Shown here piece after piece: positions 1-64,000 of a stretch of DNA of 64,000 bases. Made by a program: the position numbers and the translations under genes. How positions within the stretch are numbered: the stretch's first letter is position 1; the number at the start of each line of letters is the position of its first letter. Location of the stretch: assembly GCF_002218195.1 (NCBI RefSeq), contig NZ_CP022336.1, positions 2,103,001-2,167,000 of the forward strand, written 5' to 3'. Origin of the DNA: Sphingorhabdus sp. SMR4y. Lineage in GTDB: Bacteria > Pseudomonadota > Alphaproteobacteria > Sphingomonadales > Sphingomonadaceae. The notes under the pieces were generated by a model. It saw only the letters and a list, made by a program, of their open reading frames with translations. It made no database searches and was not told where the DNA came from.

Positions 1-696
1 GAAACTGCCGAGCGCCTTGTACAGTGCCGCAGGGATATTTTTGACCTCGAATATGAAAGTCGTCATCACCGGACCATTGGGTTCAGGCATGGCCGCTTCG
101 GGAGCGAGCACGACGAATCGGGTGATATTATGCGGCGCATCCTCGATCGCATCGGCGATCGGCTGCAGGCCGTAAATCTGCGCGGCGAGCCTGGGCGCGA
201 TGGCCGCGGCATGGGGATCATCCTGCTGGGCCACAAAAGCGGCGGCAGCGGCCGTGTCGGCATAGGCCACAGGGATGATGCCGCGCTTGCGCAGATAGTG
301 ACGGCACTGACCGAGCGCCTGCGGATGGCTCATCGCGGTGCGGATCTCGGCATCGGCCGACCGGGCCATCAGGCAATGACTGATCTGCATGAAATATTCG
401 TCGACGATATGCAGCCCCGATTCGGGCAGCAGAAAGTGGATATCGGCAACCCGTCCGTTGAGCGAATTTTCGATCGGAATGATCGCGCTGCCGGCCGTGC
501 CATGCTTTACCGCATCAATGGCATCTTCGAAGGCAAAGCAGGGAACCGGCAAGCCGTCGGGAGCATAATCAAGCGCGGCGAGGTGCGAATTGGCACCGGG
601 CGCGCCCTGAAAGGCGATCGCTTGCGCCGGCTTTTCTGCGCCTTTTTCGGTCATTTTCCTGACCATGCCCAATGCGTTTTTTGGAAAACTGTCCAT
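1..696 (-). CDS. pheA: Prephenate dehydratase, partial (3' end beyond the window)
   Basis: Converts prephenate to phenylpyruvate in phenylalanine synthesis. The minus-strand frame is open from an ATG at 696 to base 1 (232 codons), so the C-terminus is missing. The N-terminal part carries the dehydratase signature with FQGAPGANS near residues 29-37 and IPIENS near 75-80. The catalytic TRF motif appears as NITRFVVLAPE close to the window edge. After it an ACT regulatory domain begins (TFIFEVKNIPAALYKALGSF), so the enzyme is the monofunctional bacterial type with feedback control by phenylalanine rather than a chorismate-mutase fusion. It is divergent from the cytochrome c gene with about 210 bases between them. 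Confidence 0.93.
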   Translation of the reverse strand, partial: MDSFPKNALGMVRKMTEKGAEKPAQAIAFQGAPGANSHLAALDYAPDGLPVPCFAFEDAIDAVKHGTAGSAIIPIENSLNGRVADIHFLLPESGLHIVDEYFMQISHCLMARSADAEIRTAMSHPQALGQCRHYLRKRGIIPVAYADTAAAAAFVAQQDDPHAAAIAPRLAAQIYGLQPIADAIEDAPHNITRFVVLAPEAAMPEPNGPVMTTFIFEVKNIPAALYKALGSF

Positions 697-908
697 CTCG
701 TCCCTCTTTATACGCTGTTGCGATAGTCGAACCGAATGCAGCGGGGCAAGAGGGAAGTGGCCCGCCGGTCAGGGGGCTGCGCATTTCGCATGGACTATCG
801 CACAAATTACGGCAATTGAGGCCTTGCGTTGGTCCGTAGCTCTCTTTACAGACAGCACAAATTTGGCAGGCCCATGGCCGCCGCTCACTCAGGGGTTTGA
901 GAGACAAT

Positions 909-1535
909 ATGAGCAACAACAACACCATCGCAGGCTGGGTACTGGCTGGCGGCATCGCGGCCCTCGGCTTTTCCATTCTCAGCGGAAAATATTTCCACGC
1001 CGGCAAGAACGAGCGCCCCGAAGTCATGGGCTTTGTCATTGAAGGCGTCGAAACCTCCGGTGGTGCGGATACCGGTCCGGCAATCGAAACCCTATTGCAG
1101 ACGGCCGATGCCGCTGCCGGTGAAAAGGTTTTCGCCAAATGCGCTGCATGCCACACGATTAACCAGGGCGGTGCCAACGGCATCGGTCCGAACCTTTGGG
1201 ATACGATGGGCAAGCCACACGCCCATGTTGCCGGCTTCGCCTATAGCGATGCGCTGAAAAGCATTCCGGGCAACTGGGACTGGACCGCCATGGATGCCTG
1301 GCTGACCTCGCCGCGCAAATATGCCAATGGCACGAAAATGACCTTTGCCGGTCTCGGCAAGGCTGAAGACCGCGCCAATCTGATGGTCTATCTGAATGCA
1401 CAGGGATCGAACATCCCGTTGCCACCCCCTCCGGCTGTCGAAGAACCGGCTGCGGACGAAGCGGAAGCGGAAGCTGGCGTTGATGCCGAGGCCGAAGAAG
1501 CCGTGGAAGCGGACGCAGCAGCGGCTGAAGAATAA
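909..1535 (+). CDS. Membrane-anchored c-type cytochrome (CycM/c552-like)
   Basis: A 208-residue electron-transfer protein. An uncleaved N-terminal hydrophobic segment (about residues 8-26) anchors it in the inner membrane with the heme domain in the periplasm. The single heme site is CAACH (KCAACHTI), and a methionine in the GTKMTF stretch is the expected sixth ligand. The ATG at 909 was chosen over an upstream in-frame TTG at 897 because a purine-rich GAGAGAC precedes it. The last 34 residues form an Ala/Glu/Asp-rich tail that is not part of the heme fold. Membrane-bound class I cytochromes of this type carry electrons from the bc1 complex to the terminal oxidase; that role here is by family. 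Confidence 0.9.
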   Translation: MSNNNTIAGWVLAGGIAALGFSILSGKYFHAGKNERPEVMGFVIEGVETSGGADTGPAIETLLQTADAAAGEKVFAKCAACHTINQGGANGIGPNLWDTMGKPHAHVAGFAYSDALKSIPGNWDWTAMDAWLTSPRKYANGTKMTFAGLGKAEDRANLMVYLNAQGSNIPLPPPPAVEEPAADEAEAEAGVDAEAEEAVEADAAAAEE

Positions 1536-1562
1536 GCGCGAACCCGGATAGCGCCGGACTGC

Positions 1563-2432
1563 CTAGTTGCAATCCAGCCCGTAAAATTCCTGGATAATAT
1601 CCCAGGCTTCATCTGCGGTTTCCACGAACTGGAACAATTCCAGATCCTTGCGGCTGATGGTGCCCTCGTCGGCCAGTGCATCGAAGTTGATTACCCGGTT
1701 CCAGAAGGTCTTGCCGAACAGCAGGATCGGCAGCTTTTCCATCTTTCCGGTCTGGACCAATGTGACCAGCTCCATAAACTCGTCCAGCGTGCCAAAGCCG
1801 CCCGGGAACACCGCAACGGCCCGGGCGCGCAGCAGGAAGTGCATCTTGCGCAGCGCGAAATAGTGGAACTGGAAGCTCAGCGACGGGGTGACATATTCAT
1901 TGGGCGCCTGTTCATGGGGCAGCACAATATTCAACCCGATGGACTCCTTGCCGGCATCGGCTGCGCCGCGATTGGCCGCTTCCATGATCGAAGGCCCGCC
2001 GCCGGAGCAGACTACGAAATCACGCTTTCCGTTCTCCGAAATGCCACAGGCACTGGCCAGCCGTGCCAGATTCCGGGCTTCGTCATAATATCTGGCTTTT
2101 TCTTTCAACCGCTCGGCTATTTTTCGGGAATCCTCGTCGGGCGCCGCTTCAATCAGTGCATCCGCCTTTTCCGGTTCGGGGATGCGTGCCGACCCGTACA
2201 TCACCAGAGTGGATCCGATGCCCGCTTCGTCGAGCAGCATTTCCGGCTTTAGCAGTTCGAGCTGAAACCGGACCGGCCGCAATTCCTCCCGGAGCAGGAA
2301 GTCGGTGTCCTGAAAGGCCAGCCGATAGGCCGGATCACGGGTTTGCGGGGTTCCGAAATCCGCTTTTTCGGCGAATTCGGCCTCTTGCTTGGCACGGTAA
2401 AAACGGCGGTCGTGGAGATCTTTGTTGGTCAT
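1563..2432 (-). CDS. LOG-family (TIGR00730-type) nucleotide hydrolase
   Basis: A 289-residue Rossmann-like protein of the LOG/lysine-decarboxylase-like family. It shows the family signature PGGFGTLDEF and the upstream GGGPSIMEAANRGA phosphate-binding segment. Characterised members are phosphoribohydrolases that release a free base from a nucleoside 5'-monophosphate (for example cytokinin riboside monophosphates). The bacterial long forms have an N-terminal extension like this one, about 100 residues before the core. It is convergent with the cytochrome gene, whose stop lies only 28 bases away. The exact substrate cannot be read from the sequence. Confidence 0.88.
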   Translation of the reverse strand: MTNKDLHDRRFYRAKQEAEFAEKADFGTPQTRDPAYRLAFQDTDFLLREELRPVRFQLELLKPEMLLDEAGIGSTLVMYGSARIPEPEKADALIEAAPDEDSRKIAERLKEKARYYDEARNLARLASACGISENGKRDFVVCSGGGPSIMEAANRGAADAGKESIGLNIVLPHEQAPNEYVTPSLSFQFHYFALRKMHFLLRARAVAVFPGGFGTLDEFMELVTLVQTGKMEKLPILLFGKTFWNRVINFDALADEGTISRKDLELFQFVETADEAWDIIQEFYGLDCN

Positions 2433-2481
2433 AGCCTCGCCCTAAAGCATAGAAAGGTGACTGGCCAGTGACCTTGTAACG

Positions 2482-3171
2482 CTAGCGACAATATCCGTTG
2501 CCGCTCATGTCGAAATGGAAATGATCGCGATGGGCCGCGTTGTAATTGGGGCCGAGAACGGTACCAAAACGTTTGCAGGCGCTGTTGTGAATGGCGGCCA
2601 GGAACTGCATTTCCTGGCGTCCGCTTTTCCAGTTATTCTCTACCGTGATCCGCCGGCCGTCGGTCAGCACGAAAGCGGAAACGTCGATGGCATTGGCATG
2701 CGCATGTTGCGACAATTTACCCGAGCCGGCGATATTGCGGCAGCTATAGCTGCCCATCGTCTCGATGCGCTTGAGGTCACTGCCCAGATATTTGCGCGCC
2801 GCCCGTTTCACCGCATATTCGGTCCAGGCAGCGAATTTTCCGGCCAGCTCGCATTTTACCGGACCCAGATTGGTGACATCCGCGCCCACGTCCAGCAATT
2901 TGATGCTGTCGATCTGGCTGCATCCTCCACTGAACTGACGATTGGGCAAGGGGGAGAAACGGACATTTGCCTTGCCAAGGTCACTGAAACACTGCCGCGC
3001 TGCGGCCGTCGGATTGAAGGCACCCAGGCCGGCTGAAGCCTGTGGCCGCTGCGCTCCGCCACCGCTTCCGCTGCCCGCGGGGATGGCGCCACAGGCGCTT
3101 AGCAATAATGACGCCAGGCCCAAGGTTGCGAGGCTCTGCCCCCGGCATTTGACATTCAAGGTAAATTTCAT
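2482..3171 (-). CDS. Extensin-like family lipoprotein
   Basis: A 229-residue exported protein. The N-terminus has a hydrophobic stretch ending in a lipobox (LLLSAC), so the mature protein probably begins at that cysteine and is lipid-anchored. The rest is the bacterial Extensin-like C-terminal domain, with a string of cysteines (CSQID, SYSCRN, NSACKR, GYCR). It also has the conserved SQHAHANAIDVSAF and HRDHFHFD histidine/aspartate motifs, which resemble a zinc peptidase (LAS-type) site. A role in peptidoglycan or wall modification is inferred from these motifs; no activity is established for the family as far as I know. Confidence 0.85.
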   Translation of the reverse strand: MKFTLNVKCRGQSLATLGLASLLLSACGAIPAGSGSGGGAQRPQASAGLGAFNPTAAARQCFSDLGKANVRFSPLPNRQFSGGCSQIDSIKLLDVGADVTNLGPVKCELAGKFAAWTEYAVKRAARKYLGSDLKRIETMGSYSCRNIAGSGKLSQHAHANAIDVSAFVLTDGRRITVENNWKSGRQEMQFLAAIHNSACKRFGTVLGPNYNAAHRDHFHFDMSGNGYCR

Positions 3172-3315
3172 GCTTATATCTATGGCACAGGATGGTTAAT
3201 CACAGCCTGAGCGTCATGGTTAATAGATTATTGCCACGAGATGAGATCCGGGCTGGCGACAAATTGCGACAATTTTACGCTGGACCGTCCGGCGCGCACT
3301 ATCCAAGAGCAGGAC

Positions 3316-3924
3316 ATGAAATTTTTGCGCAAACTGAACAGCCTGCCGGTCTTCTGGATATTGTTGTCGATACCGGCCATTCTGATGGTCCGCGGATATT
3401 TGGCGGGCAATATAATCGCAATGGACATGCTCCATCCGACGGGAGAATTCTCTGCGCGGTTCATGATCGTCGCCATGATCATCACGCCGCTGTCCGTCAT
3501 ATTCGGCAATCGCCGGTGGATCGGATGGATGATGAAGCGACGCCGCTCCTTCGGGCTAGCTGCCTTTGGATATGGCATTCTCCACCTGATATTCTACATC
3601 ATCGACATGGAAGCTCTGGAGCCCATTTTGGCCGAGTTCTGGGCGCCGGGCATCTGGACCGGCTGGGCGGCCCTGCTCATTTTCGTGCCGCTGGCAGTGA
3701 CCAGCAACAACCTGTCGATGCGACGCCTGAAACAGAATTGGAAGCCGTTGCAACGGATGGTATATGTCGCCGCACTACTGACGCTTGCTCATTGGCTGTT
3801 AATCCACGATGGCGTAGGCGGGGCACTGGCACATTTTATTCCGCTTCTGCTATTGGAGCTATTGAGAGTCATTATCATATATGGCAGAAGACATAATGAA
3901 CCGACACAGCGCGAATCGCTGTAG
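3316..3924 (+). CDS. Ferric-reductase-like heme membrane protein (MsrQ-like)
   Basis: A polytopic membrane protein of 202 residues with five or six hydrophobic helices and the ferric reductase-like transmembrane fold. Histidines in GILHLIFY and LAHWLLIH lie within helices and are candidates for axial ligands of heme b. The family includes MsrQ, which passes electrons to the periplasmic methionine-sulfoxide reductase MsrP, and larger FRE enzymes. No msrP gene is beside it; the next gene is a small exported PepSY protein 26 bases downstream. The ATG at 3316 follows GAGCAGG and is preferred to the 3241 start, whose first 25 residues are unlike a membrane protein. Confidence 0.8.
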   Translation: MKFLRKLNSLPVFWILLSIPAILMVRGYLAGNIIAMDMLHPTGEFSARFMIVAMIITPLSVIFGNRRWIGWMMKRRRSFGLAAFGYGILHLIFYIIDMEALEPILAEFWAPGIWTGWAALLIFVPLAVTSNNLSMRRLKQNWKPLQRMVYVAALLTLAHWLLIHDGVGGALAHFIPLLLLELLRVIIIYGRRHNEPTQRESL

Positions 3925-3950
3925 ACCGAATTGATCTGGAGACACTGACA

Positions 3951-4262
3951 ATGAAATATTCTGTAATCACCGCTGCTGCGACTGCCTTGATCGCCACCGC
4001 CGGCCTGTCCTCCCCTGCCCTTGCGACCGGCAAGATGAGCTGCGAAGCGGGCCCGCAATCCGGTTGGAAAACGCAGGACGAGCTGAAAGCCGATCTGGTC
4101 AAGAAAGGCTGGACGATCAAAAAATCGAAGATCGACGGCGGCTGCTACGAAGTCTATGGCACCACCCCCGAAGGCGACCGGGTAGAAGCCTATTTCCACC
4201 CTGTATCGCTTGAAAAACTGCTGGTTTCCCGCCGCGGCGAGATACTTTTCCGCAAGCAATAG
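3951..4262 (+). CDS. Small exported PepSY-domain protein
   Basis: A 103-residue protein with a clear Sec signal peptide (cleavage probably after SSPALA, near residue 25). The mature part is about 75 residues and resembles a single PepSY domain: DELKADLVKKGWTIKKSKID, then CYEVYGTTPEGDRVEAYFHP, then a final strand. One cysteine lies before the domain and one within it, so a disulfide is possible. PepSY domains occur in peptidase propeptides and in ferric reductase-type membrane proteins. Here the protein follows a ferric-reductase-like gene by 26 bases, so a joint function in the envelope is likely, but the partner is not proven. Confidence 0.75.
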   Translation: MKYSVITAAATALIATAGLSSPALATGKMSCEAGPQSGWKTQDELKADLVKKGWTIKKSKIDGGCYEVYGTTPEGDRVEAYFHPVSLEKLLVSRRGEILFRKQ

Positions 4263-4290
4263 ACGGTATCATTCGCAACAAAGATCGCGC

Positions 4291-4317
4291 TTGACATGCT
4301 GCGCCGCACCATACAAA
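4291..4317 (+). promoter_or_regulatory. Candidate promoter of serC
   Basis: A perfect -35 hexamer TTGACA lies at 4291-4296. The best -10-like match, TACAAA at 4312-4317, is 15 bases away, shorter than the usual 17, so the call is tentative. It sits after the PepSY gene and before the GC-rich leader of serC. Confidence 0.35.
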
Positions 4318-4377
4318 GCGGCGCCGGGCCACGCGGTCCCAACGCCGCGCGAGCTCTCTGTAAGGAGAAGCGTTACA
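4301..4377 (+). promoter_or_regulatory. Structured 5' leader of serC (candidate serC-leader RNA motif)
   Basis: A perfect 7-bp stem GCGCCGC (4301-4307) pairs with GCGGCGC (4318-4324) around a 10-base loop. A second GC-rich hairpin follows, built on GGGCC and GGTCCC, and then the ribosome-binding site TAAGGAG. A conserved serC-leader RNA upstream of serC-serA has been described in alphaproteobacteria; whether this leader belongs to that family needs a covariance search. It could regulate translation or attenuate transcription. Confidence 0.45.
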
Positions 4378-5550
4378 ATGACTGATACGACTATACCGAC
4401 GCCAGAATTGCGTCCTGACTGCCCGAATTTTTCTTCGGGCCCGACCGCCAAGTTCCCCGGCTGGTCCCTCGACAAGATCAACACCATCGCCATGGGCCGC
4501 TCGCACCGATCCGCGACCGGCAAGGCGCGCCTGAAATATGCGATCGACCTCAGCCGCGAGCTGCTCGGCATCCCCGACGACTATCTGATCGGCATCGTGC
4601 CGGCCTCCGATACCGGCGCCGTCGAACTGGCGATGTGGAATATGCTGGGCGCCCGCCCGGTGACCGTTGCTGCATGGGAAAGCTTCGGCAATGTCTGGAT
4701 CCAGGACGCTGTCAAGCAGCTCAAGCCTGCGAACCTGACGGTCCTCGAAGCCGATTATGGCGAAATTCCCGACCTGACCTCGATCGACAAGGGTGACGAT
4801 ATTGTTTTCACCTGGAACGGTACGACCTCGGGCGCGAAAATTCCGAACACCGACTGGATCGCCGACGATCGCGAAGGCGTCACGATCAACGACGCGACCA
4901 GCGCCGTCTTTGCCCAGCCGATGGACTGGTCCAAGCTCGACGCCACCACCTACAGCTGGCAGAAGGTCATGGGATCGGAAGCCGGTCACGGCATGCTGAT
5001 CCTCAGCCCGCGCGCCGTCGAACGGATCGAAAGCTACAGCCCATCCTGGCCGCTGCCGAAAATCTTCCGGGTGAAAAAGGGCGACAAGCTCAACACCGCG
5101 ATCTTTGAAGGCGCGACGATCAACACGCCGTCCCTGCTCGCCACCGAAGACTATATCGCTTCGCTCGAATGGGCCAAGTCGATCGGCGGCCTGCCCGAAT
5201 TGCATGCCCGCGCCGACCGCAACGCGAAGACCGTTCACGACTGGATCGAAGCCACGCCGTGGATGCGCAACATGGTCAGCGATCCGGCCAAATGGACCAA
5301 TACCGGCGTTTGCATGGTATTCCAGGGCGACTGGTATGACGGCCTCGACGACGATGCCAAGGCCTCCGTGCCCAAGAAGATCGCCGCAATGCTCGAGAAA
5401 ATGGACATTGCCTATGACTTCAACGGCTATCGCGATGCACCGCCGTCGCTGCGCATCTGGTGCGGTTCGACGGTCGAGCAGGAAGACATTCGCCGTCTGC
5501 TGCTGTGGATCGAATGGGCTTATGCCCAGGTGAAAGCCGAACTTTCCTGA
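4378..5550 (+). CDS. serC: Phosphoserine aminotransferase
   Basis: A 390-residue class V PLP-dependent aminotransferase that makes 3-phosphoserine from 3-phosphohydroxypyruvate and glutamate, the second step of serine synthesis. The N-terminus PNFSSGPTAKFPGWS is the substrate-phosphate region, and the PLP lysine lies in YSWQKVMGSEAGHG. It is the alphaproteobacterial form, longer and divergent from the 360-residue E. coli enzyme. The ATG at 4378 has a good AAGGAG; an in-frame upstream ATG at 4210 would place its start inside the PepSY gene. It is followed on the same strand by serA, and serine or vitamin B6 (phosphohydroxythreonine) supply fits that pairing. Confidence 0.96.
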   Translation: MTDTTIPTPELRPDCPNFSSGPTAKFPGWSLDKINTIAMGRSHRSATGKARLKYAIDLSRELLGIPDDYLIGIVPASDTGAVELAMWNMLGARPVTVAAWESFGNVWIQDAVKQLKPANLTVLEADYGEIPDLTSIDKGDDIVFTWNGTTSGAKIPNTDWIADDREGVTINDATSAVFAQPMDWSKLDATTYSWQKVMGSEAGHGMLILSPRAVERIESYSPSWPLPKIFRVKKGDKLNTAIFEGATINTPSLLATEDYIASLEWAKSIGGLPELHARADRNAKTVHDWIEATPWMRNMVSDPAKWTNTGVCMVFQGDWYDGLDDDAKASVPKKIAAMLEKMDIAYDFNGYRDAPPSLRIWCGSTVEQEDIRRLLLWIEWAYAQVKAELS

Positions 5551-5559
5551 ATTTGTGTC

Positions 5560-5579
5560 GCCCCGGCGAGAGCCGGGGC
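5560..5579. repeat. REP-like palindrome between serC and serA
   Basis: GCCCCGGC, a GAGA tetraloop and GCCGGGGC form a perfect 8-bp hairpin. There is no following T tract, so it is not a classical terminator. Its form matches the short REP-type palindromes scattered between genes in many alphaproteobacteria. A weaker CCGGC/GCCGG hairpin follows at 5618-5631. I saw no second copy in the window. Confidence 0.45.
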
Positions 5580-5660
5580 CTGACCGATGTCCTGCGATAA
5601 CGCCATTGGTCTTTCAGCCGGCCCGCGCCGGTGCGATCATTCCGACAAGGAACATATATC

Positions 5661-7244
5661 ATGCCAAAAGTACTTATATCCGACAAAATGGACCCGAAAG
5701 CCGCCGAGATTTTCCGCGAGCGGGGTTGCGAAGTTGACGAGATCACCGGCCAGACGCCGGAAGAGCTGATGAAGATTATCGGCGAATATGACGGTCTTGC
5801 AATCCGTTCCTCCACCACGGTCACGCCTGAAATACTGGAAGCGGCAACCAATCTGAAAGTGGTTGGCCGGGCCGGTATCGGCGTCGACAATGTCGATATC
5901 CCAGCCGCCTCCGCCAAGGGCGTTGTGGTCATGAACACTCCGTTCGGCAACAGCATCACCACGGCAGAACATGCCATCGCACTGATGTTCGCGCTCGCGC
6001 GCCAGCTACCCTCCGCCGATGTCTCGACGCAAGCTGGCAAATGGGAAAAATCCAAATTCATGGGCGTCGAGCTGACCAGCAAGACGCTCGGCCTGATCGG
6101 CGCCGGCAATATCGGTTCGATCGTTGCCGAACGCGCCATTGGCCTGCGGATGAAGGTTGTTGCCTACGATCCGTTCCTGACCGAAGAGCGGGCCGTGGAA
6201 ATGGGTGTCGAAAAAGTCTCGCTGGACGATCTGCTCGCCCGCGCCGACTTCATCACCATGCACACGCCGCTCACCGACCAGACGCGCAATATCCTGTCTG
6301 CCGAAGCGCTGGCCAAGACCAAGCCGGGCGTCCGCATCATCAACTGCGCGCGCGGTGGACTGATCGACGAGGCGGCCTTGAAGGAGGCCCTTGAATCCGG
6401 CCATGTCGCGGGCGCTGCGCTGGATGTATATGCGCAGGAACCGGCCAAGGAAAATGCCCTGTTCGGCACTCCCAACCTGATCTGCACGCCGCATCTTGGC
6501 GCCTCGACCAGCGAAGCGCAGGTGAATGTCGCGATCCAGGTCGCCGAGCAGATGGCCGATTATCTGGTCAATGGCGGCGTTGAAAATGCGCTCAATATGC
6601 CGAGCCTCTCGGCGGAACAGGCGCCCAAGCTGAAACCCTATATGGCGCTTGCCACCCAGCTCGGCTCGCTGGTTGGACAACTGGTTGCCGATCAGATCAA
6701 GGGCGTTGCGGTTGAAGTCGAAGGCGCTGCTGCCGAACTCGATCAGAAGCCGATTACGGCAGCGGTGCTGGCCGGACTGATGCGGGCCTATAGCGACACG
6801 GTCAACATGGTCAACGCGCCCTATCTGGCGAAAGAGCGCGGCCTCGATGTCCGCGAAATCCGCCATGAACGCGAAGGCGATTATCACACGCTGGTCCGTG
6901 TTTCGGTAACCACCGACGAAGGCGAGAAATCGGTTGCCGGCACGCTGTTCGGGTCCTCCGGCCCGCGGCTGGTCGAAATGTTCGGCATCAAGGTCGAGGC
7001 CGATATGGAAGGCGATATGCTCTATATCGTCAACCGCGACGAACCGGGTTTTATCGGCCGTGTCGGCTCCACTCTTGGTGAGGCAGGCGTCAATATCGGC
7101 ACCTTCCATCTGGGACGTCGCAGCGATGCGCCGGGTGGCGAAGCGGTGTTGCTCCTGTCCATCGATTCGCCGGTTGAAGAGCCTGTGCTCTGGTCCGTCT
7201 GTCAGCTGGAAGGCGTCAAGACGGTCAAGGCCCTGAGCTTTTGA
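5661..7244 (+). CDS. serA: D-3-phosphoglycerate dehydrogenase
   Basis: A 527-residue enzyme that oxidises 3-phosphoglycerate to 3-phosphohydroxypyruvate with NAD, the first step of serine synthesis. The N-terminal substrate and nucleotide domains show the glycine motif GLIGAGNIGSIV, the catalytic arginine and glutamate region (NCARGGLIDEAAL) and the histidine of TPHLGAST. An intervening ASB domain (about 330-450) and a C-terminal ACT domain (about 455-527, IVNRDEPGFIGRVGSTLGE) make it the long type, in which the ACT domain can bind serine. The ATG at 5661 follows AAGGA. It lies 110 bases after serC, probably in one transcript. Confidence 0.97.
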   Translation: MPKVLISDKMDPKAAEIFRERGCEVDEITGQTPEELMKIIGEYDGLAIRSSTTVTPEILEAATNLKVVGRAGIGVDNVDIPAASAKGVVVMNTPFGNSITTAEHAIALMFALARQLPSADVSTQAGKWEKSKFMGVELTSKTLGLIGAGNIGSIVAERAIGLRMKVVAYDPFLTEERAVEMGVEKVSLDDLLARADFITMHTPLTDQTRNILSAEALAKTKPGVRIINCARGGLIDEAALKEALESGHVAGAALDVYAQEPAKENALFGTPNLICTPHLGASTSEAQVNVAIQVAEQMADYLVNGGVENALNMPSLSAEQAPKLKPYMALATQLGSLVGQLVADQIKGVAVEVEGAAAELDQKPITAAVLAGLMRAYSDTVNMVNAPYLAKERGLDVREIRHEREGDYHTLVRVSVTTDEGEKSVAGTLFGSSGPRLVEMFGIKVEADMEGDMLYIVNRDEPGFIGRVGSTLGEAGVNIGTFHLGRRSDAPGGEAVLLLSIDSPVEEPVLWSVCQLEGVKTVKALSF

Positions 7245-7309
7245 TTCAATAGGACGGCACCCAAGAAAAAAGATGGCCTGAGCCTTTGCTTGGGCTATGG
7301 AGCAGGGCC

Positions 7310-8425
7310 ATGCGAAAACCATCGAATCTCTTGCCCGAAGGATTTCACGACGCGCTGCCGCCTTATGCCGAGGCGGCATCGCGACTGGAACGCGATGTAC
7401 TCGATACGCTCGCCAGCCACGGCTATGCGCGGGTATCTCCTCCACTGGTCGAATATGAAGACGGTCTGACCGACCGGATGCAGGGCGCCTCGCGCAGCGA
7501 TTTGATGCGCTTTGTCGATCCGATTTCGCAGCGCACTTTGGCACTGCGTCCCGACATGACAATGCAGATCGGCCGGATTGCCACGACCAGTCTTGCCGAC
7601 CGCCCCCGCCCGCTCCGGCTCGGCTATTCGGGACAGGTCCTGAAATTGCGCTCGGGACAATTGCAGCCGGAACGCAGCCGGCTGCAAATTGGCGCGGAAT
7701 TGATCGGCAGTGACAGCGTTATTGCCGCCAGCGAAATAGTCTCGGTGGCAATCGAAGCGCTCGAACGGGCGGGCGTCTCCGGCATTACCGTCGACTTCAC
7801 TCTCCCAGACCTGATCGATATTCTGGCTTCAGGGCCATTGCCACTCAACGAAGCCCAGATCGCCGAAGTCCGCAACGAACTGGACATGAAGGATGCCGGC
7901 GGCCTCAACAGCATCGGCGCAACCGGCTATCTGCCGCTGATCGAGGCGACCGGGCCGTTCGATGAAGCGATGGCGAAAATGCGGGACTTTGACAGCGACG
8001 GCCTGCTGGGTTCGCGGCTCGATGGCATTTCCCAGATTGCCGCCAGCATCAAAGGCAAGGCCAGCCTCACTCTCGACCCGACCGAACGGCACGGTTTCGA
8101 ATATCAGAACTGGTTCGGCTTCACGCTCTATGCCGACAGTTTCATCGGCGCACTGGGGCGCGGCGGCAGCTATGAAATTGTCCGCCCGGACGGCACAACC
8201 GAAGTCGCGGTCGGATTTTCGCTCTATCCCAATCCGCTAATCGATGCCGGCTTCGGCGCCAAGGCCAGCGACCAGATTTTTCTGCCGATTGGCCATGACA
8301 AAAAGGTCGCGGCACATTTGCGGCAGACCGGCTGGCGCACAGTCGCCGCGCTGTCGGAGAAGGACCAGGCCGACGCGCTTGGATGTACCCATATTCTAAA
8401 CGGCGATCAGCCGGAACCAGTATAA
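7310..8425 (+). CDS. hisZ: ATP phosphoribosyltransferase regulatory subunit
   Basis: A 371-residue class II aminoacyl-tRNA-synthetase paralogue, homologous to the catalytic domain of HisRS but without tRNA charging. It partners short-form HisG in the first step of histidine synthesis. The N-terminus LLPEGFHDALPP and the motif 2 region LRPDMTMQIGRIA are typical, and the histidine signature part is relaxed as expected for HisZ. The ATG at 7310 follows GGAGCAGGG. No hisG is adjacent; purA starts 12 bases downstream, a pairing common in sphingomonads. An imperfect hairpin, CCCAAG (7260) to CTTGGG (7294), sits in its leader and may have no role. Confidence 0.93.
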   Translation: MRKPSNLLPEGFHDALPPYAEAASRLERDVLDTLASHGYARVSPPLVEYEDGLTDRMQGASRSDLMRFVDPISQRTLALRPDMTMQIGRIATTSLADRPRPLRLGYSGQVLKLRSGQLQPERSRLQIGAELIGSDSVIAASEIVSVAIEALERAGVSGITVDFTLPDLIDILASGPLPLNEAQIAEVRNELDMKDAGGLNSIGATGYLPLIEATGPFDEAMAKMRDFDSDGLLGSRLDGISQIAASIKGKASLTLDPTERHGFEYQNWFGFTLYADSFIGALGRGGSYEIVRPDGTTEVAVGFSLYPNPLIDAGFGAKASDQIFLPIGHDKKVAAHLRQTGWRTVAALSEKDQADALGCTHILNGDQPEPV

Positions 8426-8437
8426 GAAAGTGATTCA

Positions 8438-9727
8438 ATGGCCAATGTAACGGTAATCGGCGCACAATGGGGTGATGAAGGCAAGGGCAAGATTGTCGAC
8501 TGGCTTTCCGAACGCGCCGATGTCGTGGTCCGCTTTCAGGGAGGCCATAATGCCGGCCATACGCTCGTCGTCGACGGCGCCGTGTACAAGCTTTCGCTGC
8601 TCCCGTCCGGCATCGTGCGTGGCGCGCTTTCGATTATCGGCAATGGCGTCGTGCTCGACCCCTGGCATCTGCGCGACGAGATCGAGAAACTGACCGGACA
8701 GGGTGTGGCGATCAACACCGACAATTTCGGCATCGCCGAAACCTGCCCGCTGATCCTGCCGATCCACCGCGATCTCGACGCCATGCGCGAGGATGCCAGC
8801 GGCAAGGGCAAGATCGGTACCACCCGCCGCGGCATTGGTCCGGCCTATGAGGACAAGGTCGGCCGCCGCGCGATCCGCGTTTGCGATCTCGCCCATCTCG
8901 ACGATCTCGGCCCGCAGCTCGACCGTCTGTGCGCCCATCATGATGCGCTTCGGGCGGGCTTTGGCGAACCTCCGGTAGACCGGGAACGGCTGCTGAAGGA
9001 CCTGAAGGATATCGCGGACAGCGTCCTGCAATATGCCCAGCCGGTCTGGAAACGGCTCAACGAGGCGCGGCGCGACGGCAAGCGCATCCTGTTTGAAGGC
9101 GCGCAGGGCGTGCTGCTGGACGTCGACCACGGCACCTATCCGTTTGTCACCAGCTCCAATACCATTTCGGGAACGGCGGCCGGCGGCTCCGGCATCGGTC
9201 CGTCCGGGACCGGCTATGTCCTCGGCATCACCAAGGCCTACACGACCCGGGTCGGCTCCGGCCCCTTCCCGACCGAACTGGACGATGAAATCGGCCAGCG
9301 GCTCGGCGAACGCGGCCACGAATTTGGCACCAACACCGGTCGCCAGCGGCGCTGCGGCTGGTTCGATGCCATATTGGTGCGACAGGCTCTGGCCGTATCC
9401 GGCGTCCATGGCATCGCGCTGACCAAGCTCGATGTGCTCGACGGCTTCAAGGAACTGAAAATCTGCGTGGGCTACGAGCTGGATGGCGTGACCTATGATT
9501 ATCTGCCGCCCCATCACCAGGACCAGGCGGCTGTGAAGCCGGTCTACGAGACCATGGAAGGATGGAGCGAATCCACCGCCGGCGCGCGCAGCTGGGCTGA
9601 TCTGCCGGCACAGGCGATCAAATATATCAAGCGGGTCGAGGAACTGATCCAGTGCCCGGTAGCTTTGGTGAGCACTTCACCGGAGCGGGAAGACACGATA
9701 TTGGTCACCGATCCGTTTGCGGATTAA
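8438..9727 (+). CDS. purA: Adenylosuccinate synthetase
   Basis: A 429-residue GTP-dependent ligase that joins IMP and aspartate in AMP synthesis. The N-terminus [17 protein letters not shown] is the P-loop and catalytic aspartate signature, and QGGHNAGHT carries the catalytic histidine. [14 protein letters not shown] and [11 protein letters not shown] are the IMP and aspartate contacts. It has the full family length and starts 12 bases after hisZ, so it is probably co-transcribed with it. Confidence 0.98.
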
Positions 9728-9745
9728 AAGCATAAGGATATCGAG

Positions 9746-10330
9746 ATGCGCATTGCGGTTTTTTACGGTTCATATCGGCAAGATCGCAACGGCATCGCCT
9801 ATGCGCAATATCTCGCCCGCAGCTTTACCGACAGCGGAGACAGCGTCGATCTGATCGATGCGCAGGAGATCGATCTTCCGATGCTCGACCGCATGTACAA
9901 GGAATATCCTGACGGGAAAGCGCCGGAAGCGATGGAAAAAGTCGCCTCCGTTATCCGGGACGCTGATGGATTTGTTTTTGTCACCGGTGAGTATAATTGG
10001 GGCGTCCAGCCGGGCCTGAAAAACCTCACCGACCATTTTCTGGAAGAGTGGTTCTGGCGCCCTGCAGCGATTGCCTGCTATTCTGCCGGCCCATTTGCCG
10101 GTGTCCGTGCCATGATGCACTGGCGTGCTATCCTGGGAGAAATGGGAATGGTCGTCACATCAACGCCATTGGCCCTTGGCGGCGTGCACAAGGCTTTCGA
10201 CGAGACAGGCGCACCCAATGGCACCGACGGCGAGCGACTGGTCCGCAACTTTCCGAAATTTGCGGACGATCTTAAATGGTGGGCCGAAGCGGCAAAGGCC
10301 CAGCGTGCGAAAAAGGATCCGCCTTACTGA
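9746..10330 (+). CDS. NADPH-dependent FMN reductase-family protein
   Basis: A 194-residue flavodoxin-like protein of the NADPH-dependent FMN reductase family. The N-terminal FYGSYRQDRNG is the FMN-phosphate loop, and FVTGEYNWGVQPGLKNLTDH is the second flavin motif (usually PEYNxxxPGxLKNAID). The mid-protein YSAGPFAGVRAMMHWR matches the family. Such enzymes reduce quinones, azo dyes or free flavin. It follows purA by 18 bases and is convergent with a transporter gene, with 6 bases between stops. The substrate is unknown. Confidence 0.88.
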   Translation: MRIAVFYGSYRQDRNGIAYAQYLARSFTDSGDSVDLIDAQEIDLPMLDRMYKEYPDGKAPEAMEKVASVIRDADGFVFVTGEYNWGVQPGLKNLTDHFLEEWFWRPAAIACYSAGPFAGVRAMMHWRAILGEMGMVVTSTPLALGGVHKAFDETGAPNGTDGERLVRNFPKFADDLKWWAEAAKAQRAKKDPPY

Positions 10331-10336
10331 TTTAGC

Positions 10337-11575
10337 CTAAACGTCATCCGCCGAAATCATTTCCTCGCGGTCAATCTCGCCGGTCATCGACGCCACCGTT
10401 ACCGCAACCGCCGCATCGCCCGAGACATTGGTGGTCGTGCGCATCATGTCCATGATCCGGTCGACGCCGGCGACAAAGGCGATGGTTTCGAGCGGCACGC
10501 CGACGCTGCCGAAGACCAGCGCCATCATGATCAGGCCTGCACCCGGGATGCCCGCCGCGCCGATCGCGCCGAGGGTCGAGGTAATCGAGATCAGGAAATA
10601 ATCACCCCAGCTCAGGTCGACACCGAATATCTGCGCGCCGAACAGGGTCGCGAGACCGAGGTACATGGCGGTGCCGTTCATGTTGATTGTCGCCCCAAGG
10701 GAGACGACGAAGCTGGCCACCGAATTGCGGACACCCAGATTGCGTTCGACGCAGCGCAGCGTCACTGGCAGGGTCGCGTTGGAGGAGGCGGTCGAATAGC
10801 TGACCGCGATCGCGTCAACGATGCCGCGAAAGAAATCGATCGGTGGCAGTTTGGCGACAAACTTGATCATCCCCGAATAGACAATCCCGATGATCAGCAG
10901 GCAGCCGAGATAATTGAGGCCGACCAGTTGCGCCAGCGAGAGCAACGCATCCATGCCCAAAGTACCGGCGACCCAGGCCATTAACGCGAACACGCCAAAA
11001 GGCGTCAGTTCCATCACGATCATCGTGACCTTCTGCATCACAATGGCACCGCTATCGAAAATTTTCGCCAGCGGCTTGCCGTCTTCCTTGGCCATCAAGA
11101 TGCCGATGCCGATGAGCAAGGCAAAGACAATCAGCGGCAACACGCGGACATCGGCCATCACCTGCACCGGACTGTCCGGGACGATCGACAGGATCATGTC
11201 GATCGCGGTCGTTTCGTTGGGGACCGGTGTTTCGCCTTTCTCGATGGCGCTGGTATCGACGCCATTGCCGGGCTGAAAAAAAGTGCCGAGGGCGAGGCCG
11301 AGCCATGCGGCAATCTGGCCGGTGATGATGAAGAGGATCATCGCCCGCCCGCCGACACTGCCCAGTTTCTTGAGATCGCCCAAAGCCGCAACACCGGCCA
11401 CCAGCGAGAAGAAAATCAGCGGCACGACCAGCATCTTGATTGCCTTGATGAAAAAGTCGCCGATCCATTTGATGGTTTCGGATTCCGGACCCCATACCAA
11501 GCCGGTGATGACACCAAGAATCAGGGCCGCAATCACACGCTGCCAGAGCGGAATCTTGAACCAGAATGCCAACAT
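10337..11575 (-). CDS. Dicarboxylate/amino acid:cation symporter (DAACS family)
   Basis: A 412-residue polytopic membrane transporter of the GltP/DctA type with eight transmembrane segments and two re-entrant loops. The serine-rich hairpin appears as SYSTASSNATLPVT. The conserved GATINMNGTAMY motif and the NVSGDAAVAVTVA segment near the C-terminus hold substrate- and sodium-binding residues. It takes up glutamate, aspartate or C4-dicarboxylates with protons or sodium. It is on the same strand as the SLC13 permease gene (74 bases apart), so the two make a pair of carboxylate transporters. Confidence 0.92.
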   Translation of the reverse strand: MLAFWFKIPLWQRVIAALILGVITGLVWGPESETIKWIGDFFIKAIKMLVVPLIFFSLVAGVAALGDLKKLGSVGGRAMILFIITGQIAAWLGLALGTFFQPGNGVDTSAIEKGETPVPNETTAIDMILSIVPDSPVQVMADVRVLPLIVFALLIGIGILMAKEDGKPLAKIFDSGAIVMQKVTMIVMELTPFGVFALMAWVAGTLGMDALLSLAQLVGLNYLGCLLIIGIVYSGMIKFVAKLPPIDFFRGIVDAIAVSYSTASSNATLPVTLRCVERNLGVRNSVASFVVSLGATINMNGTAMYLGLATLFGAQIFGVDLSWGDYFLISITSTLGAIGAAGIPGAGLIMMALVFGSVGVPLETIAFVAGVDRIMDMMRTTTNVSGDAAVAVTVASMTGEIDREEMISADDV

Positions 11576-11649
11576 GCAATTATCCCCTGAACGTTTATCC
11601 CCCCTTGCCTATCGACCGGTGCGGGGCGCGGCAAGCCTTTAGGGTCGAA

Positions 11650-13449
11650 CTACATCCAGAAGCTGATCGCCAGACAGGTTGACAGGCCGACGCCAACGGT
11701 CAGCGGGATGCCGGCCTTGAAGAAGTCGGTGAAGCGGTAATTGCCCGCTGCGTAGACCAGCGTATTGGTCTGATAGCCGATCGGGGTGGCAAAGCTGGCC
11801 GATGCGGCGAACATGACCGCGATCACCAGCGGTCGCGGATCGACACCCAGATCATTGCCCAGCGCAATCGCGATGGGCGTAATGATGATGGCGACTGCAT
11901 TATTGGTCACGATCTCGGTCATGATGACAGACAATACATATATCGCGAATACCAGCCCCCAGGGCGGCACTTCCCGCAGATAAGGCGTCAGCTCGGAGAC
12001 GATCAGGTCAACGCTGCCGGCCTGCTGCAAGCCGAGGCCCACGGCAAGCATTCCGAATATCAAGACCAGCACATTGCCGTCGATCGAACCCCAGGCTTCC
12101 TCCGCGTCAATGCAGCGCGCCAGCAGGATAGCACCAACCGCCAATATGGCGGCGACAGCCAGGGAAATGACGTTGAAGGCGGCCAGGACCACAACAGCCA
12201 CCAAGGCACCGATGGCAATCGGGGCGCGGTCCCTGCGAAAGGCGCGAATCTTGGTCTGGCCGACCCCGAACAGATTGGGATTCTGGTACATGCGATGGAT
12301 ATCTTCGCTGGACCCGGTCACCAGCAGCCGGTCCGCGGCGTGGATACGCGCGTTGGTCAGATCGGAACGCGGCAGATTACGGTAGCGGGTCATGCCCAAT
12401 ATGCGGACATTGAGCTGCGACAGGAACGGAATGTCATAGAGCCGGTTGCCGATGCTGGGATGGCTCGGCGCTACCGTGGCCTCGACGAGTTCCTCGCCCA
12501 GCGGACCGGCGTCCCCCTTATGCACTATGCCGACCTTGAAATCTTCCGATTGCCGCAGCGAAATCAGCTCCGCGAGATCCAGTTGCACGACAATCCGGTC
12601 GCCCGCCTGCAGCTCGTGGTAATCCAGGTCATGGCGAATATAACTGCTCAAGCGCTTGACGGCCGTGACCTCGATACCCGCCCGGCGCAATTCGGTTACG
12701 GCTGACAGTTTCTTGTCGATCACCGACGCCCGGTTGCGGACCGTCAGTTCGGTGAGGAATGCGCTTTCATCGCTGCTGTCAAACTGGCCCTGAACTTCGC
12801 CACCGGGCAACAGCCAGCTGCTGAACAGCACCATCATCACCGTACCGGCGACGGCAGCAATCAGACCATAAGGCGTGATTTCAAAAATCCCGAACCCGGC
12901 AAGCCCCTGGTCCCGGGCAACGGCATCGACAATCAGGTTGGTCGACGTCCCGATCAATGTGGTGGTGCCGCCCAATATACAGATGAAACTCAGCGGAATG
13001 AGCAGCTTCTTGGACGAGAACCCGGTCGCCCGCGAAAGACGCAATATGATGGGGATCAGAACAATCACCACCGGTGTATTGTTCATGAAGGCGGAAGCGA
13101 CGAAGGCACCCAGAAACATCTCCGCCACGGCCAGTTTGGGATGCCGCTTGGCGCGCTTGATGATGAAACCGGCAATTGCGTCGATTGTTCCGGTGCGCAG
13201 CAGGGCACCGGACAGAATGAACATCGCCGCGATGGTGATCGGCGCCGTGTTGGAAAAGACCGAAAACAGGCCGTCGGAATCGATGATCCCGAGAAACAGG
13301 AACATGCAGGCGCCGAGCACCGCCACCACGGCGGCGGGAAAGCGTTCCATGATGAAACCGGCGAACAGGAAACCGAGGATCACAAGACCAATGATGGCCT
13401 TGTTGGCCTGGATATATTCGTCGATGATGTGAAGAATGAGATCAATCAT
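11650..13449 (-). CDS. SLC13-family anion/sodium permease with two TrkA_C domains
   Basis: A 599-residue membrane protein of the divalent anion:Na+ symporter class. About 200 residues of helices are followed by a soluble section (about 215-385) with two RCK_C/TrkA_C-like repeats (ELRRAGIEVTAVKRLS and SQLNVRILGMTRYRN), then a second helical half. The conserved TNLIVDAV and TPIGYQTNTLVY segments are the SLC13 sodium and substrate signatures. Family members carry sulfate, di- or tricarboxylates; the TrkA_C form often occurs with sulfate or unknown anions. The substrate is not resolved here. Confidence 0.88.
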   Translation of the reverse strand: MIDLILHIIDEYIQANKAIIGLVILGFLFAGFIMERFPAAVVAVLGACMFLFLGIIDSDGLFSVFSNTAPITIAAMFILSGALLRTGTIDAIAGFIIKRAKRHPKLAVAEMFLGAFVASAFMNNTPVVIVLIPIILRLSRATGFSSKKLLIPLSFICILGGTTTLIGTSTNLIVDAVARDQGLAGFGIFEITPYGLIAAVAGTVMMVLFSSWLLPGGEVQGQFDSSDESAFLTELTVRNRASVIDKKLSAVTELRRAGIEVTAVKRLSSYIRHDLDYHELQAGDRIVVQLDLAELISLRQSEDFKVGIVHKGDAGPLGEELVEATVAPSHPSIGNRLYDIPFLSQLNVRILGMTRYRNLPRSDLTNARIHAADRLLVTGSSEDIHRMYQNPNLFGVGQTKIRAFRRDRAPIAIGALVAVVVLAAFNVISLAVAAILAVGAILLARCIDAEEAWGSIDGNVLVLIFGMLAVGLGLQQAGSVDLIVSELTPYLREVPPWGLVFAIYVLSVIMTEIVTNNAVAIIITPIAIALGNDLGVDPRPLVIAVMFAASASFATPIGYQTNTLVYAAGNYRFTDFFKAGIPLTVGVGLSTCLAISFWM

Positions 13450-13526
13450 GGATCAGGACCAGCCGTCTGCAAGGTACAGCGAGCCAGAAGATGCCAGGGG
13501 CAAGGCAGCTGGTTCCGGAATATATG

Positions 13527-14594
13527 TCATCCGCATTGCGCCCTGTGCATCATTTTCTGATCGGCAAGAACCAATGCCATCATCGCCTCGACGACGGGAA
13601 CACCACGGATGCCGACGCAAGGGTCATGTCGCCCCTTGGTCGAGATTTCGGTCGCCTCCCCTTCGGGCGAGATAGTCGGCACGGGCGTCAATATGGAACT
13701 GGTCGGCTTGAACGCCACACGGCAGACTATCGGCTGACCGGTTGATATGCCGCCGGCAGTGCCGCCGGCGTGATTGGAATCAAAGCGCGGCCCGTTGTTG
13801 CCCGGCCGCATGGCATCGGCATTGTCCTCTCCGCGCAAGCGGGCTGCGGCGAATCCGTCACCAATTTCCACGCCCTTGGTCGCATTGATCGTCATCATCG
13901 CCGCGGCAATCTCGCTGTCCAGCTTGGCATAGATAGGCGCGCCCCAGCCGGCGGGAACACCGGTCGCCTCGCAGGCTATGATGGCGCCTAGGCTGCTGCC
14001 GTCCTTGCGCGCACCATCAACAAGGGATTCCCAGCGTTTTGCTGCAACCGGGTCGGGGCAGAAAAACGGGTTGTTGCCGATTTCATCAGCATCGAAATTC
14101 GCCGGATCAATCGCGTCGCCACCGATTTCGGCAACCCACGCACGGATAGACACTTCCGGGATCACCCGCCGTGCAACGGCTCCGGCCGCCACCCGTGATG
14201 CCGTCTCGCGCGCGCTGGAACGACCGCCACCGCGATAATCGCGAAAGCCATATTTCTGGTCATAGGCATAATCGGCATGGCCGGGACGATAGGCCTTGGC
14301 GACTTCGCTATAGTCCTTGGACCGCTGATCGACATTTTCGATCATCAGCGAAATCGGTGTACCGGTGGTCTTGCCCTCAAAAACACCGGAGAGAATTTTG
14401 ACCTGGTCCGGTTCCTGCCGCTGGGTCGTATATTTCGACTGGCCCGGTCGCCGGGCGTCGAGAAACGGCTGCACGTCAGCCTCGCTCAGTTCAAGGCCGG
14501 ACGGACAGCCGTCAACAACCGCGCCAAGCGCGGGTCCGTGGCTCTCTCCCCAGGTGGAAAAGCGAAAGGCGTGGCCGAAGGTGTTAAAACTCAA
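13527..14594 (-). CDS. aroC: Chorismate synthase
   Basis: A 355-residue enzyme that converts EPSP to chorismate with reduced FMN, the last step of the shikimate pathway. Signatures in order are [18 protein letters not shown] near the start, then [20 protein letters not shown] and [17 protein letters not shown]. The C-terminal part holds [20 protein letters not shown] and the histidine- and aspartate-containing [18 protein letters not shown]. It is followed by the SLC13 gene and preceded by fabI on the same strand. Confidence 0.98.
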
Positions 14595-14660
14595 AAGTCG
14601 CTCTCCGCGTTAAAAGGCTTATTCTGTTTCCGTTCCACTGCGCCCGGAAATCGGTCATCA

Positions 14661-15470
14661 TCAATCCAGCGCAATATCCGGCGCGTCTTCCTGCTTCATG
14701 CCGACGGTATGATAGCCCGCATCGACATGATGCGTTTCACCGGTCACGCCAGCGGAAAGATCGGACAGGAAATACAAAGCCGAAGCGCCGACATCATCGA
14801 TCGTCACGTTGCGCCGGAGCGGGGAATTAAGCTCGTTCCATTTCAGAATATAGCGGAAATCGCCAATGCCGGAAGCGGCCAGTGTCTTGATCGGACCGGC
14901 GGAAATGGCGTTTACCCGGATGCCATCGGGGCCAACATCATTAGCAAGATATTTGACCGAGGTTTCCAGCGCGGATTTGGCGACGCCCATGACGTTATAA
15001 TGCGGAATAACCTTCTCGGCACCATAATAGGACAGGGTCAGCATGGAACCACCCGCACTCATCAGCGGAACGGCGCGCTTGGCGACGGCCGTGAAGCTGT
15101 ACACGCTGATATTCATGGTCATCAGGAAATCATCCAGGGTGACATCGAAATATTTGCCGCGCAGCGCTTCCTTGTTGGTGAAACCGATTGCATGAACGAC
15201 AAAATCCAGCTTGCCCCAGCGCTTTTCGATTTCGGCGAAGGTCGCGTCGAGCTGGTCCATGTCGCTGACATCACAATCGAGCAGGAAATCGCAGCCCAGC
15301 TCTTCGGCCAGCGGTTTGACGCGTTTGGCCATCACGTCGCCCTGATAGCTGATCGCCAGTTCGGCGCCATCAGCCACCAGACGCTGTGCAATACCCCAGG
15401 CCAGAGACTTGTTATTGGCAAGCCCCATGATCAAGCCCCGCTTGCCTTTCATTAAATCACTCATCGCCAT
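14661..15470 (-). CDS. fabI: Enoyl-[acyl-carrier-protein] reductase (NADH)
   Basis: A 269-residue short-chain dehydrogenase of the FabI class that reduces trans-2-enoyl-ACP in fatty-acid elongation. The N-terminal GLANNKSLAWGIAQ is the nucleotide loop special to FabI. The catalytic pair is Y-x6-K in LSYYGAEKVIPHYNVMGVAK, and SAGPIKTLAASGI is the substrate/triclosan-binding loop. It has the expected family length. The coding strand continues into aroC 66 bases downstream. Confidence 0.97.
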   Translation of the reverse strand: MAMSDLMKGKRGLIMGLANNKSLAWGIAQRLVADGAELAISYQGDVMAKRVKPLAEELGCDFLLDCDVSDMDQLDATFAEIEKRWGKLDFVVHAIGFTNKEALRGKYFDVTLDDFLMTMNISVYSFTAVAKRAVPLMSAGGSMLTLSYYGAEKVIPHYNVMGVAKSALETSVKYLANDVGPDGIRVNAISAGPIKTLAASGIGDFRYILKWNELNSPLRRNVTIDDVGASALYFLSDLSAGVTGETHHVDAGYHTVGMKQEDAPDIALD

Positions 15471-15530
15471 GGTCTCCTGAATTCCGATAATCGCCGCTGA
15501 TAAACGCTATCCGGATGATTTTCCAGCGTA

Positions 15531-16481
15531 TCATTCGTCCTGTCCGATTCTGGAGGGTCGTTCGGCCAGGGCAGCATTTATCTCTGCGCCAATTACCATT
15601 CCGAGGCCGACAAGATAGAAAAAAATCAATGTAATGATTACCCCGGCAAGGCTTCCGTAGGTGAGTTGGTAGTTGGATGCATATTTGAGGAAAACCGGCA
15701 GCAGGCCGGTAATCATAAGCCACCAGCCGCTGATAAACACAGCGCCCGGCCATTTCGGATATTGCCGCGGCCGATATTGCCGGGGAGTCAGCAACCGGAA
15801 CAGAAGATAGAGCGTTGCAAACAGCACCAGAAACGGAATGGCATTGGATAGCGACAGCCAAAGCGCACCGCCTTTGATGACCGGGAAATAGGTCCCCAGA
15901 AATTCACTGATGCCGGCAACCACAAATTGCGCGCTAAGCGCCAGCATCGCGAAAAATACGGAAACGAGAATGAGAGCGATCGATGTCAGACGATATTCCC
16001 AGAAGGCACGTTGCGCCTGCACACCATAAGCACGGTGGAGAATTTCGCGGATCGTCTCGATCAGGCTGGTCGTGGTCCACAGTCCGACGATAGCGCTCAA
16101 CCACAGCAAGGGGCCGGTTCGCGCGGTCATCGCGTCATTGATCGGATCGTGCAGCGCTCCCGCAACCGACGGCGGCACGGTTACCAGAAAAGCCTCGACG
16201 AAATCGGTACCGATAGCGGTCTGTCCGAATCCGCCGACAACCGCAGCGGCGACGATGAAGAAGGAGAATACCGCGAGCAGCGACATATAGGCGAAATTGC
16301 CGGCAAAAGTGAAACCGTCATGATAGACGCCCACGGCGGTGCGCTCGATAATGATAAGGGCGCGTCGAACAGGGGCTTCCTCAGCCAGCGTTTCGGCGGC
16401 TCGATCGCCGGACAACCCGGACTTTCCCGCTCCCTGGCGCCGGGCCTCGGGGGAAAGTTCAGACTGAGGATTGCGATTCAA
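15531..16481 (-). CDS. YihY/BrkB-family inner-membrane protein
   Basis: A 316-residue protein with six predicted transmembrane helices of the YihY/virulence factor BrkB family (once wrongly annotated as ribonuclease BN). The family pattern is visible in HDGFTFAGNFAYMSLLAVFSFF near the first helix and in YGSLAGVIITLIFFYLVGLGMVIGAEINA at the end. It ends with a short charged tail. The function of the family is not settled. Its start lies 2 bases from the stop of the upstream dnaJ-like gene, so the two are probably one transcript. Confidence 0.9.
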   Translation of the reverse strand: MNRNPQSELSPEARRQGAGKSGLSGDRAAETLAEEAPVRRALIIIERTAVGVYHDGFTFAGNFAYMSLLAVFSFFIVAAAVVGGFGQTAIGTDFVEAFLVTVPPSVAGALHDPINDAMTARTGPLLWLSAIVGLWTTTSLIETIREILHRAYGVQAQRAFWEYRLTSIALILVSVFFAMLALSAQFVVAGISEFLGTYFPVIKGGALWLSLSNAIPFLVLFATLYLLFRLLTPRQYRPRQYPKWPGAVFISGWWLMITGLLPVFLKYASNYQLTYGSLAGVIITLIFFYLVGLGMVIGAEINAALAERPSRIGQDE

Positions 16482-16483
16482 GC

Positions 16484-17392
16484 CTACACACCCATGCTGG
16501 CGCGCGGATTGTCTTTGGGGTCCCAGTCTTTCACAAATTCAGCCAGCTTCTCATCATTGTCAGGCAGGGTGATCATCAAGGTCACCAGCTGGTTGCCGCG
16601 AACACCGGATTTCCCATGGAATCCCTTGTTTTTCAGCCGCAGCGTTTTTCCTGAATCCGAGCCGGCCGGAATCGACAGCATCACGGGACCATCCACGGTG
16701 GGCACCTTGACCTTGGCGCCTTCAACCGCTTCCTTCAGACTGATCGGCAGCTGCAGCCTGATATTGTCTCCATCACGCTCAAAAAAGGGATGGGAATTGA
16801 TATGAATGGTGACAATCGCGTCGCCATTGCCGCCCGGCCCCTGGCGCCCCTTGCCGCTGAGCCGCATCTGGGTGCCTTCCTCGACACCTTTCGGCAGACT
16901 GAGATCGATGGTCTTTCCGTCTTCCAGCGTGATCCGCTGTTTCTGCAGCGTCGCGGCGGCAATAAATTCGACCTTCAGCCGGTAGGAAACATTGGCCCCT
17001 TTCGGGGGAGGCGCGCTGCGCTGGCGTCCGCCAAAGGGCGAGCTGCCCCCGCCACCGAATAATCCTTCGAAAATATCACCAAAGTCGGCACCGGCATTGC
17101 CGAAATCATGCTGTTGGCCTCCCGGTCCCCGTTGGTATCCGCCACCGCCGAACCCGAAAGGAGCGGTCGGATTGCCTTCCGCATCAATCTCTCCGCGATC
17201 AAATTGCGCACGCTTGTCCTTGTCGAGCAACAGGTCATAGGCTTTGGTGACATCGGAAAAACGCTCCGTCGCCTTGGGATTATCCTTGTTCCGGTCCGGG
17301 TGCAATTCCTTCGCGAGCTTGCGATAGGCACTTTTGATTTCCTTTTCGCTCGCGCCTTTTCCGACACCCAATGCTTGATAGGGATCTACCAT
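16484..17392 (-). CDS. CbpA-type DnaJ co-chaperone
   Basis: A 302-residue J-domain protein. The first 70 residues form a J domain with the HPD tripeptide (KELHPDRNK) that stimulates DnaK ATPase. A Gly/Phe-rich linker (about 90-140) and two C-terminal substrate-binding beta domains follow. The cysteine-rich zinc finger of true DnaJ is missing, as in CbpA. It precedes the BrkB gene by 2 bases on the same strand. Confidence 0.93.
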   Translation of the reverse strand: MVDPYQALGVGKGASEKEIKSAYRKLAKELHPDRNKDNPKATERFSDVTKAYDLLLDKDKRAQFDRGEIDAEGNPTAPFGFGGGGYQRGPGGQQHDFGNAGADFGDIFEGLFGGGGSSPFGGRQRSAPPPKGANVSYRLKVEFIAAATLQKQRITLEDGKTIDLSLPKGVEEGTQMRLSGKGRQGPGGNGDAIVTIHINSHPFFERDGDNIRLQLPISLKEAVEGAKVKVPTVDGPVMLSIPAGSDSGKTLRLKNKGFHGKSGVRGNQLVTLMITLPDNDEKLAEFVKDWDPKDNPRASMGV

Positions 17393-17461
17393 TACTAACC
17401 CTTTTTCAAATCCTTACCCCGCAGAGATTGGGATTTTCTACTCGATTTCAACACCAGTGTC

Positions 17462-17920
17462 TTATTCAGGTATGACGGCATCTGCAACCTTGCTGTGACG
17501 CGTGAAACGCAAAAGCAGATACAATATCAGCCCCAAAGGCCCCAGCATCAGTACGAACAGCAAGATAGGTATCTGAAGCCAGCGTGCAAACCCGTATTTG
17601 TCCGCATTGCGCGCCACCCAAATCCCGACGAACAAGTCAAAGGACAGATAGTGGATCCAGCCGATGGTGGCACCGCCGGGGCTGGAAAGGGTTTGCTGGA
17701 CCCCGGCCAGACTGGAAAAGTCCATCGCTGCTCCGGTGCCGCTGTCGACGATACCTCCGATCAACAGAACCATCAGCGCCGCATAGCTTGCAGCGAGCAA
17801 AGCCACGCCACCATAGAACAGACCGGTCATCACTGTCCCCGTTCGCGGAGCCAGCAGAAGAATGACCCACATGGCCAACGCGTAGATATTGGTCACGGTA
17901 AAAATCAGATCCCAGTCCAT
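17462..17920 (-). CDS. ABA4-like (DUF4281) membrane protein
   Basis: A 152-residue protein with four hydrophobic helices, matching the ABA4-like/DUF4281 family. The signature around the second half is HYLSFDLFVGIWVARNADKYG, followed by a helix and RFTRH. Plant ABA4 acts in neoxanthin synthesis, and bacterial homologues often lie in carotenoid-making organisms such as sphingomonads, but their role is not known. The start at 17920 (MDWDLIF) was chosen because the longer frame to 18253 is antisense to pdxH and is not membrane-like before this point. Confidence 0.82.
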   Translation of the reverse strand: MDWDLIFTVTNIYALAMWVILLLAPRTGTVMTGLFYGGVALLAASYAALMVLLIGGIVDSGTGAAMDFSSLAGVQQTLSSPGGATIGWIHYLSFDLFVGIWVARNADKYGFARWLQIPILLFVLMLGPLGLILYLLLRFTRHSKVADAVIPE

Positions 17921-18022
17921 CACACCCCCCTTTTCTTTTGCCAATAGCAGAAACCCGTGACTTGTCGCGGGACAAAATATTGTTTGTTTGCCGGTTGGCG
18001 GCAGGCTGTTACAAGCCACCCC

Positions 18023-18598
18023 ATGACCGATCCCTTTTCCCTGTTCGAGAGCTGGTATGCCGAAGCGCGTACCACCGAGCTCAATGATAGCAACGCGATG
18101 ACCATCGCGACCACCGACGCCGAGGGCCAGCCATCGGCGCGAATGGTCCTGCTCAAGGGTCATGGTCCCGATGGCTTTGTCTTCTACACCAACCAGCAGA
18201 GCCGCAAGGCCGGCGACATTGCGGAGAACCCCAAGGGCGCGATCCTGTTCCACTGGAAAAGCCTACGGCGGCAAATCCGGATCGAAGGGCATATCTCAAC
18301 AGTGGCCGATGATCTCGCAAATGCCTATTTCGCAACGCGCAGCCGGGACTCGCAACTCGGGGCCTGGGCTTCGGACCAGTCTCGCCCGCTTTCGGACCGC
18401 GCAACCTTTGAAGCCCGCTTTGCGGAAATGACGAAACGTTTTGAAGGCGGCGATGTGCCGCGGCCACCCCACTGGTCGGGCTATTGCCTGACACCGGTGC
18501 GATTTGAGTTCTGGCAGGACCGGGCTCACCGGCTGCACGAACGACGGACTTTTGTCCGCGACGGTGACGACTGGACGGAAGGATTGCTTTACCCATGA
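18023..18598 (+). CDS. pdxH: Pyridoxamine/pyridoxine 5'-phosphate oxidase
   Basis: A 191-residue FMN-dependent oxidase that makes pyridoxal 5'-phosphate from PNP or PMP. It has the family sections NAMTIATTDAEGQPSARMVL, FVFYTNQQSRKAGDI (FMN binding) and the C-terminal FWQDRAHRLHERRTF with the conserved arginines and histidine. The usual length is 190-220. Its TGA overlaps the ATG of the PhzF-like gene (ATGA), so the two are translationally coupled. Confidence 0.96.
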   Translation: MTDPFSLFESWYAEARTTELNDSNAMTIATTDAEGQPSARMVLLKGHGPDGFVFYTNQQSRKAGDIAENPKGAILFHWKSLRRQIRIEGHISTVADDLANAYFATRSRDSQLGAWASDQSRPLSDRATFEARFAEMTKRFEGGDVPRPPHWSGYCLTPVRFEFWQDRAHRLHERRTFVRDGDDWTEGLLYP

Positions 18599-19389
18599 CC
18601 AACCTGCCTTATTATCATGTCGATGCTTTTGCCGACCGACCCTTCACCGGTAACCAGGCAGCGGTCATGCCACTCGAAAGCTGGCTGGATGATGCAGTTC
18701 TGCAAGCCCTTGGCGAGGAGAATAATTTCGCCGAAACAGCCTTTTACCTGCCCGATGAGAGCGGCGAAGCGGATTATGAACTGCGCTGGTTCACGCCGAC
18801 GGTGGAAATCGCGCTTTGCGGTCATGCCACGCTCGCCAGCGGCCATATCATCCTGTCGCAGCAGCCCGATCGCCAGCAGGTAACGTTCCGGACGCGGCGC
18901 GCCGGCATCCTGACCGTCGTGCGGGACGGCGAAGGCTATGCGCTGGACCTCCCCGCCTATCCCCCCGCATCCAAGCCCATGCCGGAAATTGTCACGCTGA
19001 TCGGCGGTGATCCCGTTGAAACCCAGTTTCACGAAGGACGCTATCATGTTCTTCGCTATGCGAATGCCGACGAGGTGATCGCTCTGAAACCGGACATGAA
19101 AGCGCTCGCCGCCCTCGGCAATGCGCAATTTATCTGCACGGCGCCGGGCAAGGACAGCGACGTCCTGAGCCGGGTTTTTGTTCCGGGAGGCGGGGTGGAC
19201 GAAGACAGCGTGACCGGTTCAGCCCATGCCGTTCTGACACCTTTCTGGGCCAATCGACTGGGACGCGACAGCTTTACCGCCTATCAGGCCAGCCAGCGCG
19301 GCGGCTATGTCAAATGCCGTCTGGACGGCGACCGTGCGTGGCTGGGTGGCAGATGTGTAACTGTGGTAGAAGGCCGTTTTCACCTTTAG
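18595..19389 (+). CDS. PhzF-family isomerase-like protein
   Basis: A 264-residue member of the phenazine biosynthesis PhzF-like family (a diaminopimelate-epimerase-type fold). The signature sections are YHVDAFADRPFTGNQAAV at the start, RWFTPTVEIALCGHATLA in the middle, and EDSVTGSAHAVLTPFWANRL near the end. The glutamate of NNFAETAF is at the place of the catalytic acid. Most homologues outside phenazine operons have unknown substrates. It is coupled to pdxH by a 4-base overlap, a pairing I cannot explain from known chemistry. Confidence 0.9.
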   Translation: MTNLPYYHVDAFADRPFTGNQAAVMPLESWLDDAVLQALGEENNFAETAFYLPDESGEADYELRWFTPTVEIALCGHATLASGHIILSQQPDRQQVTFRTRRAGILTVVRDGEGYALDLPAYPPASKPMPEIVTLIGGDPVETQFHEGRYHVLRYANADEVIALKPDMKALAALGNAQFICTAPGKDSDVLSRVFVPGGGVDEDSVTGSAHAVLTPFWANRLGRDSFTAYQASQRGGYVKCRLDGDRAWLGGRCVTVVEGRFHL

Positions 19390-19409
19390 CTTGCTGACCG
19401 AGACCGGCG

Positions 19410-20552
19410 CTAGCTGCGAATGGGAAACAGCGCCATAATCCGGCCTATTTGTGCGCTCATCGGCGCCAGCACATCATCCTGCGTCTTGCCAAGCCGAACC
19501 ACTGTCAGCTGCTGCTCGGGCGACACGACGATCTGTTGACCGAGATGCCCGAGCGCGGCGAAAATCGTATCCGGACCGTTATCGGGGAACAGCACCTGAT
19601 TGCGCCCCTCGGGACGCCTCTTGTTAAGCCAGAGGTGGCCGCCATAGGCGGGGTCATTTTCCGACGACGTCTTCATGAATTTTACCCAGCTGACGGGCAG
19701 ATGCTGGGCGCCTTTCCGAGCACCATTGTTGCGCAGAAACTCACCGAATTTTGCATAGTCACGGGCAGTGGCATGAATGAAACTGCCGCCGAGAAATGTC
19801 CCGTTCGGGCCGAATTCCGGATAGGTGCCATCCATTCCCAAGGGTTCGAGCAAGCGCCCGCGAATGAAACGCAGCGTGTCATGACGACGCACTTCCGGAT
19901 CCGGACTTTTGGTGAGGGTGCGGGCGATGATATCGGACAGAATGATGCTGGTAGCGGTGCTATATTCGAATTTCTCGCCCGGTCGTGCCTCCATCGGGCG
20001 GGCTTCCGCATAGGCGGCGGCATCCTGCGCGCCGTCCAGAAACAGCATTCGGTTGGTGTCGGCCTCGAAAACGGTTTTCCCGCCTTCCTCCGGTGTTTCG
20101 GTGTGATCAAGGCCGGATGACATGTGAAGAAGATGCCGCAGCGTTATATCGCCCCGCGGATCACCCGGGCGTTGCCACGCGGGCACAGGTGCGGGATCGT
20201 CGAGCACCAGACGCCCGTCGGCTACCAGGAAACCGATCAGGGCTCCCGTGAGGCTTTTGGCCATTGACCAACTGATGAACCGGGTATCTTCGTCATAGCC
20301 TTCACCATAGCGTTCGGCGATGATTTTGCCCTGATGCATTACCAGAAAGGCCCGCGTTTCGGCCATCGCCGGATCCTCGAACAGCGGCGCAATTGCCGCA
20401 TCCAGCCGCGCTTTGGCGACAGGACTGTTATCCGCTATATAAGCCAGTTCTTCCGGGCTTTTTTGGGGTGCGCTAATGGTATCACCACTCGATCCGCACG
20501 CAGCCAAAGCCAGCACGAGGGTCGAGATGAAGGCGAGTTTAATCTTGTGCAT
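19410..20552 (-). CDS. Serine hydrolase lipoprotein (beta-lactamase/class C family)
   Basis: A 380-residue exported hydrolase of the beta-lactamase-related (S12) group. The N-terminus has a signal peptide with a lipobox (LALAACGSS), so it is probably a lipoprotein; the start at 20552 was chosen because it begins this signal. The nucleophile motif SxxK is SWSMAKSLTG, the tyrosine motif is YSTA (FEYSTATS), and the later block is HLGQQIVV. Homologues include 6-aminohexanoate-dimer hydrolases and esterases. It is convergent with the PhzF-like gene and divergent from a small membrane protein. Confidence 0.9.
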   Translation of the reverse strand: MHKIKLAFISTLVLALAACGSSGDTISAPQKSPEELAYIADNSPVAKARLDAAIAPLFEDPAMAETRAFLVMHQGKIIAERYGEGYDEDTRFISWSMAKSLTGALIGFLVADGRLVLDDPAPVPAWQRPGDPRGDITLRHLLHMSSGLDHTETPEEGGKTVFEADTNRMLFLDGAQDAAAYAEARPMEARPGEKFEYSTATSIILSDIIARTLTKSPDPEVRRHDTLRFIRGRLLEPLGMDGTYPEFGPNGTFLGGSFIHATARDYAKFGEFLRNNGARKGAQHLPVSWVKFMKTSSENDPAYGGHLWLNKRRPEGRNQVLFPDNGPDTIFAALGHLGQQIVVSPEQQLTVVRLGKTQDDVLAPMSAQIGRIMALFPIRS

Positions 20553-20581
20553 GAGCCGTCGTTGCACCAATAGAAGCCGCC

Positions 20582-20950
20582 ATGGCAACCGGAAAAGACA
20601 GATCACCACACTCGTCGAGCAAGTGGCCTATGGCTCTATATGCCGTCGCGCTATTCCTCATCGTTCTGGTTGCGCTATTTGCCTATAATTATAACAGCAT
20701 CAGGGGGCAGCTGGATGTCGGCACTGCCTATGGCGCACGGGTCGCCTGTTCGTGCCACTATGTCGGAGGACGCGATATCGAGGATTGCCGCAAGGATTTC
20801 GAGCCCGGCATGGAGGTAATCAACCTGTCGATAAATGACGAACGCAAGAGAGTGACCGCTTCTGCCCTAATGATGGAATCGGCAACCGCCGAATTCCGGG
20901 AGGGCTGGGGCTGCGTGATCCTGACCGACGAACAAGTCGAGGCCGAATAG
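20582..20950 (+). CDS. Small membrane-anchored protein, function unknown
   Basis: A 122-residue protein that I do not assign to a named family. There is one hydrophobic helix (about residues 17-36), then a periplasmic domain with three cysteines (CSCHYVGGRDIEDC) and one further cysteine in GWGCVIL. Disulfides are likely. The start is unsure: ATG 20582 is only 29 bases from the start of the divergent hydrolase gene, and an internal ATG at 20630, just before the helix, is equally plausible. The placement beside an exported serine hydrolase suggests a linked envelope role. Its stop abuts the mnmA stop. Confidence 0.65.
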   Translation: MATGKDRSPHSSSKWPMALYAVALFLIVLVALFAYNYNSIRGQLDVGTAYGARVACSCHYVGGRDIEDCRKDFEPGMEVINLSINDERKRVTASALMMESATAEFREGWGCVILTDEQVEAE

Positions 20951-22087
20951 CTAGACTTCGACACCTGCCAGCCATTGTTGCTCGACCGCAGCAGTGCTGA
21001 CGATCCAGCCGCCGCCCAGTACGCGGTCCTTGTGATAGAACACCGCCGCCTGACCGGGAGCCACACCAAATTCCGGATTGTGGAATTGCAGTTCATTTCC
21101 TTCAAGCCGGGCAAGCGTTGGCTTGGACATCGAGCGGACTTTCACTTCGACCGGCCCTGCATAATCGCCGCCGATCCAGTTAATGTCACGCAACGATGCC
21201 GAGGCCACCGCCAGAGCGGCTTTTGGTCCGACAATGACGCGCTTGTCCTCCGGCTCCAGCCGGATAACATAGAGCGGTTCGGCCTGACCGCCGATTTCCA
21301 GCCCTTTGCGCTGCCCAACGGTATAGTGAATGAGGCCCTTGTGCCGCCCCATCACCGTGCCATCCATATGGACAATTTCGCCATCGTCATCGGCATCGGG
21401 ACGTAATTTCCGCACCACGCTTGCATAGTCGCCGTTGGGCACGAAACATATATCCTGGCTGTCGGGCTTGAAAGCCACGGCCAGCCCCATGTCTTCGGCA
21501 ATTTCGCGCACCTGCGTCTTGGGCATGTCACCAAGCGGAAAGCGGAGATAATCGAGCTGGTCCTGAGTGGTTGCAAACAGAAAATAGCTCTGGTCGCGCG
21601 CCGGGTCGAGAGCACGGTGCAATTCTGCGCCATCCGGACCAGCCACGCGCCGAACATAATGGCCGGTGGCCAGACAGTCGGCGCCCAGCTCGCGTGACAA
21701 TTGCAGCAGATCGGTGAATTTCACACCCATATTGCACTGTACACACGGGATGGGTGTCCGGCCGGACATATATTCGTCCGCAAAGACATCCATGACCGAA
21801 TCCTTGAACCGGCTTGCATGGTCAAAAACATAATGGGCGATGCCAAGCCGGTCGGCGACGGCCCGAGCGTCGCGAATATCCTGTCCGGCGCAACAGCTGC
21901 CGACTCGCCCGACCGCTTCGCCATGATCATAGAGCTGCAAGGTGATGCCAATGGTTTCCGCGCCGGTCCGTGCTGCGAGAGCTGCCACGACGCTTGAATC
22001 GACACCGCCCGACATGGCCACGACAATGCGTTTGCCCGCCAGGTCATCACCGAGTTGAAAATTTCCGTCTATCTTGTCCATCATCAC
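20951..22087 (-). CDS. mnmA: tRNA-specific 2-thiouridylase
   Basis: A 378-residue enzyme that thiolates uridine 34 of tRNA-Lys, Glu and Gln using ATP and sulfur from the IscS/Tus relay. It has the N-terminal PP-loop [10 protein letters not shown]. The two catalytic cysteines are those of [11 protein letters not shown] and of [15 protein letters not shown]. The TATSGHYVRR-like block appears as LATGHYVRR. The C-terminal domain matches the family, and the protein has the expected length. It faces the small membrane protein tail to tail with no gap. Confidence 0.96.
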
Positions 22088-22273
22088 AATTGCACCCCTT
22101 AGAGAATTCCCGCCGCTTGCGCCAGCACAGCGAACAAATCCCTTTCCGGCCGCCCGCCTGATCCATTTTGGTACGAATTGGCACGATGCAAGGAAGGATT
22201 GCTTAACCTCTCCTAAGGGCCCGTAAACATCCCTTTTACACTAGTTTATATCTTCGCTGCTAGACCGGCGTCT
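22088..22273. other. Start of a 640-base region without a certain gene (mnmA to sciP)
   Basis: The whole stretch 22088-22726 has only one doubtful small reading frame (22274-22582). In this first part I see short inverted repeats: CTTA/TAAG at 22202-22217 and GTAAA/TTTAC at 22223-22239. They resemble, without matching well, CtrA-type half sites. No RNA gene is apparent. Confidence 0.3.
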
Positions 22274-22582
22274 ATGGAAATGAACTTCCCCCATAAAGGC
22301 TCCGAATGGCCGGCACTGGATGACAGGCGGGATGTGGGCGCTCAGCGTGCAGATCATCAGACCTTTCTCGCCAAGGCCATTGCCAGACAAACATCCAGCC
22401 AGACGGCCAGGAAGTTTGTGGCGGCCAAACGTAACCAGGGGAATTCAAGTTCTTCACGCCCCGTATCTTTTCTGGATGACCGGATGGCATTTTTTGCCGG
22501 ACGGACACATTCCTCCAGAACCGATTACAGGGAAATAACATTGTTCAGGACCGGGAGTTTTCGGCCTGATCTGGCACAATAG
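22274..22582 (+). CDS. Doubtful small open frame, hypothetical
   Basis: A 102-codon frame upstream of sciP on the same strand. It has no signal peptide, membrane segment or motif I recognise; it is polar and rich in Arg, Ser and Gln. There is no good ribosome-binding site before either start (22274 or 22280), and a similar frame is open on the opposite strand. It may be a real short protein or chance. Confidence 0.22.
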   Translation: MEMNFPHKGSEWPALDDRRDVGAQRADHQTFLAKAIARQTSSQTARKFVAAKRNQGNSSSSRPVSFLDDRMAFFAGRTHSSRTDYREITLFRTGSFRPDLAQ

Positions 22583-22615
22583 GATATGGAAAAAATGCAA
22601 GAGTAGTAAAGAATA

Positions 22616-22630
22616 TAAACGTGACGTTTA
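22616..22630. promoter_or_regulatory. 15-bp palindrome upstream of sciP
   Basis: TAAACGT, one central G, then ACGTTTA: a perfect inverted repeat with 7-base arms, about 97 bases before the sciP start. The form fits a dimeric regulator operator. No GANTC methylation site or clean CtrA box was seen in the same 150 bases. Confidence 0.45.
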
Positions 22631-22726
22631 CCTTGGCAGTTCAGGTAATCGAAAAACTCTCCCGCTACGAAGGCCAGACGCAACGGGAACGGGGTTAAAT
22701 GCCGCAAGGCAAAATTTGAGGGTAGT

Positions 22727-23026
22727 ATGATCGAAAACCAAAAAATAAAACCAGCGCAAGTTGTCGGCCCCCTTGGCGAACCGCTCACCATTGACGATTT
22801 GCCGAAACCCGGCACGACTCGCTGGGTCGTCCGCCGCAAGGCAGAAGTCGTCGCGGCCGTGAACGGTGGCTTGCTGACTGTTGATGAAGTTTGCGACCGC
22901 TATGATCTGTCGCTGGAAGAATTTGCGTCCTGGCAACGGGCAGTTGACCGGTCCGGCATGCCCGGATTGCGCGTCACGCGTATCCAGCACTATCGCGACC
23001 TCTACGAGCGCCAGCAGAAATATTGA
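22727..23026 (+). CDS. sciP: CtrA inhibitor SciP (DUF1153)
   Basis: A 99-residue helix-turn-helix protein of the DUF1153 family. In Caulobacter, SciP binds the cell-cycle regulator CtrA and blocks activation of its promoters. The conserved middle GPLGEPLTIDDLP, then TTRWVVRRKAEVVAAV and the helix-turn-helix CDRYDLSLEEFASWQ are all visible. GAGGGTAG precedes the ATG. It is a single gene ended by a strong terminator, with a long upstream region that probably carries its regulated promoter. Confidence 0.93.
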   Translation: MIENQKIKPAQVVGPLGEPLTIDDLPKPGTTRWVVRRKAEVVAAVNGGLLTVDEVCDRYDLSLEEFASWQRAVDRSGMPGLRVTRIQHYRDLYERQQKY

Positions 23027-23071
23027 CCACATATTCAGCGCAATAATATTCCAGACAATATATATTGAATA

Positions 23072-23105
23072 GGACCACCGGGCATGTTCCGGTGGTCCTT
23101 TTTTA
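23072..23105 (+). terminator. Intrinsic terminator after sciP
   Basis: A perfect 10-bp stem, GGACCACCGG with CCGGTGGTCC, a 7-base loop and then a run of eight T interrupted once by A. It is 45 bases after the sciP stop. Confidence 0.92.
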
Positions 23106-23191
23106 TTCCTTCAAGTCGAGACAATAATCGTCTATGTTTTTGTATTCGCGAGCATAAGCAATTTATGCTCGTGTATAATCAGGAGGAACAT

Positions 23192-23455
23192 ATGGGTTGG
23201 ATTATTGCATTGATAGTAGGCGGTATTGCGGGCTGGCTGGCCAGTATGGTCATGGGCCGTGATGCGTCCATGGGCGTCTTCTGGAATATCGTTGTCGGTA
23301 TCATCGGATCGGTAATCGGCAATTTTGTCGGCGGCTATTTTGGCTTCGGTGGCAGCATTCAGGAGTTTTCGATCATTGGCCTGTTCACCGCTTTTGTCGG
23401 CGCGGTCGTACTGTTGCTGATTCTCAACCTCATTCAGCGTGGACGGGTACGCTAA
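23192..23455 (+). CDS. GlsB/YeaQ/YmgE-family stress membrane protein
   Basis: An 87-residue protein made almost wholly of three glycine-rich transmembrane helices, the transglycosylase-associated (GlsB/YeaQ/YmgE) family. The motif GGIAGWLASMVMG is followed by NIVVGIIGSVIGNFVGGYFG. The ATG at 23192 has a perfect AGGAGG; longer upstream extensions run through the sciP terminator and are rejected. The family is induced in general stress in many bacteria, with unknown mechanism. It is a single gene with its own terminator. Confidence 0.9.
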   Translation: MGWIIALIVGGIAGWLASMVMGRDASMGVFWNIVVGIIGSVIGNFVGGYFGFGGSIQEFSIIGLFTAFVGAVVLLLILNLIQRGRVR

Positions 23456-23487
23456 CCCGTCCGTCAGCCGGATATTGTGAATTTTAC

Positions 23488-23517
23488 AGGGCCGGTTCTC
23501 ACAGGAATCGGCCCTTT
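23488..23517 (+). terminator. Terminator after the GlsB-family gene
   Basis: AGGGCCG (23488-23494) pairs with CGGCCCT (23509-23515), extended inside by GTTC/GAAT with a wobble, and is followed by TTTC. The T tract is short. Confidence 0.7.
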
Positions 23518-23580
23518 CGTGTAATGATATTGGTCGTTGATCGAACCAGGGCTTGAAGGACGGACCGAAAGCTGTTCCGG

Positions 23581-23616
23581 CTTGCTGCAGGTGCTATATT
23601 AATGTAACACAGCAAG
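23581..23616. promoter_or_regulatory. Inverted repeat upstream of the RND efflux genes
   Basis: CTTGCTG (23581-23587) and CAGCAAG (23610-23616) flank an AT-rich centre that contains TATATT (23595-23600), a possible -10 box. The site is 89 bases before the fusion-protein start and could be an operator over the pump promoter. No regulator gene is next to it. Confidence 0.4.
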
Positions 23617-23704
23617 TGAAATTCCGGACAGACCCGAAAATCAGCGATTCTTTTGTGTATTGCCATCTGGAAATGCGATAAGAGTCCGACTGAAGAGTAA
23701 AAAA

Positions 23705-24883
23705 ATGAATTATGAATCGACCATCCCCAGCGAGAATATCGCAACTTTTGATGATGCCGAGGCGCGCAACACCAATCGCAAGCGGCTGATCATCACGGTC
23801 GCCGTGATCGTCGCGCTATTGCTGGCCTATATCGGCTATAATTATTTTGTCGGCGGTGCGGTCGAGGAAGATGGCGCGAGCCAGGCGCCAATGGTCACGG
23901 TCATGACCCCCGGCAAGCAACAGGTTGTACGCACTATCAATGCCACGGGCACGCTGGCGGCACGCCGCGAAATTCAGGTTAGCGTAGTCGGTGAAGGCGG
24001 CCGTGTAACCAATGTCTACGTCGACGCCGGCGACTGGGTCAAGCAGGGCCAGATCATGGCGAGCATTGACCAGTCGGTCCAGTCCCAGCAGGCCGCGAGT
24101 CTGGAAGCATCAGTGGGTGTATCGCGCGCCGATCTCAATCTGGCGCAGGCCAATCTCGATCGTGCAGAACAACTGGTCGACCGGGGCTTTATTTCCAAGG
24201 CGGATATCGACCGGCTGACCGCAACCCGCGATTCCGCCGCCGCACGTCTGCGCGTGGCACAGGCCCAGTTCAATGAGGTCCGTGCACGCAATGGCCGGCT
24301 GAACATCGTCGCGCCCAAGGCCGGCCTGGTTCTGGAGCGCAATGTGGAGCCGGGCCAGACCGTCACACAGGGCAGCGGAACGCTGTTCCGGATGGCGCAA
24401 AATGGCGAGATGGAACTGCAGGCACTGCTCGGTGAAAGCGACTTGGCCAATGTTTCGGTCGGCACAACAACTCAGGTCACTCCGGTCGGGACCGACAAGA
24501 TTCTCACCGGACAAATCTGGCAAATTTCGCCGACCATTGATCCACAATCCCGTCAGGGCGTTGCCCGCATCGCACTGGGCTATGACAGCGCCTTGCGTCC
24601 CGGCGGCTTTGCCAGCGCGCGTATTCAGAGCGGCACATCCGAGGCTTCGGTGATACCGGAATCCGCATTGCAAAATGATAGCCAGGGAAGCTTTGTCTAT
24701 GTCATCGACGCCGACAACAAGGCGGTACGCCGCGACGTCGTTGTCGGTTCGGTATCAAGTGCCGGTATTTCGGTCACGTCCGGCCTGACCGGGACAGAAA
24801 AAGTCGTACTCCGTGCGGGCGGCTTCCTGAATCCCGGCGAAACCGTCCGGACGACTGTTCAGAAAAATGCTGACGGCTCTTGA
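23705..24883 (+). CDS. RND efflux membrane fusion protein
   Basis: A 392-residue periplasmic adaptor of the HlyD/AcrA type. An N-terminal transmembrane anchor (about residues 23-44, in place of a lipobox) is followed by the lipoyl-like half (QVSVVGEGGRVTNVYVDAGDWVKQG). An alpha-hairpin with Ala/Leu repeats (about 120-200), the second lipoyl half (RNGRLNIVAPKAGLVLERNV) and beta-barrel domains come next. It joins the pump to an outer-membrane channel. The pump gene starts 27 bases downstream. No TolC-type gene is in the operon, so a channel encoded elsewhere is expected. Confidence 0.92.
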   Translation: MNYESTIPSENIATFDDAEARNTNRKRLIITVAVIVALLLAYIGYNYFVGGAVEEDGASQAPMVTVMTPGKQQVVRTINATGTLAARREIQVSVVGEGGRVTNVYVDAGDWVKQGQIMASIDQSVQSQQAASLEASVGVSRADLNLAQANLDRAEQLVDRGFISKADIDRLTATRDSAAARLRVAQAQFNEVRARNGRLNIVAPKAGLVLERNVEPGQTVTQGSGTLFRMAQNGEMELQALLGESDLANVSVGTTTQVTPVGTDKILTGQIWQISPTIDPQSRQGVARIALGYDSALRPGGFASARIQSGTSEASVIPESALQNDSQGSFVYVIDADNKAVRRDVVVGSVSSAGISVTSGLTGTEKVVLRAGGFLNPGETVRTTVQKNADGS

Positions 24884-24910
24884 ACTGTTCGCGAATTTGA
24901 GGCCCGACCG

Positions 24911-27900
24911 ATGAATCTTCGCAATATTTCCGCTTGGAGCACCCGCAATCCTGTGGTGCCGATGGTGCTATTTGTCGCATTGCTCTTTGCCGGCCTGCTG
25001 AGTTTCAACCGCATGGATGTGGTGAACAATCCGGACGTTGAATTTCCGGCTGTCTCGGTCAGAATTTCGCAGCCCGGTGCTGCACCGACCGAAATCGAAA
25101 ACCAGATTACCCAGAGAGTGGAAGCGGCGGTTCGTTCGATCAGCGGGGTCAAGAACATCAGTTCGACCGCCAGCGAAGGCAGCAGCAGTACTTTTGTCGA
25201 ATTTGAAATCGGCGCGGATGTAAACGACAGCGTCAATGAAGTGAAAAACGCGGTCGACCAGGTGCGCGGATCCCTGCCCGACGGTATATTGGAACCGCAG
25301 ATATCGAAGGTCGACGTCGCCGGTGGACCGATAGGCTTTTTTGCTGTCAAGGCCGATGACATGACCGTTGAACAGCTTAGCTGGTTTGTCGACGACACGG
25401 TCGCCAAGCGGCTGCTGACCGTCAACGGCATGGCCGAGGTCAACCGCTTTGGCGGCGTAGACAGGGAAATCCGCGTCATTTTGAAACCTGACCGGATGCA
25501 GGCACTAGGCGTGACCGCCAATCAGATTAACAGCGTGCTGCGCCAAGTGAACATCAATGCTGCCGGTGGCCGCGCAGAAGTGGGTGGCACCCGCCAGTCA
25601 GTGCGTGTTCTGGGCAATGCCGACGATGCCTATGAACTGTCGCAAACACAGATAGCCCTGCCCAATGGCCAGGTTATAAAATTGGCCGATGTGGCGGAAG
25701 TTACCGATTCCTTCGGTGAGCGGACCTCGATCAGCAAGGTGAAGGGCGTCGAAGTCGTCAACTTCTCGATGGACCGGGCACGCGGCGCTTCCGACGTTAC
25801 CGTCTATGATGCCGCCATTGAAATCATGGACAAGATCGAAGCCGAAAATCCGGGCATCGAATTCATCCTGCTCGGCACAAGCGTCGACTATACAAAGTCG
25901 CAATATAAAAGTTCCATGCTGGCCATGATCGAGGGCGCTATATTGGCGGTTGTCGTGGTCTTCATCTTCCTGCGGGACTGGCGTGCCACGGTTATTTCGG
26001 CCATCGCCATTCCCCTGTCAGCAATCCCGACCTTCTGGTTCATGGATTTGCTGGGGTTCAATCTTAACTTTCTTTCGCTGCTCGCGCTCGGCCTGGTGGC
26101 GGGCGTGCTCGTTGATGATGCGATTGTGGAGATCGAGAATATCGTGCGCCATATGCGCATGGGCAAAACCGCCTATCAGGCATCGATCGACGCTGCCGAC
26201 GAAATCGGCCTGGCCGTGGTCGCTACCTCCTTTTGTATCGTCGCCGTGTTCCTGCCGGTCGGCTTGATGCCTGGAATATCTGGTCAGTTTTTCAAGAATT
26301 TCGGCATTACCGTGGTTGTATCGGTCCTTATGAGTCTGGCGGTCGCGCGTATGATCACGCCAATGATTGCTGCCTATTTCCTAAAGGCCAAGGGCCATGC
26401 AGAACATGGCGAAGGCGTCTGGATGGATCGCTATATGCGGCTGCTGCAATGGGTTCTTGACCGCAGCGAAGCTGATCGCATCCGGGAGTCACTTGTCCCC
26501 GCGAAAGCAGCCTGGTGGCAATATCTGTGGGGCTTCGTGATGTTCGCCCTGATCGTGGCGGCATTTTTGGCAGCAGCATTCGGGGTCGGCTTTGCGTTGA
26601 ACGGCCTGCTGGAGACTTTGATACCCAGCGACCTTCTGCGGGCTTTATTAAGTCTTGCAGCAGGCCTCGTAGCAGGTTTCTTCGTGGCCAAGCTCGCCGC
26701 CGCGCTGTTTAAAATGCTGTCCGGTATTTTCGGGGGACGTTTCAGCCAATGGTATGCCTATCGCTCCGGTCGGTTCCGGGCGAGAGCGAACGACCACCGC
26801 ATGTGGATGATGGGCGTCGGAGTCATCGCCTTCGTGCTGACTGTGATTTTGTTCGCCATCACTCCGCAGGAATTCCAGCCGGTCACAGATCAGGATTCGA
26901 GCCGTGTCGAGATCGAGGTCGTGCCCGGCACCACCCTGGAGCAGACCGAGAAAATCGCCGACCGGGTGTCCGACCTGATGTACGCGCAACCGGAAGTGGA
27001 CCGCGCGCTGACCCGGGTTCGCGAGACCAATGCCTCGGTGTTCGTGTCGCTCAAGAAAGAGCGGGCCAAAACCTCGATTGAATTCGAGCGGAGCATGTTG
27101 CCGGAGCTTCAGAAAATTCCTGATGCGCGTATTTCTTTCCAGTCGCAAAGCGGCGGCGGTGGAACCGGTCGTGATATCTCGATCATGCTAACCGGATCGG
27201 ATCCGGAGTTGCTTGACGCCACTGCCGCACAACTGGTCGAGCAGATGAAGGATATCAACCTCATCCGGGCGCCCAGGATCGCAGCCGATCTGAGCCGGCC
27301 GGAAATCATCATCACGCCTTATCTCGATCTTGCATCGCAGCTTGGCGTCACCACCGCTGCGCTCAGTCAGACGATCCGTATCGCTACGCTCGGCGAAATT
27401 GATCAGAACGCCGCGAAATTCTCCCTTTCGGATCGCCAGATTCCCATCCGCGTCATGCTGCCGCTCGAATCGCGAAACGATCTGACCACGATTGAAAACC
27501 TGCCGATCCCGATTGCCAGCGGCGGCACCGTGCCGCTCAGCCGCGTAGCCAAGGTGAGTTTCGGCTCCGGACCGACTTCGATCCAGCGTTACAACCAGAA
27601 CCGCCGAACCTTTGTCGGGGCCGATCTGGCGCCGGACGTCATCAAGGGTGAAGCAATGGAGCAAATCTTCGATCTTCCGATCATGAAAAATCTGCCGACC
27701 GGGGTCTCCAACGAAGCCTTCGGTGAAGACGAATGGCAAGCAGAACTGGCCGTGAATTTCATGATCGCCCTGATTTCCGGTATTCTGCTGGTCTTTGCAA
27801 CGCTGGTCCTGCTTTACAAAAGGGTCATGTCGCCGCTGGTCAACATGGGTTCGCTGGCACTGGCTCCTCTCGGCGGCATATTCCTGGTCTGGCTCTGGGG

Positions 27901-28336
27901 CCTGTCGCTGTCGATGCCGGTCCTGATCGGTGTGCTCATGCTGCTGGGTATTGTCAGTAAGAATTCGATCCTGCTCATCGACTTCGCGATCGAGGAAATG
28001 CAGAAAGGCGTTCCCAAGTTCGAGGCGATCATGGATGCCGGACACAAGCGGGCCCAGCCGATCGTGATGACCACCGTGGCCATGACGGCAGGTATGGTGC
28101 CTACCGCCCTCTCCCTGTCCGGCGATGGCGCCTGGCGTGCACCGATGGGCGTGGTCGTGATCGGCGGCCTGATCGTGTCGACCCTGCTGACACTGGTTAT
28201 CGTGCCTGCCGGCTTCAGCCTGGCAGACGGGTTCGAACGCCGCGCTGGTCCCTGGCTACGCAACAAGATGCTGACCTACAAGACCGGTGATGATCGCCAT
28301 GACCGGCCCGGGGCAGAGGTCCAGCCCGCCGAGTGA
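24911..28336 (+). CDS. RND multidrug efflux pump, inner-membrane subunit (unusually long)
   Basis: A 1141-residue proton-driven exporter of the AcrB/MdtB superfamily. It has the repeat architecture, with the first helix at NPVVPMVLFVALLFAG, porter domains, and the proton-relay aspartate pair in VAGVLVDDAIVEIENI of helix 4. The second half ends with LMLLGIVSKNSILLIDFA and a final helix. It is about 100 residues longer than usual. The extra segment (about residues 508-629) lies between helices 6 and 7 and contains two additional hydrophobic stretches (about 537-563 and 575-600). Substrates are unknown. It is coupled to the next gene by a 4-base GTGA overlap. Confidence 0.95.
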   Translation: MNLRNISAWSTRNPVVPMVLFVALLFAGLLSFNRMDVVNNPDVEFPAVSVRISQPGAAPTEIENQITQRVEAAVRSISGVKNISSTASEGSSSTFVEFEIGADVNDSVNEVKNAVDQVRGSLPDGILEPQISKVDVAGGPIGFFAVKADDMTVEQLSWFVDDTVAKRLLTVNGMAEVNRFGGVDREIRVILKPDRMQALGVTANQINSVLRQVNINAAGGRAEVGGTRQSVRVLGNADDAYELSQTQIALPNGQVIKLADVAEVTDSFGERTSISKVKGVEVVNFSMDRARGASDVTVYDAAIEIMDKIEAENPGIEFILLGTSVDYTKSQYKSSMLAMIEGAILAVVVVFIFLRDWRATVISAIAIPLSAIPTFWFMDLLGFNLNFLSLLALGLVAGVLVDDAIVEIENIVRHMRMGKTAYQASIDAADEIGLAVVATSFCIVAVFLPVGLMPGISGQFFKNFGITVVVSVLMSLAVARMITPMIAAYFLKAKGHAEHGEGVWMDRYMRLLQWVLDRSEADRIRESLVPAKAAWWQYLWGFVMFALIVAAFLAAAFGVGFALNGLLETLIPSDLLRALLSLAAGLVAGFFVAKLAAALFKMLSGIFGGRFSQWYAYRSGRFRARANDHRMWMMGVGVIAFVLTVILFAITPQEFQPVTDQDSSRVEIEVVPGTTLEQTEKIADRVSDLMYAQPEVDRALTRVRETNASVFVSLKKERAKTSIEFERSMLPELQKIPDARISFQSQSGGGGTGRDISIMLTGSDPELLDATAAQLVEQMKDINLIRAPRIAADLSRPEIIITPYLDLASQLGVTTAALSQTIRIATLGEIDQNAAKFSLSDRQIPIRVMLPLESRNDLTTIENLPIPIASGGTVPLSRVAKVSFGSGPTSIQRYNQNRRTFVGADLAPDVIKGEAMEQIFDLPIMKNLPTGVSNEAFGEDEWQAELAVNFMIALISGILLVFATLVLLYKRVMSPLVNMGSLALAPLGGIFLVWLWGLSLSMPVLIGVLMLLGIVSKNSILLIDFAIEEMQKGVPKFEAIMDAGHKRAQPIVMTTVAMTAGMVPTALSLSGDGAWRAPMGVVVIGGLIVSTLLTLVIVPAGFSLADGFERRAGPWLRNKMLTYKTGDDRHDRPGAEVQPAE

Positions 28337-29616
28337 AGCCGATATCGTCACACAGAAGCAGCGGCGACGGAACCGGCCCCGCAACCACAGGCAGCAATGC
28401 GGGCCGGGATATGAAAATTATTGCCACCGGCATGCTGGTGGTGATGGCGATCATCTATTTCTCTGCCAAAAGCTATGAGGCAGTGCATCCCACACTGGGG
28501 TTCGTTCGCGCGTTTGCCGAGGCGGCGATGGTTGGCGGACTGGCCGACTGGTTTGCCGTCACGGCCCTGTTCCGCCATCCCATGGGCCTTCCGATACCGC
28601 ACACCGCGATCATCCCGCGCAACAAGGACCGCATCGGCGACACGCTGGCCAATTTCCTGAAGGACAATTTCCTCATTTCCCGTCTGGTCGCCCAGCGCAT
28701 GCGCGATGTCGATCTTGCCAGCGGCATCGGCCGCTTTCTGCAATCGCCGAGCGGCGAAGAGGGCCGACTGAAGTTCGGGGCTTCGCGACTGCTGGGCGAT
28801 GCGATTGCCTCGCTCGACAAGGACCGCCTCGGCACGATGTTCAAGGGTGCTGTCAAGAAGCAGGCCGTCGGGCTCGACATAGCAACGCCCATGGGCCAGA
28901 TCCTGGCATCAGTCATGGCGGAAAACCGTCATGGGCCGCTGATCGATTCGTCGATCCGCTGGGCCTATCGGACGCTGGACACCAACGAGGCCGTGATCCG
29001 CAGTATCGTTACCGATCGCGCCAATGCCGTCATGCGCTGGACCGGCCTTGATGACCGGGTCGCCAACGAGGTGCTCGACGGTCTGTATAAGCTCCTGGCC
29101 GACATGGCGGCAGATCCCCAGCACCCGGTCCGCGCGAAAACCGAGGAAAGCCTTGAGCAGCTGGCCCGTGAACTGCAACATGATCCGGAGCTCCGCCAGA
29201 AGGTCAATGAATGGAAGCTGGAAATGATCGAGAATCCGGCGATCGCCTCATGGCTCGATGGCATTTGGGAGCAAGGCCGGGAAGCGCTGCTGCGGGCGGC
29301 CCGCGATCCCGATGCAGCCATGGCCGGTCAGTTCGGCGATGCGCTGATCCAGCTGGGCAACAGCTTGCAGCAGGACCGGCAGCTCAACCGGCAGATCAAT
29401 CGTTTCGGCCGGCGTGCGGTCATCGGTGTTGTCGACAGCTATGGCGACAATATCGTCAAGCTGGTGTCAGAGACCATCCGCGGCTGGGATACGCAAACCA
29501 TAACCGACCGGGTCGAAAATGCTGTCGGCAGGGATCTCCAGTTCATCCGGGTGAACGGCACGCTGGTCGGTGGGCTGGTCGGCCTTTCTCTTCACACGCT
29601 AGGCTACTGGATCTAG
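28333..29616 (+). CDS. DUF445-family membrane protein (YjiN-like)
   Basis: A protein of 427 residues if it starts at the GTG that overlaps the pump stop, or 401 if it starts at ATG 28411, just before the first helix; the second fits the family better. It has a helix at each end, near residues 30-47 and at the very C-terminus (TLVGGLVGLSLHTLGYW). Between them lies a long helical region with the family motif FAEAAMVGGLADWFAVTALFRHPMGLPIPHTAIIP. The function is unknown. It overlaps the RND gene, and its stop overlaps the convergent gdhB stop. Confidence 0.88.
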   Translation: MKPISSHRSSGDGTGPATTGSNAGRDMKIIATGMLVVMAIIYFSAKSYEAVHPTLGFVRAFAEAAMVGGLADWFAVTALFRHPMGLPIPHTAIIPRNKDRIGDTLANFLKDNFLISRLVAQRMRDVDLASGIGRFLQSPSGEEGRLKFGASRLLGDAIASLDKDRLGTMFKGAVKKQAVGLDIATPMGQILASVMAENRHGPLIDSSIRWAYRTLDTNEAVIRSIVTDRANAVMRWTGLDDRVANEVLDGLYKLLADMAADPQHPVRAKTEESLEQLARELQHDPELRQKVNEWKLEMIENPAIASWLDGIWEQGREALLRAARDPDAAMAGQFGDALIQLGNSLQQDRQLNRQINRFGRRAVIGVVDSYGDNIVKLVSETIRGWDTQTITDRVENAVGRDLQFIRVNGTLVGGLVGLSLHTLGYWI

Positions 29617-32600
29617 CGCGAAAGCAGCAGCCGCGCCTGTCCTGCAATCTGGGCTAGCATGGCAATAGACGGCTTCGGTGTCTGCTGTGCCCGATCCATG
29701 ATCTTGCGGAACTGGGCCACCCGGGCAATATTTCGTTCCGCCCAGCTGTCGACGAACTGTTGCATGTCCTTGCCGCGAGTGCGGCGCAGAAAATCGAGCC
29801 GCATCTGCTGGAAATCACGGGCCAGACCGGCGACCAGCAAACGGTCCCAGGGATCGGACGGATTGATCCGGGTCGCGGTCATCTGCGCCCAGTCCAGACC
29901 AAGCTGGCTGCCGAGCCCGGTAAAGGCCGCAGCGACGTCCAGCGCATCAATATCCCGGCTATGGGCCAGATAAGCGATACCGGCGGCGCCGTCATTCTTG
30001 TAAATATTGGCGATCTTGCCGGCGATTTCCGGAGTGGCCCCCGCCTCGACCAGCAGCTTCACCTGACGCGACGCCTGCAAGCGACCTTCCGCAGTTATCA
30101 GATTTTCTACATTCTCGTTGAGCAATGTCACGCCAGGCGCCAGCATGTTGACGGTATCGTCGATACGGTCATCCGACACGCCGATGCGCATCAGATCGGC
30201 CATGTGCGAGCGCAGGACATAGGCGAGCCGGTCGAACAGCGTGATCCGGATATCTTCCGCAATCTCGGCCGTCTCGAGTGCGTGCCAGAGACGGTCGGCA
30301 TCGAACAGCCGCTCTGCCATGACGAATGCACGCGCTACTTCTCCCAGAGCACAACCTTCTTCCTCGGCCAGTTCGAACGGATCGATCAGACCGAGCCGGT
30401 TGATCATGCGGTTGGCCAGTTTCGTCGCGATGATCTCGCGCCGCAACTGATGGTTGAGAATGGCCGCCCGATGCCCCTCCTGCATTGCCGGTGGAAAAGC
30501 CTGCAGCAATTCGCTGTCCAGCCCGGGATCATCGCCGAGGTCGCTATTTTCGATGGCATCCTGCAACGCGAGCTTCGCGGTGGATATCAGCACAGCCAGT
30601 TCCGGCCGGTACAGGCCGCGGCTTTCCTGGCCGCGACGAATCAGGTCTTCGTTGCTCGCCAGTCCCTCAACCGCGCGGTTCAATTGGCCATGTTCCTCGA
30701 ACTGGTCGATCAGACGCACATAAGAGGGTAGAGATTTCGCGCCGCCCATTTCGGCAATGGACAGGCCGAGCGCCTGCAGCCGATTATCTTCCAGAACCAG
30801 CGCACCGACATCGTCAGTCATGGATTTGAGCAACAGATTCCGGGCATCCGGCTTGAGCTTGCCGCTGGCCAGTTCCGCATTGAGGGCAATCTTGATGTTG
30901 ACCTCGTTATCGGAGCAGTCCACCCCGGCGCTATTGTCGATAAAGTCGGTGTTGATCCGGCCGCCACGCGCAGCAAACGCGATCCGTGCAGCCTGCGTGA
31001 TACCCAGATTGGCGCCCTCGCCGATCACCTTCACCCGCAGTTGTTCGGCATTCAGCCGGATCTTGTCATTTGCCGGATCGCCGACCTCGATGTGATTCTC
31101 GGACGCGGCTTTTACATAGGTGCCGATCCCGCCGAACCAAAGCAGGTCGGCATTGCATGCCAAAATCGCGGTCATCAGGCGGCCCGGCGTCGTTTCGATG
31201 TCGTCGCCCAGCCCCAGCATTTTTGCCGCCTGCTCGGAAATTTTTATCGTTTTCGAACTGCGTGAAAAGACCCCGCCGCCTTTCGATATCAGATCCTTGT
31301 CATAATCTTCCCAGCTGGATCGCGGCAAGTCGAACAGTCTTTTCCGTTCGGCCCAGCTTTTTGCCGGATCGGGATCCGGGTCGATGAATATATGCCTATG
31401 GTCAAAGGCAGCCACGATCTTGAGGCTTTTGGAAAGCAGCATGCCGTTACCGAACACATCACCCGACATGTCACCGACCCCGACCACCCGGACCGGCTCA
31501 CTCTGGATATCGATACCCGATTCTGCGAAATGTCGCTGCACCGACACCCATGCGCCGCGTGCGGTGATGCCCATAGCCTTGTGGTCATAACCATTGCTGC
31601 CGCCACTGGCGAATGCGTCACCGAGCCAGAAACCGCGATCGATTGCGATCTGGTTGGCAATATCGGAAAAACTGGCCGTACCCTTGTCTGCCGCCACAAC
31701 AAAATATGGATCATCCTCGTCAAGCCGCTGCACTCGCGCCGGGGGCACCACCTTGCCCTCGACGATATTGTCGGTCACCGACAACAGGGCAGAGATGAAA
31801 ATTTTATAGGCTTCCACACCTTCGGCAAGAAATGCATCGCGGTCATCGCCCGAGGGCAGTTGCTTGGCAAAAAAGCCGCCTTTTGCGCCGGTCGGTACAA
31901 TGACGGCATTCTTGACCCGCTGGGCTTTCATCAATCCGAGTATTTCGGTGCGGAAATCGTCCCGCCGGTCGGACCAGCGCAGGCCGCCACGGGCCACCGG
32001 ACCCGCTCGCAAATGGATGCCTTCAACCCGCGGACTATAGACAAATATCTCCCGCCAGGGCACCGGCGCCGGCAGTTCGGGAATCTTGGCACTTTCGATC
32101 TTGAAGGCCAGCGCTTCGCCGGACTGATAAGCGAAGGCATTGGTGCGCAATATCGATTCAATGACCGCCCGGAACAGCCGCAGGATGCGGTCATCATCAA
32201 TGGCGTGAACACTGATCAGGGCCGCATCCATGTCACGCGTTGCAAGCTGCATGGCTTTCACCCGATCGCCGTCAAAATCCGGATCATGCAGGGCGCGGAA
32301 AATCCTGATCATCGCGGCCGTCACGTCCGCCGCCTCGGCCAGCGCCTCGACGACCGTGATCAGACCATAGCTCAGCCCGGTCTGCCGCAAATAGCGGAAC
32401 CAGGCCCGCATCCACACCGTCGATCGCGCATCGATTCCGGCGGTCGTGATCAGCTGGTTGAAGGCGTCATTTTCGGACTCCCCGTCCAGCACATTGGTGA
32501 TCGCGGCCTCTATTTCATCGGAGCGGGCGATCAGGCGATCGCAACGCTCCTCCGAGCGCAGTTCGAGCAGGAAATCATGGATGAAGCCCAGACGCCCGTC

Positions 32601-34319
32601 GTCGAGCGGAGTCGGAACCGATTCGAGAACGGTAAATCCGAAATTCTCCAGCGTCGGCACTGCATCGGAGAGGGGCAGCGCCCCGCCAAGATGGTATATT
32701 TTAAGCCGCAGCAGATTATCGGCGTCGCTGGCCAGCCGGTAAAGCCGGGTAGAACGCTGCCCCCCACGCTCCAGCTTGAACAGGCGCATGATATCCTTAG
32801 CGGCTTCCAGCGCACCATAGGTCGACTGATAGGTGCCCGGGAAACAATCGGCATAACGCTGGGCAAGGATTGCCGCGCGATTTTCCTGGCCGGCTTCCCG
32901 CAAATTGCGCTCGACTTCCGGTTTCCAGCCCCGGACCATGTTCTCGAGTTCCTGATCGAGCAGATCGGGGTCCGGGATTCTGCCGTCGGTGCCCATGTCG
33001 AGCGTGTAGCGCAAGGAGGAGACTCCGCCCTCTTCAAGCGTATTGGACCAGCTCAATATCTTGGCCCCGGTCGCCTTGGTCAGCATATTTTCCACATTTT
33101 GCCGACGCTCGGTCGAAAGCTGTTCCCGCGGGAGCCAGACAAAGGCGAATAAATGGCGGGCGAGTGGTGAAATCACGCTGTGCAATTTCGGCCGTGGCCG
33201 GTCGATCAGCGACATCGAGATCAGGGCCAGTTTTTCCAGATCATCCTGAGTGAACGTGATCAGTAGATCATGCGGCAAAGATGTCAGCGAATGGGTCAGG
33301 CTTTTTCCGGCATGGCCCGACACCGAAAATCCGAACTTGTCGAACAGCCGGGTGAGCTGCGTGCGCAATACCGGAATATTTTCGGGTGCAGCGGCCAGTG
33401 CCGCGCTGGTCCACATCCCGGAGATGATCGACAGCGCCGTAATCCGGTTCTTTTCCCTGACTGGCACGATGATCAGGTCCATCAGCACGTGGCGATGGAC
33501 AGTGGACAGCTGGTTCGACTTGATAATCAGCGGAGCCTTGCCGCCATTTTCAAACCATTCAAAAGCGCGCCGCCTGCTTTCCTTGGACAATATCGGCTGC
33601 GGGCGCATGCGGGCCAGACCGAGCTGCTGCGTGCGGCCACCCTTGGTGTCAACCATTTCATGGCCGAGCAAAGTCAGATTGCGATCCAGGAACCAGCGGA
33701 GCAACGTCGCGCCCTCGCCTTCGGGCAGGGCGTCGGCATTTTCGCCTAGCACGATCTGCAATTTCAGCCAGTCGGTGACAGCGGCGGCGACATCCTTGAG
33801 ATTCGCGCGCAGCGCCTTGACCAGTTCCCGACGAATACGGGCATCGGTTCTCTCGAGCTCGATATAGATGACAGACTCACGTTTCTCACCGGGGGTAGCC
33901 TGATCAACAAACTCGATCAGCCTGCCTTCGGCATCGCGCCTCACGGCAAGCACCGGGTGGATCAGCCGCTCGATGGTCAGGCCGAAACCGGCAATGGTCG
34001 CACAGACCGAGTCGACCAGAAACGGCATGTCGTCGTTTACAATCGCCAGGCGCAAATGCCTGTTATCCTGTTGTCCGCTGACGCTTTCCAATGACAGGTT
34101 CGCTTCGCCATCGCGGCGTTCCTGGGCGGATTGCAATGTGAAGCGCGCGGCCTCCTCGCACGCTTTTTCGTCAAAACCGATATTTTCGCCTGGCAACGCA
34201 CTTTCGCGAAAGGCGGCCACCAGCATCTTTTCGAGACTGTCAACTTTGGATTGCGCTGGCTTGGATTTCCGTTCGCGATTGGCCGCCATTTTTCCCCCAA
34301 GTGGATCGAGACGGGTCAA
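29613..34319 (-). CDS. gdhB: NAD-specific glutamate dehydrogenase, large (L180-type)
   Basis: A 1568-residue enzyme that deaminates glutamate to 2-oxoglutarate with NAD. This is the giant class (about 1600 residues) of proteobacteria and actinobacteria. About 680 residues of N-terminal ACT-like and regulatory sections precede the catalytic core. The core is recognisable from RAGPVARGGLRWSDRRDDFRTEILGLMKAQRVKNAVIVPTGAKGGF, where the lysines lie, and from GVGDMSGDVFGNGML further on. A helical C-terminal domain follows. It is the typical catabolic, allosterically regulated form. No neighbouring glutamate gene is seen, and its stop overlaps that of the DUF445 gene. Confidence 0.96.
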   Translation of the reverse strand: MTRLDPLGGKMAANRERKSKPAQSKVDSLEKMLVAAFRESALPGENIGFDEKACEEAARFTLQSAQERRDGEANLSLESVSGQQDNRHLRLAIVNDDMPFLVDSVCATIAGFGLTIERLIHPVLAVRRDAEGRLIEFVDQATPGEKRESVIYIELERTDARIRRELVKALRANLKDVAAAVTDWLKLQIVLGENADALPEGEGATLLRWFLDRNLTLLGHEMVDTKGGRTQQLGLARMRPQPILSKESRRRAFEWFENGGKAPLIIKSNQLSTVHRHVLMDLIIVPVREKNRITALSIISGMWTSAALAAAPENIPVLRTQLTRLFDKFGFSVSGHAGKSLTHSLTSLPHDLLITFTQDDLEKLALISMSLIDRPRPKLHSVISPLARHLFAFVWLPREQLSTERRQNVENMLTKATGAKILSWSNTLEEGGVSSLRYTLDMGTDGRIPDPDLLDQELENMVRGWKPEVERNLREAGQENRAAILAQRYADCFPGTYQSTYGALEAAKDIMRLFKLERGGQRSTRLYRLASDADNLLRLKIYHLGGALPLSDAVPTLENFGFTVLESVPTPLDDGRLGFIHDFLLELRSEERCDRLIARSDEIEAAITNVLDGESENDAFNQLITTAGIDARSTVWMRAWFRYLRQTGLSYGLITVVEALAEAADVTAAMIRIFRALHDPDFDGDRVKAMQLATRDMDAALISVHAIDDDRILRLFRAVIESILRTNAFAYQSGEALAFKIESAKIPELPAPVPWREIFVYSPRVEGIHLRAGPVARGGLRWSDRRDDFRTEILGLMKAQRVKNAVIVPTGAKGGFFAKQLPSGDDRDAFLAEGVEAYKIFISALLSVTDNIVEGKVVPPARVQRLDEDDPYFVVAADKGTASFSDIANQIAIDRGFWLGDAFASGGSNGYDHKAMGITARGAWVSVQRHFAESGIDIQSEPVRVVGVGDMSGDVFGNGMLLSKSLKIVAAFDHRHIFIDPDPDPAKSWAERKRLFDLPRSSWEDYDKDLISKGGGVFSRSSKTIKISEQAAKMLGLGDDIETTPGRLMTAILACNADLLWFGGIGTYVKAASENHIEVGDPANDKIRLNAEQLRVKVIGEGANLGITQAARIAFAARGGRINTDFIDNSAGVDCSDNEVNIKIALNAELASGKLKPDARNLLLKSMTDDVGALVLEDNRLQALGLSIAEMGGAKSLPSYVRLIDQFEEHGQLNRAVEGLASNEDLIRRGQESRGLYRPELAVLISTAKLALQDAIENSDLGDDPGLDSELLQAFPPAMQEGHRAAILNHQLRREIIATKLANRMINRLGLIDPFELAEEEGCALGEVARAFVMAERLFDADRLWHALETAEIAEDIRITLFDRLAYVLRSHMADLMRIGVSDDRIDDTVNMLAPGVTLLNENVENLITAEGRLQASRQVKLLVEAGATPEIAGKIANIYKNDGAAGIAYLAHSRDIDALDVAAAFTGLGSQLGLDWAQMTATRINPSDPWDRLLVAGLARDFQQMRLDFLRRTRGKDMQQFVDSWAERNIARVAQFRKIMDRAQQTPKPSIAMLAQIAGQARLLLSR

Positions 34320-34482
34320 AGGCCCGTCAGCATGGCCATGCTATGCGCCCAATCTGCGGCACGCTCAAGAGGTTAGCCGATCCTTTTCGGTGGCGAGAAG
34401 AGAATGTTTTCAACCGTGATATTTCTGTTACATATGCAACTATAATCCGGCGGCGACCGCATTGTTACCGGGTCTGGCGAGA

Positions 34483-35838
34483 TCAGATCTCGGTATGTTT
34501 CAATGCCTGGCTGGTCAGCCTGTCATTGCCGCGTACCGGTCCGACGATCGACAATTCGCCGTCCGTTCCCTTGCGGGCGACGAGCACGACAAATTCGGAA
34601 TCACCGGGATCAATGTCCTGCAGCCGCTGGGACGGAGCCGCGCGCAATTTCACCAGCAGATCTTCTCCGGCCGTCCGCAACTTGTTGAGCAGACCCGAGG
34701 TCCGCCCTGCGGCGCGCTCGGCATGGACAATCGCTTTCAGGCCACCTTCATGCTGTCCCAGAAGTTCGCCCAGCGCTCCCTTGGCAATCGCGTTGCGCTT
34801 TGCATATTTGAGCACTGCGGCATATTCGGTCAGTCGCGTCTTGTCATAGCCGGTGCCGAAGACAAGCTTGACAATCGGCGTCATCGGCGCGCGTTCCTGA
34901 ACCACAAGACCGCTGTCTTCGAGCAGCATCGCATAGTCGTCGGGGAACATTTCGGTCATCAGATAGAAATCATAGGCCCGGCTGATTGCGGCATAGAGCG
35001 CCGCACGGCTGCGCTGTTCCTTATGCGCTGCATGGTCGGCACTATTCCTGGCAGCGGCGAGCCAATCGGCCAGGCTTGCATCCTCTGCCGGCTGGTCTGC
35101 CGATTCTCCGTCGCTCTCCTGCGGGGTGATTGCAAAGTCTGGCGTAAGGTCAAGCGGGCTGATCGGTTCCCGGTCATCCATGCCGCTGGCATTCGGCCCG
35201 TCTTCCCAGACGGGGCCCGCAATGGTCCGCGCCGGAGCCGAGAGCATTGCCTCGGTCACCTGCCCTTCGATTTGCTGCTGGACGGTCTCGGCGGCCACTT
35301 CCTTCCAGTTGATGACGCCGTAGATGAAATCTATCGTGTCATCGTCGGTCGAAAAAGGCAGCAGGATACCGCGATACATGATCGTGATGCCCTGATGATT
35401 GACGAATTCGGCTTCGAAACCGATTGGAGCCTGATTGGCGATTATCTGCAGATAATGATCGGTAATTCTCGACAGCAGAGACCGCGCCGGCACATCGGCA
35501 ACCGCGGTGATCGATGCATCGATGGCGCACTCTTCACGAAGCGCGCGGCCAAGAAACTGGATCGAGGGATTTTCAATGCCGTTGGTAAAATCGAGCAATA
35601 CGCTGTTCGGACCGAAATCCTCGTTCGATTCGGGCGACAGATCCTCGACATCGGGGAAATGCCGCTCGCCAAGCAGGCTGGCCCAGAAATTATACGCGCG
35701 CACATGCATGCGCCGTTCGTCCTGACTGATCGCCGGCGGGGCCTCCACCGCGGCGTCATCATCTTCGAAGACCGTGTAATCGGGTACCGAAAGCAAATCC
35801 GGATCGCCGAGTTCGTTATGATTCCGTAGGTTTTCCAT
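34483..35838 (-). CDS. PAS-domain protein, sphingomonad type
   Basis: A 451-residue soluble protein. Residues about 40-180 resemble a PAS_5-type sensor domain (RAYNFWASLLGERHFPDVED, then NPSIQFLGRALREEC and later YRGILLPFS). The remainder is helical and has no catalytic motif that I can name; there is no histidine kinase or cyclase. ATG 35838 follows GGGG at a good distance and is preferred to 35886. It is on the same strand as gdhB, 163 bases upstream, and may be a separate unit. The ligand and output are unknown. Confidence 0.78.
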   Translation of the reverse strand: MENLRNHNELGDPDLLSVPDYTVFEDDDAAVEAPPAISQDERRMHVRAYNFWASLLGERHFPDVEDLSPESNEDFGPNSVLLDFTNGIENPSIQFLGRALREECAIDASITAVADVPARSLLSRITDHYLQIIANQAPIGFEAEFVNHQGITIMYRGILLPFSTDDDTIDFIYGVINWKEVAAETVQQQIEGQVTEAMLSAPARTIAGPVWEDGPNASGMDDREPISPLDLTPDFAITPQESDGESADQPAEDASLADWLAAARNSADHAAHKEQRSRAALYAAISRAYDFYLMTEMFPDDYAMLLEDSGLVVQERAPMTPIVKLVFGTGYDKTRLTEYAAVLKYAKRNAIAKGALGELLGQHEGGLKAIVHAERAAGRTSGLLNKLRTAGEDLLVKLRAAPSQRLQDIDPGDSEFVVLVARKGTDGELSIVGPVRGNDRLTSQALKHTEI

Positions 35839-36066
35839 GCTGCCCCATCGCGATTGCATCAATTCCACACTGGTCTGCACCACCATGGTAAATATATGGT
35901 AAATTTTCCGGTAAGACGCTCTGGACCCCCAGACGGCAACGGGGCCTGCATTGGCAGCGACTGTGCGAAATAACGACTGCGCGCTCTTGTCACGGCAATA
36001 GTCTGCTGGTAATGGCGCGCGATCAATGGAAATTGCTTGAGGCCGACCCTCATCCGTTTCATCGAT

Positions 36067-36143
36067 GCCGCTTTAGCTCAGTTGGTAGAGCATCGCATTC
36101 GTAATGCGGGGGCCAGAGGTTCGAATCCTCTAAGCGGCACCAC
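36067..36143 (+). tRNA. tRNA-Thr (CGT anticodon)
   Basis: The cloverleaf is complete. The acceptor stem is GCCGCTT with AAGCGGC, and the D arm is GCTC/GAGC with the AGTTGGTA loop. The anticodon loop TTCGTAA gives CGT, which reads the threonine codon ACG. The T arm AGAGG/CCTCT carries the TTCGAAT loop. The CCA end is encoded (36141-36143). Confidence 0.97.
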
Positions 36144-36339
36144 CGAGTTTCCCCTTTTCGACCGTCTCTGCACCTGCCCCGATCTGGCATAATTAATGCC
36201 GATTTATCTGTAGCTTACCTGCAGGTCATCGATCACCTTTGCGACCAGAGCCCCTTTGTCGGTCGTAGAACGATGCCAATATGGCCCATCGTCTCAGAGG
36301 GCCATTTTGGCTGTTCGACACGACCGCTTCCGGCGACCA

Positions 36340-36774
36340 TCAGGAATCTGCCTCGTCGCGCTTTTCCGCATTCTCTCTCGCGTGCATGTCCGACCAGAGC
36401 TTTTCCGTTCCGGCTTCGACGGACTGGTTGAGATATTGCGAAGCCACGAGCCACCCCTTGATCGGACGCAATGGCAACAAACAGCCAATCGCCATCAATG
36501 GCACCGCAATGGCAAATACCAGAGGCACCGGTAATTCAAAAACGACCTGGAGCCAGACCACAAAAAACAACAGCGGAAACGCGACAAAGCAAAGGGAGAA
36601 AAATGCCGGGCCATCGTCGGGGGTCGCGAAACGGTAATCCAGGCCGCAGGTTTCGCAGCTGTCCTGGATTTTCAGCCAGGTCCGGAACATGCGCCCTTGG
36701 CGACAACGTGGACAATGGCCTTGCCAGCCCGCGATAAATATTGCTCTGGTTTTACTGTTCTTGTGATCCTTCAT
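36340..36774 (-). CDS. DUF983 small membrane protein with zinc-ribbon cysteines
   Basis: A 144-residue protein. The N-terminal part has two CxxC pairs, CPRCRQG and CETCGLDY, about 20 residues apart, as expected for a zinc ribbon. Two hydrophobic helices follow (about 62-82 and 86-105). This is the DUF983 layout, common in alphaproteobacteria and often near cytochrome oxidase or cell-division genes. The function is unknown. The C-terminus is charged. Confidence 0.85.
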   Translation of the reverse strand: MKDHKNSKTRAIFIAGWQGHCPRCRQGRMFRTWLKIQDSCETCGLDYRFATPDDGPAFFSLCFVAFPLLFFVVWLQVVFELPVPLVFAIAVPLMAIGCLLPLRPIKGWLVASQYLNQSVEAGTEKLWSDMHARENAEKRDEADS

Positions 36775-36850
36775 CGAAGATCTCCATAGTTGAAAAATAC
36801 CATCGCTGAACCGGACGATCAGGCGATCGGCAACAGGGGGTGGCGGGCGA

Positions 36851-37177
36851 TCATAGCCGTGTCAGGCCGCGAAATTCCAAAACAAAGCCGGTAAAGAAAT
36901 CGAGTTCTTCTGCGGTCAGCCCGAGGGCTAGCGCCCTTCGCATGGCTGAATCTAGAGCGGCCGAGTCATCATTTCTGATCGCACAGCCGAGGTCGAGAAT
37001 TGCCGCGGTTCGCACGTCGAAGCTGCGCTCGCCCAGCGCGGCGTCGATATCAGCGCCGGAGAGGCCGGCATCGCGTGCCTCTTTCTCAGCATCGGAAAGG
37101 ACATCCTTGCAGGCGCAGTCGCTCAACAAGGCCAGTTTGAGCTGGCTCAATATCCGCTCGTATTCCGGCTCAGCCAT
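36851..37177 (-). CDS. Small AhpD/carboxymuconolactone-decarboxylase-like helical protein
   Basis: A 108-residue soluble protein with a run of amphipathic helices resembling one AhpD-like domain. It has a cysteine pair near residues 21-23 (DCACKDV), then EARDAGLSGADIDAAL, a linking helix and ALALGLTAEELDFFTGF. The pair is C-x-C, not the active C-x2-C-x3-H, so peroxidase activity is doubtful. The likeness is by eye only. It overlaps an upstream small frame by 8 bases. Confidence 0.6.
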   Translation of the reverse strand: MAEPEYERILSQLKLALLSDCACKDVLSDAEKEARDAGLSGADIDAALGERSFDVRTAAILDLGCAIRNDDSAALDSAMRRALALGLTAEELDFFTGFVLEFRGLTRL

Positions 37178-37385
37178 TGCAGGGATGCACGCGACGCAAG
37201 CACAGAAATTCGGGCAGATATTGCCTGGCCGTCGTGATCAATGCCACGACAGTCAGGTTCAAGAGCGCCGCGGTCAGCGGACTACTGCCCAAGGCTGCAA
37301 TCACGATCGGCTGCACTTTGAAAACGGATAGCTTGAGCTCAGGCTCGACAAATTTCGAATAAGTCCATCTCATGATGAATTCCAT
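37170..37385 (-). CDS. Small hypothetical membrane protein
   Basis: A 71-residue frame with one hydrophobic helix (about residues 25-50) between a charged N-terminus and a short tail. No family is recognised. The start could be at 37385 or at 37373, where GGAATTC gives a weak ribosome-binding site. It overlaps the start of the AhpD-like gene by 8 bases, a sign of possible coupling, but the frame could be chance. Confidence 0.4.
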   Translation of the reverse strand: MEFIMRWTYSKFVEPELKLSVFKVQPIVIAALGSSPLTAALLNLTVVALITTARQYLPEFLCLRRVHPCNG

Positions 37386-37435
37386 GACCGTATTGGTGCC
37401 GCAGCCTTTTCAGGACGGCGGCACCATCAAGCGGA

Positions 37436-38044
37436 TCAAAAGTTGTAACTGATGCCGACCAGGGCCTGATGCTGGTCATACTGACCACCATTGTTGCCGA
37501 AGTCGGTGTAGCGATATTCGAGACGCGCGCTGATTTTGTCGGTCAGCATGCGTTCGATGCCTCCGCCGACAAGCCAACCGTCCAGATTGTCGGATACACG
37601 CGACGTCGCATCATCAGAAACCCGTGTCGTGCGAACCCGGGCATTGGCATAGCCGCCCCGGACATAGACGAGCGTCTTGTCATCCACGAGGTAACCGGCA
37701 CGCGCCGTCAGATCGAAGCTGTAGCGCGGATCGATAGTGACCGAATCGCCGGATGTCTGGCCGCGGACCTCATCATCAAAAGCACCGCTGAAGCCAGCCT
37801 CGGCACCGATCACGAAGCGGTCACTGACCTTGTAATTAAATCCGGCATAGCCACCGAGCACGACGGCATCACGCGACACTTCGGCATCGACAGGCTGAGC
37901 ACCGATGGTGCGATCGGCCACTTCAGCTCTGTTCCAGCCCGCCTGAACACCAATATAGGGGCCATCAAAATTATTGGCCTGCGCCGGCGCTGCGATGAAG
38001 CCTGCAATGCCTGCGAGGGTCGTTACGATTATTTTCGATTTCAT
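37436..38044 (-). CDS. Outer-membrane beta-barrel protein (porin-like, OmpA/Omp25 type)
   Basis: A 202-residue protein with a signal peptide (MKSKIIVTTLAGIAGFIAAPAQA, cleaved near residue 23). Alternating beta strands follow: GPYIGVQAGWN at the start, SDRFVIGAEAGFSGAF and KTLVYVRGGYANARV in the middle, and a terminal strand ending in YNF, the classical C-terminal outer-membrane phenylalanine. It is the eight-stranded OMP_b-brl type common in alphaproteobacteria. The start at 38044 is preferred because it begins the signal peptide. Confidence 0.92.
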   Translation of the reverse strand: MKSKIIVTTLAGIAGFIAAPAQANNFDGPYIGVQAGWNRAEVADRTIGAQPVDAEVSRDAVVLGGYAGFNYKVSDRFVIGAEAGFSGAFDDEVRGQTSGDSVTIDPRYSFDLTARAGYLVDDKTLVYVRGGYANARVRTTRVSDDATSRVSDNLDGWLVGGGIERMLTDKISARLEYRYTDFGNNGGQYDQHQALVGISYNF

Positions 38045-38159
38045 TTCTAACTCCATATCTTGCCCCTGAAGCGGGGTCGGAAATGCAGTTAAGGCCATCC
38101 GGCTTTCGTGATAATTGGCCTTCGGTGAAAGATATTATTCCACTAAATGAAATATTGGA

Positions 38160-39056
38160 TCAATTGATGAAGCGGTTGGCGCGAAGCCTTTCAGCCGCAA
38201 AATCGACAAATGTCCTTACTTTGGCAGACGCGTTCCTGCCTTCCGGATGGACGATATGCACCGGCAAAGGCTCTTCCTCATATTCCTCGAGGACCGTCTG
38301 AAGCTGACCCGAAACCAGATCCGGCCCGACCTGATAGGACAGAATCCTGGTTAGCCCCCAACCGGATCGTGCCGCCTCGATTGCCGCGGGATTGGAATTG
38401 CAGAACAGACCCGGCGAGACCCGAACAGTCTCTTTTTCTTCCCGACCAAATCTCCAGTCCAGCGAGGTCCAGGCGCTGGTTGCCGCTATGATCCGGTGCG
38501 TCGCCAGACTGGCAGGTCGTGCAGGGACCCCCTCGCGGTCGAAATATTCCGGCGCACCGCAGACTACACGCCGGACGGATCCGACCTTGATCGCGCTATA
38601 GCTGGAGTCTGGAAGATGGCCGATCCGGACAGCGACGTCCAGACCTTCGTCAATCAGGTTGGTCACGCGATCCAGAAACACGAGACGTCCTGTCACCTCA
38701 GGATAGAGGTCGAGAAACTCGGTGACGATCGGGAGAATATATATCTGTCCGAACATCACCGAAGCGGTGATCGTCAAACTGCCGGTGGGCTTTGCAAAGG
38801 ATCCCGATGCAGCGGCCTCCGCCTCTTCAACCGCGGCGAGGATCTGCCGGCAGTCCTCGACATAGCGCGCGCCAATCTCGGTCAGCTTGACCGATCGCGT
38901 GGTGCGCGTGAGCAGACGGGCACCGATCAGACCCTCGAGTCCCGCAACGGCGCGACTCACCGCAGGCGGGCTCATATTGAGCTGGCGGGCGGTCTCCGCG
39001 AAACTACCGCTATCGGCGATGCGCACCAATATGCGCATGGCTTGGATCCGGTCCAT
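38160..39056 (-). CDS. LysR-family transcriptional regulator
   Basis: A 298-residue LysR regulator. The N-terminal winged helix-turn-helix (ADSGSFAETARQLNMSPPAVSRAVAGLEGLIGARLLTRTTRSVKLT) is clear, and a LysR substrate-binding domain fills the rest. It is of the subclass often paired with a divergent glutathione S-transferase or oxidoreductase. The gene is divergent from the GST gene with a 178-base interval that contains a palindrome with LysR-box features at 39122-39140. The inducer is unknown. Confidence 0.94.
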   Translation of the reverse strand: MDRIQAMRILVRIADSGSFAETARQLNMSPPAVSRAVAGLEGLIGARLLTRTTRSVKLTEIGARYVEDCRQILAAVEEAEAAASGSFAKPTGSLTITASVMFGQIYILPIVTEFLDLYPEVTGRLVFLDRVTNLIDEGLDVAVRIGHLPDSSYSAIKVGSVRRVVCGAPEYFDREGVPARPASLATHRIIAATSAWTSLDWRFGREEKETVRVSPGLFCNSNPAAIEAARSGWGLTRILSYQVGPDLVSGQLQTVLEEYEEEPLPVHIVHPEGRNASAKVRTFVDFAAERLRANRFIN

Positions 39057-39121
39057 TTTCTTCCTCCGTCAGCACTGGATAAGTAAAGATTAGCGGGACA
39101 GCAGTGAGAAACAAGCGCTAT

Positions 39122-39140
39122 TATTTCAATTTTTGAAATA
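39122..39140. promoter_or_regulatory. Candidate LysR operator between the LysR and GST genes
   Basis: TATTTCA, an ATTTT spacer and TGAAATA make a perfect 7-base inverted repeat that satisfies the T-N11-A form of LysR boxes. It is 66 bases from the regulator start and 95 bases from the GST start, a common place for both autoregulation and activation. Confidence 0.6.
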
Positions 39141-39234
39141 CTGAATTCATAACAATCCCGGTTCTTACGTGAACTGGATTGCTCCACATAAGAGCTGCCG
39201 AGCATATCGGCGTCATTCAATCAGGAGCGATCCC

Positions 39235-39855
39235 ATGCAACTCTATCATTTCCCGCTTTCCGGCCATGCCCATCGGGCGCGTCTGTTCCTTTCCCTCATC
39301 GGTGCAGAGGTTGAAGTCATCGACGTCGATCTGGGCGCAGGCGAGCATAAGCAACCCGACTATCTGAAACTGAACCGTTTTGGCCAGGTTCCCGTTCTGG
39401 TCGACGGTGACACGGTCATCGCCGATTCCAACGCAATTCTGGTCTATGCCGCGAAGAAATTTGGCCGCACAGACTGGCTGCCTGACAGCGCAGCCGAAGC
39501 TGCAGCGGTCCAGCGCTGGCTGTCGGTTGCCGCAGGACAAATTGCTTTCGGACCCGCCGCCGCGCGCTTGATAACCGTGTTCGGCGCAACCTTCAGCCCG
39601 GACGAGGTAATTGGCCGCGCGCACGATGTTCTAACCGTTATCGAGGCAGAGCTGGCAGGCCGCGACTGGATCGCCGGCAGGCAAAAACCATCGGTCGCCG
39701 ACGTTGCGCTTTACAGTTATATCGCGCGCGCGCCGGAGGGGAATGTCGATCTCTCGGGCTATCCCGAAGTCAACGCCTGGCTTTCCCGCATCGAAGCGTT
39801 GCCCGGCTTCGTCCCCTTGCCCCGAACCCCGGTCGGGCTCGCCGCTGCGGCCTGA
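39235..39855 (+). CDS. Glutathione S-transferase
   Basis: A 206-residue GST. The N-terminal thioredoxin-like part has [19 protein letters not shown] (the serine/tyrosine activation region), [21 protein letters not shown] with the cis-proline and the glutathione gamma-glutamyl site, and a helical C-terminal domain with [19 protein letters not shown]. It is probably a beta- or theta-like detoxifying enzyme. AGGAG precedes the ATG at 39235. It faces the LysR gene and is followed by a PPOX-type protein gene. Confidence 0.93.
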
Positions 39856-39937
39856 CACCACTGGCGAGGCGGCGGTGCACATTGCTCTCCCTCCCGCAAC
39901 ACCGCTGCCCCGCCCCTCTTGCAACAGGACCTTGGCC

Positions 39938-41011
39938 ATGAACAGTTTGACCGGCGAACCCGCAGACGGACTCTTCCACGCAGGCGAAATCGCACTGCAG
40001 CGCTCGGTCGGCATGGCTGAACGGATGGAACATATCGGCGCAAAAATAGTGCGGGATTTCATGCCCGATCAGCACCGCGACTTTTATGCGCGACTGCCAT
40101 TCATCATTGTGGCGATGGTCGATCCATCCGGCGATATATGGCCCACAATGCTGACCGGCGCTCCGGGCTTCATCAGTTCCCCGTCAGCCCGGTCTCTGGT
40201 CATCCGCGGAACGCTTGATGCTGCCGATCCCGCTTCCGCCGGCGCACAGACCGGCGAGGCCATCGGTATGCTCGGCATCGAACTGCACACCCGCCGCCGC
40301 AATCGGATGAACGGAGACATCAGGAACGCCGGAGACGGTTCCCTGGAAGTTACGGTCGGCCAGGCCTTTGGCAACTGCCCGCAATATATCCAGCTGCGCG
40401 ATTACAGCTTTTCGCGCGATACGGGTCAGGCCATGTCGGCGTCAGTCACGGAATCCGGCGAACTGACCGATGAGGCCCGTGCCATCATCGCGACCGCCGA
40501 CACCTTTTTCGTCGCATCCTATGTGGACCGCGGTGACATCAGGCAGATCGACGCTTCGCACAGAGGCGGCAAAGCCGGATTTGTCAGAATCGACGAAGAT
40601 GGCCAACTGACGATCCCGGATTTTTCCGGCAATTTCCATTTCAACACGCTTGGCAATTTCCTCGTCAATCCGCGCGCCGGCTTGCTGTTCGTCGATTTTG
40701 AAACAGGCGACATCCTGCAAATCACCGGGACCGCGCGGATCATCACTGATTCTCCGGAAATCGCATCTTTCAGGGGCGCAGAAAGAATCTGGACGTTCCG
40801 CCCGAGCGGGATGGTCCTGCGCCGGGGGGCCTCGAACTTGCGGTGGACGATGCGCGAGAATTCCTTCTCGCCAAAAGCCCTGAGGACGGGCTCTTGGGCA
40901 GAGGTGGCGGCCGAGCTTGACGCGGGCTGCGCTACTCACCCCAAAGGCGAAACCCCGCTTTCCGACGCTGCACGGGCTGGCGGAAGTACGCCGCGGGAGA
41001 TCAAGCCATGA
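39938..41011 (+). CDS. Pyridoxamine 5'-phosphate oxidase-family (PPOX) flavin-binding protein
   Basis: A 357-residue protein of the split-barrel flavin-binding group. A first section (about 1-180) is followed by the barrel with FFVASYVDRG, DASHRGGKAGFVRI and FNTLGNFLVNPRAGLLFVDFETGDILQITGTARI; the latter two are the FMN or F420 contact strands. Such proteins act as flavin reductases or oxidases on small molecules. It follows the GST gene by 82 bases and overlaps the next gene by 4. No ferredoxin domain or cysteine cluster is seen at the C-terminus. Confidence 0.85.
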   Translation: MNSLTGEPADGLFHAGEIALQRSVGMAERMEHIGAKIVRDFMPDQHRDFYARLPFIIVAMVDPSGDIWPTMLTGAPGFISSPSARSLVIRGTLDAADPASAGAQTGEAIGMLGIELHTRRRNRMNGDIRNAGDGSLEVTVGQAFGNCPQYIQLRDYSFSRDTGQAMSASVTESGELTDEARAIIATADTFFVASYVDRGDIRQIDASHRGGKAGFVRIDEDGQLTIPDFSGNFHFNTLGNFLVNPRAGLLFVDFETGDILQITGTARIITDSPEIASFRGAERIWTFRPSGMVLRRGASNLRWTMRENSFSPKALRTGSWAEVAAELDAGCATHPKGETPLSDAARAGGSTPREIKP

Positions 41012-41280
41012 CTTTCAGCCTGATCGCCATGCCTGCCGCTGAGGAGTTGGCCATGGATCATTTTGCCCCGGATGGCGTCAGCCACAAGCAACGCGATTCC
41101 GCCGCCTTTCACAAAATCGCAGGTCTCTATCTCCTGATGCTGCTGCTAATTTTCCAGTTTCCATCGGGTGCCGGCTCCGCCGATGCGCAAGCAAGCGCGG
41201 CAGAGGCGGTCGCGCCAGTAGAATTCCGCTCTGAGGATTGCATTCAGCCTCCTCGCTCCCCCCACCAGATAAAGGATTGA
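41008..41280 (+). CDS. Small hypothetical protein with one hydrophobic helix
   Basis: A 90-codon frame coupled by ATGA to the PPOX gene. One helix (about residues 38-55, GLYLLMLLLIFQF) is followed by a short Ala-rich tail with one cysteine. It looks like a signal peptide followed by a short secreted peptide, or a membrane peptide. An internal ATG (41053) is also possible. No family is recognised. It ends 3 bases before the DUF1348 gene. Confidence 0.5.
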   Translation: MTFSLIAMPAAEELAMDHFAPDGVSHKQRDSAAFHKIAGLYLLMLLLIFQFPSGAGSADAQASAAEAVAPVEFRSEDCIQPPRSPHQIKD

Positions 41281-41283
41281 ACC

Positions 41284-41748
41284 ATGTCACGTCCCCCATT
41301 GCCCCCGTTTGACGAAACGTCCGCTCGCGAGAAAGTGAGACTGGCCGAAGATGGCTGGAACAGTCGCGATCCAGCCAGGGTTGCTCAGGCCTATACTGAA
41401 AATACCAGATGGCGGAATCGCGCCGAATTTCCCCGCGGCCGCGAAGAAGCCAGGAAATTTCTGGAGCGGAAGTGGACGAAAGAGCTCGAATACCGGTTAA
41501 TCAAGGAACTTTGGGCCTATAGCGGCAATCGCATCGCGGTTCGCTATGCTTACGAATATCATGATGACAGCGGAAACTGGTTTCGCGCTTATGGCAACGA
41601 GAATTGGGAATTTGCCGAAGACGGTCTGATGCAAAACCGCCATGCCAGCATCAATGAACGGCCTATCACAGAAGCTGAACGTCTTTTCCGCTGGCCCCTC
41701 GGGCGGCGTCCTGACGATCATCCGGGGCTGTCCGAGCTTGGGCTTTAG
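41284..41748 (+). CDS. DUF1348 / NTF2-like protein
   Basis: A 154-residue protein of the nuclear transport factor 2 superfamily, DUF1348 group. The typical sequence is visible in [40 protein letters not shown] and [20 protein letters not shown], and near the end [19 protein letters not shown]. The family has a cone-like barrel with a hydrophobic pocket and is found beside oxidoreductase and GST genes. The activity is not known. It lies 3 bases after the preceding small gene. Confidence 0.92.
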
Positions 41749-41831
41749 CGGCCTGCCGATATCTGCAGGCACTCTCGCGCACGAGAGACAGCAGGCGCCG
41801 TTCCCGACCAATGACGAAAGACCTTGAACCT

Positions 41832-42848
41832 TTAATATTGGACAGCCGCCACTCGCGGCCCTTCACCGCGATAGGTCCGCGGCGTTTTTCCCGACCATCG
41901 CTTGAAGGCACGGGTGAAGGAGCTTTGTTCCGAAAAGCCGGTCAGAAAGGCAACCTCCACCAGCGAATGGCTGGTTTCGCCGACGAGCTTGAGAGCCACC
42001 TCCCGTCGTGCCTCATCGACCAGGGATTGATAGCTGTGCCCCAGATCCGACAAGCGGCGCTGCAAGGTACGGCTCCCCATGCCCAAATGGCATGCCACAT
42101 CCTCGAGGCGCGGCACCCCATCGCTCAGGCTGTTGGCAATCTGGATAACCACCTCGCGATCAATCCGATCCGGTTCGGTAGTGCGAAGGATTTCCTCCAT
42201 ATGCTCGCGGAGAAATTTCCAGATATGCTGGTCTCCGACGCGGTTTGGTCGATCAACGTCCTGTTGATGCATGATAATCGCGTCGACTTCAGCGCCGTGG
42301 GTCACCGGACATTTGAAATGCTCTTCAAGCGGCAGCACATCGCCCACCGGCAGGTGAGTGAACTGGACACGCTTGGGGTTGAATTCGTCGCCATTCGCAT
42401 CGCGCCAAAGCGAAACAAAGGTTCCCAGCGCTGCTTCGTTCGAAAGCTTGGCGCCGTCATTATCCGGGACAGGCTTACGGTTCATCCACCAGCATTCCGA
42501 ACCTTTGTCCGCCAAGGCGAAGACGGAATAGGGATTGTAGAGTCTGGCATAGCGGTCAAGCCGCTCGAACGATCGTCGCAGCGTTGGCGCGGATTTGATC
42601 GTCAGCCCGAGCGGGCCGAACTCCTCACAGCGCATCGAAGCCGACGTCCGCATGTGAAAGCTGATTTGCGGGCGTTCTTCCCGGGCCAATGTTTCAAACA
42701 GCAGGTGGTGCTGTTGCACAGGTATGTGGTTCGCGGGATCGGCGAGCACTTCTCGCGCTATCCCGACGCGCGCCAACGCACGATTGGCGACCGCCTGCTC
42801 CGCCTGAGCAATCGCCTTGCGGGCAAAAAGGCTCGAAACTTCTACCAC
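41832..42848 (-). CDS. AraC-family transcriptional regulator
   Basis: A 338-residue regulator with an N-terminal Arabinose_bd-type domain (about 15-200) and a C-terminal double helix-turn-helix (VPRLEDVACHLGMGSRTLQRRLSDLG, then LVEVAFLTGFSEQSSFTRAFKRWSGKTPRTYR). It is like the OruR/ArgR-type AraC group. It is divergent from the exported isochorismatase-like gene, and the 237-base interval has a candidate operator with direct repeats 21 bases apart. It probably controls that operon. The effector is unknown. Confidence 0.93.
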   Translation of the reverse strand: MVEVSSLFARKAIAQAEQAVANRALARVGIAREVLADPANHIPVQQHHLLFETLAREERPQISFHMRTSASMRCEEFGPLGLTIKSAPTLRRSFERLDRYARLYNPYSVFALADKGSECWWMNRKPVPDNDGAKLSNEAALGTFVSLWRDANGDEFNPKRVQFTHLPVGDVLPLEEHFKCPVTHGAEVDAIIMHQQDVDRPNRVGDQHIWKFLREHMEEILRTTEPDRIDREVVIQIANSLSDGVPRLEDVACHLGMGSRTLQRRLSDLGHSYQSLVDEARREVALKLVGETSHSLVEVAFLTGFSEQSSFTRAFKRWSGKTPRTYRGEGPRVAAVQY

Positions 42849-42909
42849 CGTGCGTTCTGCCTACCCCGTCGTTGCCGATTCAATGCTTCGTATAACGCAT
42901 TTCTCCGAA

Positions 42910-42937
42910 TTTGGCATGCCAGATCAAATTTTTGGCA
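42910..42937. promoter_or_regulatory. Candidate AraC operator (two TTTGGCA repeats 21 bases apart)
   Basis: TTTGGCA occurs at 42910-42916 and again at 42931-42937, a spacing of two helical turns, as in AraC-type half sites. The first copy lies in the palindrome TGGCATGCCA (42912-42921). It is 62 bases from the AraC start and about 150 bases before the hydrolase start. Confidence 0.45.
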
Positions 42938-43085
42938 GCCACGGTCAAGAAATACCGCGCTCGGTCGGCGTAATCCAGTCATCGTCAACTCCAAGGCCAG
43001 GTCCGGCGAACAGCAATATTTGACCTGTAGGTCCGGATATATGCCCCAGGCGAGTTGGCAGGTTGAAACACTTGCTGAGGAATGA

Positions 43086-43910
43086 ATGATGAACCACCCC
43101 CCCAAGCCTTCGCGCAAGCTGGCCATTGCCTTGCTAGCGTCTATCGCAACAATTGGCATGGCTAGCGGCGGCGCGGCCGCACAGGAAGAATCCCGCGCCG
43201 CAACCGCAACCCAGCCTCCGGTCAACGACGGATTGCCGATGCCGGGATTCGAGATTGATCCTGCGACAACCGCGATCGTCATCACTGACCCGCAAAACGA
43301 CTTTCTGTCGCCCAACGGTGTGACCTGGGGCGTTGTTGGTGAAAGCATCACCCGGAACCGCACCGTTGAAAATCTGGGAGCGCTGTTCAAGGTTGCTGAT
43401 CAAACCGGCATGCCGGTGTTCGTCTCTCCCCACTATTATTTCAAGCACGACCATCGCTGGCAGTTCGAAGGCACGCTTGAAACGCTGATGCATTCCATTG
43501 GCATGTTCGACCGCCCGCATGCCCTCACCCTCGAAGCCTTTGAAGGGTCAGGTGCCGACTGGCTCGACCAGTACAAGCCTTACATAAATAATGGCCGGAC
43601 AGTCGTGACCAGCCCGCACAAGGTGTATGGCCCTGACAGCAACGATCTGGCTCTGCAGCTGCGCAAGGCAGGAATTTCCAAAGTCATTCTGGGTGGCATG
43701 TCCTCGAACCTCTGCACGGAATCGCACATGCGGTCGCTGATCGAGGCAGGCTTTGAAGTCATGGTTGTCACCGATGCCACCGCCGGTGCCATCACCGAAC
43801 ATTATAACGGCTACGATGCTTCGCTCGTGAACTTCCGCATGATTGCCAGTGCTGTCGACAACACCGACAACACCGTCAAGGCGATCAGGGCTGCCTATCG
43901 CAGCAAATAG
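43086..43910 (+). CDS. Exported isochorismatase-family cysteine hydrolase
   Basis: A 274-residue protein with a signal peptide (about 1-32, KLAIALLASIATIGMASGGAAA) and an isochorismatase-like fold. The family's catalytic triad is present: Asp68 (TDPQNDF), Lys179 (TSPHKVYG) and Cys210 (MSSNLCTESHM). Such enzymes hydrolyse amides, and a periplasmic location is unusual for the family. GAGGAA precedes the ATG. It opens a gene run with the YHS, AhpD-like, azoreductase and flavoprotein genes, and it is divergent from an AraC regulator. Confidence 0.9.
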   Translation: MMNHPPKPSRKLAIALLASIATIGMASGGAAAQEESRAATATQPPVNDGLPMPGFEIDPATTAIVITDPQNDFLSPNGVTWGVVGESITRNRTVENLGALFKVADQTGMPVFVSPHYYFKHDHRWQFEGTLETLMHSIGMFDRPHALTLEAFEGSGADWLDQYKPYINNGRTVVTSPHKVYGPDSNDLALQLRKAGISKVILGGMSSNLCTESHMRSLIEAGFEVMVVTDATAGAITEHYNGYDASLVNFRMIASAVDNTDNTVKAIRAAYRSK

Positions 43911-43929
43911 CCCAACCCTCTTGATCTTT

Positions 43930-44035
43930 GGCTGGAGCCACTGACCCCTCTCCCCCTGCTCCAGCCGAACGGACGGTGACCGGGAATGCCCATTGCCCCC
44001 CGATCCCGGCTTCATCGGTCACCGTCCCCCTTTTT
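43930..44035 (+). repeat. Two strong hairpins between the isochorismatase-like and YHS genes
   Basis: Hairpin one has GGCTGGAG (43930-43937) and CTCCAGCC (43959-43966). Hairpin two has GGACGGTGACCG (43971-43982) with CGGTCACCGTCC (44016-44027), a perfect 12-bp stem with a further CGGGA/TCCCG stem inside, followed by CCC and TTTTT. The second could act as a partial terminator or an mRNA-end stabiliser, because the next gene is in the same direction with a good AAGGAG. Confidence 0.75.
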
Positions 44036-44057
44036 GAAAACTCAAAGGAGATAAATT

Positions 44058-44543
44058 ATGCGTATTTTGCCAACCAGCCTTGCCCTCGCCATCGCGCTTT
44101 CCGCAGGCTTTTCGGCACCCGCTCATGCGACTGACGAATATAATGTCACCAACGGCTATACTCTGGATGGCGCCGGATTGGGCGTCCATGGCGTCGACAC
44201 GGTTGTACTCAGCACGATGAACGCTGTTGCGCCTGGCGAAGCAAGCCATGCGGTCGTTCACGATGGCGTGACCTATTATTTCGCGTCCGGACTGACGGCG
44301 GAACGGTTCCAATCCGATCCAGAGCGTTATCTGCCGCAATATGGTGGTTTCTGTGCCTATGCGGTTGCCCTCGGCAAGAAACTCGATGGCGATCCGCAGT
44401 ATGCGGACATCGTGGAAGGCAAGCTCTATCTCTTCGTCAACGCCGCTGTTTTCCAGAGCTACCTCGCTGACAAGGAAAACACGCTGCGCACCGCCAAAGA
44501 GAAATGGCCGACCATCAAGCACAGCAAAGTCGAAGATCTCTGA
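44058..44543 (+). CDS. Exported YHS-domain protein
   Basis: A 161-residue protein with a signal peptide (cleaved near SAPAHA) and a YHS-type domain. It has the typical string DGVTYYFASGLTAERFQSDPERYLPQYGGFCAYAVALGKKLDGDPQYADIVEGKLYL. The cysteine of the FCAY stretch is the one found in YHS proteins and may bind a metal. Homologues are near oxidoreductases and copper genes, but the function is unsettled. The final part is KEKWPTIKHSKVEDL. Confidence 0.87.
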   Translation: MRILPTSLALAIALSAGFSAPAHATDEYNVTNGYTLDGAGLGVHGVDTVVLSTMNAVAPGEASHAVVHDGVTYYFASGLTAERFQSDPERYLPQYGGFCAYAVALGKKLDGDPQYADIVEGKLYLFVNAAVFQSYLADKENTLRTAKEKWPTIKHSKVEDL

Positions 44544-44551
44544 TCCCCGCA

Positions 44552-44584
44552 GGACGGCTGGCTATTCCGCAAGGCCAGCCGTCC
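44552..44584 (+). repeat. Hairpin between the YHS and AhpD-like genes
   Basis: GGACGGCTGGC (44552-44562) pairs with GCCAGCCGTCC (44574-44584), an 11-bp perfect stem with an 11-base loop. There is no T tract, so it is unlikely to be a terminator; an RNA-processing or stability element is more plausible. Confidence 0.65.
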
Positions 44585-44654
44585 ATGCCGGAAAAACACC
44601 CTCTCCCGTTCGTGTCTCTCGTCAGGCACGACCCCATTCAAAGGACCGATTGCA

Positions 44655-45221
44655 ATGACATCTTTCACCACCCACGACTTCGAAACCGCACCCGAAGACG
44701 CACAGCCCTTGCTGAATGCCGCCACAAGCGCATACGGCTTTATTCCCAACCTGCTCGGAACGATGGCCGAGGCCCCGGCCCTGCTCGAAGGCTATATGAC
44801 GCTGGCAGGCATTTTCGACAAAACCGATCTGTCAGAGGCCGAGCGCCAAATCATTCTGATGACGAATAACCGGTTGAACGCCTGTCATTATTGCATGGCT
44901 GCCCACACTTCGATCTCGCAAGGCGCCGGTGTCCCGCAGGATATAATCGAGGCCCTGCGCACCGATACGCCGATCAATGATCCCAAGCTCGAGGCGCTTC
45001 GTACTTTCGCCGCCGTGATCAACAAAACGCGCGGCTGGCCCGAAACTTCAGATATCGAGGCATTTCTTGGCGCGGGCTACACCCGGCAGAATATTCTGGA
45101 AGTTGTTCTCGGCACGGCCCTCAAGGTCATGTCGAACTATACCAACCATATCGCGGCCACCGAACTGGACGCTGCATTCGAACCAAACGCCTGGACGACC
45201 GACCTCGTCGACATGGGCTGA
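44655..45221 (+). CDS. AhpD-like carboxymuconolactone decarboxylase-family protein
   Basis: A 188-residue alpha-helical protein. The active motif C-x2-C-x3-H is complete in CHYCMAAHTS (residues about 77-86). The following segments ISQGAGVPQDIIEALR and the C-terminal helix match the AhpD/CMD fold. AhpD reduces peroxiredoxin with lipoyl-based electrons; the dihydrolipoamide-dehydrogenase-like gene further down in the same run fits such a relay (inference). The gene follows the YHS gene and precedes the azoreductase. Confidence 0.9.
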   Translation: MTSFTTHDFETAPEDAQPLLNAATSAYGFIPNLLGTMAEAPALLEGYMTLAGIFDKTDLSEAERQIILMTNNRLNACHYCMAAHTSISQGAGVPQDIIEALRTDTPINDPKLEALRTFAAVINKTRGWPETSDIEAFLGAGYTRQNILEVVLGTALKVMSNYTNHIAATELDAAFEPNAWTTDLVDMG

Positions 45222-45226
45222 TACAA

Positions 45227-45327
45227 GGCAAATCTGGTCCATTCTGTCACGCACACAGCCGATATCCCTCGGGAAGGCTAACCGCGTCCACTTCGACCGC
45301 GAGATTACCCGCTGACCAGAGTTTGCC
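45227..45327 (+). repeat. Long-range inverted repeat before the azoreductase gene
   Basis: GGCAAATCTGGTC (45227-45239) is complementary to GACCAGAGTTTGCC (45314-45327) with one bulged base, leaving a 74-base loop. The ribosome-binding site of the azoreductase lies just after the right arm. Confidence 0.5.
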
Positions 45328-45349
45328 GCCACTGCAGGAGACCTGAAAA

Positions 45350-46024
45350 ATGACTAGACTATTACGCATTGATGCCAGCGCGCGGATCACGCGTTCGCTT
45401 ACCCGGGAACTGGCCGACAGCTTCACGCAAAGCTGGCGTGAGCGGCGTCCGCAGGATGAGATTGTCCTGCGCGACGTCGGCGCCAATCCGCCTCCAATCA
45501 TCAGTGAAGACTGGATTGCAGCGGCTTTTGCAAAGGATCGGTCGACCGATCAGCAACAGCTTCTTGCGCTATCAGACGAACTGATTGCCGAAGTGGCCGG
45601 TGCCGACATCATCGTCATGGCAACGCCGATGTACAACTACGGCATGCCCGCCGCGCTCAAAGCGTGGTTCGACCAGGTTGTAAGAATCGACAAGACTTTT
45701 ACCTTCGATCTCACTCGCGGCGATGCCCCGCTTGAGCCGATATTGGCTGGCAAGACCCTCATCCTGCTCACTTCATGGGGGGAATTCGGCTTCGCTGCTG
45801 GAGGGCCCAATGAAGGGCGCAACAGCCTGACTCCGCATGTCCGCACGGCATCGCGCTATCTTGGCGTGGAGACCATTCATCAGGTCGGGATCGAGTATCA
45901 GGAGTTTGGCGACGAACGCTTTGAAGCCTCGCATAAAGCAGCCTTTGCAGCGCTCGATCCCTTGGTCGAAACACTGGTCACGACGCTCCCCCTGAACCCA
46001 GACCGCAGGAAGTCGGCAGCATGA
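45350..46024 (+). CDS. azoR: FMN-dependent NADH-azoreductase
   Basis: A 224-residue flavodoxin-fold (Flavodoxin_2) protein of the AzoR group that reduces quinones or azo compounds with NADH. The N-terminal LLRIDASARITRSLTREL is the FMN phosphate loop, and ATPMYNYGMPAALKAWFDQVVR is the active-site and flavin motif. It ends in a charged tail. AGGAGA is in front of the ATG. It follows the AhpD-like gene and precedes the flavoprotein disulfide reductase. Confidence 0.94.
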   Translation: MTRLLRIDASARITRSLTRELADSFTQSWRERRPQDEIVLRDVGANPPPIISEDWIAAAFAKDRSTDQQQLLALSDELIAEVAGADIIVMATPMYNYGMPAALKAWFDQVVRIDKTFTFDLTRGDAPLEPILAGKTLILLTSWGEFGFAAGGPNEGRNSLTPHVRTASRYLGVETIHQVGIEYQEFGDERFEASHKAAFAALDPLVETLVTTLPLNPDRRKSAA

Positions 46025-46173
46025 TCGCTCTACCTGAAGAAAATGCACCTGCGACACGCGAGGCAGATAGGCGCGGCCACAGCATGCTCCTGGCGCAATG
46101 ATCGGCAAAGCCGAGTGGGTGGGTTTTCACTTACCCCGTCTCGCTCTCTCTAAAATCATCAGGATCTTTTTCC

Positions 46174-47655
46174 ATGACCAATCAAACGGTAATCACCAAC
46201 AGCTACAGGCCGATATCTGGCGCCGGTGAATTCGATTTCGATGTCGCCATCATCGGCGCTGGCACAGCCGGAATGGCGGCCTATCGTGAAGCTTCGCAAT
46301 ATAGCGATCGCGTTGCACTGATCGATGGCGGGCCACTAGGCACAACATGCGCGCGCGTGGGCTGCATGCCTTCCAAACTCCTGATCGCAGCAGCCGAGGC
46401 AGCGCATGCGGGGTCCAGGACTCCCATGTTCGGGGTCCGATATGACGATCCGGCGATCGACGGCATAGCCGTGATGAAACGGGTACGTGGCGAGCGTGAC
46501 CGCTTTGTCGGTTTTGTCACAGAGGCTGTCCATGGATTCGACAAGGGCGAGATAATAAGGGAATATGCCCGCTTCGAAGACGATCACACGCTTCGGTTGA
46601 GCAGCGGACGCAAGATTTCTGCCCGCACGATAGTCATCGCCACCGGTTCGCGGCCCGCCATTCCCCAAGCATTATTCGCCGCCGGCGAAAGGCTGATCGT
46701 CAATGATGATATATTTGACTGGACCGATCTGCCCGGTTCGGTCGCGGTATTCGGGGCTGGTGTCATCGGGCTGGAATTGGGGCAGGCCCTGCACCGGCTG
46801 GGAGTGCGCGTGCGTCTTTTCGGAAGGGGCGGTCAGGCCGGGCCACTAACCGATCCAGTGGTGCGCCAATATGCGACCGACATTTTTTCTGGCGAGTTTC
46901 CGGCCATCTGGAACGCTGACACCCGGATTTCGCGCAAAAGGGATACTGTCGCGGTGCGCTGGGGCGAAGCGGCGGATCAGGAAGCCGGCTTCGACTATCT
47001 GGTCGCAGCCACCGGTCGCAGGCCCAATATTGATAAAATCGGTCTCGAGAATACCGGCCTGCCGCTCGGAACGACGGGCGTGCCTCAATATGACCCCTTG
47101 TCCGGCCGCGTTGGCGACACCCATATATTCATTGCCGGCGATGCTGCGCTTGACCTGCCGCTGCTGCACGAAGCGGCAGATGAGGGCCGCTTGGCCGGAG
47201 AGAATGCAGCGCGCTTTCCGCATTCATACAGACGATCTCGCCGCACCCCGATCGGCATCGTTTTCTCCGATCCGCAAATTGCTATGGTCGGGGCCAGCCA
47301 TGCCTCGCTCTTGGCTAGACCGGGATGCCACTTCGCGACCGGAGAAGTTTCATTTGAGGACCAGGGCCGTGCCCGGGTGATGGGTCTCAACAAGGGCATC
47401 CTCAGGCTTTATGCCGAACACGGCAGCGCACGGTTTCTCGGAGCCGAAATGATCGGCCCTTCAGCTGAACATATCGCGCATCTTCTGGCCTGGTCCATTC
47501 AGGCCAACATGACCGTGGAGCAAATCCTGCAAATGCCGTTTTACCATCCCGTACTGGAAGAGGGCGTGCGCACAGCCTTCAGAAATCTGAACCATGCTCT
47601 TGGATTTGGCCCCAATCCTCCACTGCAATGTATTGATTGCGGACCGGGAGCCTGA
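46174..47655 (+). CDS. Dihydrolipoamide-dehydrogenase-like flavoprotein with C-terminal CxxC
   Basis: A 493-residue pyridine nucleotide-disulfide oxidoreductase. It has the N-terminal FAD fold (IIGAGTAGMAAYREA) and the redox disulfide in GTTCARVGCMPSKLL, where the usual GGTCxNxGC is slightly altered. The NAD fold (VFGAGVIGLELGQAL), IAGDAALDLPLLHEAADEG and a C-terminal dimer domain with catalytic His in YHPVLEEGVRTAF follow. Past this point it has an extra CIDC close to the end, a second cysteine pair not found in ordinary Lpd. Its place after the AhpD-like and azoreductase genes suggests a role in a thiol or lipoyl relay. Confidence 0.9.
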   Translation: MTNQTVITNSYRPISGAGEFDFDVAIIGAGTAGMAAYREASQYSDRVALIDGGPLGTTCARVGCMPSKLLIAAAEAAHAGSRTPMFGVRYDDPAIDGIAVMKRVRGERDRFVGFVTEAVHGFDKGEIIREYARFEDDHTLRLSSGRKISARTIVIATGSRPAIPQALFAAGERLIVNDDIFDWTDLPGSVAVFGAGVIGLELGQALHRLGVRVRLFGRGGQAGPLTDPVVRQYATDIFSGEFPAIWNADTRISRKRDTVAVRWGEAADQEAGFDYLVAATGRRPNIDKIGLENTGLPLGTTGVPQYDPLSGRVGDTHIFIAGDAALDLPLLHEAADEGRLAGENAARFPHSYRRSRRTPIGIVFSDPQIAMVGASHASLLARPGCHFATGEVSFEDQGRARVMGLNKGILRLYAEHGSARFLGAEMIGPSAEHIAHLLAWSIQANMTVEQILQMPFYHPVLEEGVRTAFRNLNHALGFGPNPPLQCIDCGPGA

Positions 47656-47800
47656 TCCATGGTCTTTTGCGGAAAGATGATGAAGATAGCGCTGCAAGAC
47701 AAATTATGGGCAGAACCGCCCGCCATCGACCTGAAAACACTAGAAATCCTTGCCAGAAAAAGGCGAACGCAGCAATGCCTGCAAATGAATGGAGAACGTC

Positions 47801-49054
47801 ATGAAAAAAATGATCGGCATCGCAGCCTTAACATTATCGGCTATCGTCATCTGGTCCGGCTCGATCTTTGTCATCGGCAGCGAGGGATGGCTCAAACGTC
47901 CAATCGCCACTGATGCCTCAGCGCAATCTTTTGTGGCGGCAGCCGCCGATATTGTTGAGCGAAACCATCGCGGCAATCTGAGCATGCTTTTGGTCGAAGG
48001 CGGCGAGGTTGCTGCAAGCTATCATTCTTCCACGGGTAAGCCGGTTGACGAAAATTCGGTGTTTCAGGTCGCTTCGTTGAGCAAGTGGCTCGCCGCATGG
48101 GGCGTCATGACTCTTGTCGAGGATGGTGTCATAGACCTGGATGAACCGGTATCGCGTTATCTCACTCGCTGGCAACTGCCCACCGGCCCATTCGATAATG
48201 ATGGTGTGACCACCCGGCGGCTGCTCAGCCATACAGCAGGGTTGGACGACGGTCTTGGCTATGCCGGTTTCGATTCCGACAGCGCGGTGCAATCTCTCGA
48301 AAGCTCGCTTGACCGAGCGCTGGACGCTTCACCGGGGAAAAGCGGCATCGTTAAGGTCGGCATCGAACCCGGTTCAGGCTGGAATTATTCCGGCGGCGGC
48401 TACACGCTTCTACAACTGCTGATCGAGGAAGTTTCGGGCCAGCCATTTACCGATTATATGGCTGAACGGGTATTCGAGCCGCTGAACATGTCGCAAAGCG
48501 GTTTTGACCACAAGAAAGCCGCCGGACTGGGGCTCGCAGAAAATTTTGATCTCGAGGGGAATGTCGAACCGCTGAAATATTACAGTTCATTGGCCGCCAC
48601 TTCCCTTTTTACCAGCAGCCGGGACATGGCTCTTTTCCTGGCAGCACAGGGGCCGGGGTCAGGGCAACGCGTCCTGTCTGAAGCCAGCATGCGGTTGATG
48701 CGCCAGCCGCACGCGTCCCAGATGGGCGCCGATATCTGGGGCTTGGGAACAATGCTCTATGCACCGAATAATGCGGGAGACTTCATCATCGGTCACGACG
48801 GGAATAACGAACCGGCGATCAACACGGCTGCGCGGCTCGACCCTGCCACCGGCGACGGGATTGTCATCCTGGAAACCGGAAGCGATCTGCTCGCCACCCG
48901 TCTCGCAAGCGAATGGGTTTTCTGGAAAACCGGAAGGGTTGACAATCTGGCTTTCGCGATGGGCCTCTCGACCTGGATTTTATGGGCAGGAGCGGGATCA
49001 TTGGTGATCCTGTTGCTCGGCATTGCATCGGGCTGGAGGCGCCGCAAAACCTAG
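47801..49054 (+). CDS. Exported serine hydrolase with C-terminal membrane anchor
   Basis: A 417-residue S12/beta-lactamase-like hydrolase. A signal or anchor helix (residues about 3-25) leads it, and a hydrophobic helix near the C-terminus (ILWAGAGSLVILLLGIASG) ends it, so it is probably tethered. SxxK is in VASLSKWLAA, and the tyrosine motif is WNYSGGGYTLL. The block with HDGNNEPAINTAARL is at the place of the KTG motif. GGAG precedes the ATG at 47801. It could be an esterase or peptidase; the substrate is unknown. Confidence 0.88.
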   Translation: MKKMIGIAALTLSAIVIWSGSIFVIGSEGWLKRPIATDASAQSFVAAAADIVERNHRGNLSMLLVEGGEVAASYHSSTGKPVDENSVFQVASLSKWLAAWGVMTLVEDGVIDLDEPVSRYLTRWQLPTGPFDNDGVTTRRLLSHTAGLDDGLGYAGFDSDSAVQSLESSLDRALDASPGKSGIVKVGIEPGSGWNYSGGGYTLLQLLIEEVSGQPFTDYMAERVFEPLNMSQSGFDHKKAAGLGLAENFDLEGNVEPLKYYSSLAATSLFTSSRDMALFLAAQGPGSGQRVLSEASMRLMRQPHASQMGADIWGLGTMLYAPNNAGDFIIGHDGNNEPAINTAARLDPATGDGIVILETGSDLLATRLASEWVFWKTGRVDNLAFAMGLSTWILWAGAGSLVILLLGIASGWRRRKT

Positions 49055-49252
49055 TATGATAAGCTACTTGAAGCCAAGCGCATCGGCTAAACCGGCGGCG
49101 TTCCGGCAAATGCGCGGCTGAAAACGGATGAGCCGGAAATCGTCGCTTCATGCGCCAGCCTCGCCAGCGGCATCATCTGGATCTGCAGGATTAAAAGCGA
49201 GGTTCCTTCAGCGCGTTGTCCTGACCTGCGCTATTTTCAGCCCGGTAGAATT

Positions 49253-49582
49253 CTAGCCGCGAAAATATATCCAGCCGGCCCATAGCCAGCCCCCGATCAG
49301 CAAGGTTCCGCCGATCGGGGTTATTGCGCCGAGCCACTGAGGTGCGCCCAATGCCATGGCGTATAACGTGAGGGCGAACAGGACAGAGCCAGCGAGCAGC
49401 ACGATTGCCGGGCCTTTCGCGGAGCCCATGAGCGCCAGTGCAGCAATGGCATGAAGCAATTGGTAAAACCCGCCGGTTCTCAACCACTCGGCTTCCTGTG
49501 GTCCCGGTGCAGCATGAGCCCCGAAGGCACCGGCTGCCACGGCAACGGCTGCCGAAATAGCGGCAAAACATCCGATCAGCAT
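49253..49582 (-). CDS. DUF423 small membrane protein
   Basis: A 109-residue protein with four hydrophobic helices, of the DUF423 (YgdD-like) family. The typical N-terminal pattern is seen in AAGAFGAHA, then YQLLHAIAALAL, and a final PIGGTLLIGGWLW. A clear ribosome-binding site GAAGGAAAGG lies before ATG 49582; longer starts are rejected. The function is unknown. It stands alone between 198 and 215 bases of sequence in which I see nothing named. Confidence 0.9.
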   Translation of the reverse strand: MLIGCFAAISAAVAVAAGAFGAHAAPGPQEAEWLRTGGFYQLLHAIAALALMGSAKGPAIVLLAGSVLFALTLYAMALGAPQWLGAITPIGGTLLIGGWLWAGWIYFRG

Positions 49583-49797
49583 ATTTGTCCCTTTCCTTCC
49601 CGAACAATCGCGGGACGATTGCAGCCGCTGTGTGTCCGCCATAACAGAGTCTGATCGGGCCATAACGACTGTCGATATCGTCCGGATTCCATCTTCACCG
49701 GACAAGGCTATAGAACCGGGAAACCGACATGGAAATATTCATGGTCCGGACGAGCGACAAGTACGAGCCGATACCGCTCATCCCGGCGGCTTGTCGG

Positions 49798-50973
49798 CTA
49801 TTGAGCGATGCCGTCGGCCTGCAGCGCGCTGATCTGTTCTGCGGTAAAGCCGAGTTCCTCCAATATCGAGGCGGTATCGGCCCCTTCGGCCTTCAGCGTA
49901 GCCGGAGCCGACAAACGTGCTCCGTTCATTTCGATCGGCAAGGCCGGCAGTCTGGTTTGTGTGCCGTCAGCCAAAGTCACCTCTTCGAGCCCGTCACTGG
50001 CTGTCAGATGCGGGTCATCGAACATGTCCTCCGGCCGTGCGATCGGAGCAAAGGGCAATCCCGTACCGTCGAGCAAGGCAATCAGATCATCCCGCCTGTA
50101 AGTCGCTATCAGTTCGCGAATCCGCGGCATGATCCGGTCGCGCGCCGCCACGCGATTGTTGTTTTCACGAATGTCTTCGTCGGCCCAGAGGTCGTCCAGC
50201 GCGAATAATTTGCAGAATTTCTCCCACAGTGCATCGGTGACGACCCCGATGAAAATCGGATCGTCCTTGGTCTGGAAAACGTCGTAAATGGCCCATGCAG
50301 AAATCCGGGCGGGCATTGGATCGGCGGCTTTGCCGGTAACCGCTTTCTGCGCCATATGCTGGCCGATCAGATAGACAGTCGTTTCGAACAGCGAACTCTG
50401 GACCTTCTGTCCCTTGCCGGTGCGATGCCGCTGTTCGACGGCCGCGAGAATGGCAATGACACCGAACATCCCGCCCGTCACATCAATAACGCTCGAACCA
50501 GCACGCAGGGGTTGGCCGGGAGGGCCGGTCATATAAGCCAGTCCCCCCATCATCTGCGCGACTTCGTCCAGCGCCGTACGATTTTCATAGGGACCAGGCA
50601 GAAATCCTTTTTCCGAGCAATAGATCAGCCGCTCGTTATTTTCCGCCAGCGCCTCATAGCCAAGACCCAGACGGTCCATCGCGCCGGGGCGGTAATTCTC
50701 GATCAGGATATCGGCATCGGCAGCCAGCTTTCGGGCAATAGCCAGCCCTTCCGGATCCTTGAGGTTGAGAGAAATGCTCTGCTTGTGCCGGTTATACATC
50801 GGGAAATAGCCCGATCCCGAGCCGACCAGGTTGCGCGTACGATCACCGCCGATTGGTTCCACCCGGATCACTTCCGCCCCCAGTGAGGCGAGAATCGCAC
50901 CGACCGCCGGGCCCATGACCATATGGGTAAATTCGATTACCTTGAGTCCTGCAAGGGGCGTAGTCTGGGTCAT
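49798..50973 (-). CDS. CaiB/BaiF-type (family III) CoA-transferase
   Basis: A 391-residue CoA-transferase. The family start LAGLKVIEFTHMVMGPAVG, GAEVIRVEPIGGDRTR and NRHKQSISLNLKDPEG are present. The catalytic aspartate is in SSVIDVTGGMFGVIAILAAV, and the second domain follows. It moves CoA to a carboxylic acid, usually a hydroxy or aromatic acid. It is the last gene of the minus arm and overlaps the HMG-CoA-lyase-like gene by 4 bases. Citramalate, malate-like or succinate substrates would fit the neighbours (inference). Confidence 0.93.
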   Translation of the reverse strand: MTQTTPLAGLKVIEFTHMVMGPAVGAILASLGAEVIRVEPIGGDRTRNLVGSGSGYFPMYNRHKQSISLNLKDPEGLAIARKLAADADILIENYRPGAMDRLGLGYEALAENNERLIYCSEKGFLPGPYENRTALDEVAQMMGGLAYMTGPPGQPLRAGSSVIDVTGGMFGVIAILAAVEQRHRTGKGQKVQSSLFETTVYLIGQHMAQKAVTGKAADPMPARISAWAIYDVFQTKDDPIFIGVVTDALWEKFCKLFALDDLWADEDIRENNNRVAARDRIMPRIRELIATYRRDDLIALLDGTGLPFAPIARPEDMFDDPHLTASDGLEEVTLADGTQTRLPALPIEMNGARLSAPATLKAEGADTASILEELGFTAEQISALQADGIAQ

Positions 50974-51902
50974 GCTGCTGCTTTCTGAAATCCAAGGGGG
51001 AGTCCGGCGTCAGGGGTGAAGCCGTACAGGGGTTCGCCGGGGAGCGCCTCGGCCACGATATCGCGGACCTTCAGAAGCTTCTCCAGATCGATTCCGGTAT
51101 CGATGCCCATCGCTTCCAGCATGAAAACAAGATCTTCGGTCACGATATTGCCCGAAGCGCCGGGCGCGAAGGGACATCCGCCGAGACCACCCAGCGAACT
51201 GTCAAAGGTGGTGATGCCTTCCGCAAGGCCCGCCATGACATTTGCAAGACCCAGTCCTCGCGTGTTGTGAAGGTGCAGCGTATTGAGCTTGTCCGCCCCG
51301 ATTGCCGCTTTCACCCTGCGCACCAGCCGCGTCACCTGCGCGGGATTGGCATAGCCGGTGGTGTCGGAAAGCCCGCATTCCGCAACCCCGGCTTCCATCG
51401 CGGCTTCGGCCAGGCGGGCAATCTGGTCATCCGGCACAGGCCCCTCCAGCGTACAACCGAAAGCGGTCGAGAGGCCGACCTCAAAATAGGGCCGCTGGCC
51501 CGCAGGCTGCTGGGCGACCAGATCGGCGATGGCCCGGATCTCGGCCAGCATTGCGGGATGATCCTTGCGAACATTGTTGATCGAATGGGTTTCCGACATG
51601 GAAAAGGGAATCGACATCTTGTCGACACCGCAGGCGATGGCCCGTTCGGCGCCCTTCACATTGGGAATGAGCGCGACCACCTCGAGACCGGGAATGGTCT
51701 TGGCAAAAGCGACGATCTCTGCCGTGTCAGCCATCTGCGGCAACAGGGCGGGCGGCACGAAGCTGCCGACCTCAATCTCGCTCACGCCCGCCTCGGCTTC
51801 GGCCTTTATCCAAGCCTTTTTCGCTTCGGTTGCCATCACACGATCGACGCTTTGCAGACCGTCGCGCGGCCCGACTTCGCTGATCGTCACGGATTTTGTC
51901 AT
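50970..51902 (-). CDS. HMG-CoA lyase-like enzyme
   Basis: A 310-residue member of the HMGL-like TIM-barrel family that cleaves CoA esters. The N-terminal EVGPRDGLQS holds the catalytic Arg and Asp and the metal residue. The metal motif is LHLHNTRGLGLANV, where HMG-CoA lyase has HxHDT. The catalytic cysteine loop is in GGLGGCPFAPGASGN. The changed motif suggests a different acyl-CoA substrate, for example a citramalyl- or malyl-CoA-like ester. It overlaps the CoA-transferase and LeuD-like genes by 4 bases each. Confidence 0.9.
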   Translation of the reverse strand: MTKSVTISEVGPRDGLQSVDRVMATEAKKAWIKAEAEAGVSEIEVGSFVPPALLPQMADTAEIVAFAKTIPGLEVVALIPNVKGAERAIACGVDKMSIPFSMSETHSINNVRKDHPAMLAEIRAIADLVAQQPAGQRPYFEVGLSTAFGCTLEGPVPDDQIARLAEAAMEAGVAECGLSDTTGYANPAQVTRLVRRVKAAIGADKLNTLHLHNTRGLGLANVMAGLAEGITTFDSSLGGLGGCPFAPGASGNIVTEDLVFMLEAMGIDTGIDLEKLLKVRDIVAEALPGEPLYGFTPDAGLPLGFQKAAA

Positions 51903-52516
51903 GTACTTGCTCCTAAATAAATCCACGGGCGCGCGGCGCGATCGGATTGCTGCCAGCGGGCAATATCATCGGCCATTTTCAGGCTGAGGTCGATGGCGTC
52001 CAGTCCGTCCAGCAGCATCGCCTTCGCTTCCCCGTCGATCGGGAAATCCCAGCTATGACCGCTCGCGCTCACGATATTCTGATCCTGCAGGTTGATGGTA
52101 ACCGGTGCACGGGACTGTTCGATCGTCGCTATCGCAGCGGCATCGAGAACCGCTGGCAGGATACCGTTGCGCACGCAATTGCCAGCGAAAATCGGCGCGA
52201 AGCTTTGGGCAATCACCGCGCGAAAGCCATATTCCGCTAGCGCCCACACCGCATGTTCCCGGCTGGATCCGGAACCGAAATTGGCACCGCCGAGAATGAT
52301 CTTGCTGTCGGCGTAGACCGGATCATTCATCACGAATGCAGGATTGGCCTCCCGTCCGCCAATCTCCTTGTAACGCCAGCCGGCAAACAGGCCATCGCTC
52401 AGTCCCGTCTTGCCGGTGCTCTTCATCTCACGGGACGGGATGATCTGGTCCGTATCGATGTTGTCGCGGATCAGTGGCATCGGCAACGAAGTCAGAGTAT
52501 CAAAGGGTTCCGCCAT
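51899..52516 (-). CDS. LeuD-type aconitase small subunit (hydratase)
   Basis: A 205-residue swivel domain of isopropylmalate/dimethylmaleate-type hydratases. The N-terminal RDNIDTDQIIPSREM and the substrate-specificity section ANFGSGSSREHAVWALAEYG are clear. The GNCVRNGILPA stretch follows. It pairs with the large subunit, whose stop overlaps its ATG by one base. No leuA or leuB is near, and the neighbours are a CoA-transferase and a lyase, so a catabolic hydratase (maleate, mesaconate or citraconate type) is more likely than leucine synthesis. Confidence 0.88.
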   Translation of the reverse strand: MAEPFDTLTSLPMPLIRDNIDTDQIIPSREMKSTGKTGLSDGLFAGWRYKEIGGREANPAFVMNDPVYADSKIILGGANFGSGSSREHAVWALAEYGFRAVIAQSFAPIFAGNCVRNGILPAVLDAAAIATIEQSRAPVTINLQDQNIVSASGHSWDFPIDGEAKAMLLDGLDAIDLSLKMADDIARWQQSDRAARPWIYLGAST

Positions 52517-53910
52517 CAGACTGCTTCGCTTTCCAACAAATCGCGGGGATCGGCAATCACACCGGCGATCGCGCTGGCAACCACCGTTTCCGGACTGGCG
52601 ATATGGGTCCGGACATTTGGTCCCTGCCGACTTTCAAAATTACGGTTGGTCGTCGAGATTACCCGTGAACCGGCGGCAAAACTTTCGCCCCCCGCGTAGA
52701 AACACATAGAACAGCCGCTCTCGCGCCATTCAAATCCGGCGTTTCTGAAAATTTCGTCGATCCCCTCGGCCTCGGCTTCGCGCTTGACGCGGGACGAGCC
52801 GGGCACGCAAATTGCCTTGATCCCGGCGGCCACCTTCCGTCCCCTGAGCAGAGCCGAAGCCCGGCGCAAATCGGACAGCCGGCTGTTCGTGCAACTGCCG
52901 ATGAATGCGGCGTCGATGGGTACACCCTCAATCGGCTGGTCCGGCGTCAGGCCGATATAGTCCAGCGGCGCTGACGGAGCGTCGTCCGGGACGCTATCAT
53001 CAATGCCGCAAGTCTGGCCCGGATTGGTGCCCCAGCTTACCATAGGTGTAATCGTGCCGGCATCAATCTCTATTTCCTGATCAAAAACGGCCCCGCCGTC
53101 GCTTGCCAGTTCACGCCAGTTTTCCACAGCCTGCTGCCATTCGGCACCAGCCGGCGCATAGCGGCGACCATTCAAATATTCGAAGGTCCTGTCATCCGGC
53201 GCGATGAAACCGGACATGGCGGAAAACTCTGTCGCCATGTTGCACAATGTCATCCGCCCCTCCATGTCCAGAGCCGACACTGCTTCTCCGGCAAATTCTA
53301 CCGCATGGCCCTTGCCGCCAGCCGCACCATATCGCGCCAGCAGCGTCAGGATCATGTCTTTCGGGGTAGTACCGGGGGATAGCCTGCCATTGAATGTGAC
53401 GCGCATACTCTTCGGCTTGGACAGGCGCAGGGTACCGGTTGCCATCGCATGCTCTGCTTCCGAAGATCCGATCCCCCAGGCCAGCGCGCCAAAAGCCCCT
53501 TGCGTACAGGTGTGGCTGTCGGGCGCGATGACTGTGGTACCGGGCAGGACGATACCGAGTTCCGGTGATATCACATGGACGATCCCCTGGTCGGGGTCAT
53601 TGACATCGAACAGCGTAATACCCGCTGCCCTGGCGGCGGCCCGAGTCTCGGTTATGAAGGCCTGGCCACCGGGCATCAGCGTCTGGTCGCTGCGGCCCGG
53701 CCGCGTGTCGACAATATGATCCGTAACCGCAAAAACCCGCGACGGATCTGCGACCTTGCGGCCTGCGTCAGCCAGCGAATTCAGTGCCGCGGCTCCTGTC
53801 CGCTCGTGCAGGAACACCCGGTCGATAGCTATGAGCACGCCGCCACCCGGCAGATCAGCCACCACGTGGCTGTGCCATAATTTGTCAAAAAGAGTCCGTG
53901 GATGTGTCAG
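52516..53910 (-). CDS. LeuC-type aconitase large subunit, probable CTG start
   Basis: A 464-residue [4Fe-4S] hydratase large subunit. The family N-terminus (PRTLFDKLWHSHVVADLPGG) begins only if translation starts at CTG 53910. The nearest ATG, GTG or TTG in this frame would either drop it (GTG 53865) or lie past an in-frame stop just upstream. The CTG overlaps the preceding stop as CTGA, in the same way as its ATGA neighbours. The iron-sulfur cysteines are in FIGSCTNSRL and SGCSMCFYAG, and the substrate part is AVTDHIVDTRPG. It forms a heterodimer with the LeuD-like subunit. A leucine role is unlikely in this setting. Confidence 0.85.
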   Translation of the reverse strand: MTHPRTLFDKLWHSHVVADLPGGGVLIAIDRVFLHERTGAAALNSLADAGRKVADPSRVFAVTDHIVDTRPGRSDQTLMPGGQAFITETRAAARAAGITLFDVNDPDQGIVHVISPELGIVLPGTTVIAPDSHTCTQGAFGALAWGIGSSEAEHAMATGTLRLSKPKSMRVTFNGRLSPGTTPKDMILTLLARYGAAGGKGHAVEFAGEAVSALDMEGRMTLCNMATEFSAMSGFIAPDDRTFEYLNGRRYAPAGAEWQQAVENWRELASDGGAVFDQEIEIDAGTITPMVSWGTNPGQTCGIDDSVPDDAPSAPLDYIGLTPDQPIEGVPIDAAFIGSCTNSRLSDLRRASALLRGRKVAAGIKAICVPGSSRVKREAEAEGIDEIFRNAGFEWRESGCSMCFYAGGESFAAGSRVISTTNRNFESRQGPNVRTHIASPETVVASAIAGVIADPRDLLESEAV

Positions 53911-54425
53911 ATGCTATTCCCCATTTCCTTGTCAACCGCGCGCCAGTCTTTCGTCACAAAAACCTCCTGTATCGCGGTACGCGTTTCCAGCTTACCATCC
54001 CGGATCCAGTGCCAGGTCCGGCAACGGTTCTGCCCGTCATCACTGATCTGGATTTGCTCGTATAGATAAAGCGAAGGATCGCCAGTGCGTTGCCAGTAAA
54101 GCATCACTGTGCGGTTATATTCATCGAGCGGAACTTCAGCAGCCCAGCCGACAATAAGATCGTTGTTCCACCAGATCCTGTTGTCCCGATATTCTGCGGG
54201 GAACTCCCGGATTTCGGTCTTTCCATCCGCCCATGTATAGTGGTTGGTCTGATGATAGGGTGCCTTGCGATCATCATCGGGGAAACGGCACAGCAAGCGC
54301 GATGCATGTTCGTCAATCTTTTCGTTCTGCGCATTGAAATAGGTATAGGTTCCATCCCAAACGCCCTCGTGACGCGCCAGCAGTGGCATATTTTCGCGAA
54401 TTCCCATCATATTTCCCTTCTTCAA
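53907..54425 (-). CDS. Lipocalin-like small protein, paralogue of the one at 59802
   Basis: A protein of up to 172 residues; the ATGs at 54425 and 54410 are both possible, and the latter begins MMGIREN. It looks like a small beta-barrel: MPLLARHEGVWDGTYTYF, FPDDDRKAPYHQTNHYTW, RIWWNNDLIVGWAAEV and RTWHWIRDGKLETRTAI. I am not certain of the Pfam name (perhaps a DUF3598/lipocalin-like group). It shares about half of its conserved positions with the 59802 protein of the plus arm. It is coupled on both sides, by the 4-base overlap with the hydrolase stop and by the CTGA junction with the LeuC-like gene. Confidence 0.78.
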   Translation of the reverse strand: MKKGNMMGIRENMPLLARHEGVWDGTYTYFNAQNEKIDEHASRLLCRFPDDDRKAPYHQTNHYTWADGKTEIREFPAEYRDNRIWWNNDLIVGWAAEVPLDEYNRTVMLYWQRTGDPSLYLYEQIQISDDGQNRCRTWHWIRDGKLETRTAIQEVFVTKDWRAVDKEMGNSI

Positions 54426-55798
54426 CTCGTCTGTTTCTTCTGTGATGCAATATGATATTCTCTGGCTGCCCGGGCATTGAGCAGTTCGAGATGGCGCTCG
54501 GCCAATATCTTGGGTGTCAGCTGGTCGGGATCAAATGATACGGCATGGGCTGCTGTCGCTTCATACCATGGCTCAAACATTTGCGCCGCCCGGACAATCT
54601 GCCATGCCTTCGTCAAATAGGTGCCGAAGCGGTCCGCCGAAAGATCGGGATAGAGCAGATCAGGGTCGCCGGCTGGCAGGGCCTCGTACCGGACAGTGTC
54701 GGTGCCCAAACGCGTTGCGCAGGCGGCGATGAAATTCGCCCAGCTGTCCCAGTCTGTGGGGGCCTGCCCCTGCCAGTCGTCCGACAGGCCGTGCCCGGCC
54801 AGATCGATGTACAAAGCATCATCTCCGGGGTGAACAGGCGCTGACCTGCCTGGTGCATGCAGAACCAATGTCGCCGCAGATCTGTTTCCCCGCCAGTGAA
54901 CCAGACCTGCAAATCCGTCCGATTGGACAGAAACGAAACCTTCGTCCGCCACCTCGTTCAAATGACTGGTCTCCGGCGTGGTTGTCTGTTGCAGATGCTC
55001 CAGACTGAGTCGCTGGTGATCATCCGGGGTGGCCACCTTGCGCGCAGTCCATGACGGCGGCATCTCGCCGAGCCTGTCGATATGTTCCTGAAGCGGGTCC
55101 CCGTCATAGGCGCTGATCAGGCAAGGCGGCACATCCGCATCCACCCCCGGTATATCCCGCGGCGCGCGCAGCACGGCACCATAACCGGCCTGATAGGCAT
55201 TGCCGGCATCCAGCATTTCCCGAACCACAGCATCCACCCTTTGCGGATCGGCATGAGCCACCGACAGCCGATGCTTGTCGTCTGTTGCAAACCAGGGAAA
55301 GAACCAGCTCTGTTCCAATATCCGGTTCCACAACCAGGCCAGATGCTCCCCATATTTCGACGGATGAAATTCGGGGAGATATTGTTCGCTAAACAGCTGC
55401 ATCTCTTCCGGCGTCCAGATGGCATAGCCGCCGATCGCCAACGCCGTGAAATGATTCGCGTGGCGCTTGACCGCCGTAACCAGAATGATCCCGCCGCTAT
55501 GAAAACCATAAGCCGCGCATTTTCTGACGCCCAGCGCGTCGAGAAATTCGATCAGCGCGTCGGCATATTCATTTATTTCCGGCGCCCCCGGCAATGGGTC
55601 CGACTGCCCGAAGCCCGGCGTATCGGGGGCGATACAGGTAAAATATTGCCCCCATTTGCGCATCAGCGGCTCATATTCCTTCGAACTGCGCGGGCTCTGG
55701 TGCACCATCAGCAAAACCGGCCCACTACCCGACAAGCGATAATGGACGCGGCGTTTATTGCCGTTGGACTCGACGTCGATAAAATGGCGTGTAATCAT
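54422..55798 (-). CDS. Tandem alpha/beta-hydrolase
   Basis: A 458-residue protein. The first 270 residues are an alpha/beta hydrolase with the oxyanion HQSPRSSKEY, strand CIAPDTPGFGQSD and nucleophile elbow YGFHSGGIIL, an uncommon form. The later residues 300-458 look like a second, degenerate hydrolase copy: TLVLHAPGRSAPVHPGDDAL, then LYIDLAGHGLSDDW. ATG 55798 has AGGG before it. It is the first gene of the minus arm, divergent from the amidase gene by 86 bases. It may open an ester, lactone or N-acyl bond; the substrate is unknown. Confidence 0.85.
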   Translation of the reverse strand: MITRHFIDVESNGNKRRVHYRLSGSGPVLLMVHQSPRSSKEYEPLMRKWGQYFTCIAPDTPGFGQSDPLPGAPEINEYADALIEFLDALGVRKCAAYGFHSGGIILVTAVKRHANHFTALAIGGYAIWTPEEMQLFSEQYLPEFHPSKYGEHLAWLWNRILEQSWFFPWFATDDKHRLSVAHADPQRVDAVVREMLDAGNAYQAGYGAVLRAPRDIPGVDADVPPCLISAYDGDPLQEHIDRLGEMPPSWTARKVATPDDHQRLSLEHLQQTTTPETSHLNEVADEGFVSVQSDGFAGLVHWRGNRSAATLVLHAPGRSAPVHPGDDALYIDLAGHGLSDDWQGQAPTDWDSWANFIAACATRLGTDTVRYEALPAGDPDLLYPDLSADRFGTYLTKAWQIVRAAQMFEPWYEATAAHAVSFDPDQLTPKILAERHLELLNARAAREYHIASQKKQTS

Positions 55799-55806
55799 AG
55801 ACCCTA

Positions 55807-55822
55807 ATTTGTCCGGACAAAT
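55807..55822. promoter_or_regulatory. Perfect 16-bp palindrome in the divergent promoter region
   Basis: ATTTGTCCGGACAAAT reads identically on both strands. It lies in the 86 bases between the start codons of the two arms (55798 on minus and 55885 on plus), 9 bases from the minus start. It fits an operator of a dimeric repressor such as a GntR (FCD) or TetR protein. No regulator gene lies within the cluster. Confidence 0.65.
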
Positions 55823-55884
55823 ATGTCTCGACAAGCTTTTTCTTGTGATTAAGATGCTTTAATCGAATCCGGAGTACAAAACTT

Positions 55885-56565
55885 ATGACGCTTATTGGTA
55901 CCAAAATGGTGGAAGATGGCCGCACAGCGAGAGAAATCTTTGACCAGCTGATTGGTAATCCTGCCCGCAAAAAATTTGGCTTTGGCGAGAAGCTGGCGAT
56001 CGTCAACGTCGATGTACAGCAAGCCTATACGCGTACCGACATGTTCAAGACCGCCTATGAGACCGATCCCAGACAGATTGACTATATCAACCAGATTTCC
56101 AGCCTGGCCCGGGAAAAGGATATGCCGGTGGTCTGGAGCCAGGTCGCCTACAAGGATGACGCAGGTGATGCCGGTGTCTGGGGCACGCGTACGGATACCG
56201 AAGATTCGCTTCAGAATATCAAATATGGCAGCGAGCGACACAAGCTTGATCCGCGCTGCGAAGTCGGCGCCAATGATCTGCAATATACCAAGCGGATGCC
56301 GAGCGCCTTTTTTGAAACCCAGCTGGCGAGCTATCTGGTCTGGCACAAGGTCGATACGGTTGTGGTCACCGGCGGCTCCACCTCTGGTTGCGTCCGGGCG
56401 ACTGCGGTCGACGCGCTCAGCCATGGCTATCGCACGATAGTCCCGATCGAAACCAGCGCCGACAAGCACGAAAGCTACCATTTTGCCAATCTGACGGATT
56501 TGCAGATCAAATATGCCGATGTCGAACCGGTGCAGACGGTGATCGACTGGCTGGAAGCACGATGA
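55885..56565 (+). CDS. Isochorismatase-family amidohydrolase (N-carbamoylsarcosine-amidase/maleamate-amidase-like)
   Basis: A 226-residue cysteine hydrolase. The catalytic triad is visible: Asp43 (VNVDVQQAY), Lys136 (YTKRMPSAFF) and Cys169 (GGSTSGCVRATAVDA). The pattern GCVRATAVDA is like N-carbamoylsarcosine amidase and maleamate amidohydrolase. It releases ammonia from an amide. It is the first gene of the plus arm and overlaps the next gene by 4 bases. In this setting an amide or half-amide derived from ring opening is the expected substrate (inference). Confidence 0.92.
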   Translation: MTLIGTKMVEDGRTAREIFDQLIGNPARKKFGFGEKLAIVNVDVQQAYTRTDMFKTAYETDPRQIDYINQISSLAREKDMPVVWSQVAYKDDAGDAGVWGTRTDTEDSLQNIKYGSERHKLDPRCEVGANDLQYTKRMPSAFFETQLASYLVWHKVDTVVVTGGSTSGCVRATAVDALSHGYRTIVPIETSADKHESYHFANLTDLQIKYADVEPVQTVIDWLEAR

Positions 56566-57449
56566 TGGGCGAGATGCAAAAAGCCGACCCTGGCCTCTAT
56601 GATTATCTTCCTTACCGAAACCGGCCAAAGATAGAATGGCCCGATGGCAAGACCTGCGCTGTCTGGGTGGCTCCCAATCTGGAGTTTTACGAGCTTGATC
56701 CGGCGGTCAATCCGCATCGCAAAAGCTGGGCAAAGCCGCATCCCGATGTGGTCGGCTATTCCCATCGGGATCATGCCAACCGCGTCTCGCACTGGCGCAT
56801 GGCCGAGATGATGACCAAGCACGGTTTTCCCGGATCGGTAAGCCTGTCGGTCGCGCTATGCGATCATATCCCCGAAGTCGTCGAAGATGCCAGCCAGCGC
56901 GGCTGGGAGTTTTTCAGCCACGGCATCTATAACACGCGGTACAGCTACGGGATGGATGAGGCACAGGAACGCGCGATCATAGAAGACAGCATCGAAACCG
57001 TGGAACGCGCCACGGGTCAGCGGATCCGCGGCTGGCTGGCACCGGCCCTCACCCACACACCCCGCACGCTTGATCTGATCGCCGAATATGGCCTCGATTA
57101 TACTTGCGATCTCTATCATGATGACCAGCCGACCGATGTTAAGGTCAAATCGGGAAAGCTGACCGCCATTCCCTATAGCCTCGAGGTCAACGATCATTAT
57201 GGCTTTTTCATCTACAATATGTCACCGCGCGAATATGCCGACACTTTGATCCGGCAATATGACCGGCTGGCCGAAGAGGGCGAAATGTCCGGGACGGTCA
57301 TGTGCATTCCCCTGCACAGCTATCTGATCGGACAGCCTCATCGCATCGGCGCATTTGAGGCGGTACTCGAACATATTGCCGGCGATGGCCGGGCGTGGGT
57401 CACGAAAGCCGGCGACATCGTCGACCGTTTCCGGGAGCAAACAGCATGA
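56562..57449 (+). CDS. PuuE/allantoinase-like polysaccharide-deacetylase-fold hydrolase 1
   Basis: A 295-residue NodB-fold protein. The metal-binding DDG motif is replaced by APNLEFYELD. SHGIYNTRYSYG and GWLAPALTHTPRTLDLIAE come next, and the later DLYHDDQPTDVKVKSGKL is the allantoinase (PuuE) type. This suggests that it hydrolyses a C-N bond in a cyclic amide or ureide rather than sugar acetyl groups. ATG 56562 overlaps the amidase stop; the second ATG at 56565 is next to it. The next gene is a related hydrolase, so the pair may form a heteromer or act on successive steps. Confidence 0.87.
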   Translation: MMGEMQKADPGLYDYLPYRNRPKIEWPDGKTCAVWVAPNLEFYELDPAVNPHRKSWAKPHPDVVGYSHRDHANRVSHWRMAEMMTKHGFPGSVSLSVALCDHIPEVVEDASQRGWEFFSHGIYNTRYSYGMDEAQERAIIEDSIETVERATGQRIRGWLAPALTHTPRTLDLIAEYGLDYTCDLYHDDQPTDVKVKSGKLTAIPYSLEVNDHYGFFIYNMSPREYADTLIRQYDRLAEEGEMSGTVMCIPLHSYLIGQPHRIGAFEAVLEHIAGDGRAWVTKAGDIVDRFREQTA

Positions 57450-58369
57450 GCCTCGACCCGAGCTATCTCGAATATCCCAAACGTGGCCGCGGGATGGACC
57501 ATGATTATTATCCCTATTCGAACTTCTTCGAGCGCCCGCCACTGCAATGGCCAGATGCGAAGAAGCTGCTGATCTGGCCGGTTGTCAGCCTCGAATATTT
57601 CCCGATGATCCCGGGCGATGATCCGTTTCGCGCGCCCGGACATATGCAAACCGCTTATCCCGATTATCGGCACTATACGGCCCGGGAATATGGCACCCGA
57701 ATAGGCATTTACCGATTGCTTGGTGCGTTTGAGAAAGTCGGTGCGAAAATTTCAGTCGCGACCAACGGCATGATCGCCGAACGCTATCCCGAGTTGATCG
57801 CTGACATTCTGGCAGGCGGGCACGAAATTATCGCGCATAGCACCGACATGAACGGTACTATTGCCAGCGGAATGGCCGAGGCCGACGAAAAGGCGCTGAT
57901 CACGACGGCCCTGGACATGCTGGAAAAAGCTACCGGCACGCGGCCGCACGGCTGGCTCTCGATTGCCAGATCGCAGAGCTTCAGCACGGCGAAATTGCTG
58001 GCCGATGCAGGTGTCAGCTATATGTGCGACTGGGCAAACGACGAACTGCCCTATGCGTTTCAGACGCAGGCGGGCACGCTCACCAATCTGCCGCTCAACC
58101 ATGAACTGTCGGATCGCCAGATTATCAACGTCCAGCAGCAGTCCGTTGACAGCTACGCGGAACAGATGACCAACGCCGCCGACTGGCTGATCGGCGAAGC
58201 CGACAAATTCGGCGGGCGGATGATGCCGATGCATCTGACACCCTATATCATGGGCCTGCCCTATCGCATCGCCGCATTCGAAAAGCTGATCGCCGGTTTT
58301 GCCGCCCGCGCGGACATCGGCTTTGCCACCGGCGAGTCCATTGTCGATAATTGGCGCAGGCAGCAATGA
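57446..58369 (+). CDS. PuuE/allantoinase-like polysaccharide-deacetylase-fold hydrolase 2
   Basis: A 307-residue relative of the preceding gene. The first motif is VVSLEYFPMI, the histidine motif is AHSTDMNGTIASG, and the later CDWANDELPYAFQTQAGTLT with PLNHELSD is of PuuE type. The two proteins differ in the histidine motif (HG against HS), so they may have different substrates. It is linked to its neighbours on both sides by 4-base ATGA overlaps. Confidence 0.86.
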   Translation: MSLDPSYLEYPKRGRGMDHDYYPYSNFFERPPLQWPDAKKLLIWPVVSLEYFPMIPGDDPFRAPGHMQTAYPDYRHYTAREYGTRIGIYRLLGAFEKVGAKISVATNGMIAERYPELIADILAGGHEIIAHSTDMNGTIASGMAEADEKALITTALDMLEKATGTRPHGWLSIARSQSFSTAKLLADAGVSYMCDWANDELPYAFQTQAGTLTNLPLNHELSDRQIINVQQQSVDSYAEQMTNAADWLIGEADKFGGRMMPMHLTPYIMGLPYRIAAFEKLIAGFAARADIGFATGESIVDNWRRQQ

Positions 58370-59805
58370 AGGTCCGCAACCCTCGTACCGGTGAAACGGA
58401 CTACGAGTTCACGCCCGTGGATGGAGCGGGTGTGGCTGCTGCCGCGCACCGGCTGCGGCGCCATCAGCCAGCATGGGCCGCCATGCCCGTTTCCCAGCGC
58501 AGTGCGATCCTTCTGCGCTGGGCCGACGCTATTGAAAAACACGCCGGCGCTATCATCCAGCAACTGACCATCGACACCGGAAGAGCGGGCATCGCCGCCA
58601 TCGAGGTGGGCGGCGTACCGGGCACAATCCGGCGCTGGGCCGAAATAGCGCCAGAGATCATCGCCCGCCACTCGCCCACGGATATACCGTCAGCCAATCC
58701 GACCGTCGTCAACACTACCCGCCTGGTGCCCTTTCCACTGTTCGGCGCGATTGCCCCGTGGAATTTTCCGATGACCCTCAGCACCATAGATGCGATCCCG
58801 GCATTATTCGCCGGCTGCGCCGCGTTGATCAAGCCTTCCGAGATAACACCGCGATTTGTCGAACCGCTGCGGGCGAGTATCGCCGAGGTCCCGGAACTGG
58901 CGCACGTGCTGGAGATTGTCGTCGGCGACGCCGCTACCGGACAGGCGCTGGTCGCCAATGTCGACTATGTCTGCTTCACCGGGTCAGTAGCGACCGGCCG
59001 CAAGGTTGCCATCGCTGCAGCAGAGGCGTTCATTCCTGCCAATCTGGAGCTGGGCGGCAAGGACCCTATGATCATATTGGCTAGTGCCGATCCGGTCGAA
59101 GCTGCAAAAACGGCGCTCAGGGCCAGCATTCTTGCTACCGGCCAAGCGTGCCAGTCGATTGAGCGGCTCTATGTCGCGCGTCCGATCTACGACAAGTTCC
59201 TGGAAACTCTGGTCGACGAGGCAGAGCGGGTACGGCTCAATTATCCTGATATTCATCAGGGCGAGATCGGGCCGTTCATCTTTGCGCCACAAGGTGAGAA
59301 AATAGCCGAGCAGATAGCCGAGGCCCGCGAAAAAGGTGCGCGCGTTCTGGCTGGAGGGACCGTCGAAATATTGGGCGGTGGTACCTATTTGCGTCCCACG
59401 GTGATCGCTGATGTTAGAGCGGATATGGCGATCATTCGCGACGAAAGCTTCGGACCCGTGCTGCCGGTCATCCCCTTTGACGCGGTAGAAGATGCCATCG
59501 CGCAGGCCAATGACAGTATCTACGGCCTCTCCGCAGCAGTTCTGGCTGGTAACGCAGAGGAAGCGGAAGCCGTCGGCAGGCAGCTGGAAGCTGGCGCAAT
59601 TTCCATCAATGACGGCTCGATGACCGCCATGGTCTGGGACGCGGAAAATTCGAGCTTCAAAATGTCGGGCATGGGGCCGTCCCGCATGGGCGAGAGCGGG
59701 CTCACCCGGTTTTTCCGCAAGCAGGCGCTTATTCGCCAAACCGCCAGTCCGGCGCGCATTCAGGATTTTGCCGAAGAGAATTTTGCCGGTGCTGATCGCC
59801 CATGA
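58366..59805 (+). CDS. Aldehyde dehydrogenase
   Basis: A 479-residue NAD(P)-dependent aldehyde dehydrogenase with all key residues. Asn133 is in IAPWNFP and Lys156 in LIKPSE, the general base Glu228 in ANLELGGKDP, and the catalytic Cys262 in GQACQSIERL. The end has the GxxxSxxGxxG-like part SGMGPSRMGESG. It oxidises an aldehyde or semialdehyde to an acid. It is coupled on both sides by 4-base overlaps. The ATG at 58366 was chosen over 58351, which lies inside the previous gene. Confidence 0.95.
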   Translation: MKVRNPRTGETDYEFTPVDGAGVAAAAHRLRRHQPAWAAMPVSQRSAILLRWADAIEKHAGAIIQQLTIDTGRAGIAAIEVGGVPGTIRRWAEIAPEIIARHSPTDIPSANPTVVNTTRLVPFPLFGAIAPWNFPMTLSTIDAIPALFAGCAALIKPSEITPRFVEPLRASIAEVPELAHVLEIVVGDAATGQALVANVDYVCFTGSVATGRKVAIAAAEAFIPANLELGGKDPMIILASADPVEAAKTALRASILATGQACQSIERLYVARPIYDKFLETLVDEAERVRLNYPDIHQGEIGPFIFAPQGEKIAEQIAEAREKGARVLAGGTVEILGGGTYLRPTVIADVRADMAIIRDESFGPVLPVIPFDAVEDAIAQANDSIYGLSAAVLAGNAEEAEAVGRQLEAGAISINDGSMTAMVWDAENSSFKMSGMGPSRMGESGLTRFFRKQALIRQTASPARIQDFAEENFAGADRP

Positions 59806-60257
59806 CCGGGTGGCGGGCCTTGATGGCGGAGAATATGCCGAATATGCTGGCGCATGAAGGCCGCTGGGATGGTATCTATCGCCATCAGGACAGTGAAGGG
59901 AACGTGCTCGACCAACATCGCACGCTTACCCGCTGCGAATTTCCCGACAGCGGCAAATATGCCTATATTCAGCATAATGACCTGATCTGGGCGGATGGCC
60001 GTACCGAGTCTTTCAAATTCGGCGGGATATACAAGAGAGGCCGGATCTATTGGGAAACCGACCGCTTTGCCGGCTATGGCTGGGAGAGCGATGGCCTGAT
60101 ATTATTGCGACTTGATCGGAAAGATGCACCAGGCGAACGCTATACCGAAATGATCGAAATCTCCGGTGACGGACATTCAAGAGCACGGACCTGGCAATGG
60201 TTCCGCGACGACACACCCTATCGACGGACTTTATGTGACGAAAAACGAATAACATAG
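59802..60257 (+). CDS. Lipocalin-like small protein, paralogue of the one at 53907
   Basis: A 151-residue protein with the same frame of conserved motifs as the minus-arm paralogue: MPNMLAHEGRWDGIYR, DLIWADGRTESFKFGG, RIYWETDRFAGYGWE, and ARTWQWFRDDTPYRRT. It has no signal peptide. The beta-rich composition suggests a small-molecule-binding barrel. It overlaps the aldehyde dehydrogenase stop by 4 bases and precedes the methyltransferase by 11 bases. A family name is not certain. Confidence 0.8.
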   Translation: MTGWRALMAENMPNMLAHEGRWDGIYRHQDSEGNVLDQHRTLTRCEFPDSGKYAYIQHNDLIWADGRTESFKFGGIYKRGRIYWETDRFAGYGWESDGLILLRLDRKDAPGERYTEMIEISGDGHSRARTWQWFRDDTPYRRTLCDEKRIT

Positions 60258-60268
60258 GAGCAAGACCA

Positions 60269-61453
60269 ATGGGCGTTGAACTGCAGCATCCGATGAAACC
60301 GGAACTGAAACCCGACGAGGCAGCGCGAGGGCGCTTTGTATCCGGTATCCGGTCGTTCATTCTCAATGATCTCGCAGGGGATTTGAGAACCGCCTATGAC
60401 AAACGGGCTGCGCCGGCATTTGCGCGCGAGGCCGGCCGCGCTCCGGAAACCAGCAACGAGGCCCATAAGGCCCTGCGTGGCGATGCTGCCTTCAACATCT
60501 ATTCTGCGATGCGGGTGCAAGCGCAAAAAATGGTCTGGAACGCAGCCGGATCGGTCGTTGAACGCGATATCGAGCGCATGGAGGCCGAGGCCGCAAAAGT
60601 CGAGAACGCTGCTGGCTCGGTAACGCTCAATCCCGATCTTGATATCCCCCGCAACGTGGACGGGATCGAAGTGCACCTTATGCCGGGGAGCTATACAAGG
60701 GGCGGGGAATCCCTGGAAGCGGGCGCCGTCTATGACCAGGGGCTAGCCGTCTTTTCCATGGGCCTGATGGGTGCCAATCTGGACGATATCGGCCAGTCGA
60801 TGGCGGCTTATGTTTCCGGCAAATTCCCCACCTTCACACCCGAACGCATCCTGGATACCGGCTGCACCATCGGTCACAATACCCTGCCGTGGAAACAGAC
60901 CTATCCTGCAGCCCATGTCGAGGCCATTGATGCGGCGGCTGGCGGACTTCGCTATGCTTCGGCGCGCGCCAAGATGCAGGGGCAGGAAATCCATTTCAAG
61001 CAGATGTCTGCCGAGGCGCTGGACTATGACGACGAGAGCTTCGATCTGGTTTTCTCGTCCATGTTCCTGCACGAGCTTTCGCGGAAGGCACGGGCCGCCG
61101 CTTTCAAGGAAGCCTATCGGGTGCTCAAACCCGGTGGCCTGCTGCTGCACATGGAATTACCGCCGAACGGCCAGATGAATGCCTTTGACGGATTCTATCT
61201 CGACTGGGACAGTTGGTATAACAACGAACCTTTTTACAAGGGCTTCCGTGATGAGGACCCGAAACAGCTCTGTGAGAAAGGGGGCTTCGATCCGGACAAT
61301 TATTTCCAGTTCGTCGTTCCCAGCATCGGCGTCTACGGAGCCGATGCGGTCACCGATGCCATCGCAAATGAAGCCGCCAATGCGGTGGACAGCGAGACGA
61401 CGGGAAGGCTTGCCGAAGGCATTATGTGGTTCGGTTTCGGAGCCTGGAAATGA
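60269..61453 (+). CDS. Class I SAM-dependent methyltransferase
   Basis: A 394-residue protein. The last half (about 190-370) is a Rossmann methyltransferase with motif I LDTGCTIGHNTLPW, acidic VEAIDAA, LDYDDESFDLVFSSMFLHEL and YRVLKPGGLLLHMELP. About 190 N-terminal residues form a helical section of unknown role. The order of motifs fits a small-molecule methylase of the Methyltransf_11 group. AGGAG precedes the ATG. It overlaps the next small gene by 4 bases. Confidence 0.9.
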   Translation: MGVELQHPMKPELKPDEAARGRFVSGIRSFILNDLAGDLRTAYDKRAAPAFAREAGRAPETSNEAHKALRGDAAFNIYSAMRVQAQKMVWNAAGSVVERDIERMEAEAAKVENAAGSVTLNPDLDIPRNVDGIEVHLMPGSYTRGGESLEAGAVYDQGLAVFSMGLMGANLDDIGQSMAAYVSGKFPTFTPERILDTGCTIGHNTLPWKQTYPAAHVEAIDAAAGGLRYASARAKMQGQEIHFKQMSAEALDYDDESFDLVFSSMFLHELSRKARAAAFKEAYRVLKPGGLLLHMELPPNGQMNAFDGFYLDWDSWYNNEPFYKGFRDEDPKQLCEKGGFDPDNYFQFVVPSIGVYGADAVTDAIANEAANAVDSETTGRLAEGIMWFGFGAWK

Positions 61454-61707
61454 CAATGACAGAAGCGGCATTCAAACCCGATGACACGCCAAAGGAAATC
61501 TATGGTCCCGATGGCAAACCGAAATTTTTCGACGATCCTGGCATGGACCGCTTTGTCGCGGTCATCATGAACATGGCACAGGAAATGTGGGTTCAGGAAG
61601 AACGTCTCATGACACTGGAAGGTCGCGAGGCAAATCCGGAGGACCGGGAAGCCAAGATGAAAATATTCATAGACCGTATTTTTGCACCGCTACGCGAAGG
61701 AGCTTGA
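61450..61707 (+). CDS. Small protein of unknown function, coupled to the methyltransferase
   Basis: An 85-residue acidic helical protein (MDRFVAVIMNMAQEMWVQEE in the middle), with no signal peptide and no cysteine. It is coupled by ATGA to the methyltransferase, which suggests a subunit or stabilising partner. It is not assigned to a named family. It ends 3 bases before the MDR oxidoreductase gene. Confidence 0.8.
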   Translation: MTMTEAAFKPDDTPKEIYGPDGKPKFFDDPGMDRFVAVIMNMAQEMWVQEERLMTLEGREANPEDREAKMKIFIDRIFAPLREGA

Positions 61708-61710
61708 TAG

Positions 61711-62748
61711 ATGAAAGTTTGGGAAATCGGTGCACGCACCGGCATTGACGGTCTGCGCATGACGGAGCGTGATCAACCAACAGCCGGGGCTGGCGAACTG
61801 CTGGTCAAGGTGACCGCGAGCGGTCTCAATTTCCGTGACCTGATGGTCCTGAGCGGCAATTACGGCGAGAATCTTCCCGAAGGCCGCATTCCCCTGTCCG
61901 ACGGCGTCGGAGTGGTCGAAGCCATTGGCGAAGGCGTGGCCGGCTTTGCGGTTGGCGACCGGGTCACGGCGCCGCATTTTCTTAACTGGCTCGATGGCCC
62001 CTATAATTTCGGAATATTCGGAACCGATCTCGGCGTCACCGCCGATGGCTGGCTGGCTGAAAAAATCACGCTACCTGCCAGTGCCGCTATCGTCCTGCCC
62101 GATGCAGTCGACGACCAGACCGCCGCCTCGCTGTCGGTTGTCGCCGGTACCGTATGGCATGCCATGGTCGCGTTCGGCGCCGTCAAGCCCGGCGAGCTGG
62201 TACTGGCGCAAGGGACCGGCGGCGTTTCTATCTTTGCCCTGCAGTTGGCGAAAGCCCTGGGTGCGGACTTTGCCATCAGCTCGTCCAGCGACGATAAGCT
62301 GGCGCGCGCGCAAGAGATGGGCGCGGACTATGTCGTCAATTATCGTGATCGACCAGATTGGGCCTCGGCGCTGCTGGAAAAAACCGGCGGTCGCGGCGCA
62401 GATGTCGTCGTTGACACGCTTGGTTTTCCGGCACTTGGCGAAACAGTGGCGGCAACAGCGGTCAACGGACGGATTGGCACTTTGGGCGCGCTATCGGGCT
62501 CACCGCAGGCAACAGCCAGTGCCAGCCAGGGCGCAATCATCGGCAAGAATATAACGATCAAGGGCATTGCGTCGGGAAGCCGTGCCATGACGGCCGACGC
62601 CATTGCTGTTGTCGCCGAACATGGCATCAGCAATCCCGTCGACAAGCAATTTTCATTTGCCGACGCTCCGGCGGCTTACCGGTATCTGGAAAGCGGATCC
62701 CATTTTGGGAAAATCCTTATCCGCCCGGATGAAATGCCGGTGTCCTAG
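61711..62748 (+). CDS. MDR-family NAD(P)-dependent alcohol dehydrogenase/quinone oxidoreductase
   Basis: A 345-residue medium-chain dehydrogenase. The GroES-like part has ASGLNFRDLMVLSGNYG and PLSDGVGVVEAIGEGVAGFAVGDRV. The nucleotide part has AQGTGGVSIFALQLAKALGA, and the end is YLESGSHFGKILI. The usual zinc-ligand Cys/His cluster is not evident, so this is the non-zinc quinone-oxidoreductase-like class. It reduces an enone or oxidises an alcohol in the pathway. It converges on the monooxygenase gene with overlapping stop codons. Confidence 0.92.
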   Translation: MKVWEIGARTGIDGLRMTERDQPTAGAGELLVKVTASGLNFRDLMVLSGNYGENLPEGRIPLSDGVGVVEAIGEGVAGFAVGDRVTAPHFLNWLDGPYNFGIFGTDLGVTADGWLAEKITLPASAAIVLPDAVDDQTAASLSVVAGTVWHAMVAFGAVKPGELVLAQGTGGVSIFALQLAKALGADFAISSSSDDKLARAQEMGADYVVNYRDRPDWASALLEKTGGRGADVVVDTLGFPALGETVAATAVNGRIGTLGALSGSPQATASASQGAIIGKNITIKGIASGSRAMTADAIAVVAEHGISNPVDKQFSFADAPAAYRYLESGSHFGKILIRPDEMPVS

Positions 62749-63899
62749 AGCGGCGCAGCGACCGGATTGAACGCCATCATGGCCATATTGTTCATCGGCG
62801 CCGATGCCGGCTTGAACTGGTCCGGATTTATCGCCTGCGTCACTTGTCCCTGAACGAGGGACGCGGCATGGACCTGTTCGGTACGGGGTTGCCGTGCGGC
62901 TTCATAGCGAGCCAGCGCCTGGTCGGTATCGGGTTCCTGAGTCAGGGCCTTGGCCAGAATGAAGCCGTCCTCGATAGCCATGGCTGCCCCCATACCCAGA
63001 AAGGGCAGCATGGCATGTGCTGCATCGCCCAGTAATACCGCTCGGCCGCGCGACCAGCTGGCGAGCGGCTTGCGGTCATAAAGACCCCATTTGATGATGT
63101 TCGACGCATGGCCAATCAGCCCCACGACATCGTCATGCCAGCCTGCAAATGCCTGTGCCAGTTCACTTTGCGTGGCACCGATCGACCAGCCTTCCGGCAC
63201 GGGCTCTCTTGTTTCCACTATTCCGGCGCAATTTACGACTTCCCCGTTGCACATGGTATAACGGTTGAAGGTTCGCTGCGGACCGATGAAAATGGCGCTG
63301 CGTCCCAGATCCATATATGGGCTGGCCTGCTCCATCGGCACCAGAAAACGATAGGCAATATGTTCGGTGAACCGCGGTTCGTCCCCGGGCCGAAGCATCG
63401 CGCGCACCGCCGACCGGACCCCGTCTGCCCCCACCAGCAAGTCCCCTGCAGCCGTATCGCCATTGGCAAATTTCGCTAAGACCTGATTGCCCTCGTCTGT
63501 AAATTCGACCAGCTTGTGGCCGGTAAAGATCCGACCGCCGAGACTTTCCAGAGCGTCAATCAACACCTGCTGCAAATCAGCGCGATAGATGTGGCGGACA
63601 ATATCGGCCTCTCCGTCATCAGCCCGCCCGTCGCCCGGGTCAAAATCCCCCATCAGCAGACGGGCGTTCCGGTAATGCAGGAACGGAAGCACGCCGGCCG
63701 GACAGGCTTTCGCGGCCACCGCACCCTGCAAGCCAAGCGCGCGAAAAACATGCTGGGCTCCGAGACCAAGAGTCAACCCCGCTCCCGTTTCCTCAAGCCT
63801 GCCGGCCGCTTCGTGGACCTCGACATCCATCCCGCGCTTGCGCAGTGCAATCGCCGCCGTCAGTCCGCCCAGCCCGGCCCCGATGATTAATATGTTCAA
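62745..63899 (-). CDS. FAD-dependent aromatic-ring monooxygenase (salicylate/6-hydroxynicotinate type)
   Basis: A 384-residue class A flavoprotein hydroxylase. It has the FAD motif IIGAGLGGLTAAIALRKRG, the DG motif GADGVRSAVRAML, and the GD motif GRAVLLGDAAHAMLPFLGMGAAMAIED. It has the usual length. Members hydroxylate phenolic or pyridine rings. It is on the minus strand, 16 bases downstream of a gene that continues off the window, and its stop overlaps that of the MDR gene. It is likely to belong to the same catabolic locus, possibly as the first ring step. Confidence 0.92.
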   Translation of the reverse strand: MNILIIGAGLGGLTAAIALRKRGMDVEVHEAAGRLEETGAGLTLGLGAQHVFRALGLQGAVAAKACPAGVLPFLHYRNARLLMGDFDPGDGRADDGEADIVRHIYRADLQQVLIDALESLGGRIFTGHKLVEFTDEGNQVLAKFANGDTAAGDLLVGADGVRSAVRAMLRPGDEPRFTEHIAYRFLVPMEQASPYMDLGRSAIFIGPQRTFNRYTMCNGEVVNCAGIVETREPVPEGWSIGATQSELAQAFAGWHDDVVGLIGHASNIIKWGLYDRKPLASWSRGRAVLLGDAAHAMLPFLGMGAAMAIEDGFILAKALTQEPDTDQALARYEAARQPRTEQVHAASLVQGQVTQAINPDQFKPASAPMNNMAMMAFNPVAAPL

Positions 63900-63915
63900 G
63901 GCCAGCCCCTCGCCG

Positions 63916-64000
63916 CTAGCGCTTCAGTTCGACCAGTTCGTACCAGGTCATCATATATCCACCGACCCCGCCCTGAACAAAAATGCCGTCTTCGTCGTCG
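63916..64000 (-). CDS. Partial gene, C-terminus of an unrecognised protein
   Basis: The frame is open from the right edge to a TAG at 63918-63916. The last 27 codons end in VGGYMMTWYELVELKR. The fragment is too short to name. It precedes the monooxygenase gene by 16 bases on the same strand, so it is probably co-transcribed and part of the same locus. Confidence 0.6.
   Translation of the reverse strand, partial: DDEDGIFVQGGVGGYMMTWYELVELKR

Follow-up and report, generated by a model that had tools for sequence, protein, structure and literature searches.

Known routes related to the locus

Nicotinate fermentation employs a dimethylmaleate hydratase and a dimethylmalate lyase. In the bacterial maleamate pathway, NicD is the N-formylmaleamate deformylase, and NicF deaminates in the same route. 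HbzIJ is a LeuCD-type maleate hydratase. The gene cluster described here resembles nicotinate fermentation in pairing a LeuCD-type hydratase, predicted to act on a substituted maleate, with a subsequent C–C cleavage. However, nicotinate fermentation uses a free-acid lyase, whereas the cluster encodes a CoA transferase and a lyase of the HMG-CoA-lyase type, and elsewhere the genome has a second cluster with a PEP-mutase/ICL-family lyase. With NicD/NicF and HbzIJ, the cluster shares an isochorismatase-family half-amidase and a LeuCD-type hydratase. Unlike the NicD/NicF pathway, it contains a pair of PuuE-like hydrolases, and neither a ring-cleaving dioxygenase nor a maleate isomerase is recognised in the portion of it scanned by family.

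In N-heterocycle breakdown by Aspergillus nidulans, HxnM, a PuuE-related cyclic imidase, opens the imide, and the amidase HxnN then frees ammonia from the half-amide, as outlined in the passages of PMC9304392 on these enzymes. The cluster encodes a predicted enzyme pair of this kind. The nicotinate pathway described there differs in that it is fungal, involves a six-membered ring, and yields a saturated hydroxy diacid; those passages mention no LeuCD, CaiB, or HMGL step. In Cupriavidus and Pseudomonas, the itaconate/methylsuccinate cluster comprises a CoA transferase, a hydratase, a citramalyl-CoA lyase, an acyl-CoA dehydrogenase, and MmgE/PrpD, according to the relevant part of PMC12290011. 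The right part of our gene set encodes predicted enzymes of the same kinds, but its proteins fall below the RipB/RipC cut-offs, and it has two CaiB and two PrpD genes, and is joined to an N-heterocycle-like unit. Searches of the open-licence literature by enzyme and compound, a weak guide, retrieved no paper recognised as treating this cluster.

Two divergent arms in the window

The window is a stretch of 64,000 nucleotides from Sphingorhabdus sp. SMR4y (GCF_002218195.1, NZ_CP022336.1, positions 2,103,001–2,167,000 of the forward strand). The cluster part (49798–63899, in window coordinates) contains 15 genes in two divergent arms separated by an 86-base gap (55799–55884). Genes, strands, order, and gap are all as given in an earlier sequence-only reading. 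That reading also reported 4-base overlaps at most junctions; by our own gene calls they occur at 7 of the 12 same-strand junctions, versus 1 of 31 in window 1–49700 (Fisher p = 1.7e-4). The enzymes look suited to opening nitrogen-containing rings and then consuming the resulting branched acids.

In the minus arm, the gene nearest the gap encodes ABH (54422–55798), an alpha/beta-hydrolase with an extra C-terminal half. It was previously called tandem; the fold is present, but Pfam (PF00561/PF12146) finds it in the N-terminal part alone (residues about 27–193 of 458). LipM (53907–54410) is a lipocalin/calycin-like barrel protein resembling DUF3598. AlphaFold2 predicts a barrel (pLDDT 93.8), and Foldseek matches BFA1, the DUF3598 protein 2o62 (E 2.8e-6), Ycf58 (3bdr), the phycobiliprotein lyase CpeS (4tq2), Rv2717c, and OssO. 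LipM is therefore predicted to be a DUF3598/calycin barrel, with a borderline sequence score (DUF3598_N, 22.6 bits; cut-off, 22).

The next two minus-strand genes encode the LeuC-like large subunit (52516–53910; PF00330, 7.4e-149) and the LeuD-like small subunit (51899–52516; PF00694) of a predicted hydratase. LeuC probably starts with CTG at 53910, 15 codons upstream of the first ATG/GTG/TTG; the in-frame sequence TLFDKLWHSHVV lies upstream of that first standard start (GTG 53865). LeuC exceeds the PRK12466 cut-off and fails TIGR00170 leuC (510.2 bits; cut-off, 560.25), a score computed for the protein starting at GTG 53865, without the probable first 15 residues. The cysteines of its presumed [4Fe-4S] site are conserved in an alignment of 68. 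LeuD exceeds the cut-offs of PRK01641 and TIGR00171 (165.4 versus 116.25 for TIGR00171). The genome has two further LeuC-type copies, each 48% identical, and we reject LeuCD as its sole housekeeping leucine genes.

For HMGL (50970–51902, minus strand; PF00682), an HMG-CoA-lyase-like retro-aldol lyase, 51902 is a better start than a GTG far upstream. The protein passes PRK05692 (278.9 bits; cut-off, 246), and its nearest solved chains are HMG-CoA lyases. Residues R13-D14, H210, H212, C243, and N252, in the motifs RD, HxH, and GGCP...ASGN, are conserved in an alignment of 65; we take these to be the catalytic and metal residues of HMG-CoA lyases. Score and residues place HMGL in that family as a predicted member. 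A second copy (38%) in the genome led us to reject HMGL as the sole leucine-catabolism enzyme. The arm ends with CaiB (49798–50973, minus strand; PF02515, 2.8e-107), a family III CoA-transferase whose best NCBIfam model is succinate–glutarate CoA-transferase (237.9 bits, below the cut-off of 750).

The plus arm starts with ICH (55885–56565; PF00857), an isochorismatase-family, N-carbamoylsarcosine amidase-like hydrolase. Its nearest solved chains are N-carbamoylsarcosine amidohydrolase 26st (best) and the isochorismatase-family hydrolase 4l07. Residues D43, K136, and C169 are each present in at least 98% of an alignment of 64, composed of the window protein and locus matches with at least 50% identity. 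By this triad, presumably the Asp-Lys-Cys triad of isochorismatase-family amidases, ICH is a predicted amidase of that family.

PuuE1 (56562–57449) and PuuE2 (57446–58369), both on the plus strand and both PF01522, are PuuE-like hydrolases. Neither qualifies as a PuuE allantoinase by TIGR03212 (112.1 bits, well under the cut-off, and 93.9 bits; cut-off, 424.6), although the solved relatives of PuuE1 include PuuE allantoinase 3cl6. Likeness to cyclic imide hydrolases (CIH/HxnM) is limited to the family of the fold and a remote match to 3qbu, which is given as the closest structural homologue of HxnM in the corresponding passage of PMC9304392. ALDH (58366–59805, plus strand; PF00171, 4.9e-109) is an aldehyde dehydrogenase nearest to succinate-semialdehyde types, with 360.6 bits against the PRK09407 cut-off of 521.

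Downstream on the plus strand, LipP (59802–60257), a second lipocalin-like protein, is a LipM paralogue (39% identical in alignment) with no Pfam match at E <= 0.001. Thus, of the pair earlier described as lipocalin-like, one member barely reaches a Pfam family and the other matches none. MT1 (60269–61453; PF13649) is a class I SAM methyltransferase whose N-terminal domain is helical (AlphaFold2 pLDDT 81.3; Foldseek matches class I methyltransferases). Its small partner p85 (61450–61707) adjoins it and gave no Pfam match at E <= 0.001. MDR (61711–62748; PF00107, PF08240) is a zinc-type medium-chain oxidoreductase. The convergent FMO (62745–63899, minus strand; PF01494) is an accessory FAD_binding_3 monooxygenase, whose best NCBIfam model, 3-hydroxybenzoate 6-monooxygenase, scores below cut-off.

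Conservation and extent of the locus

Many sphingomonads have loci with the core order CaiB-HMGL-LeuD-LeuC-LipM-ABH / ICH-PuuE1-PuuE2-ALDH. Parasphingorhabdus marina DSM 22363 is one genome with the left part (locus L072). The sequence-only reading had tied its pathway to such recurrence, and the order is found in tens of loci from many genera, not here only. We surveyed 80 LipM loci with 10 kb flanks. ABH is present in 78 of them, LipP in 31, and MDR in 28, and LeuCD-CaiB-HMGL is about as widespread as PuuE1/2. In genomes G006 and G014, a LipP relative occupies a different position in the cluster. FMO is found in 8/80 loci; some copies may be missed because FMO sits near the end of the flanks. 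Several same-genus loci (e.g. L062 and L064) have h242 after MDR, without FMO. These counts speak against the earlier placement of FMO ring hydroxylation in the core. LeuC is missing from 12/80 loci, nine of which, some on short contigs, have ABH-LipM and a glyoxalase-like gene without LeuCD-HMGL-CaiB. A simple linear pathway does not account for these ABH-LipM loci.

The earlier right-hand end at 63899 is too early, as the cluster runs on for ~36–39 kb past the window. The resulting supercluster spans ~50 kb (genome positions about 2,152,800–2,203,000), with the window part at one end and the remainder to the right. The right part encodes HpcH, MaoC, an acyl-CoA dehydrogenase, two CaiB, and two MmgE/PrpD proteins. 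RipB/Ich (242.3 of 340 bits) and RipC/Ccl (231.3 of 375) are the best NCBIfam matches, below cut-off; these proteins resemble itaconate/methylsuccinate-type enzymes without qualifying as either equivalog. Elsewhere in the genome, a second cluster carries PuuE, ICH, LeuCD, ABH, and FMO paralogues beside the PEP-mutase/ICL-family lyase. The nearest NCBIfam model of that lyase is methylisocitrate lyase, below cut-off, and 2,3-dimethylmalate lyase is third in its list of solved relatives.

A palindrome confined to the supercluster

The divergent gap contains an operator-like palindrome, ATTTGTCCGGACAAAT (55807–55822), whose perfect core TTGTCCGGACAA (55809–55820) is a putative operator. The core has a single exact copy in the window and occurs in 0/100 shuffles. 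In the 3.48 Mb genome it occurs exactly seven times, always in the supercluster and near gene starts. Homologous divergent gaps carry the exact core in 53 of 58 cases as called and in 56 of 58 with margins. In six other genomes, counted from those with sites listed in full, 35/36 sites are no more than 50 kb from PuuE1. At least three sites are present in 19/23 PuuE1-positive genomes versus 1/26 others, of which 22 tested PuuE1-negative and 4 are known only as lacking a LipP match. The palindrome is absent from four tested PuuE1 genomes without MT2 and MaoC.

The supercluster also contains a GntR gene (PF00392 and PF07702, GntR + UTRA; best NCBIfam model HutC, below cut-off). This HutC-type protein is likely the regulator. 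Seven palindromes confined to the supercluster and an internal GntR gene together look like one regulon; a regulator in the locus and a common palindrome are what a HutC-type GntR regulon would be expected to have, the operator role being putative. The two arms are apparently one end of a ~50 kb set of breakdown genes, jointly controlled and common to many sphingomonads.

Co-occurrence of the methyltransferase module

MT1 has paralogues elsewhere in the genome, each adjoined by a related small gene. Contrary to the view that the methyltransferase and its small partner have no place, they form a repeated module, whose second copy is MT2; of 46 sampled genomes that have MT2, 45 carry PuuE1 (OR 986). 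MT2 and PuuE1 co-occur even when far apart in the genome. The association is not unique to this cluster, given that the paralogue MT5, intended as a control, is itself nested in PuuE1 genomes (17/19, OR 52). A common parent compound would fit this pattern, and so would a common way of life. In the genome of the window, a further MT locus adjoins hydantoinase-like genes (named by eye). PuuE1 is present in 56/298 sampled genomes of the family; 38 of the 56 have both MT2 and MaoC, and 11 have neither. PuuE1 and MaoC do not lie within 40 kb of each other in 15/37 genomes with both located, in some because they are on separate draft contigs.

Predicted pathway and alternatives

With confidence barely better than even, we propose that the supercluster is a ~50 kb catabolic regulon of a Parasphingorhabdus-type sphingomonad, in which a cyclic imide is opened and converted to a substituted maleate that is then cleaved as a CoA ester; reactions and substrate are deduced from protein families. 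The HutC-type GntR would control the cluster through the TTGTCCGGACAA operators, and TonB-dependent receptors and MFS transporters would take up the compound. PuuE1 and/or PuuE2 would open a substituted five-membered cyclic imide of maleimide type, and ICH would convert the half-amide to substituted maleate and ammonia. LeuCD would hydrate the maleate to a tertiary 2-alkylmalate, CaiB would transfer CoA onto it, and HMGL would split the malyl-CoA by a retro-aldol reaction, giving an acyl-CoA and a 2-oxo acid. This LeuCD-CaiB-HMGL sequence would be the opening of leucine biosynthesis in reverse. ABH and LipM may act upstream of the imide route, and ALDH may oxidise an aldehyde formed on the side. 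The right part would follow the scheme of the itaconate/methylsuccinate cluster and process a branched diacid that is either saturated or of mesaconyl type. The C–N hydrolysis, hydration, CoA transfer, and cleavage of the sequence-only reading are thus, as predicted reactions, consistent with the assigned families and with the residues conserved. The scores of PuuE1/PuuE2, CaiB, ALDH, and the RipB/RipC-like proteins, all well under curated cut-offs, count against named functions.

A pyridine or nicotinate route, in which ABH deformylates an N-formylmaleamate analogue, ICH deaminates, and LeuCD hydrates maleate in place of isomerisation, is unlikely. ABH and ICH presumably share the folds of NicD and NicF, 4l07 (annotated just as an isochorismatase-family hydrolase) is among the relatives of ICH, and FMO belongs to the FAD_binding_3 family. 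But FMO is rare among the loci, two conserved PuuE genes would be idle, and the family scan, which covered a subset of the supercluster genes, recognised no NicX-type ring-cleaving enzyme (2,5-dihydroxypyridine dioxygenase of the NicXDFE pathway).

A hydantoin or ureide substrate is possible because PuuE itself is an allantoinase: PuuE1 and PuuE2 would open a hydantoin-like ring, also conceivably of a pyrimidine, and ICH would strip the N-carbamoyl group. The nearest curated model of PuuE1/2, the best solved relative of ICH, and the MT locus beside hydantoinase-like genes point this way. We nevertheless consider it a shade less probable still, as it leaves LeuCD-CaiB-HMGL without a role despite their being as widespread as PuuE1/2.

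That the arms are mere neighbours with separate substrates is improbable. Modules do come apart in some genomes, and LipP, MT1, MDR, and FMO vary between loci. The separate PuuE1 and MaoC modules, the 36 scattered palindromes of genome G127, and the LeuC-less loci count against a one-regulon pathway. However, copies of a single operator-like site are found near gene starts along the 50 kb and are absent from the remaining genome, and MT2 and PuuE1 keep company even at a distance.

It is similarly doubtful that the regulon mineralises tetrapyrrole breakdown products derived from chlorophyll, haem, or bilin, and with weak supporting hints we set this aside as the main explanation. TonB receptors would import pigment fragments, and calycin proteins of bilin-lyase-like fold would bind them; the PuuE-ICH-LeuCD-CaiB-HMGL arm would take unsaturated rings as methyl-alkyl maleimides, the itaconate/methylsuccinate-like part would take reduced rings as alkyl succinates, and parallel clusters would serve other side chains. 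A HapK/RedY-like small protein is a distant match (E 6.7e-6). The LipM fold is a weak sign of bilin binding, as it also occurs in BFA1, OssO, and Rv2717c, which are not known bilin binders. Reaction-centre genes show a modest association with PuuE1 (21/56 PuuE1 genomes versus 33/242 others; OR 3.8, kinship ignored), and a catechol-dioxygenase control gives 12/56 versus 23/242 (OR 2.6, kinship ignored). The genome of the window has no match to reaction-centre genes, and no macrocycle-opening enzyme is recognised among the genes examined. A uric acid or purine route is rejected, since FMO resembles HpxO weakly and is seldom present.

Biological implications

The favored reading remains imide opening followed by breakdown of a substituted maleate. 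A conserved unit of ~50 kb, with PuuE1 in almost a fifth of the sampled family genomes, suggests a substrate that is widespread in the environment; no assigned route for its breakdown was recognised in the open-licence literature searched. If correct, the reading would also supply a role for the methyltransferase and small-protein module. If the true compound is of maleimide or pyrrole type, the supercluster would offer an entry to the microbial side of pigment recycling, about which little is known.

A conserved divergent cluster

The genome of Sphingorhabdus sp. SMR4y (G000) is a single contig of 3,479,724 bases. All 15 genes that the sequence-only reading had claimed are present on the strands it gave, and the two arms do start 86 bases apart. 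Its gene names agree with Pfam for the most part; matches are weak or silent for the lipocalin-like pair (LipM in the minus arm, LipP in the plus arm), and the alpha/beta-hydrolase (ABH) is matched in its N-terminal part only. The 4-base overlaps it described occur at 7 of 12 same-strand junctions versus 1 of 31 in the remaining window (p = 1.7e-4). The LeuC frame runs on upstream at window 53865-53910 (TLFDKLWHSHVV), until it reaches a CTG, probably a non-standard start, that has a 4-base overlap with the LipM stop. On the left, the cluster is adjoined by a beta-lactamase-fold protein (PF00144; window 47789-49054, +), which is preceded by a disulphide oxidoreductase and a flavodoxin-fold protein. 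Compared by eye, the genes left of the CoA-transferase CaiB look different in loci L034 and L036.

In stretches from nine further genomes, the proposed check on gene order finds the order of both arms in six (G006, G009, G014, G016, G025, and G035, the last from another genus), with the genes in place about 55-98% identical. The monooxygenase FMO is absent from its place in G006 and G014, both of which have a LipP relative at another position in the cluster. LipP, the methyltransferase MT1, its small partner p85, the oxidoreductase MDR, and FMO are absent from their place in G035. The two arms are not in the stretches examined of G003, G027, and G037; in G027 the cluster is found at another place (L068). 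The G003 stretch L040 has LipM, with palindromes near LipM and the genes h264 and h256, which suggests that the unit is reduced or split there.

A LipM profile search of GTDB gives 191 relatives, the best 80 of which were used as loci. Most of these 80 are titled sphingomonads, some are metagenome bins named to class or phylum only, one is titled Rhodospirillaceae, and two are outsiders (Steroidobacter agaridevorans and Peristeroidobacter). With hits counted at an identity of at least 45% in flanks that extend up to 10 kb, or stop sooner at a contig end, ABH is present in 78 of the 80 loci, the isochorismatase amidase ICH in 69, LeuC in 68, LeuD in 67, the lyase HMGL in 66, CaiB in 65, the aldehyde dehydrogenase ALDH and the hydrolase PuuE1 in 62 each, PuuE2 in 61, h242 in 47, the MT1 paralogue MT2 in 45, LipP in 31, MDR in 28, MT1 in 22, and FMO in 8. 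Therefore, the core is ICH-PuuE1-PuuE2-ALDH / ABH-LipM-LeuC-LeuD-HMGL-CaiB. FMO, MDR, MT1, and LipP look accessory, with the proviso that they lie near the flank ends and may be undercounted. LeuC is absent from 12 of the 80 loci, nine of which have a glyoxalase-like gene with ABH and LipM and no core partners; ICH is present in five of the nine.

Extension into a supercluster

The gene set continues to the right of the window (stretches L028 and L029). First come h242, a membrane protein, MT2 with a 120-residue partner, a nitrilase-fold protein, and a FAD_binding_4 oxidase; next an MFS protein, a TonB receptor, a second membrane protein, DUF1838, HpcH lyase, MaoC hydratase, and acyl-CoA dehydrogenase; then two CaiB, a GntR-UTRA regulator, two MmgE/PrpD, a PaaK-like ligase, an amidase, and a HapK-like small protein; and last an SDR, a third PuuE-like protein, enoyl-CoA hydratase, glyoxalases, MFS, MDR, and a second TonB receptor. 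These names come from family scans, except that MFS, TonB, MDR, and the second PrpD take their names from similar proteins annotated on plasmid pJE1, and the third PuuE-like protein takes its name from its similarity to PuuE1. G016 and G006 preserve this order, and G035 preserves it with losses.

The nitrilase-fold protein (L028:4061-5215, −) is conserved in an alignment of 21, in which, by eye, Ser and Arg apparently stand at what we take to be the positions of the usual catalytic Cys and Lys (IASEEILYPE, RYRRL). The HapK-like small protein (L029:3539-3859, +) is 56% identical to a pJE1 protein annotated HapK, and its sole PDB match at E <= 1 is RedY-like 2jdj (E 6.7e-6).

The best NCBIfam models of HpcH and MaoC are RipC/Ccl and RipB/Ich, respectively, both below cut-off. 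The right part shares its enzyme families with a published itaconate cluster with methylsuccinate enzymes (PMC12290011), which has a CoA transferase, a hydratase, a citramalyl-CoA lyase, an acyl-CoA dehydrogenase, and MmgE/PrpD.

A shared operator-like palindrome

The divergent ABH/ICH gap contains a perfect palindrome, ATTTGTCCGGACAAAT. With up to 3 mismatches allowed, 21 of 100 shuffles also give a match; the exact 12-base core gives 0 of 100. The core, TTGTCCGGACAA, has exactly seven sites genome-wide, versus about 0.2 expected, all within 2,158,809-2,202,930, inside the supercluster: at ABH/ICH, h242/membrane protein, MFS-FADox-Nit-MT2, TonB1/membrane protein, DUF1838/HpcH, DUF1330 operon/TonB2, and h264. 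Six are intergenic by gene calls, and the seventh is called within a membrane-protein gene. The start of that gene is probably overextended, because in L036, L038, L039, and L043 this site falls between genes; in L034, it is again called within a gene. Allowing one mismatch gives 20 sites versus 6 for the reversed control; sites with one mismatch are found at the start of GntR, near TonB2, and, in 11 cases, elsewhere in the genome.

Among GTDB loci, the exact core is present in 53 of 58 ABH/ICH gaps as called and just outside the called gap in three more; L092 and L093 are one base off. In the best 80 of the 191 LipM loci, which total 1.5 Mb, there are 109 exact sites, spread over 73 loci; over all loci examined, 129 of 140 sites are intergenic. 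Among 49 genomes, at least three sites occur in 19 of 23 PuuE1-positive genomes versus 1 of 26 others, 22 of the latter being PuuE1-negative by search (six of them MaoC-positive) and four, of the same genus, being taken in on an absent LipP match with no PuuE1 search. The single exception is G007 (four sites); three more of the 26 have one site. The PuuE1-positive genomes without sites (G347, G112, G129, and G296) are also without MT2 and MaoC. In the six PuuE1-positive genomes with complete site lists, 35 of 36 sites lie within 50 kb of PuuE1. G127 is exceptional, with 36 scattered copies of TTGTCCGGACAA; the other 18 PuuE1-positive genomes that contain the core have 3-10 copies each. The GntR protein, which carries a UTRA domain and scores best against the HutC model, is the predicted regulator of these sites.

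Across 298 family genomes including G000 (cut-offs E <= 1e-60 for PuuE1 and E <= 1e-120 for MT2), PuuE1 is found in 56, MaoC in 54, and MT2 in 46. PuuE1 co-occurs with MT2 in 45 genomes and with MaoC in 38, kinship ignored. PuuE1 and MT2 lie within 40 kb in 30 of the 45, 0.4-1.0 Mb apart on the same contig in 4, and on different contigs in 11. A control, the catechol dioxygenase domain, is present in 12 of 56 PuuE1 genomes versus 23 of 242 others (OR 2.6; kinship ignored). MT5, an MT1 paralogue from another cluster, is likewise nested in PuuE1 genomes (17/19), and therefore the PuuE1 link is not specific to MT2.

LipM and the methyltransferase module

The predicted structure of LipM is a confident barrel (pLDDT 93.8). 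Its best Foldseek matches in the PDB are BFA1, a DUF3598 protein, Ycf58, the phycobiliprotein lyase CpeS, Rv2717c, and OssO (query TM about 0.58-0.67). On this model, LipM is a calycin, a putative binder or enzyme.

MT1 is predicted to be a class I methyltransferase extended at its N-terminus by helices (pLDDT 81.3), and its gene overlaps that of its small partner by 4 bases. Besides MT2, paralogous pairs occur at four further genome sites, two of them identical. Plasmid pJE1 also has such a pair, close to HyuA/HyuB-type genes and a gene annotated REDY-like protein HapK. A methyltransferase, its small partner, and a DUF1838-like gene are carried on a stretch of 2,851 bases that is present in two exact copies (L032:10356-13206 and L031; genome about 2,667.7 kb and 812.9 kb). 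In L033 (about 2,630,000-2,650,000), a pair adjoins HyuA-like, DUF917-like, and AllA-like genes, named by eye.

Proposed chemistry

Among loci hits of at least 50% identity, the Asp-Lys-Cys triad of ICH, the HMG-CoA-lyase residues of HMGL, and the cluster cysteines of LeuC are kept, residues whose meaning we assume. LeuCD proper converts isopropylmaleate to a tertiary 2-alkylmalate by hydration, and isopropylmalate synthase and HMGL have a common fold; solved structures matching HMGL include both HMG-CoA lyase and isopropylmalate synthase types. The unit may run the leucine-type LeuCD/synthase steps in reverse with a CoA transferase, so that an alkylmaleate would pass through 2-alkylmalate and malyl-CoA to a 2-oxo acid and acyl-CoA.

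A second cluster in the same genome (L032 and L050, about 2,658,000-2,693,000) has LeuC, LeuD, ICH, MT, DUF1838, and FADox paralogues, with identities of 52% for ABH, about 30% for PuuE, 36% for FMO, and 54% for MFS. It also codes a PEP-mutase/ICL-family lyase, whose nearest NCBIfam model is methylisocitrate lyase, below cut-off, and whose list of solved relatives is headed by 4iqd and a petal death protein, with 2,3-dimethylmalate lyase next. The substituted-malate step is supported, because the same kit recurs with a different lyase. The whole-genome scan finds no exact palindrome core in this second cluster. HyuA/HyuB (by similarity to pJE1 proteins), an NtaA-type monooxygenase, and an arylmalonate-decarboxylase-like protein are also present, and the second cluster looks N-heterocycle-like.

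PuuE1 and PuuE2 belong to the polysaccharide-deacetylase family and score well under the allantoinase model. In a fungal nicotinate pathway, a related cyclic imidase is followed by an amidase (PMC9304392). Maleimides and haematinic acid are reported to occur in leaves and lake sediments (PMC7318184); therefore, substrates of this type exist. Our literature search found no paper on this combination of known enzyme families. The unit is real, conserved, catabolic, and apparently jointly controlled, and it is bigger than the sequence-only reading had it.
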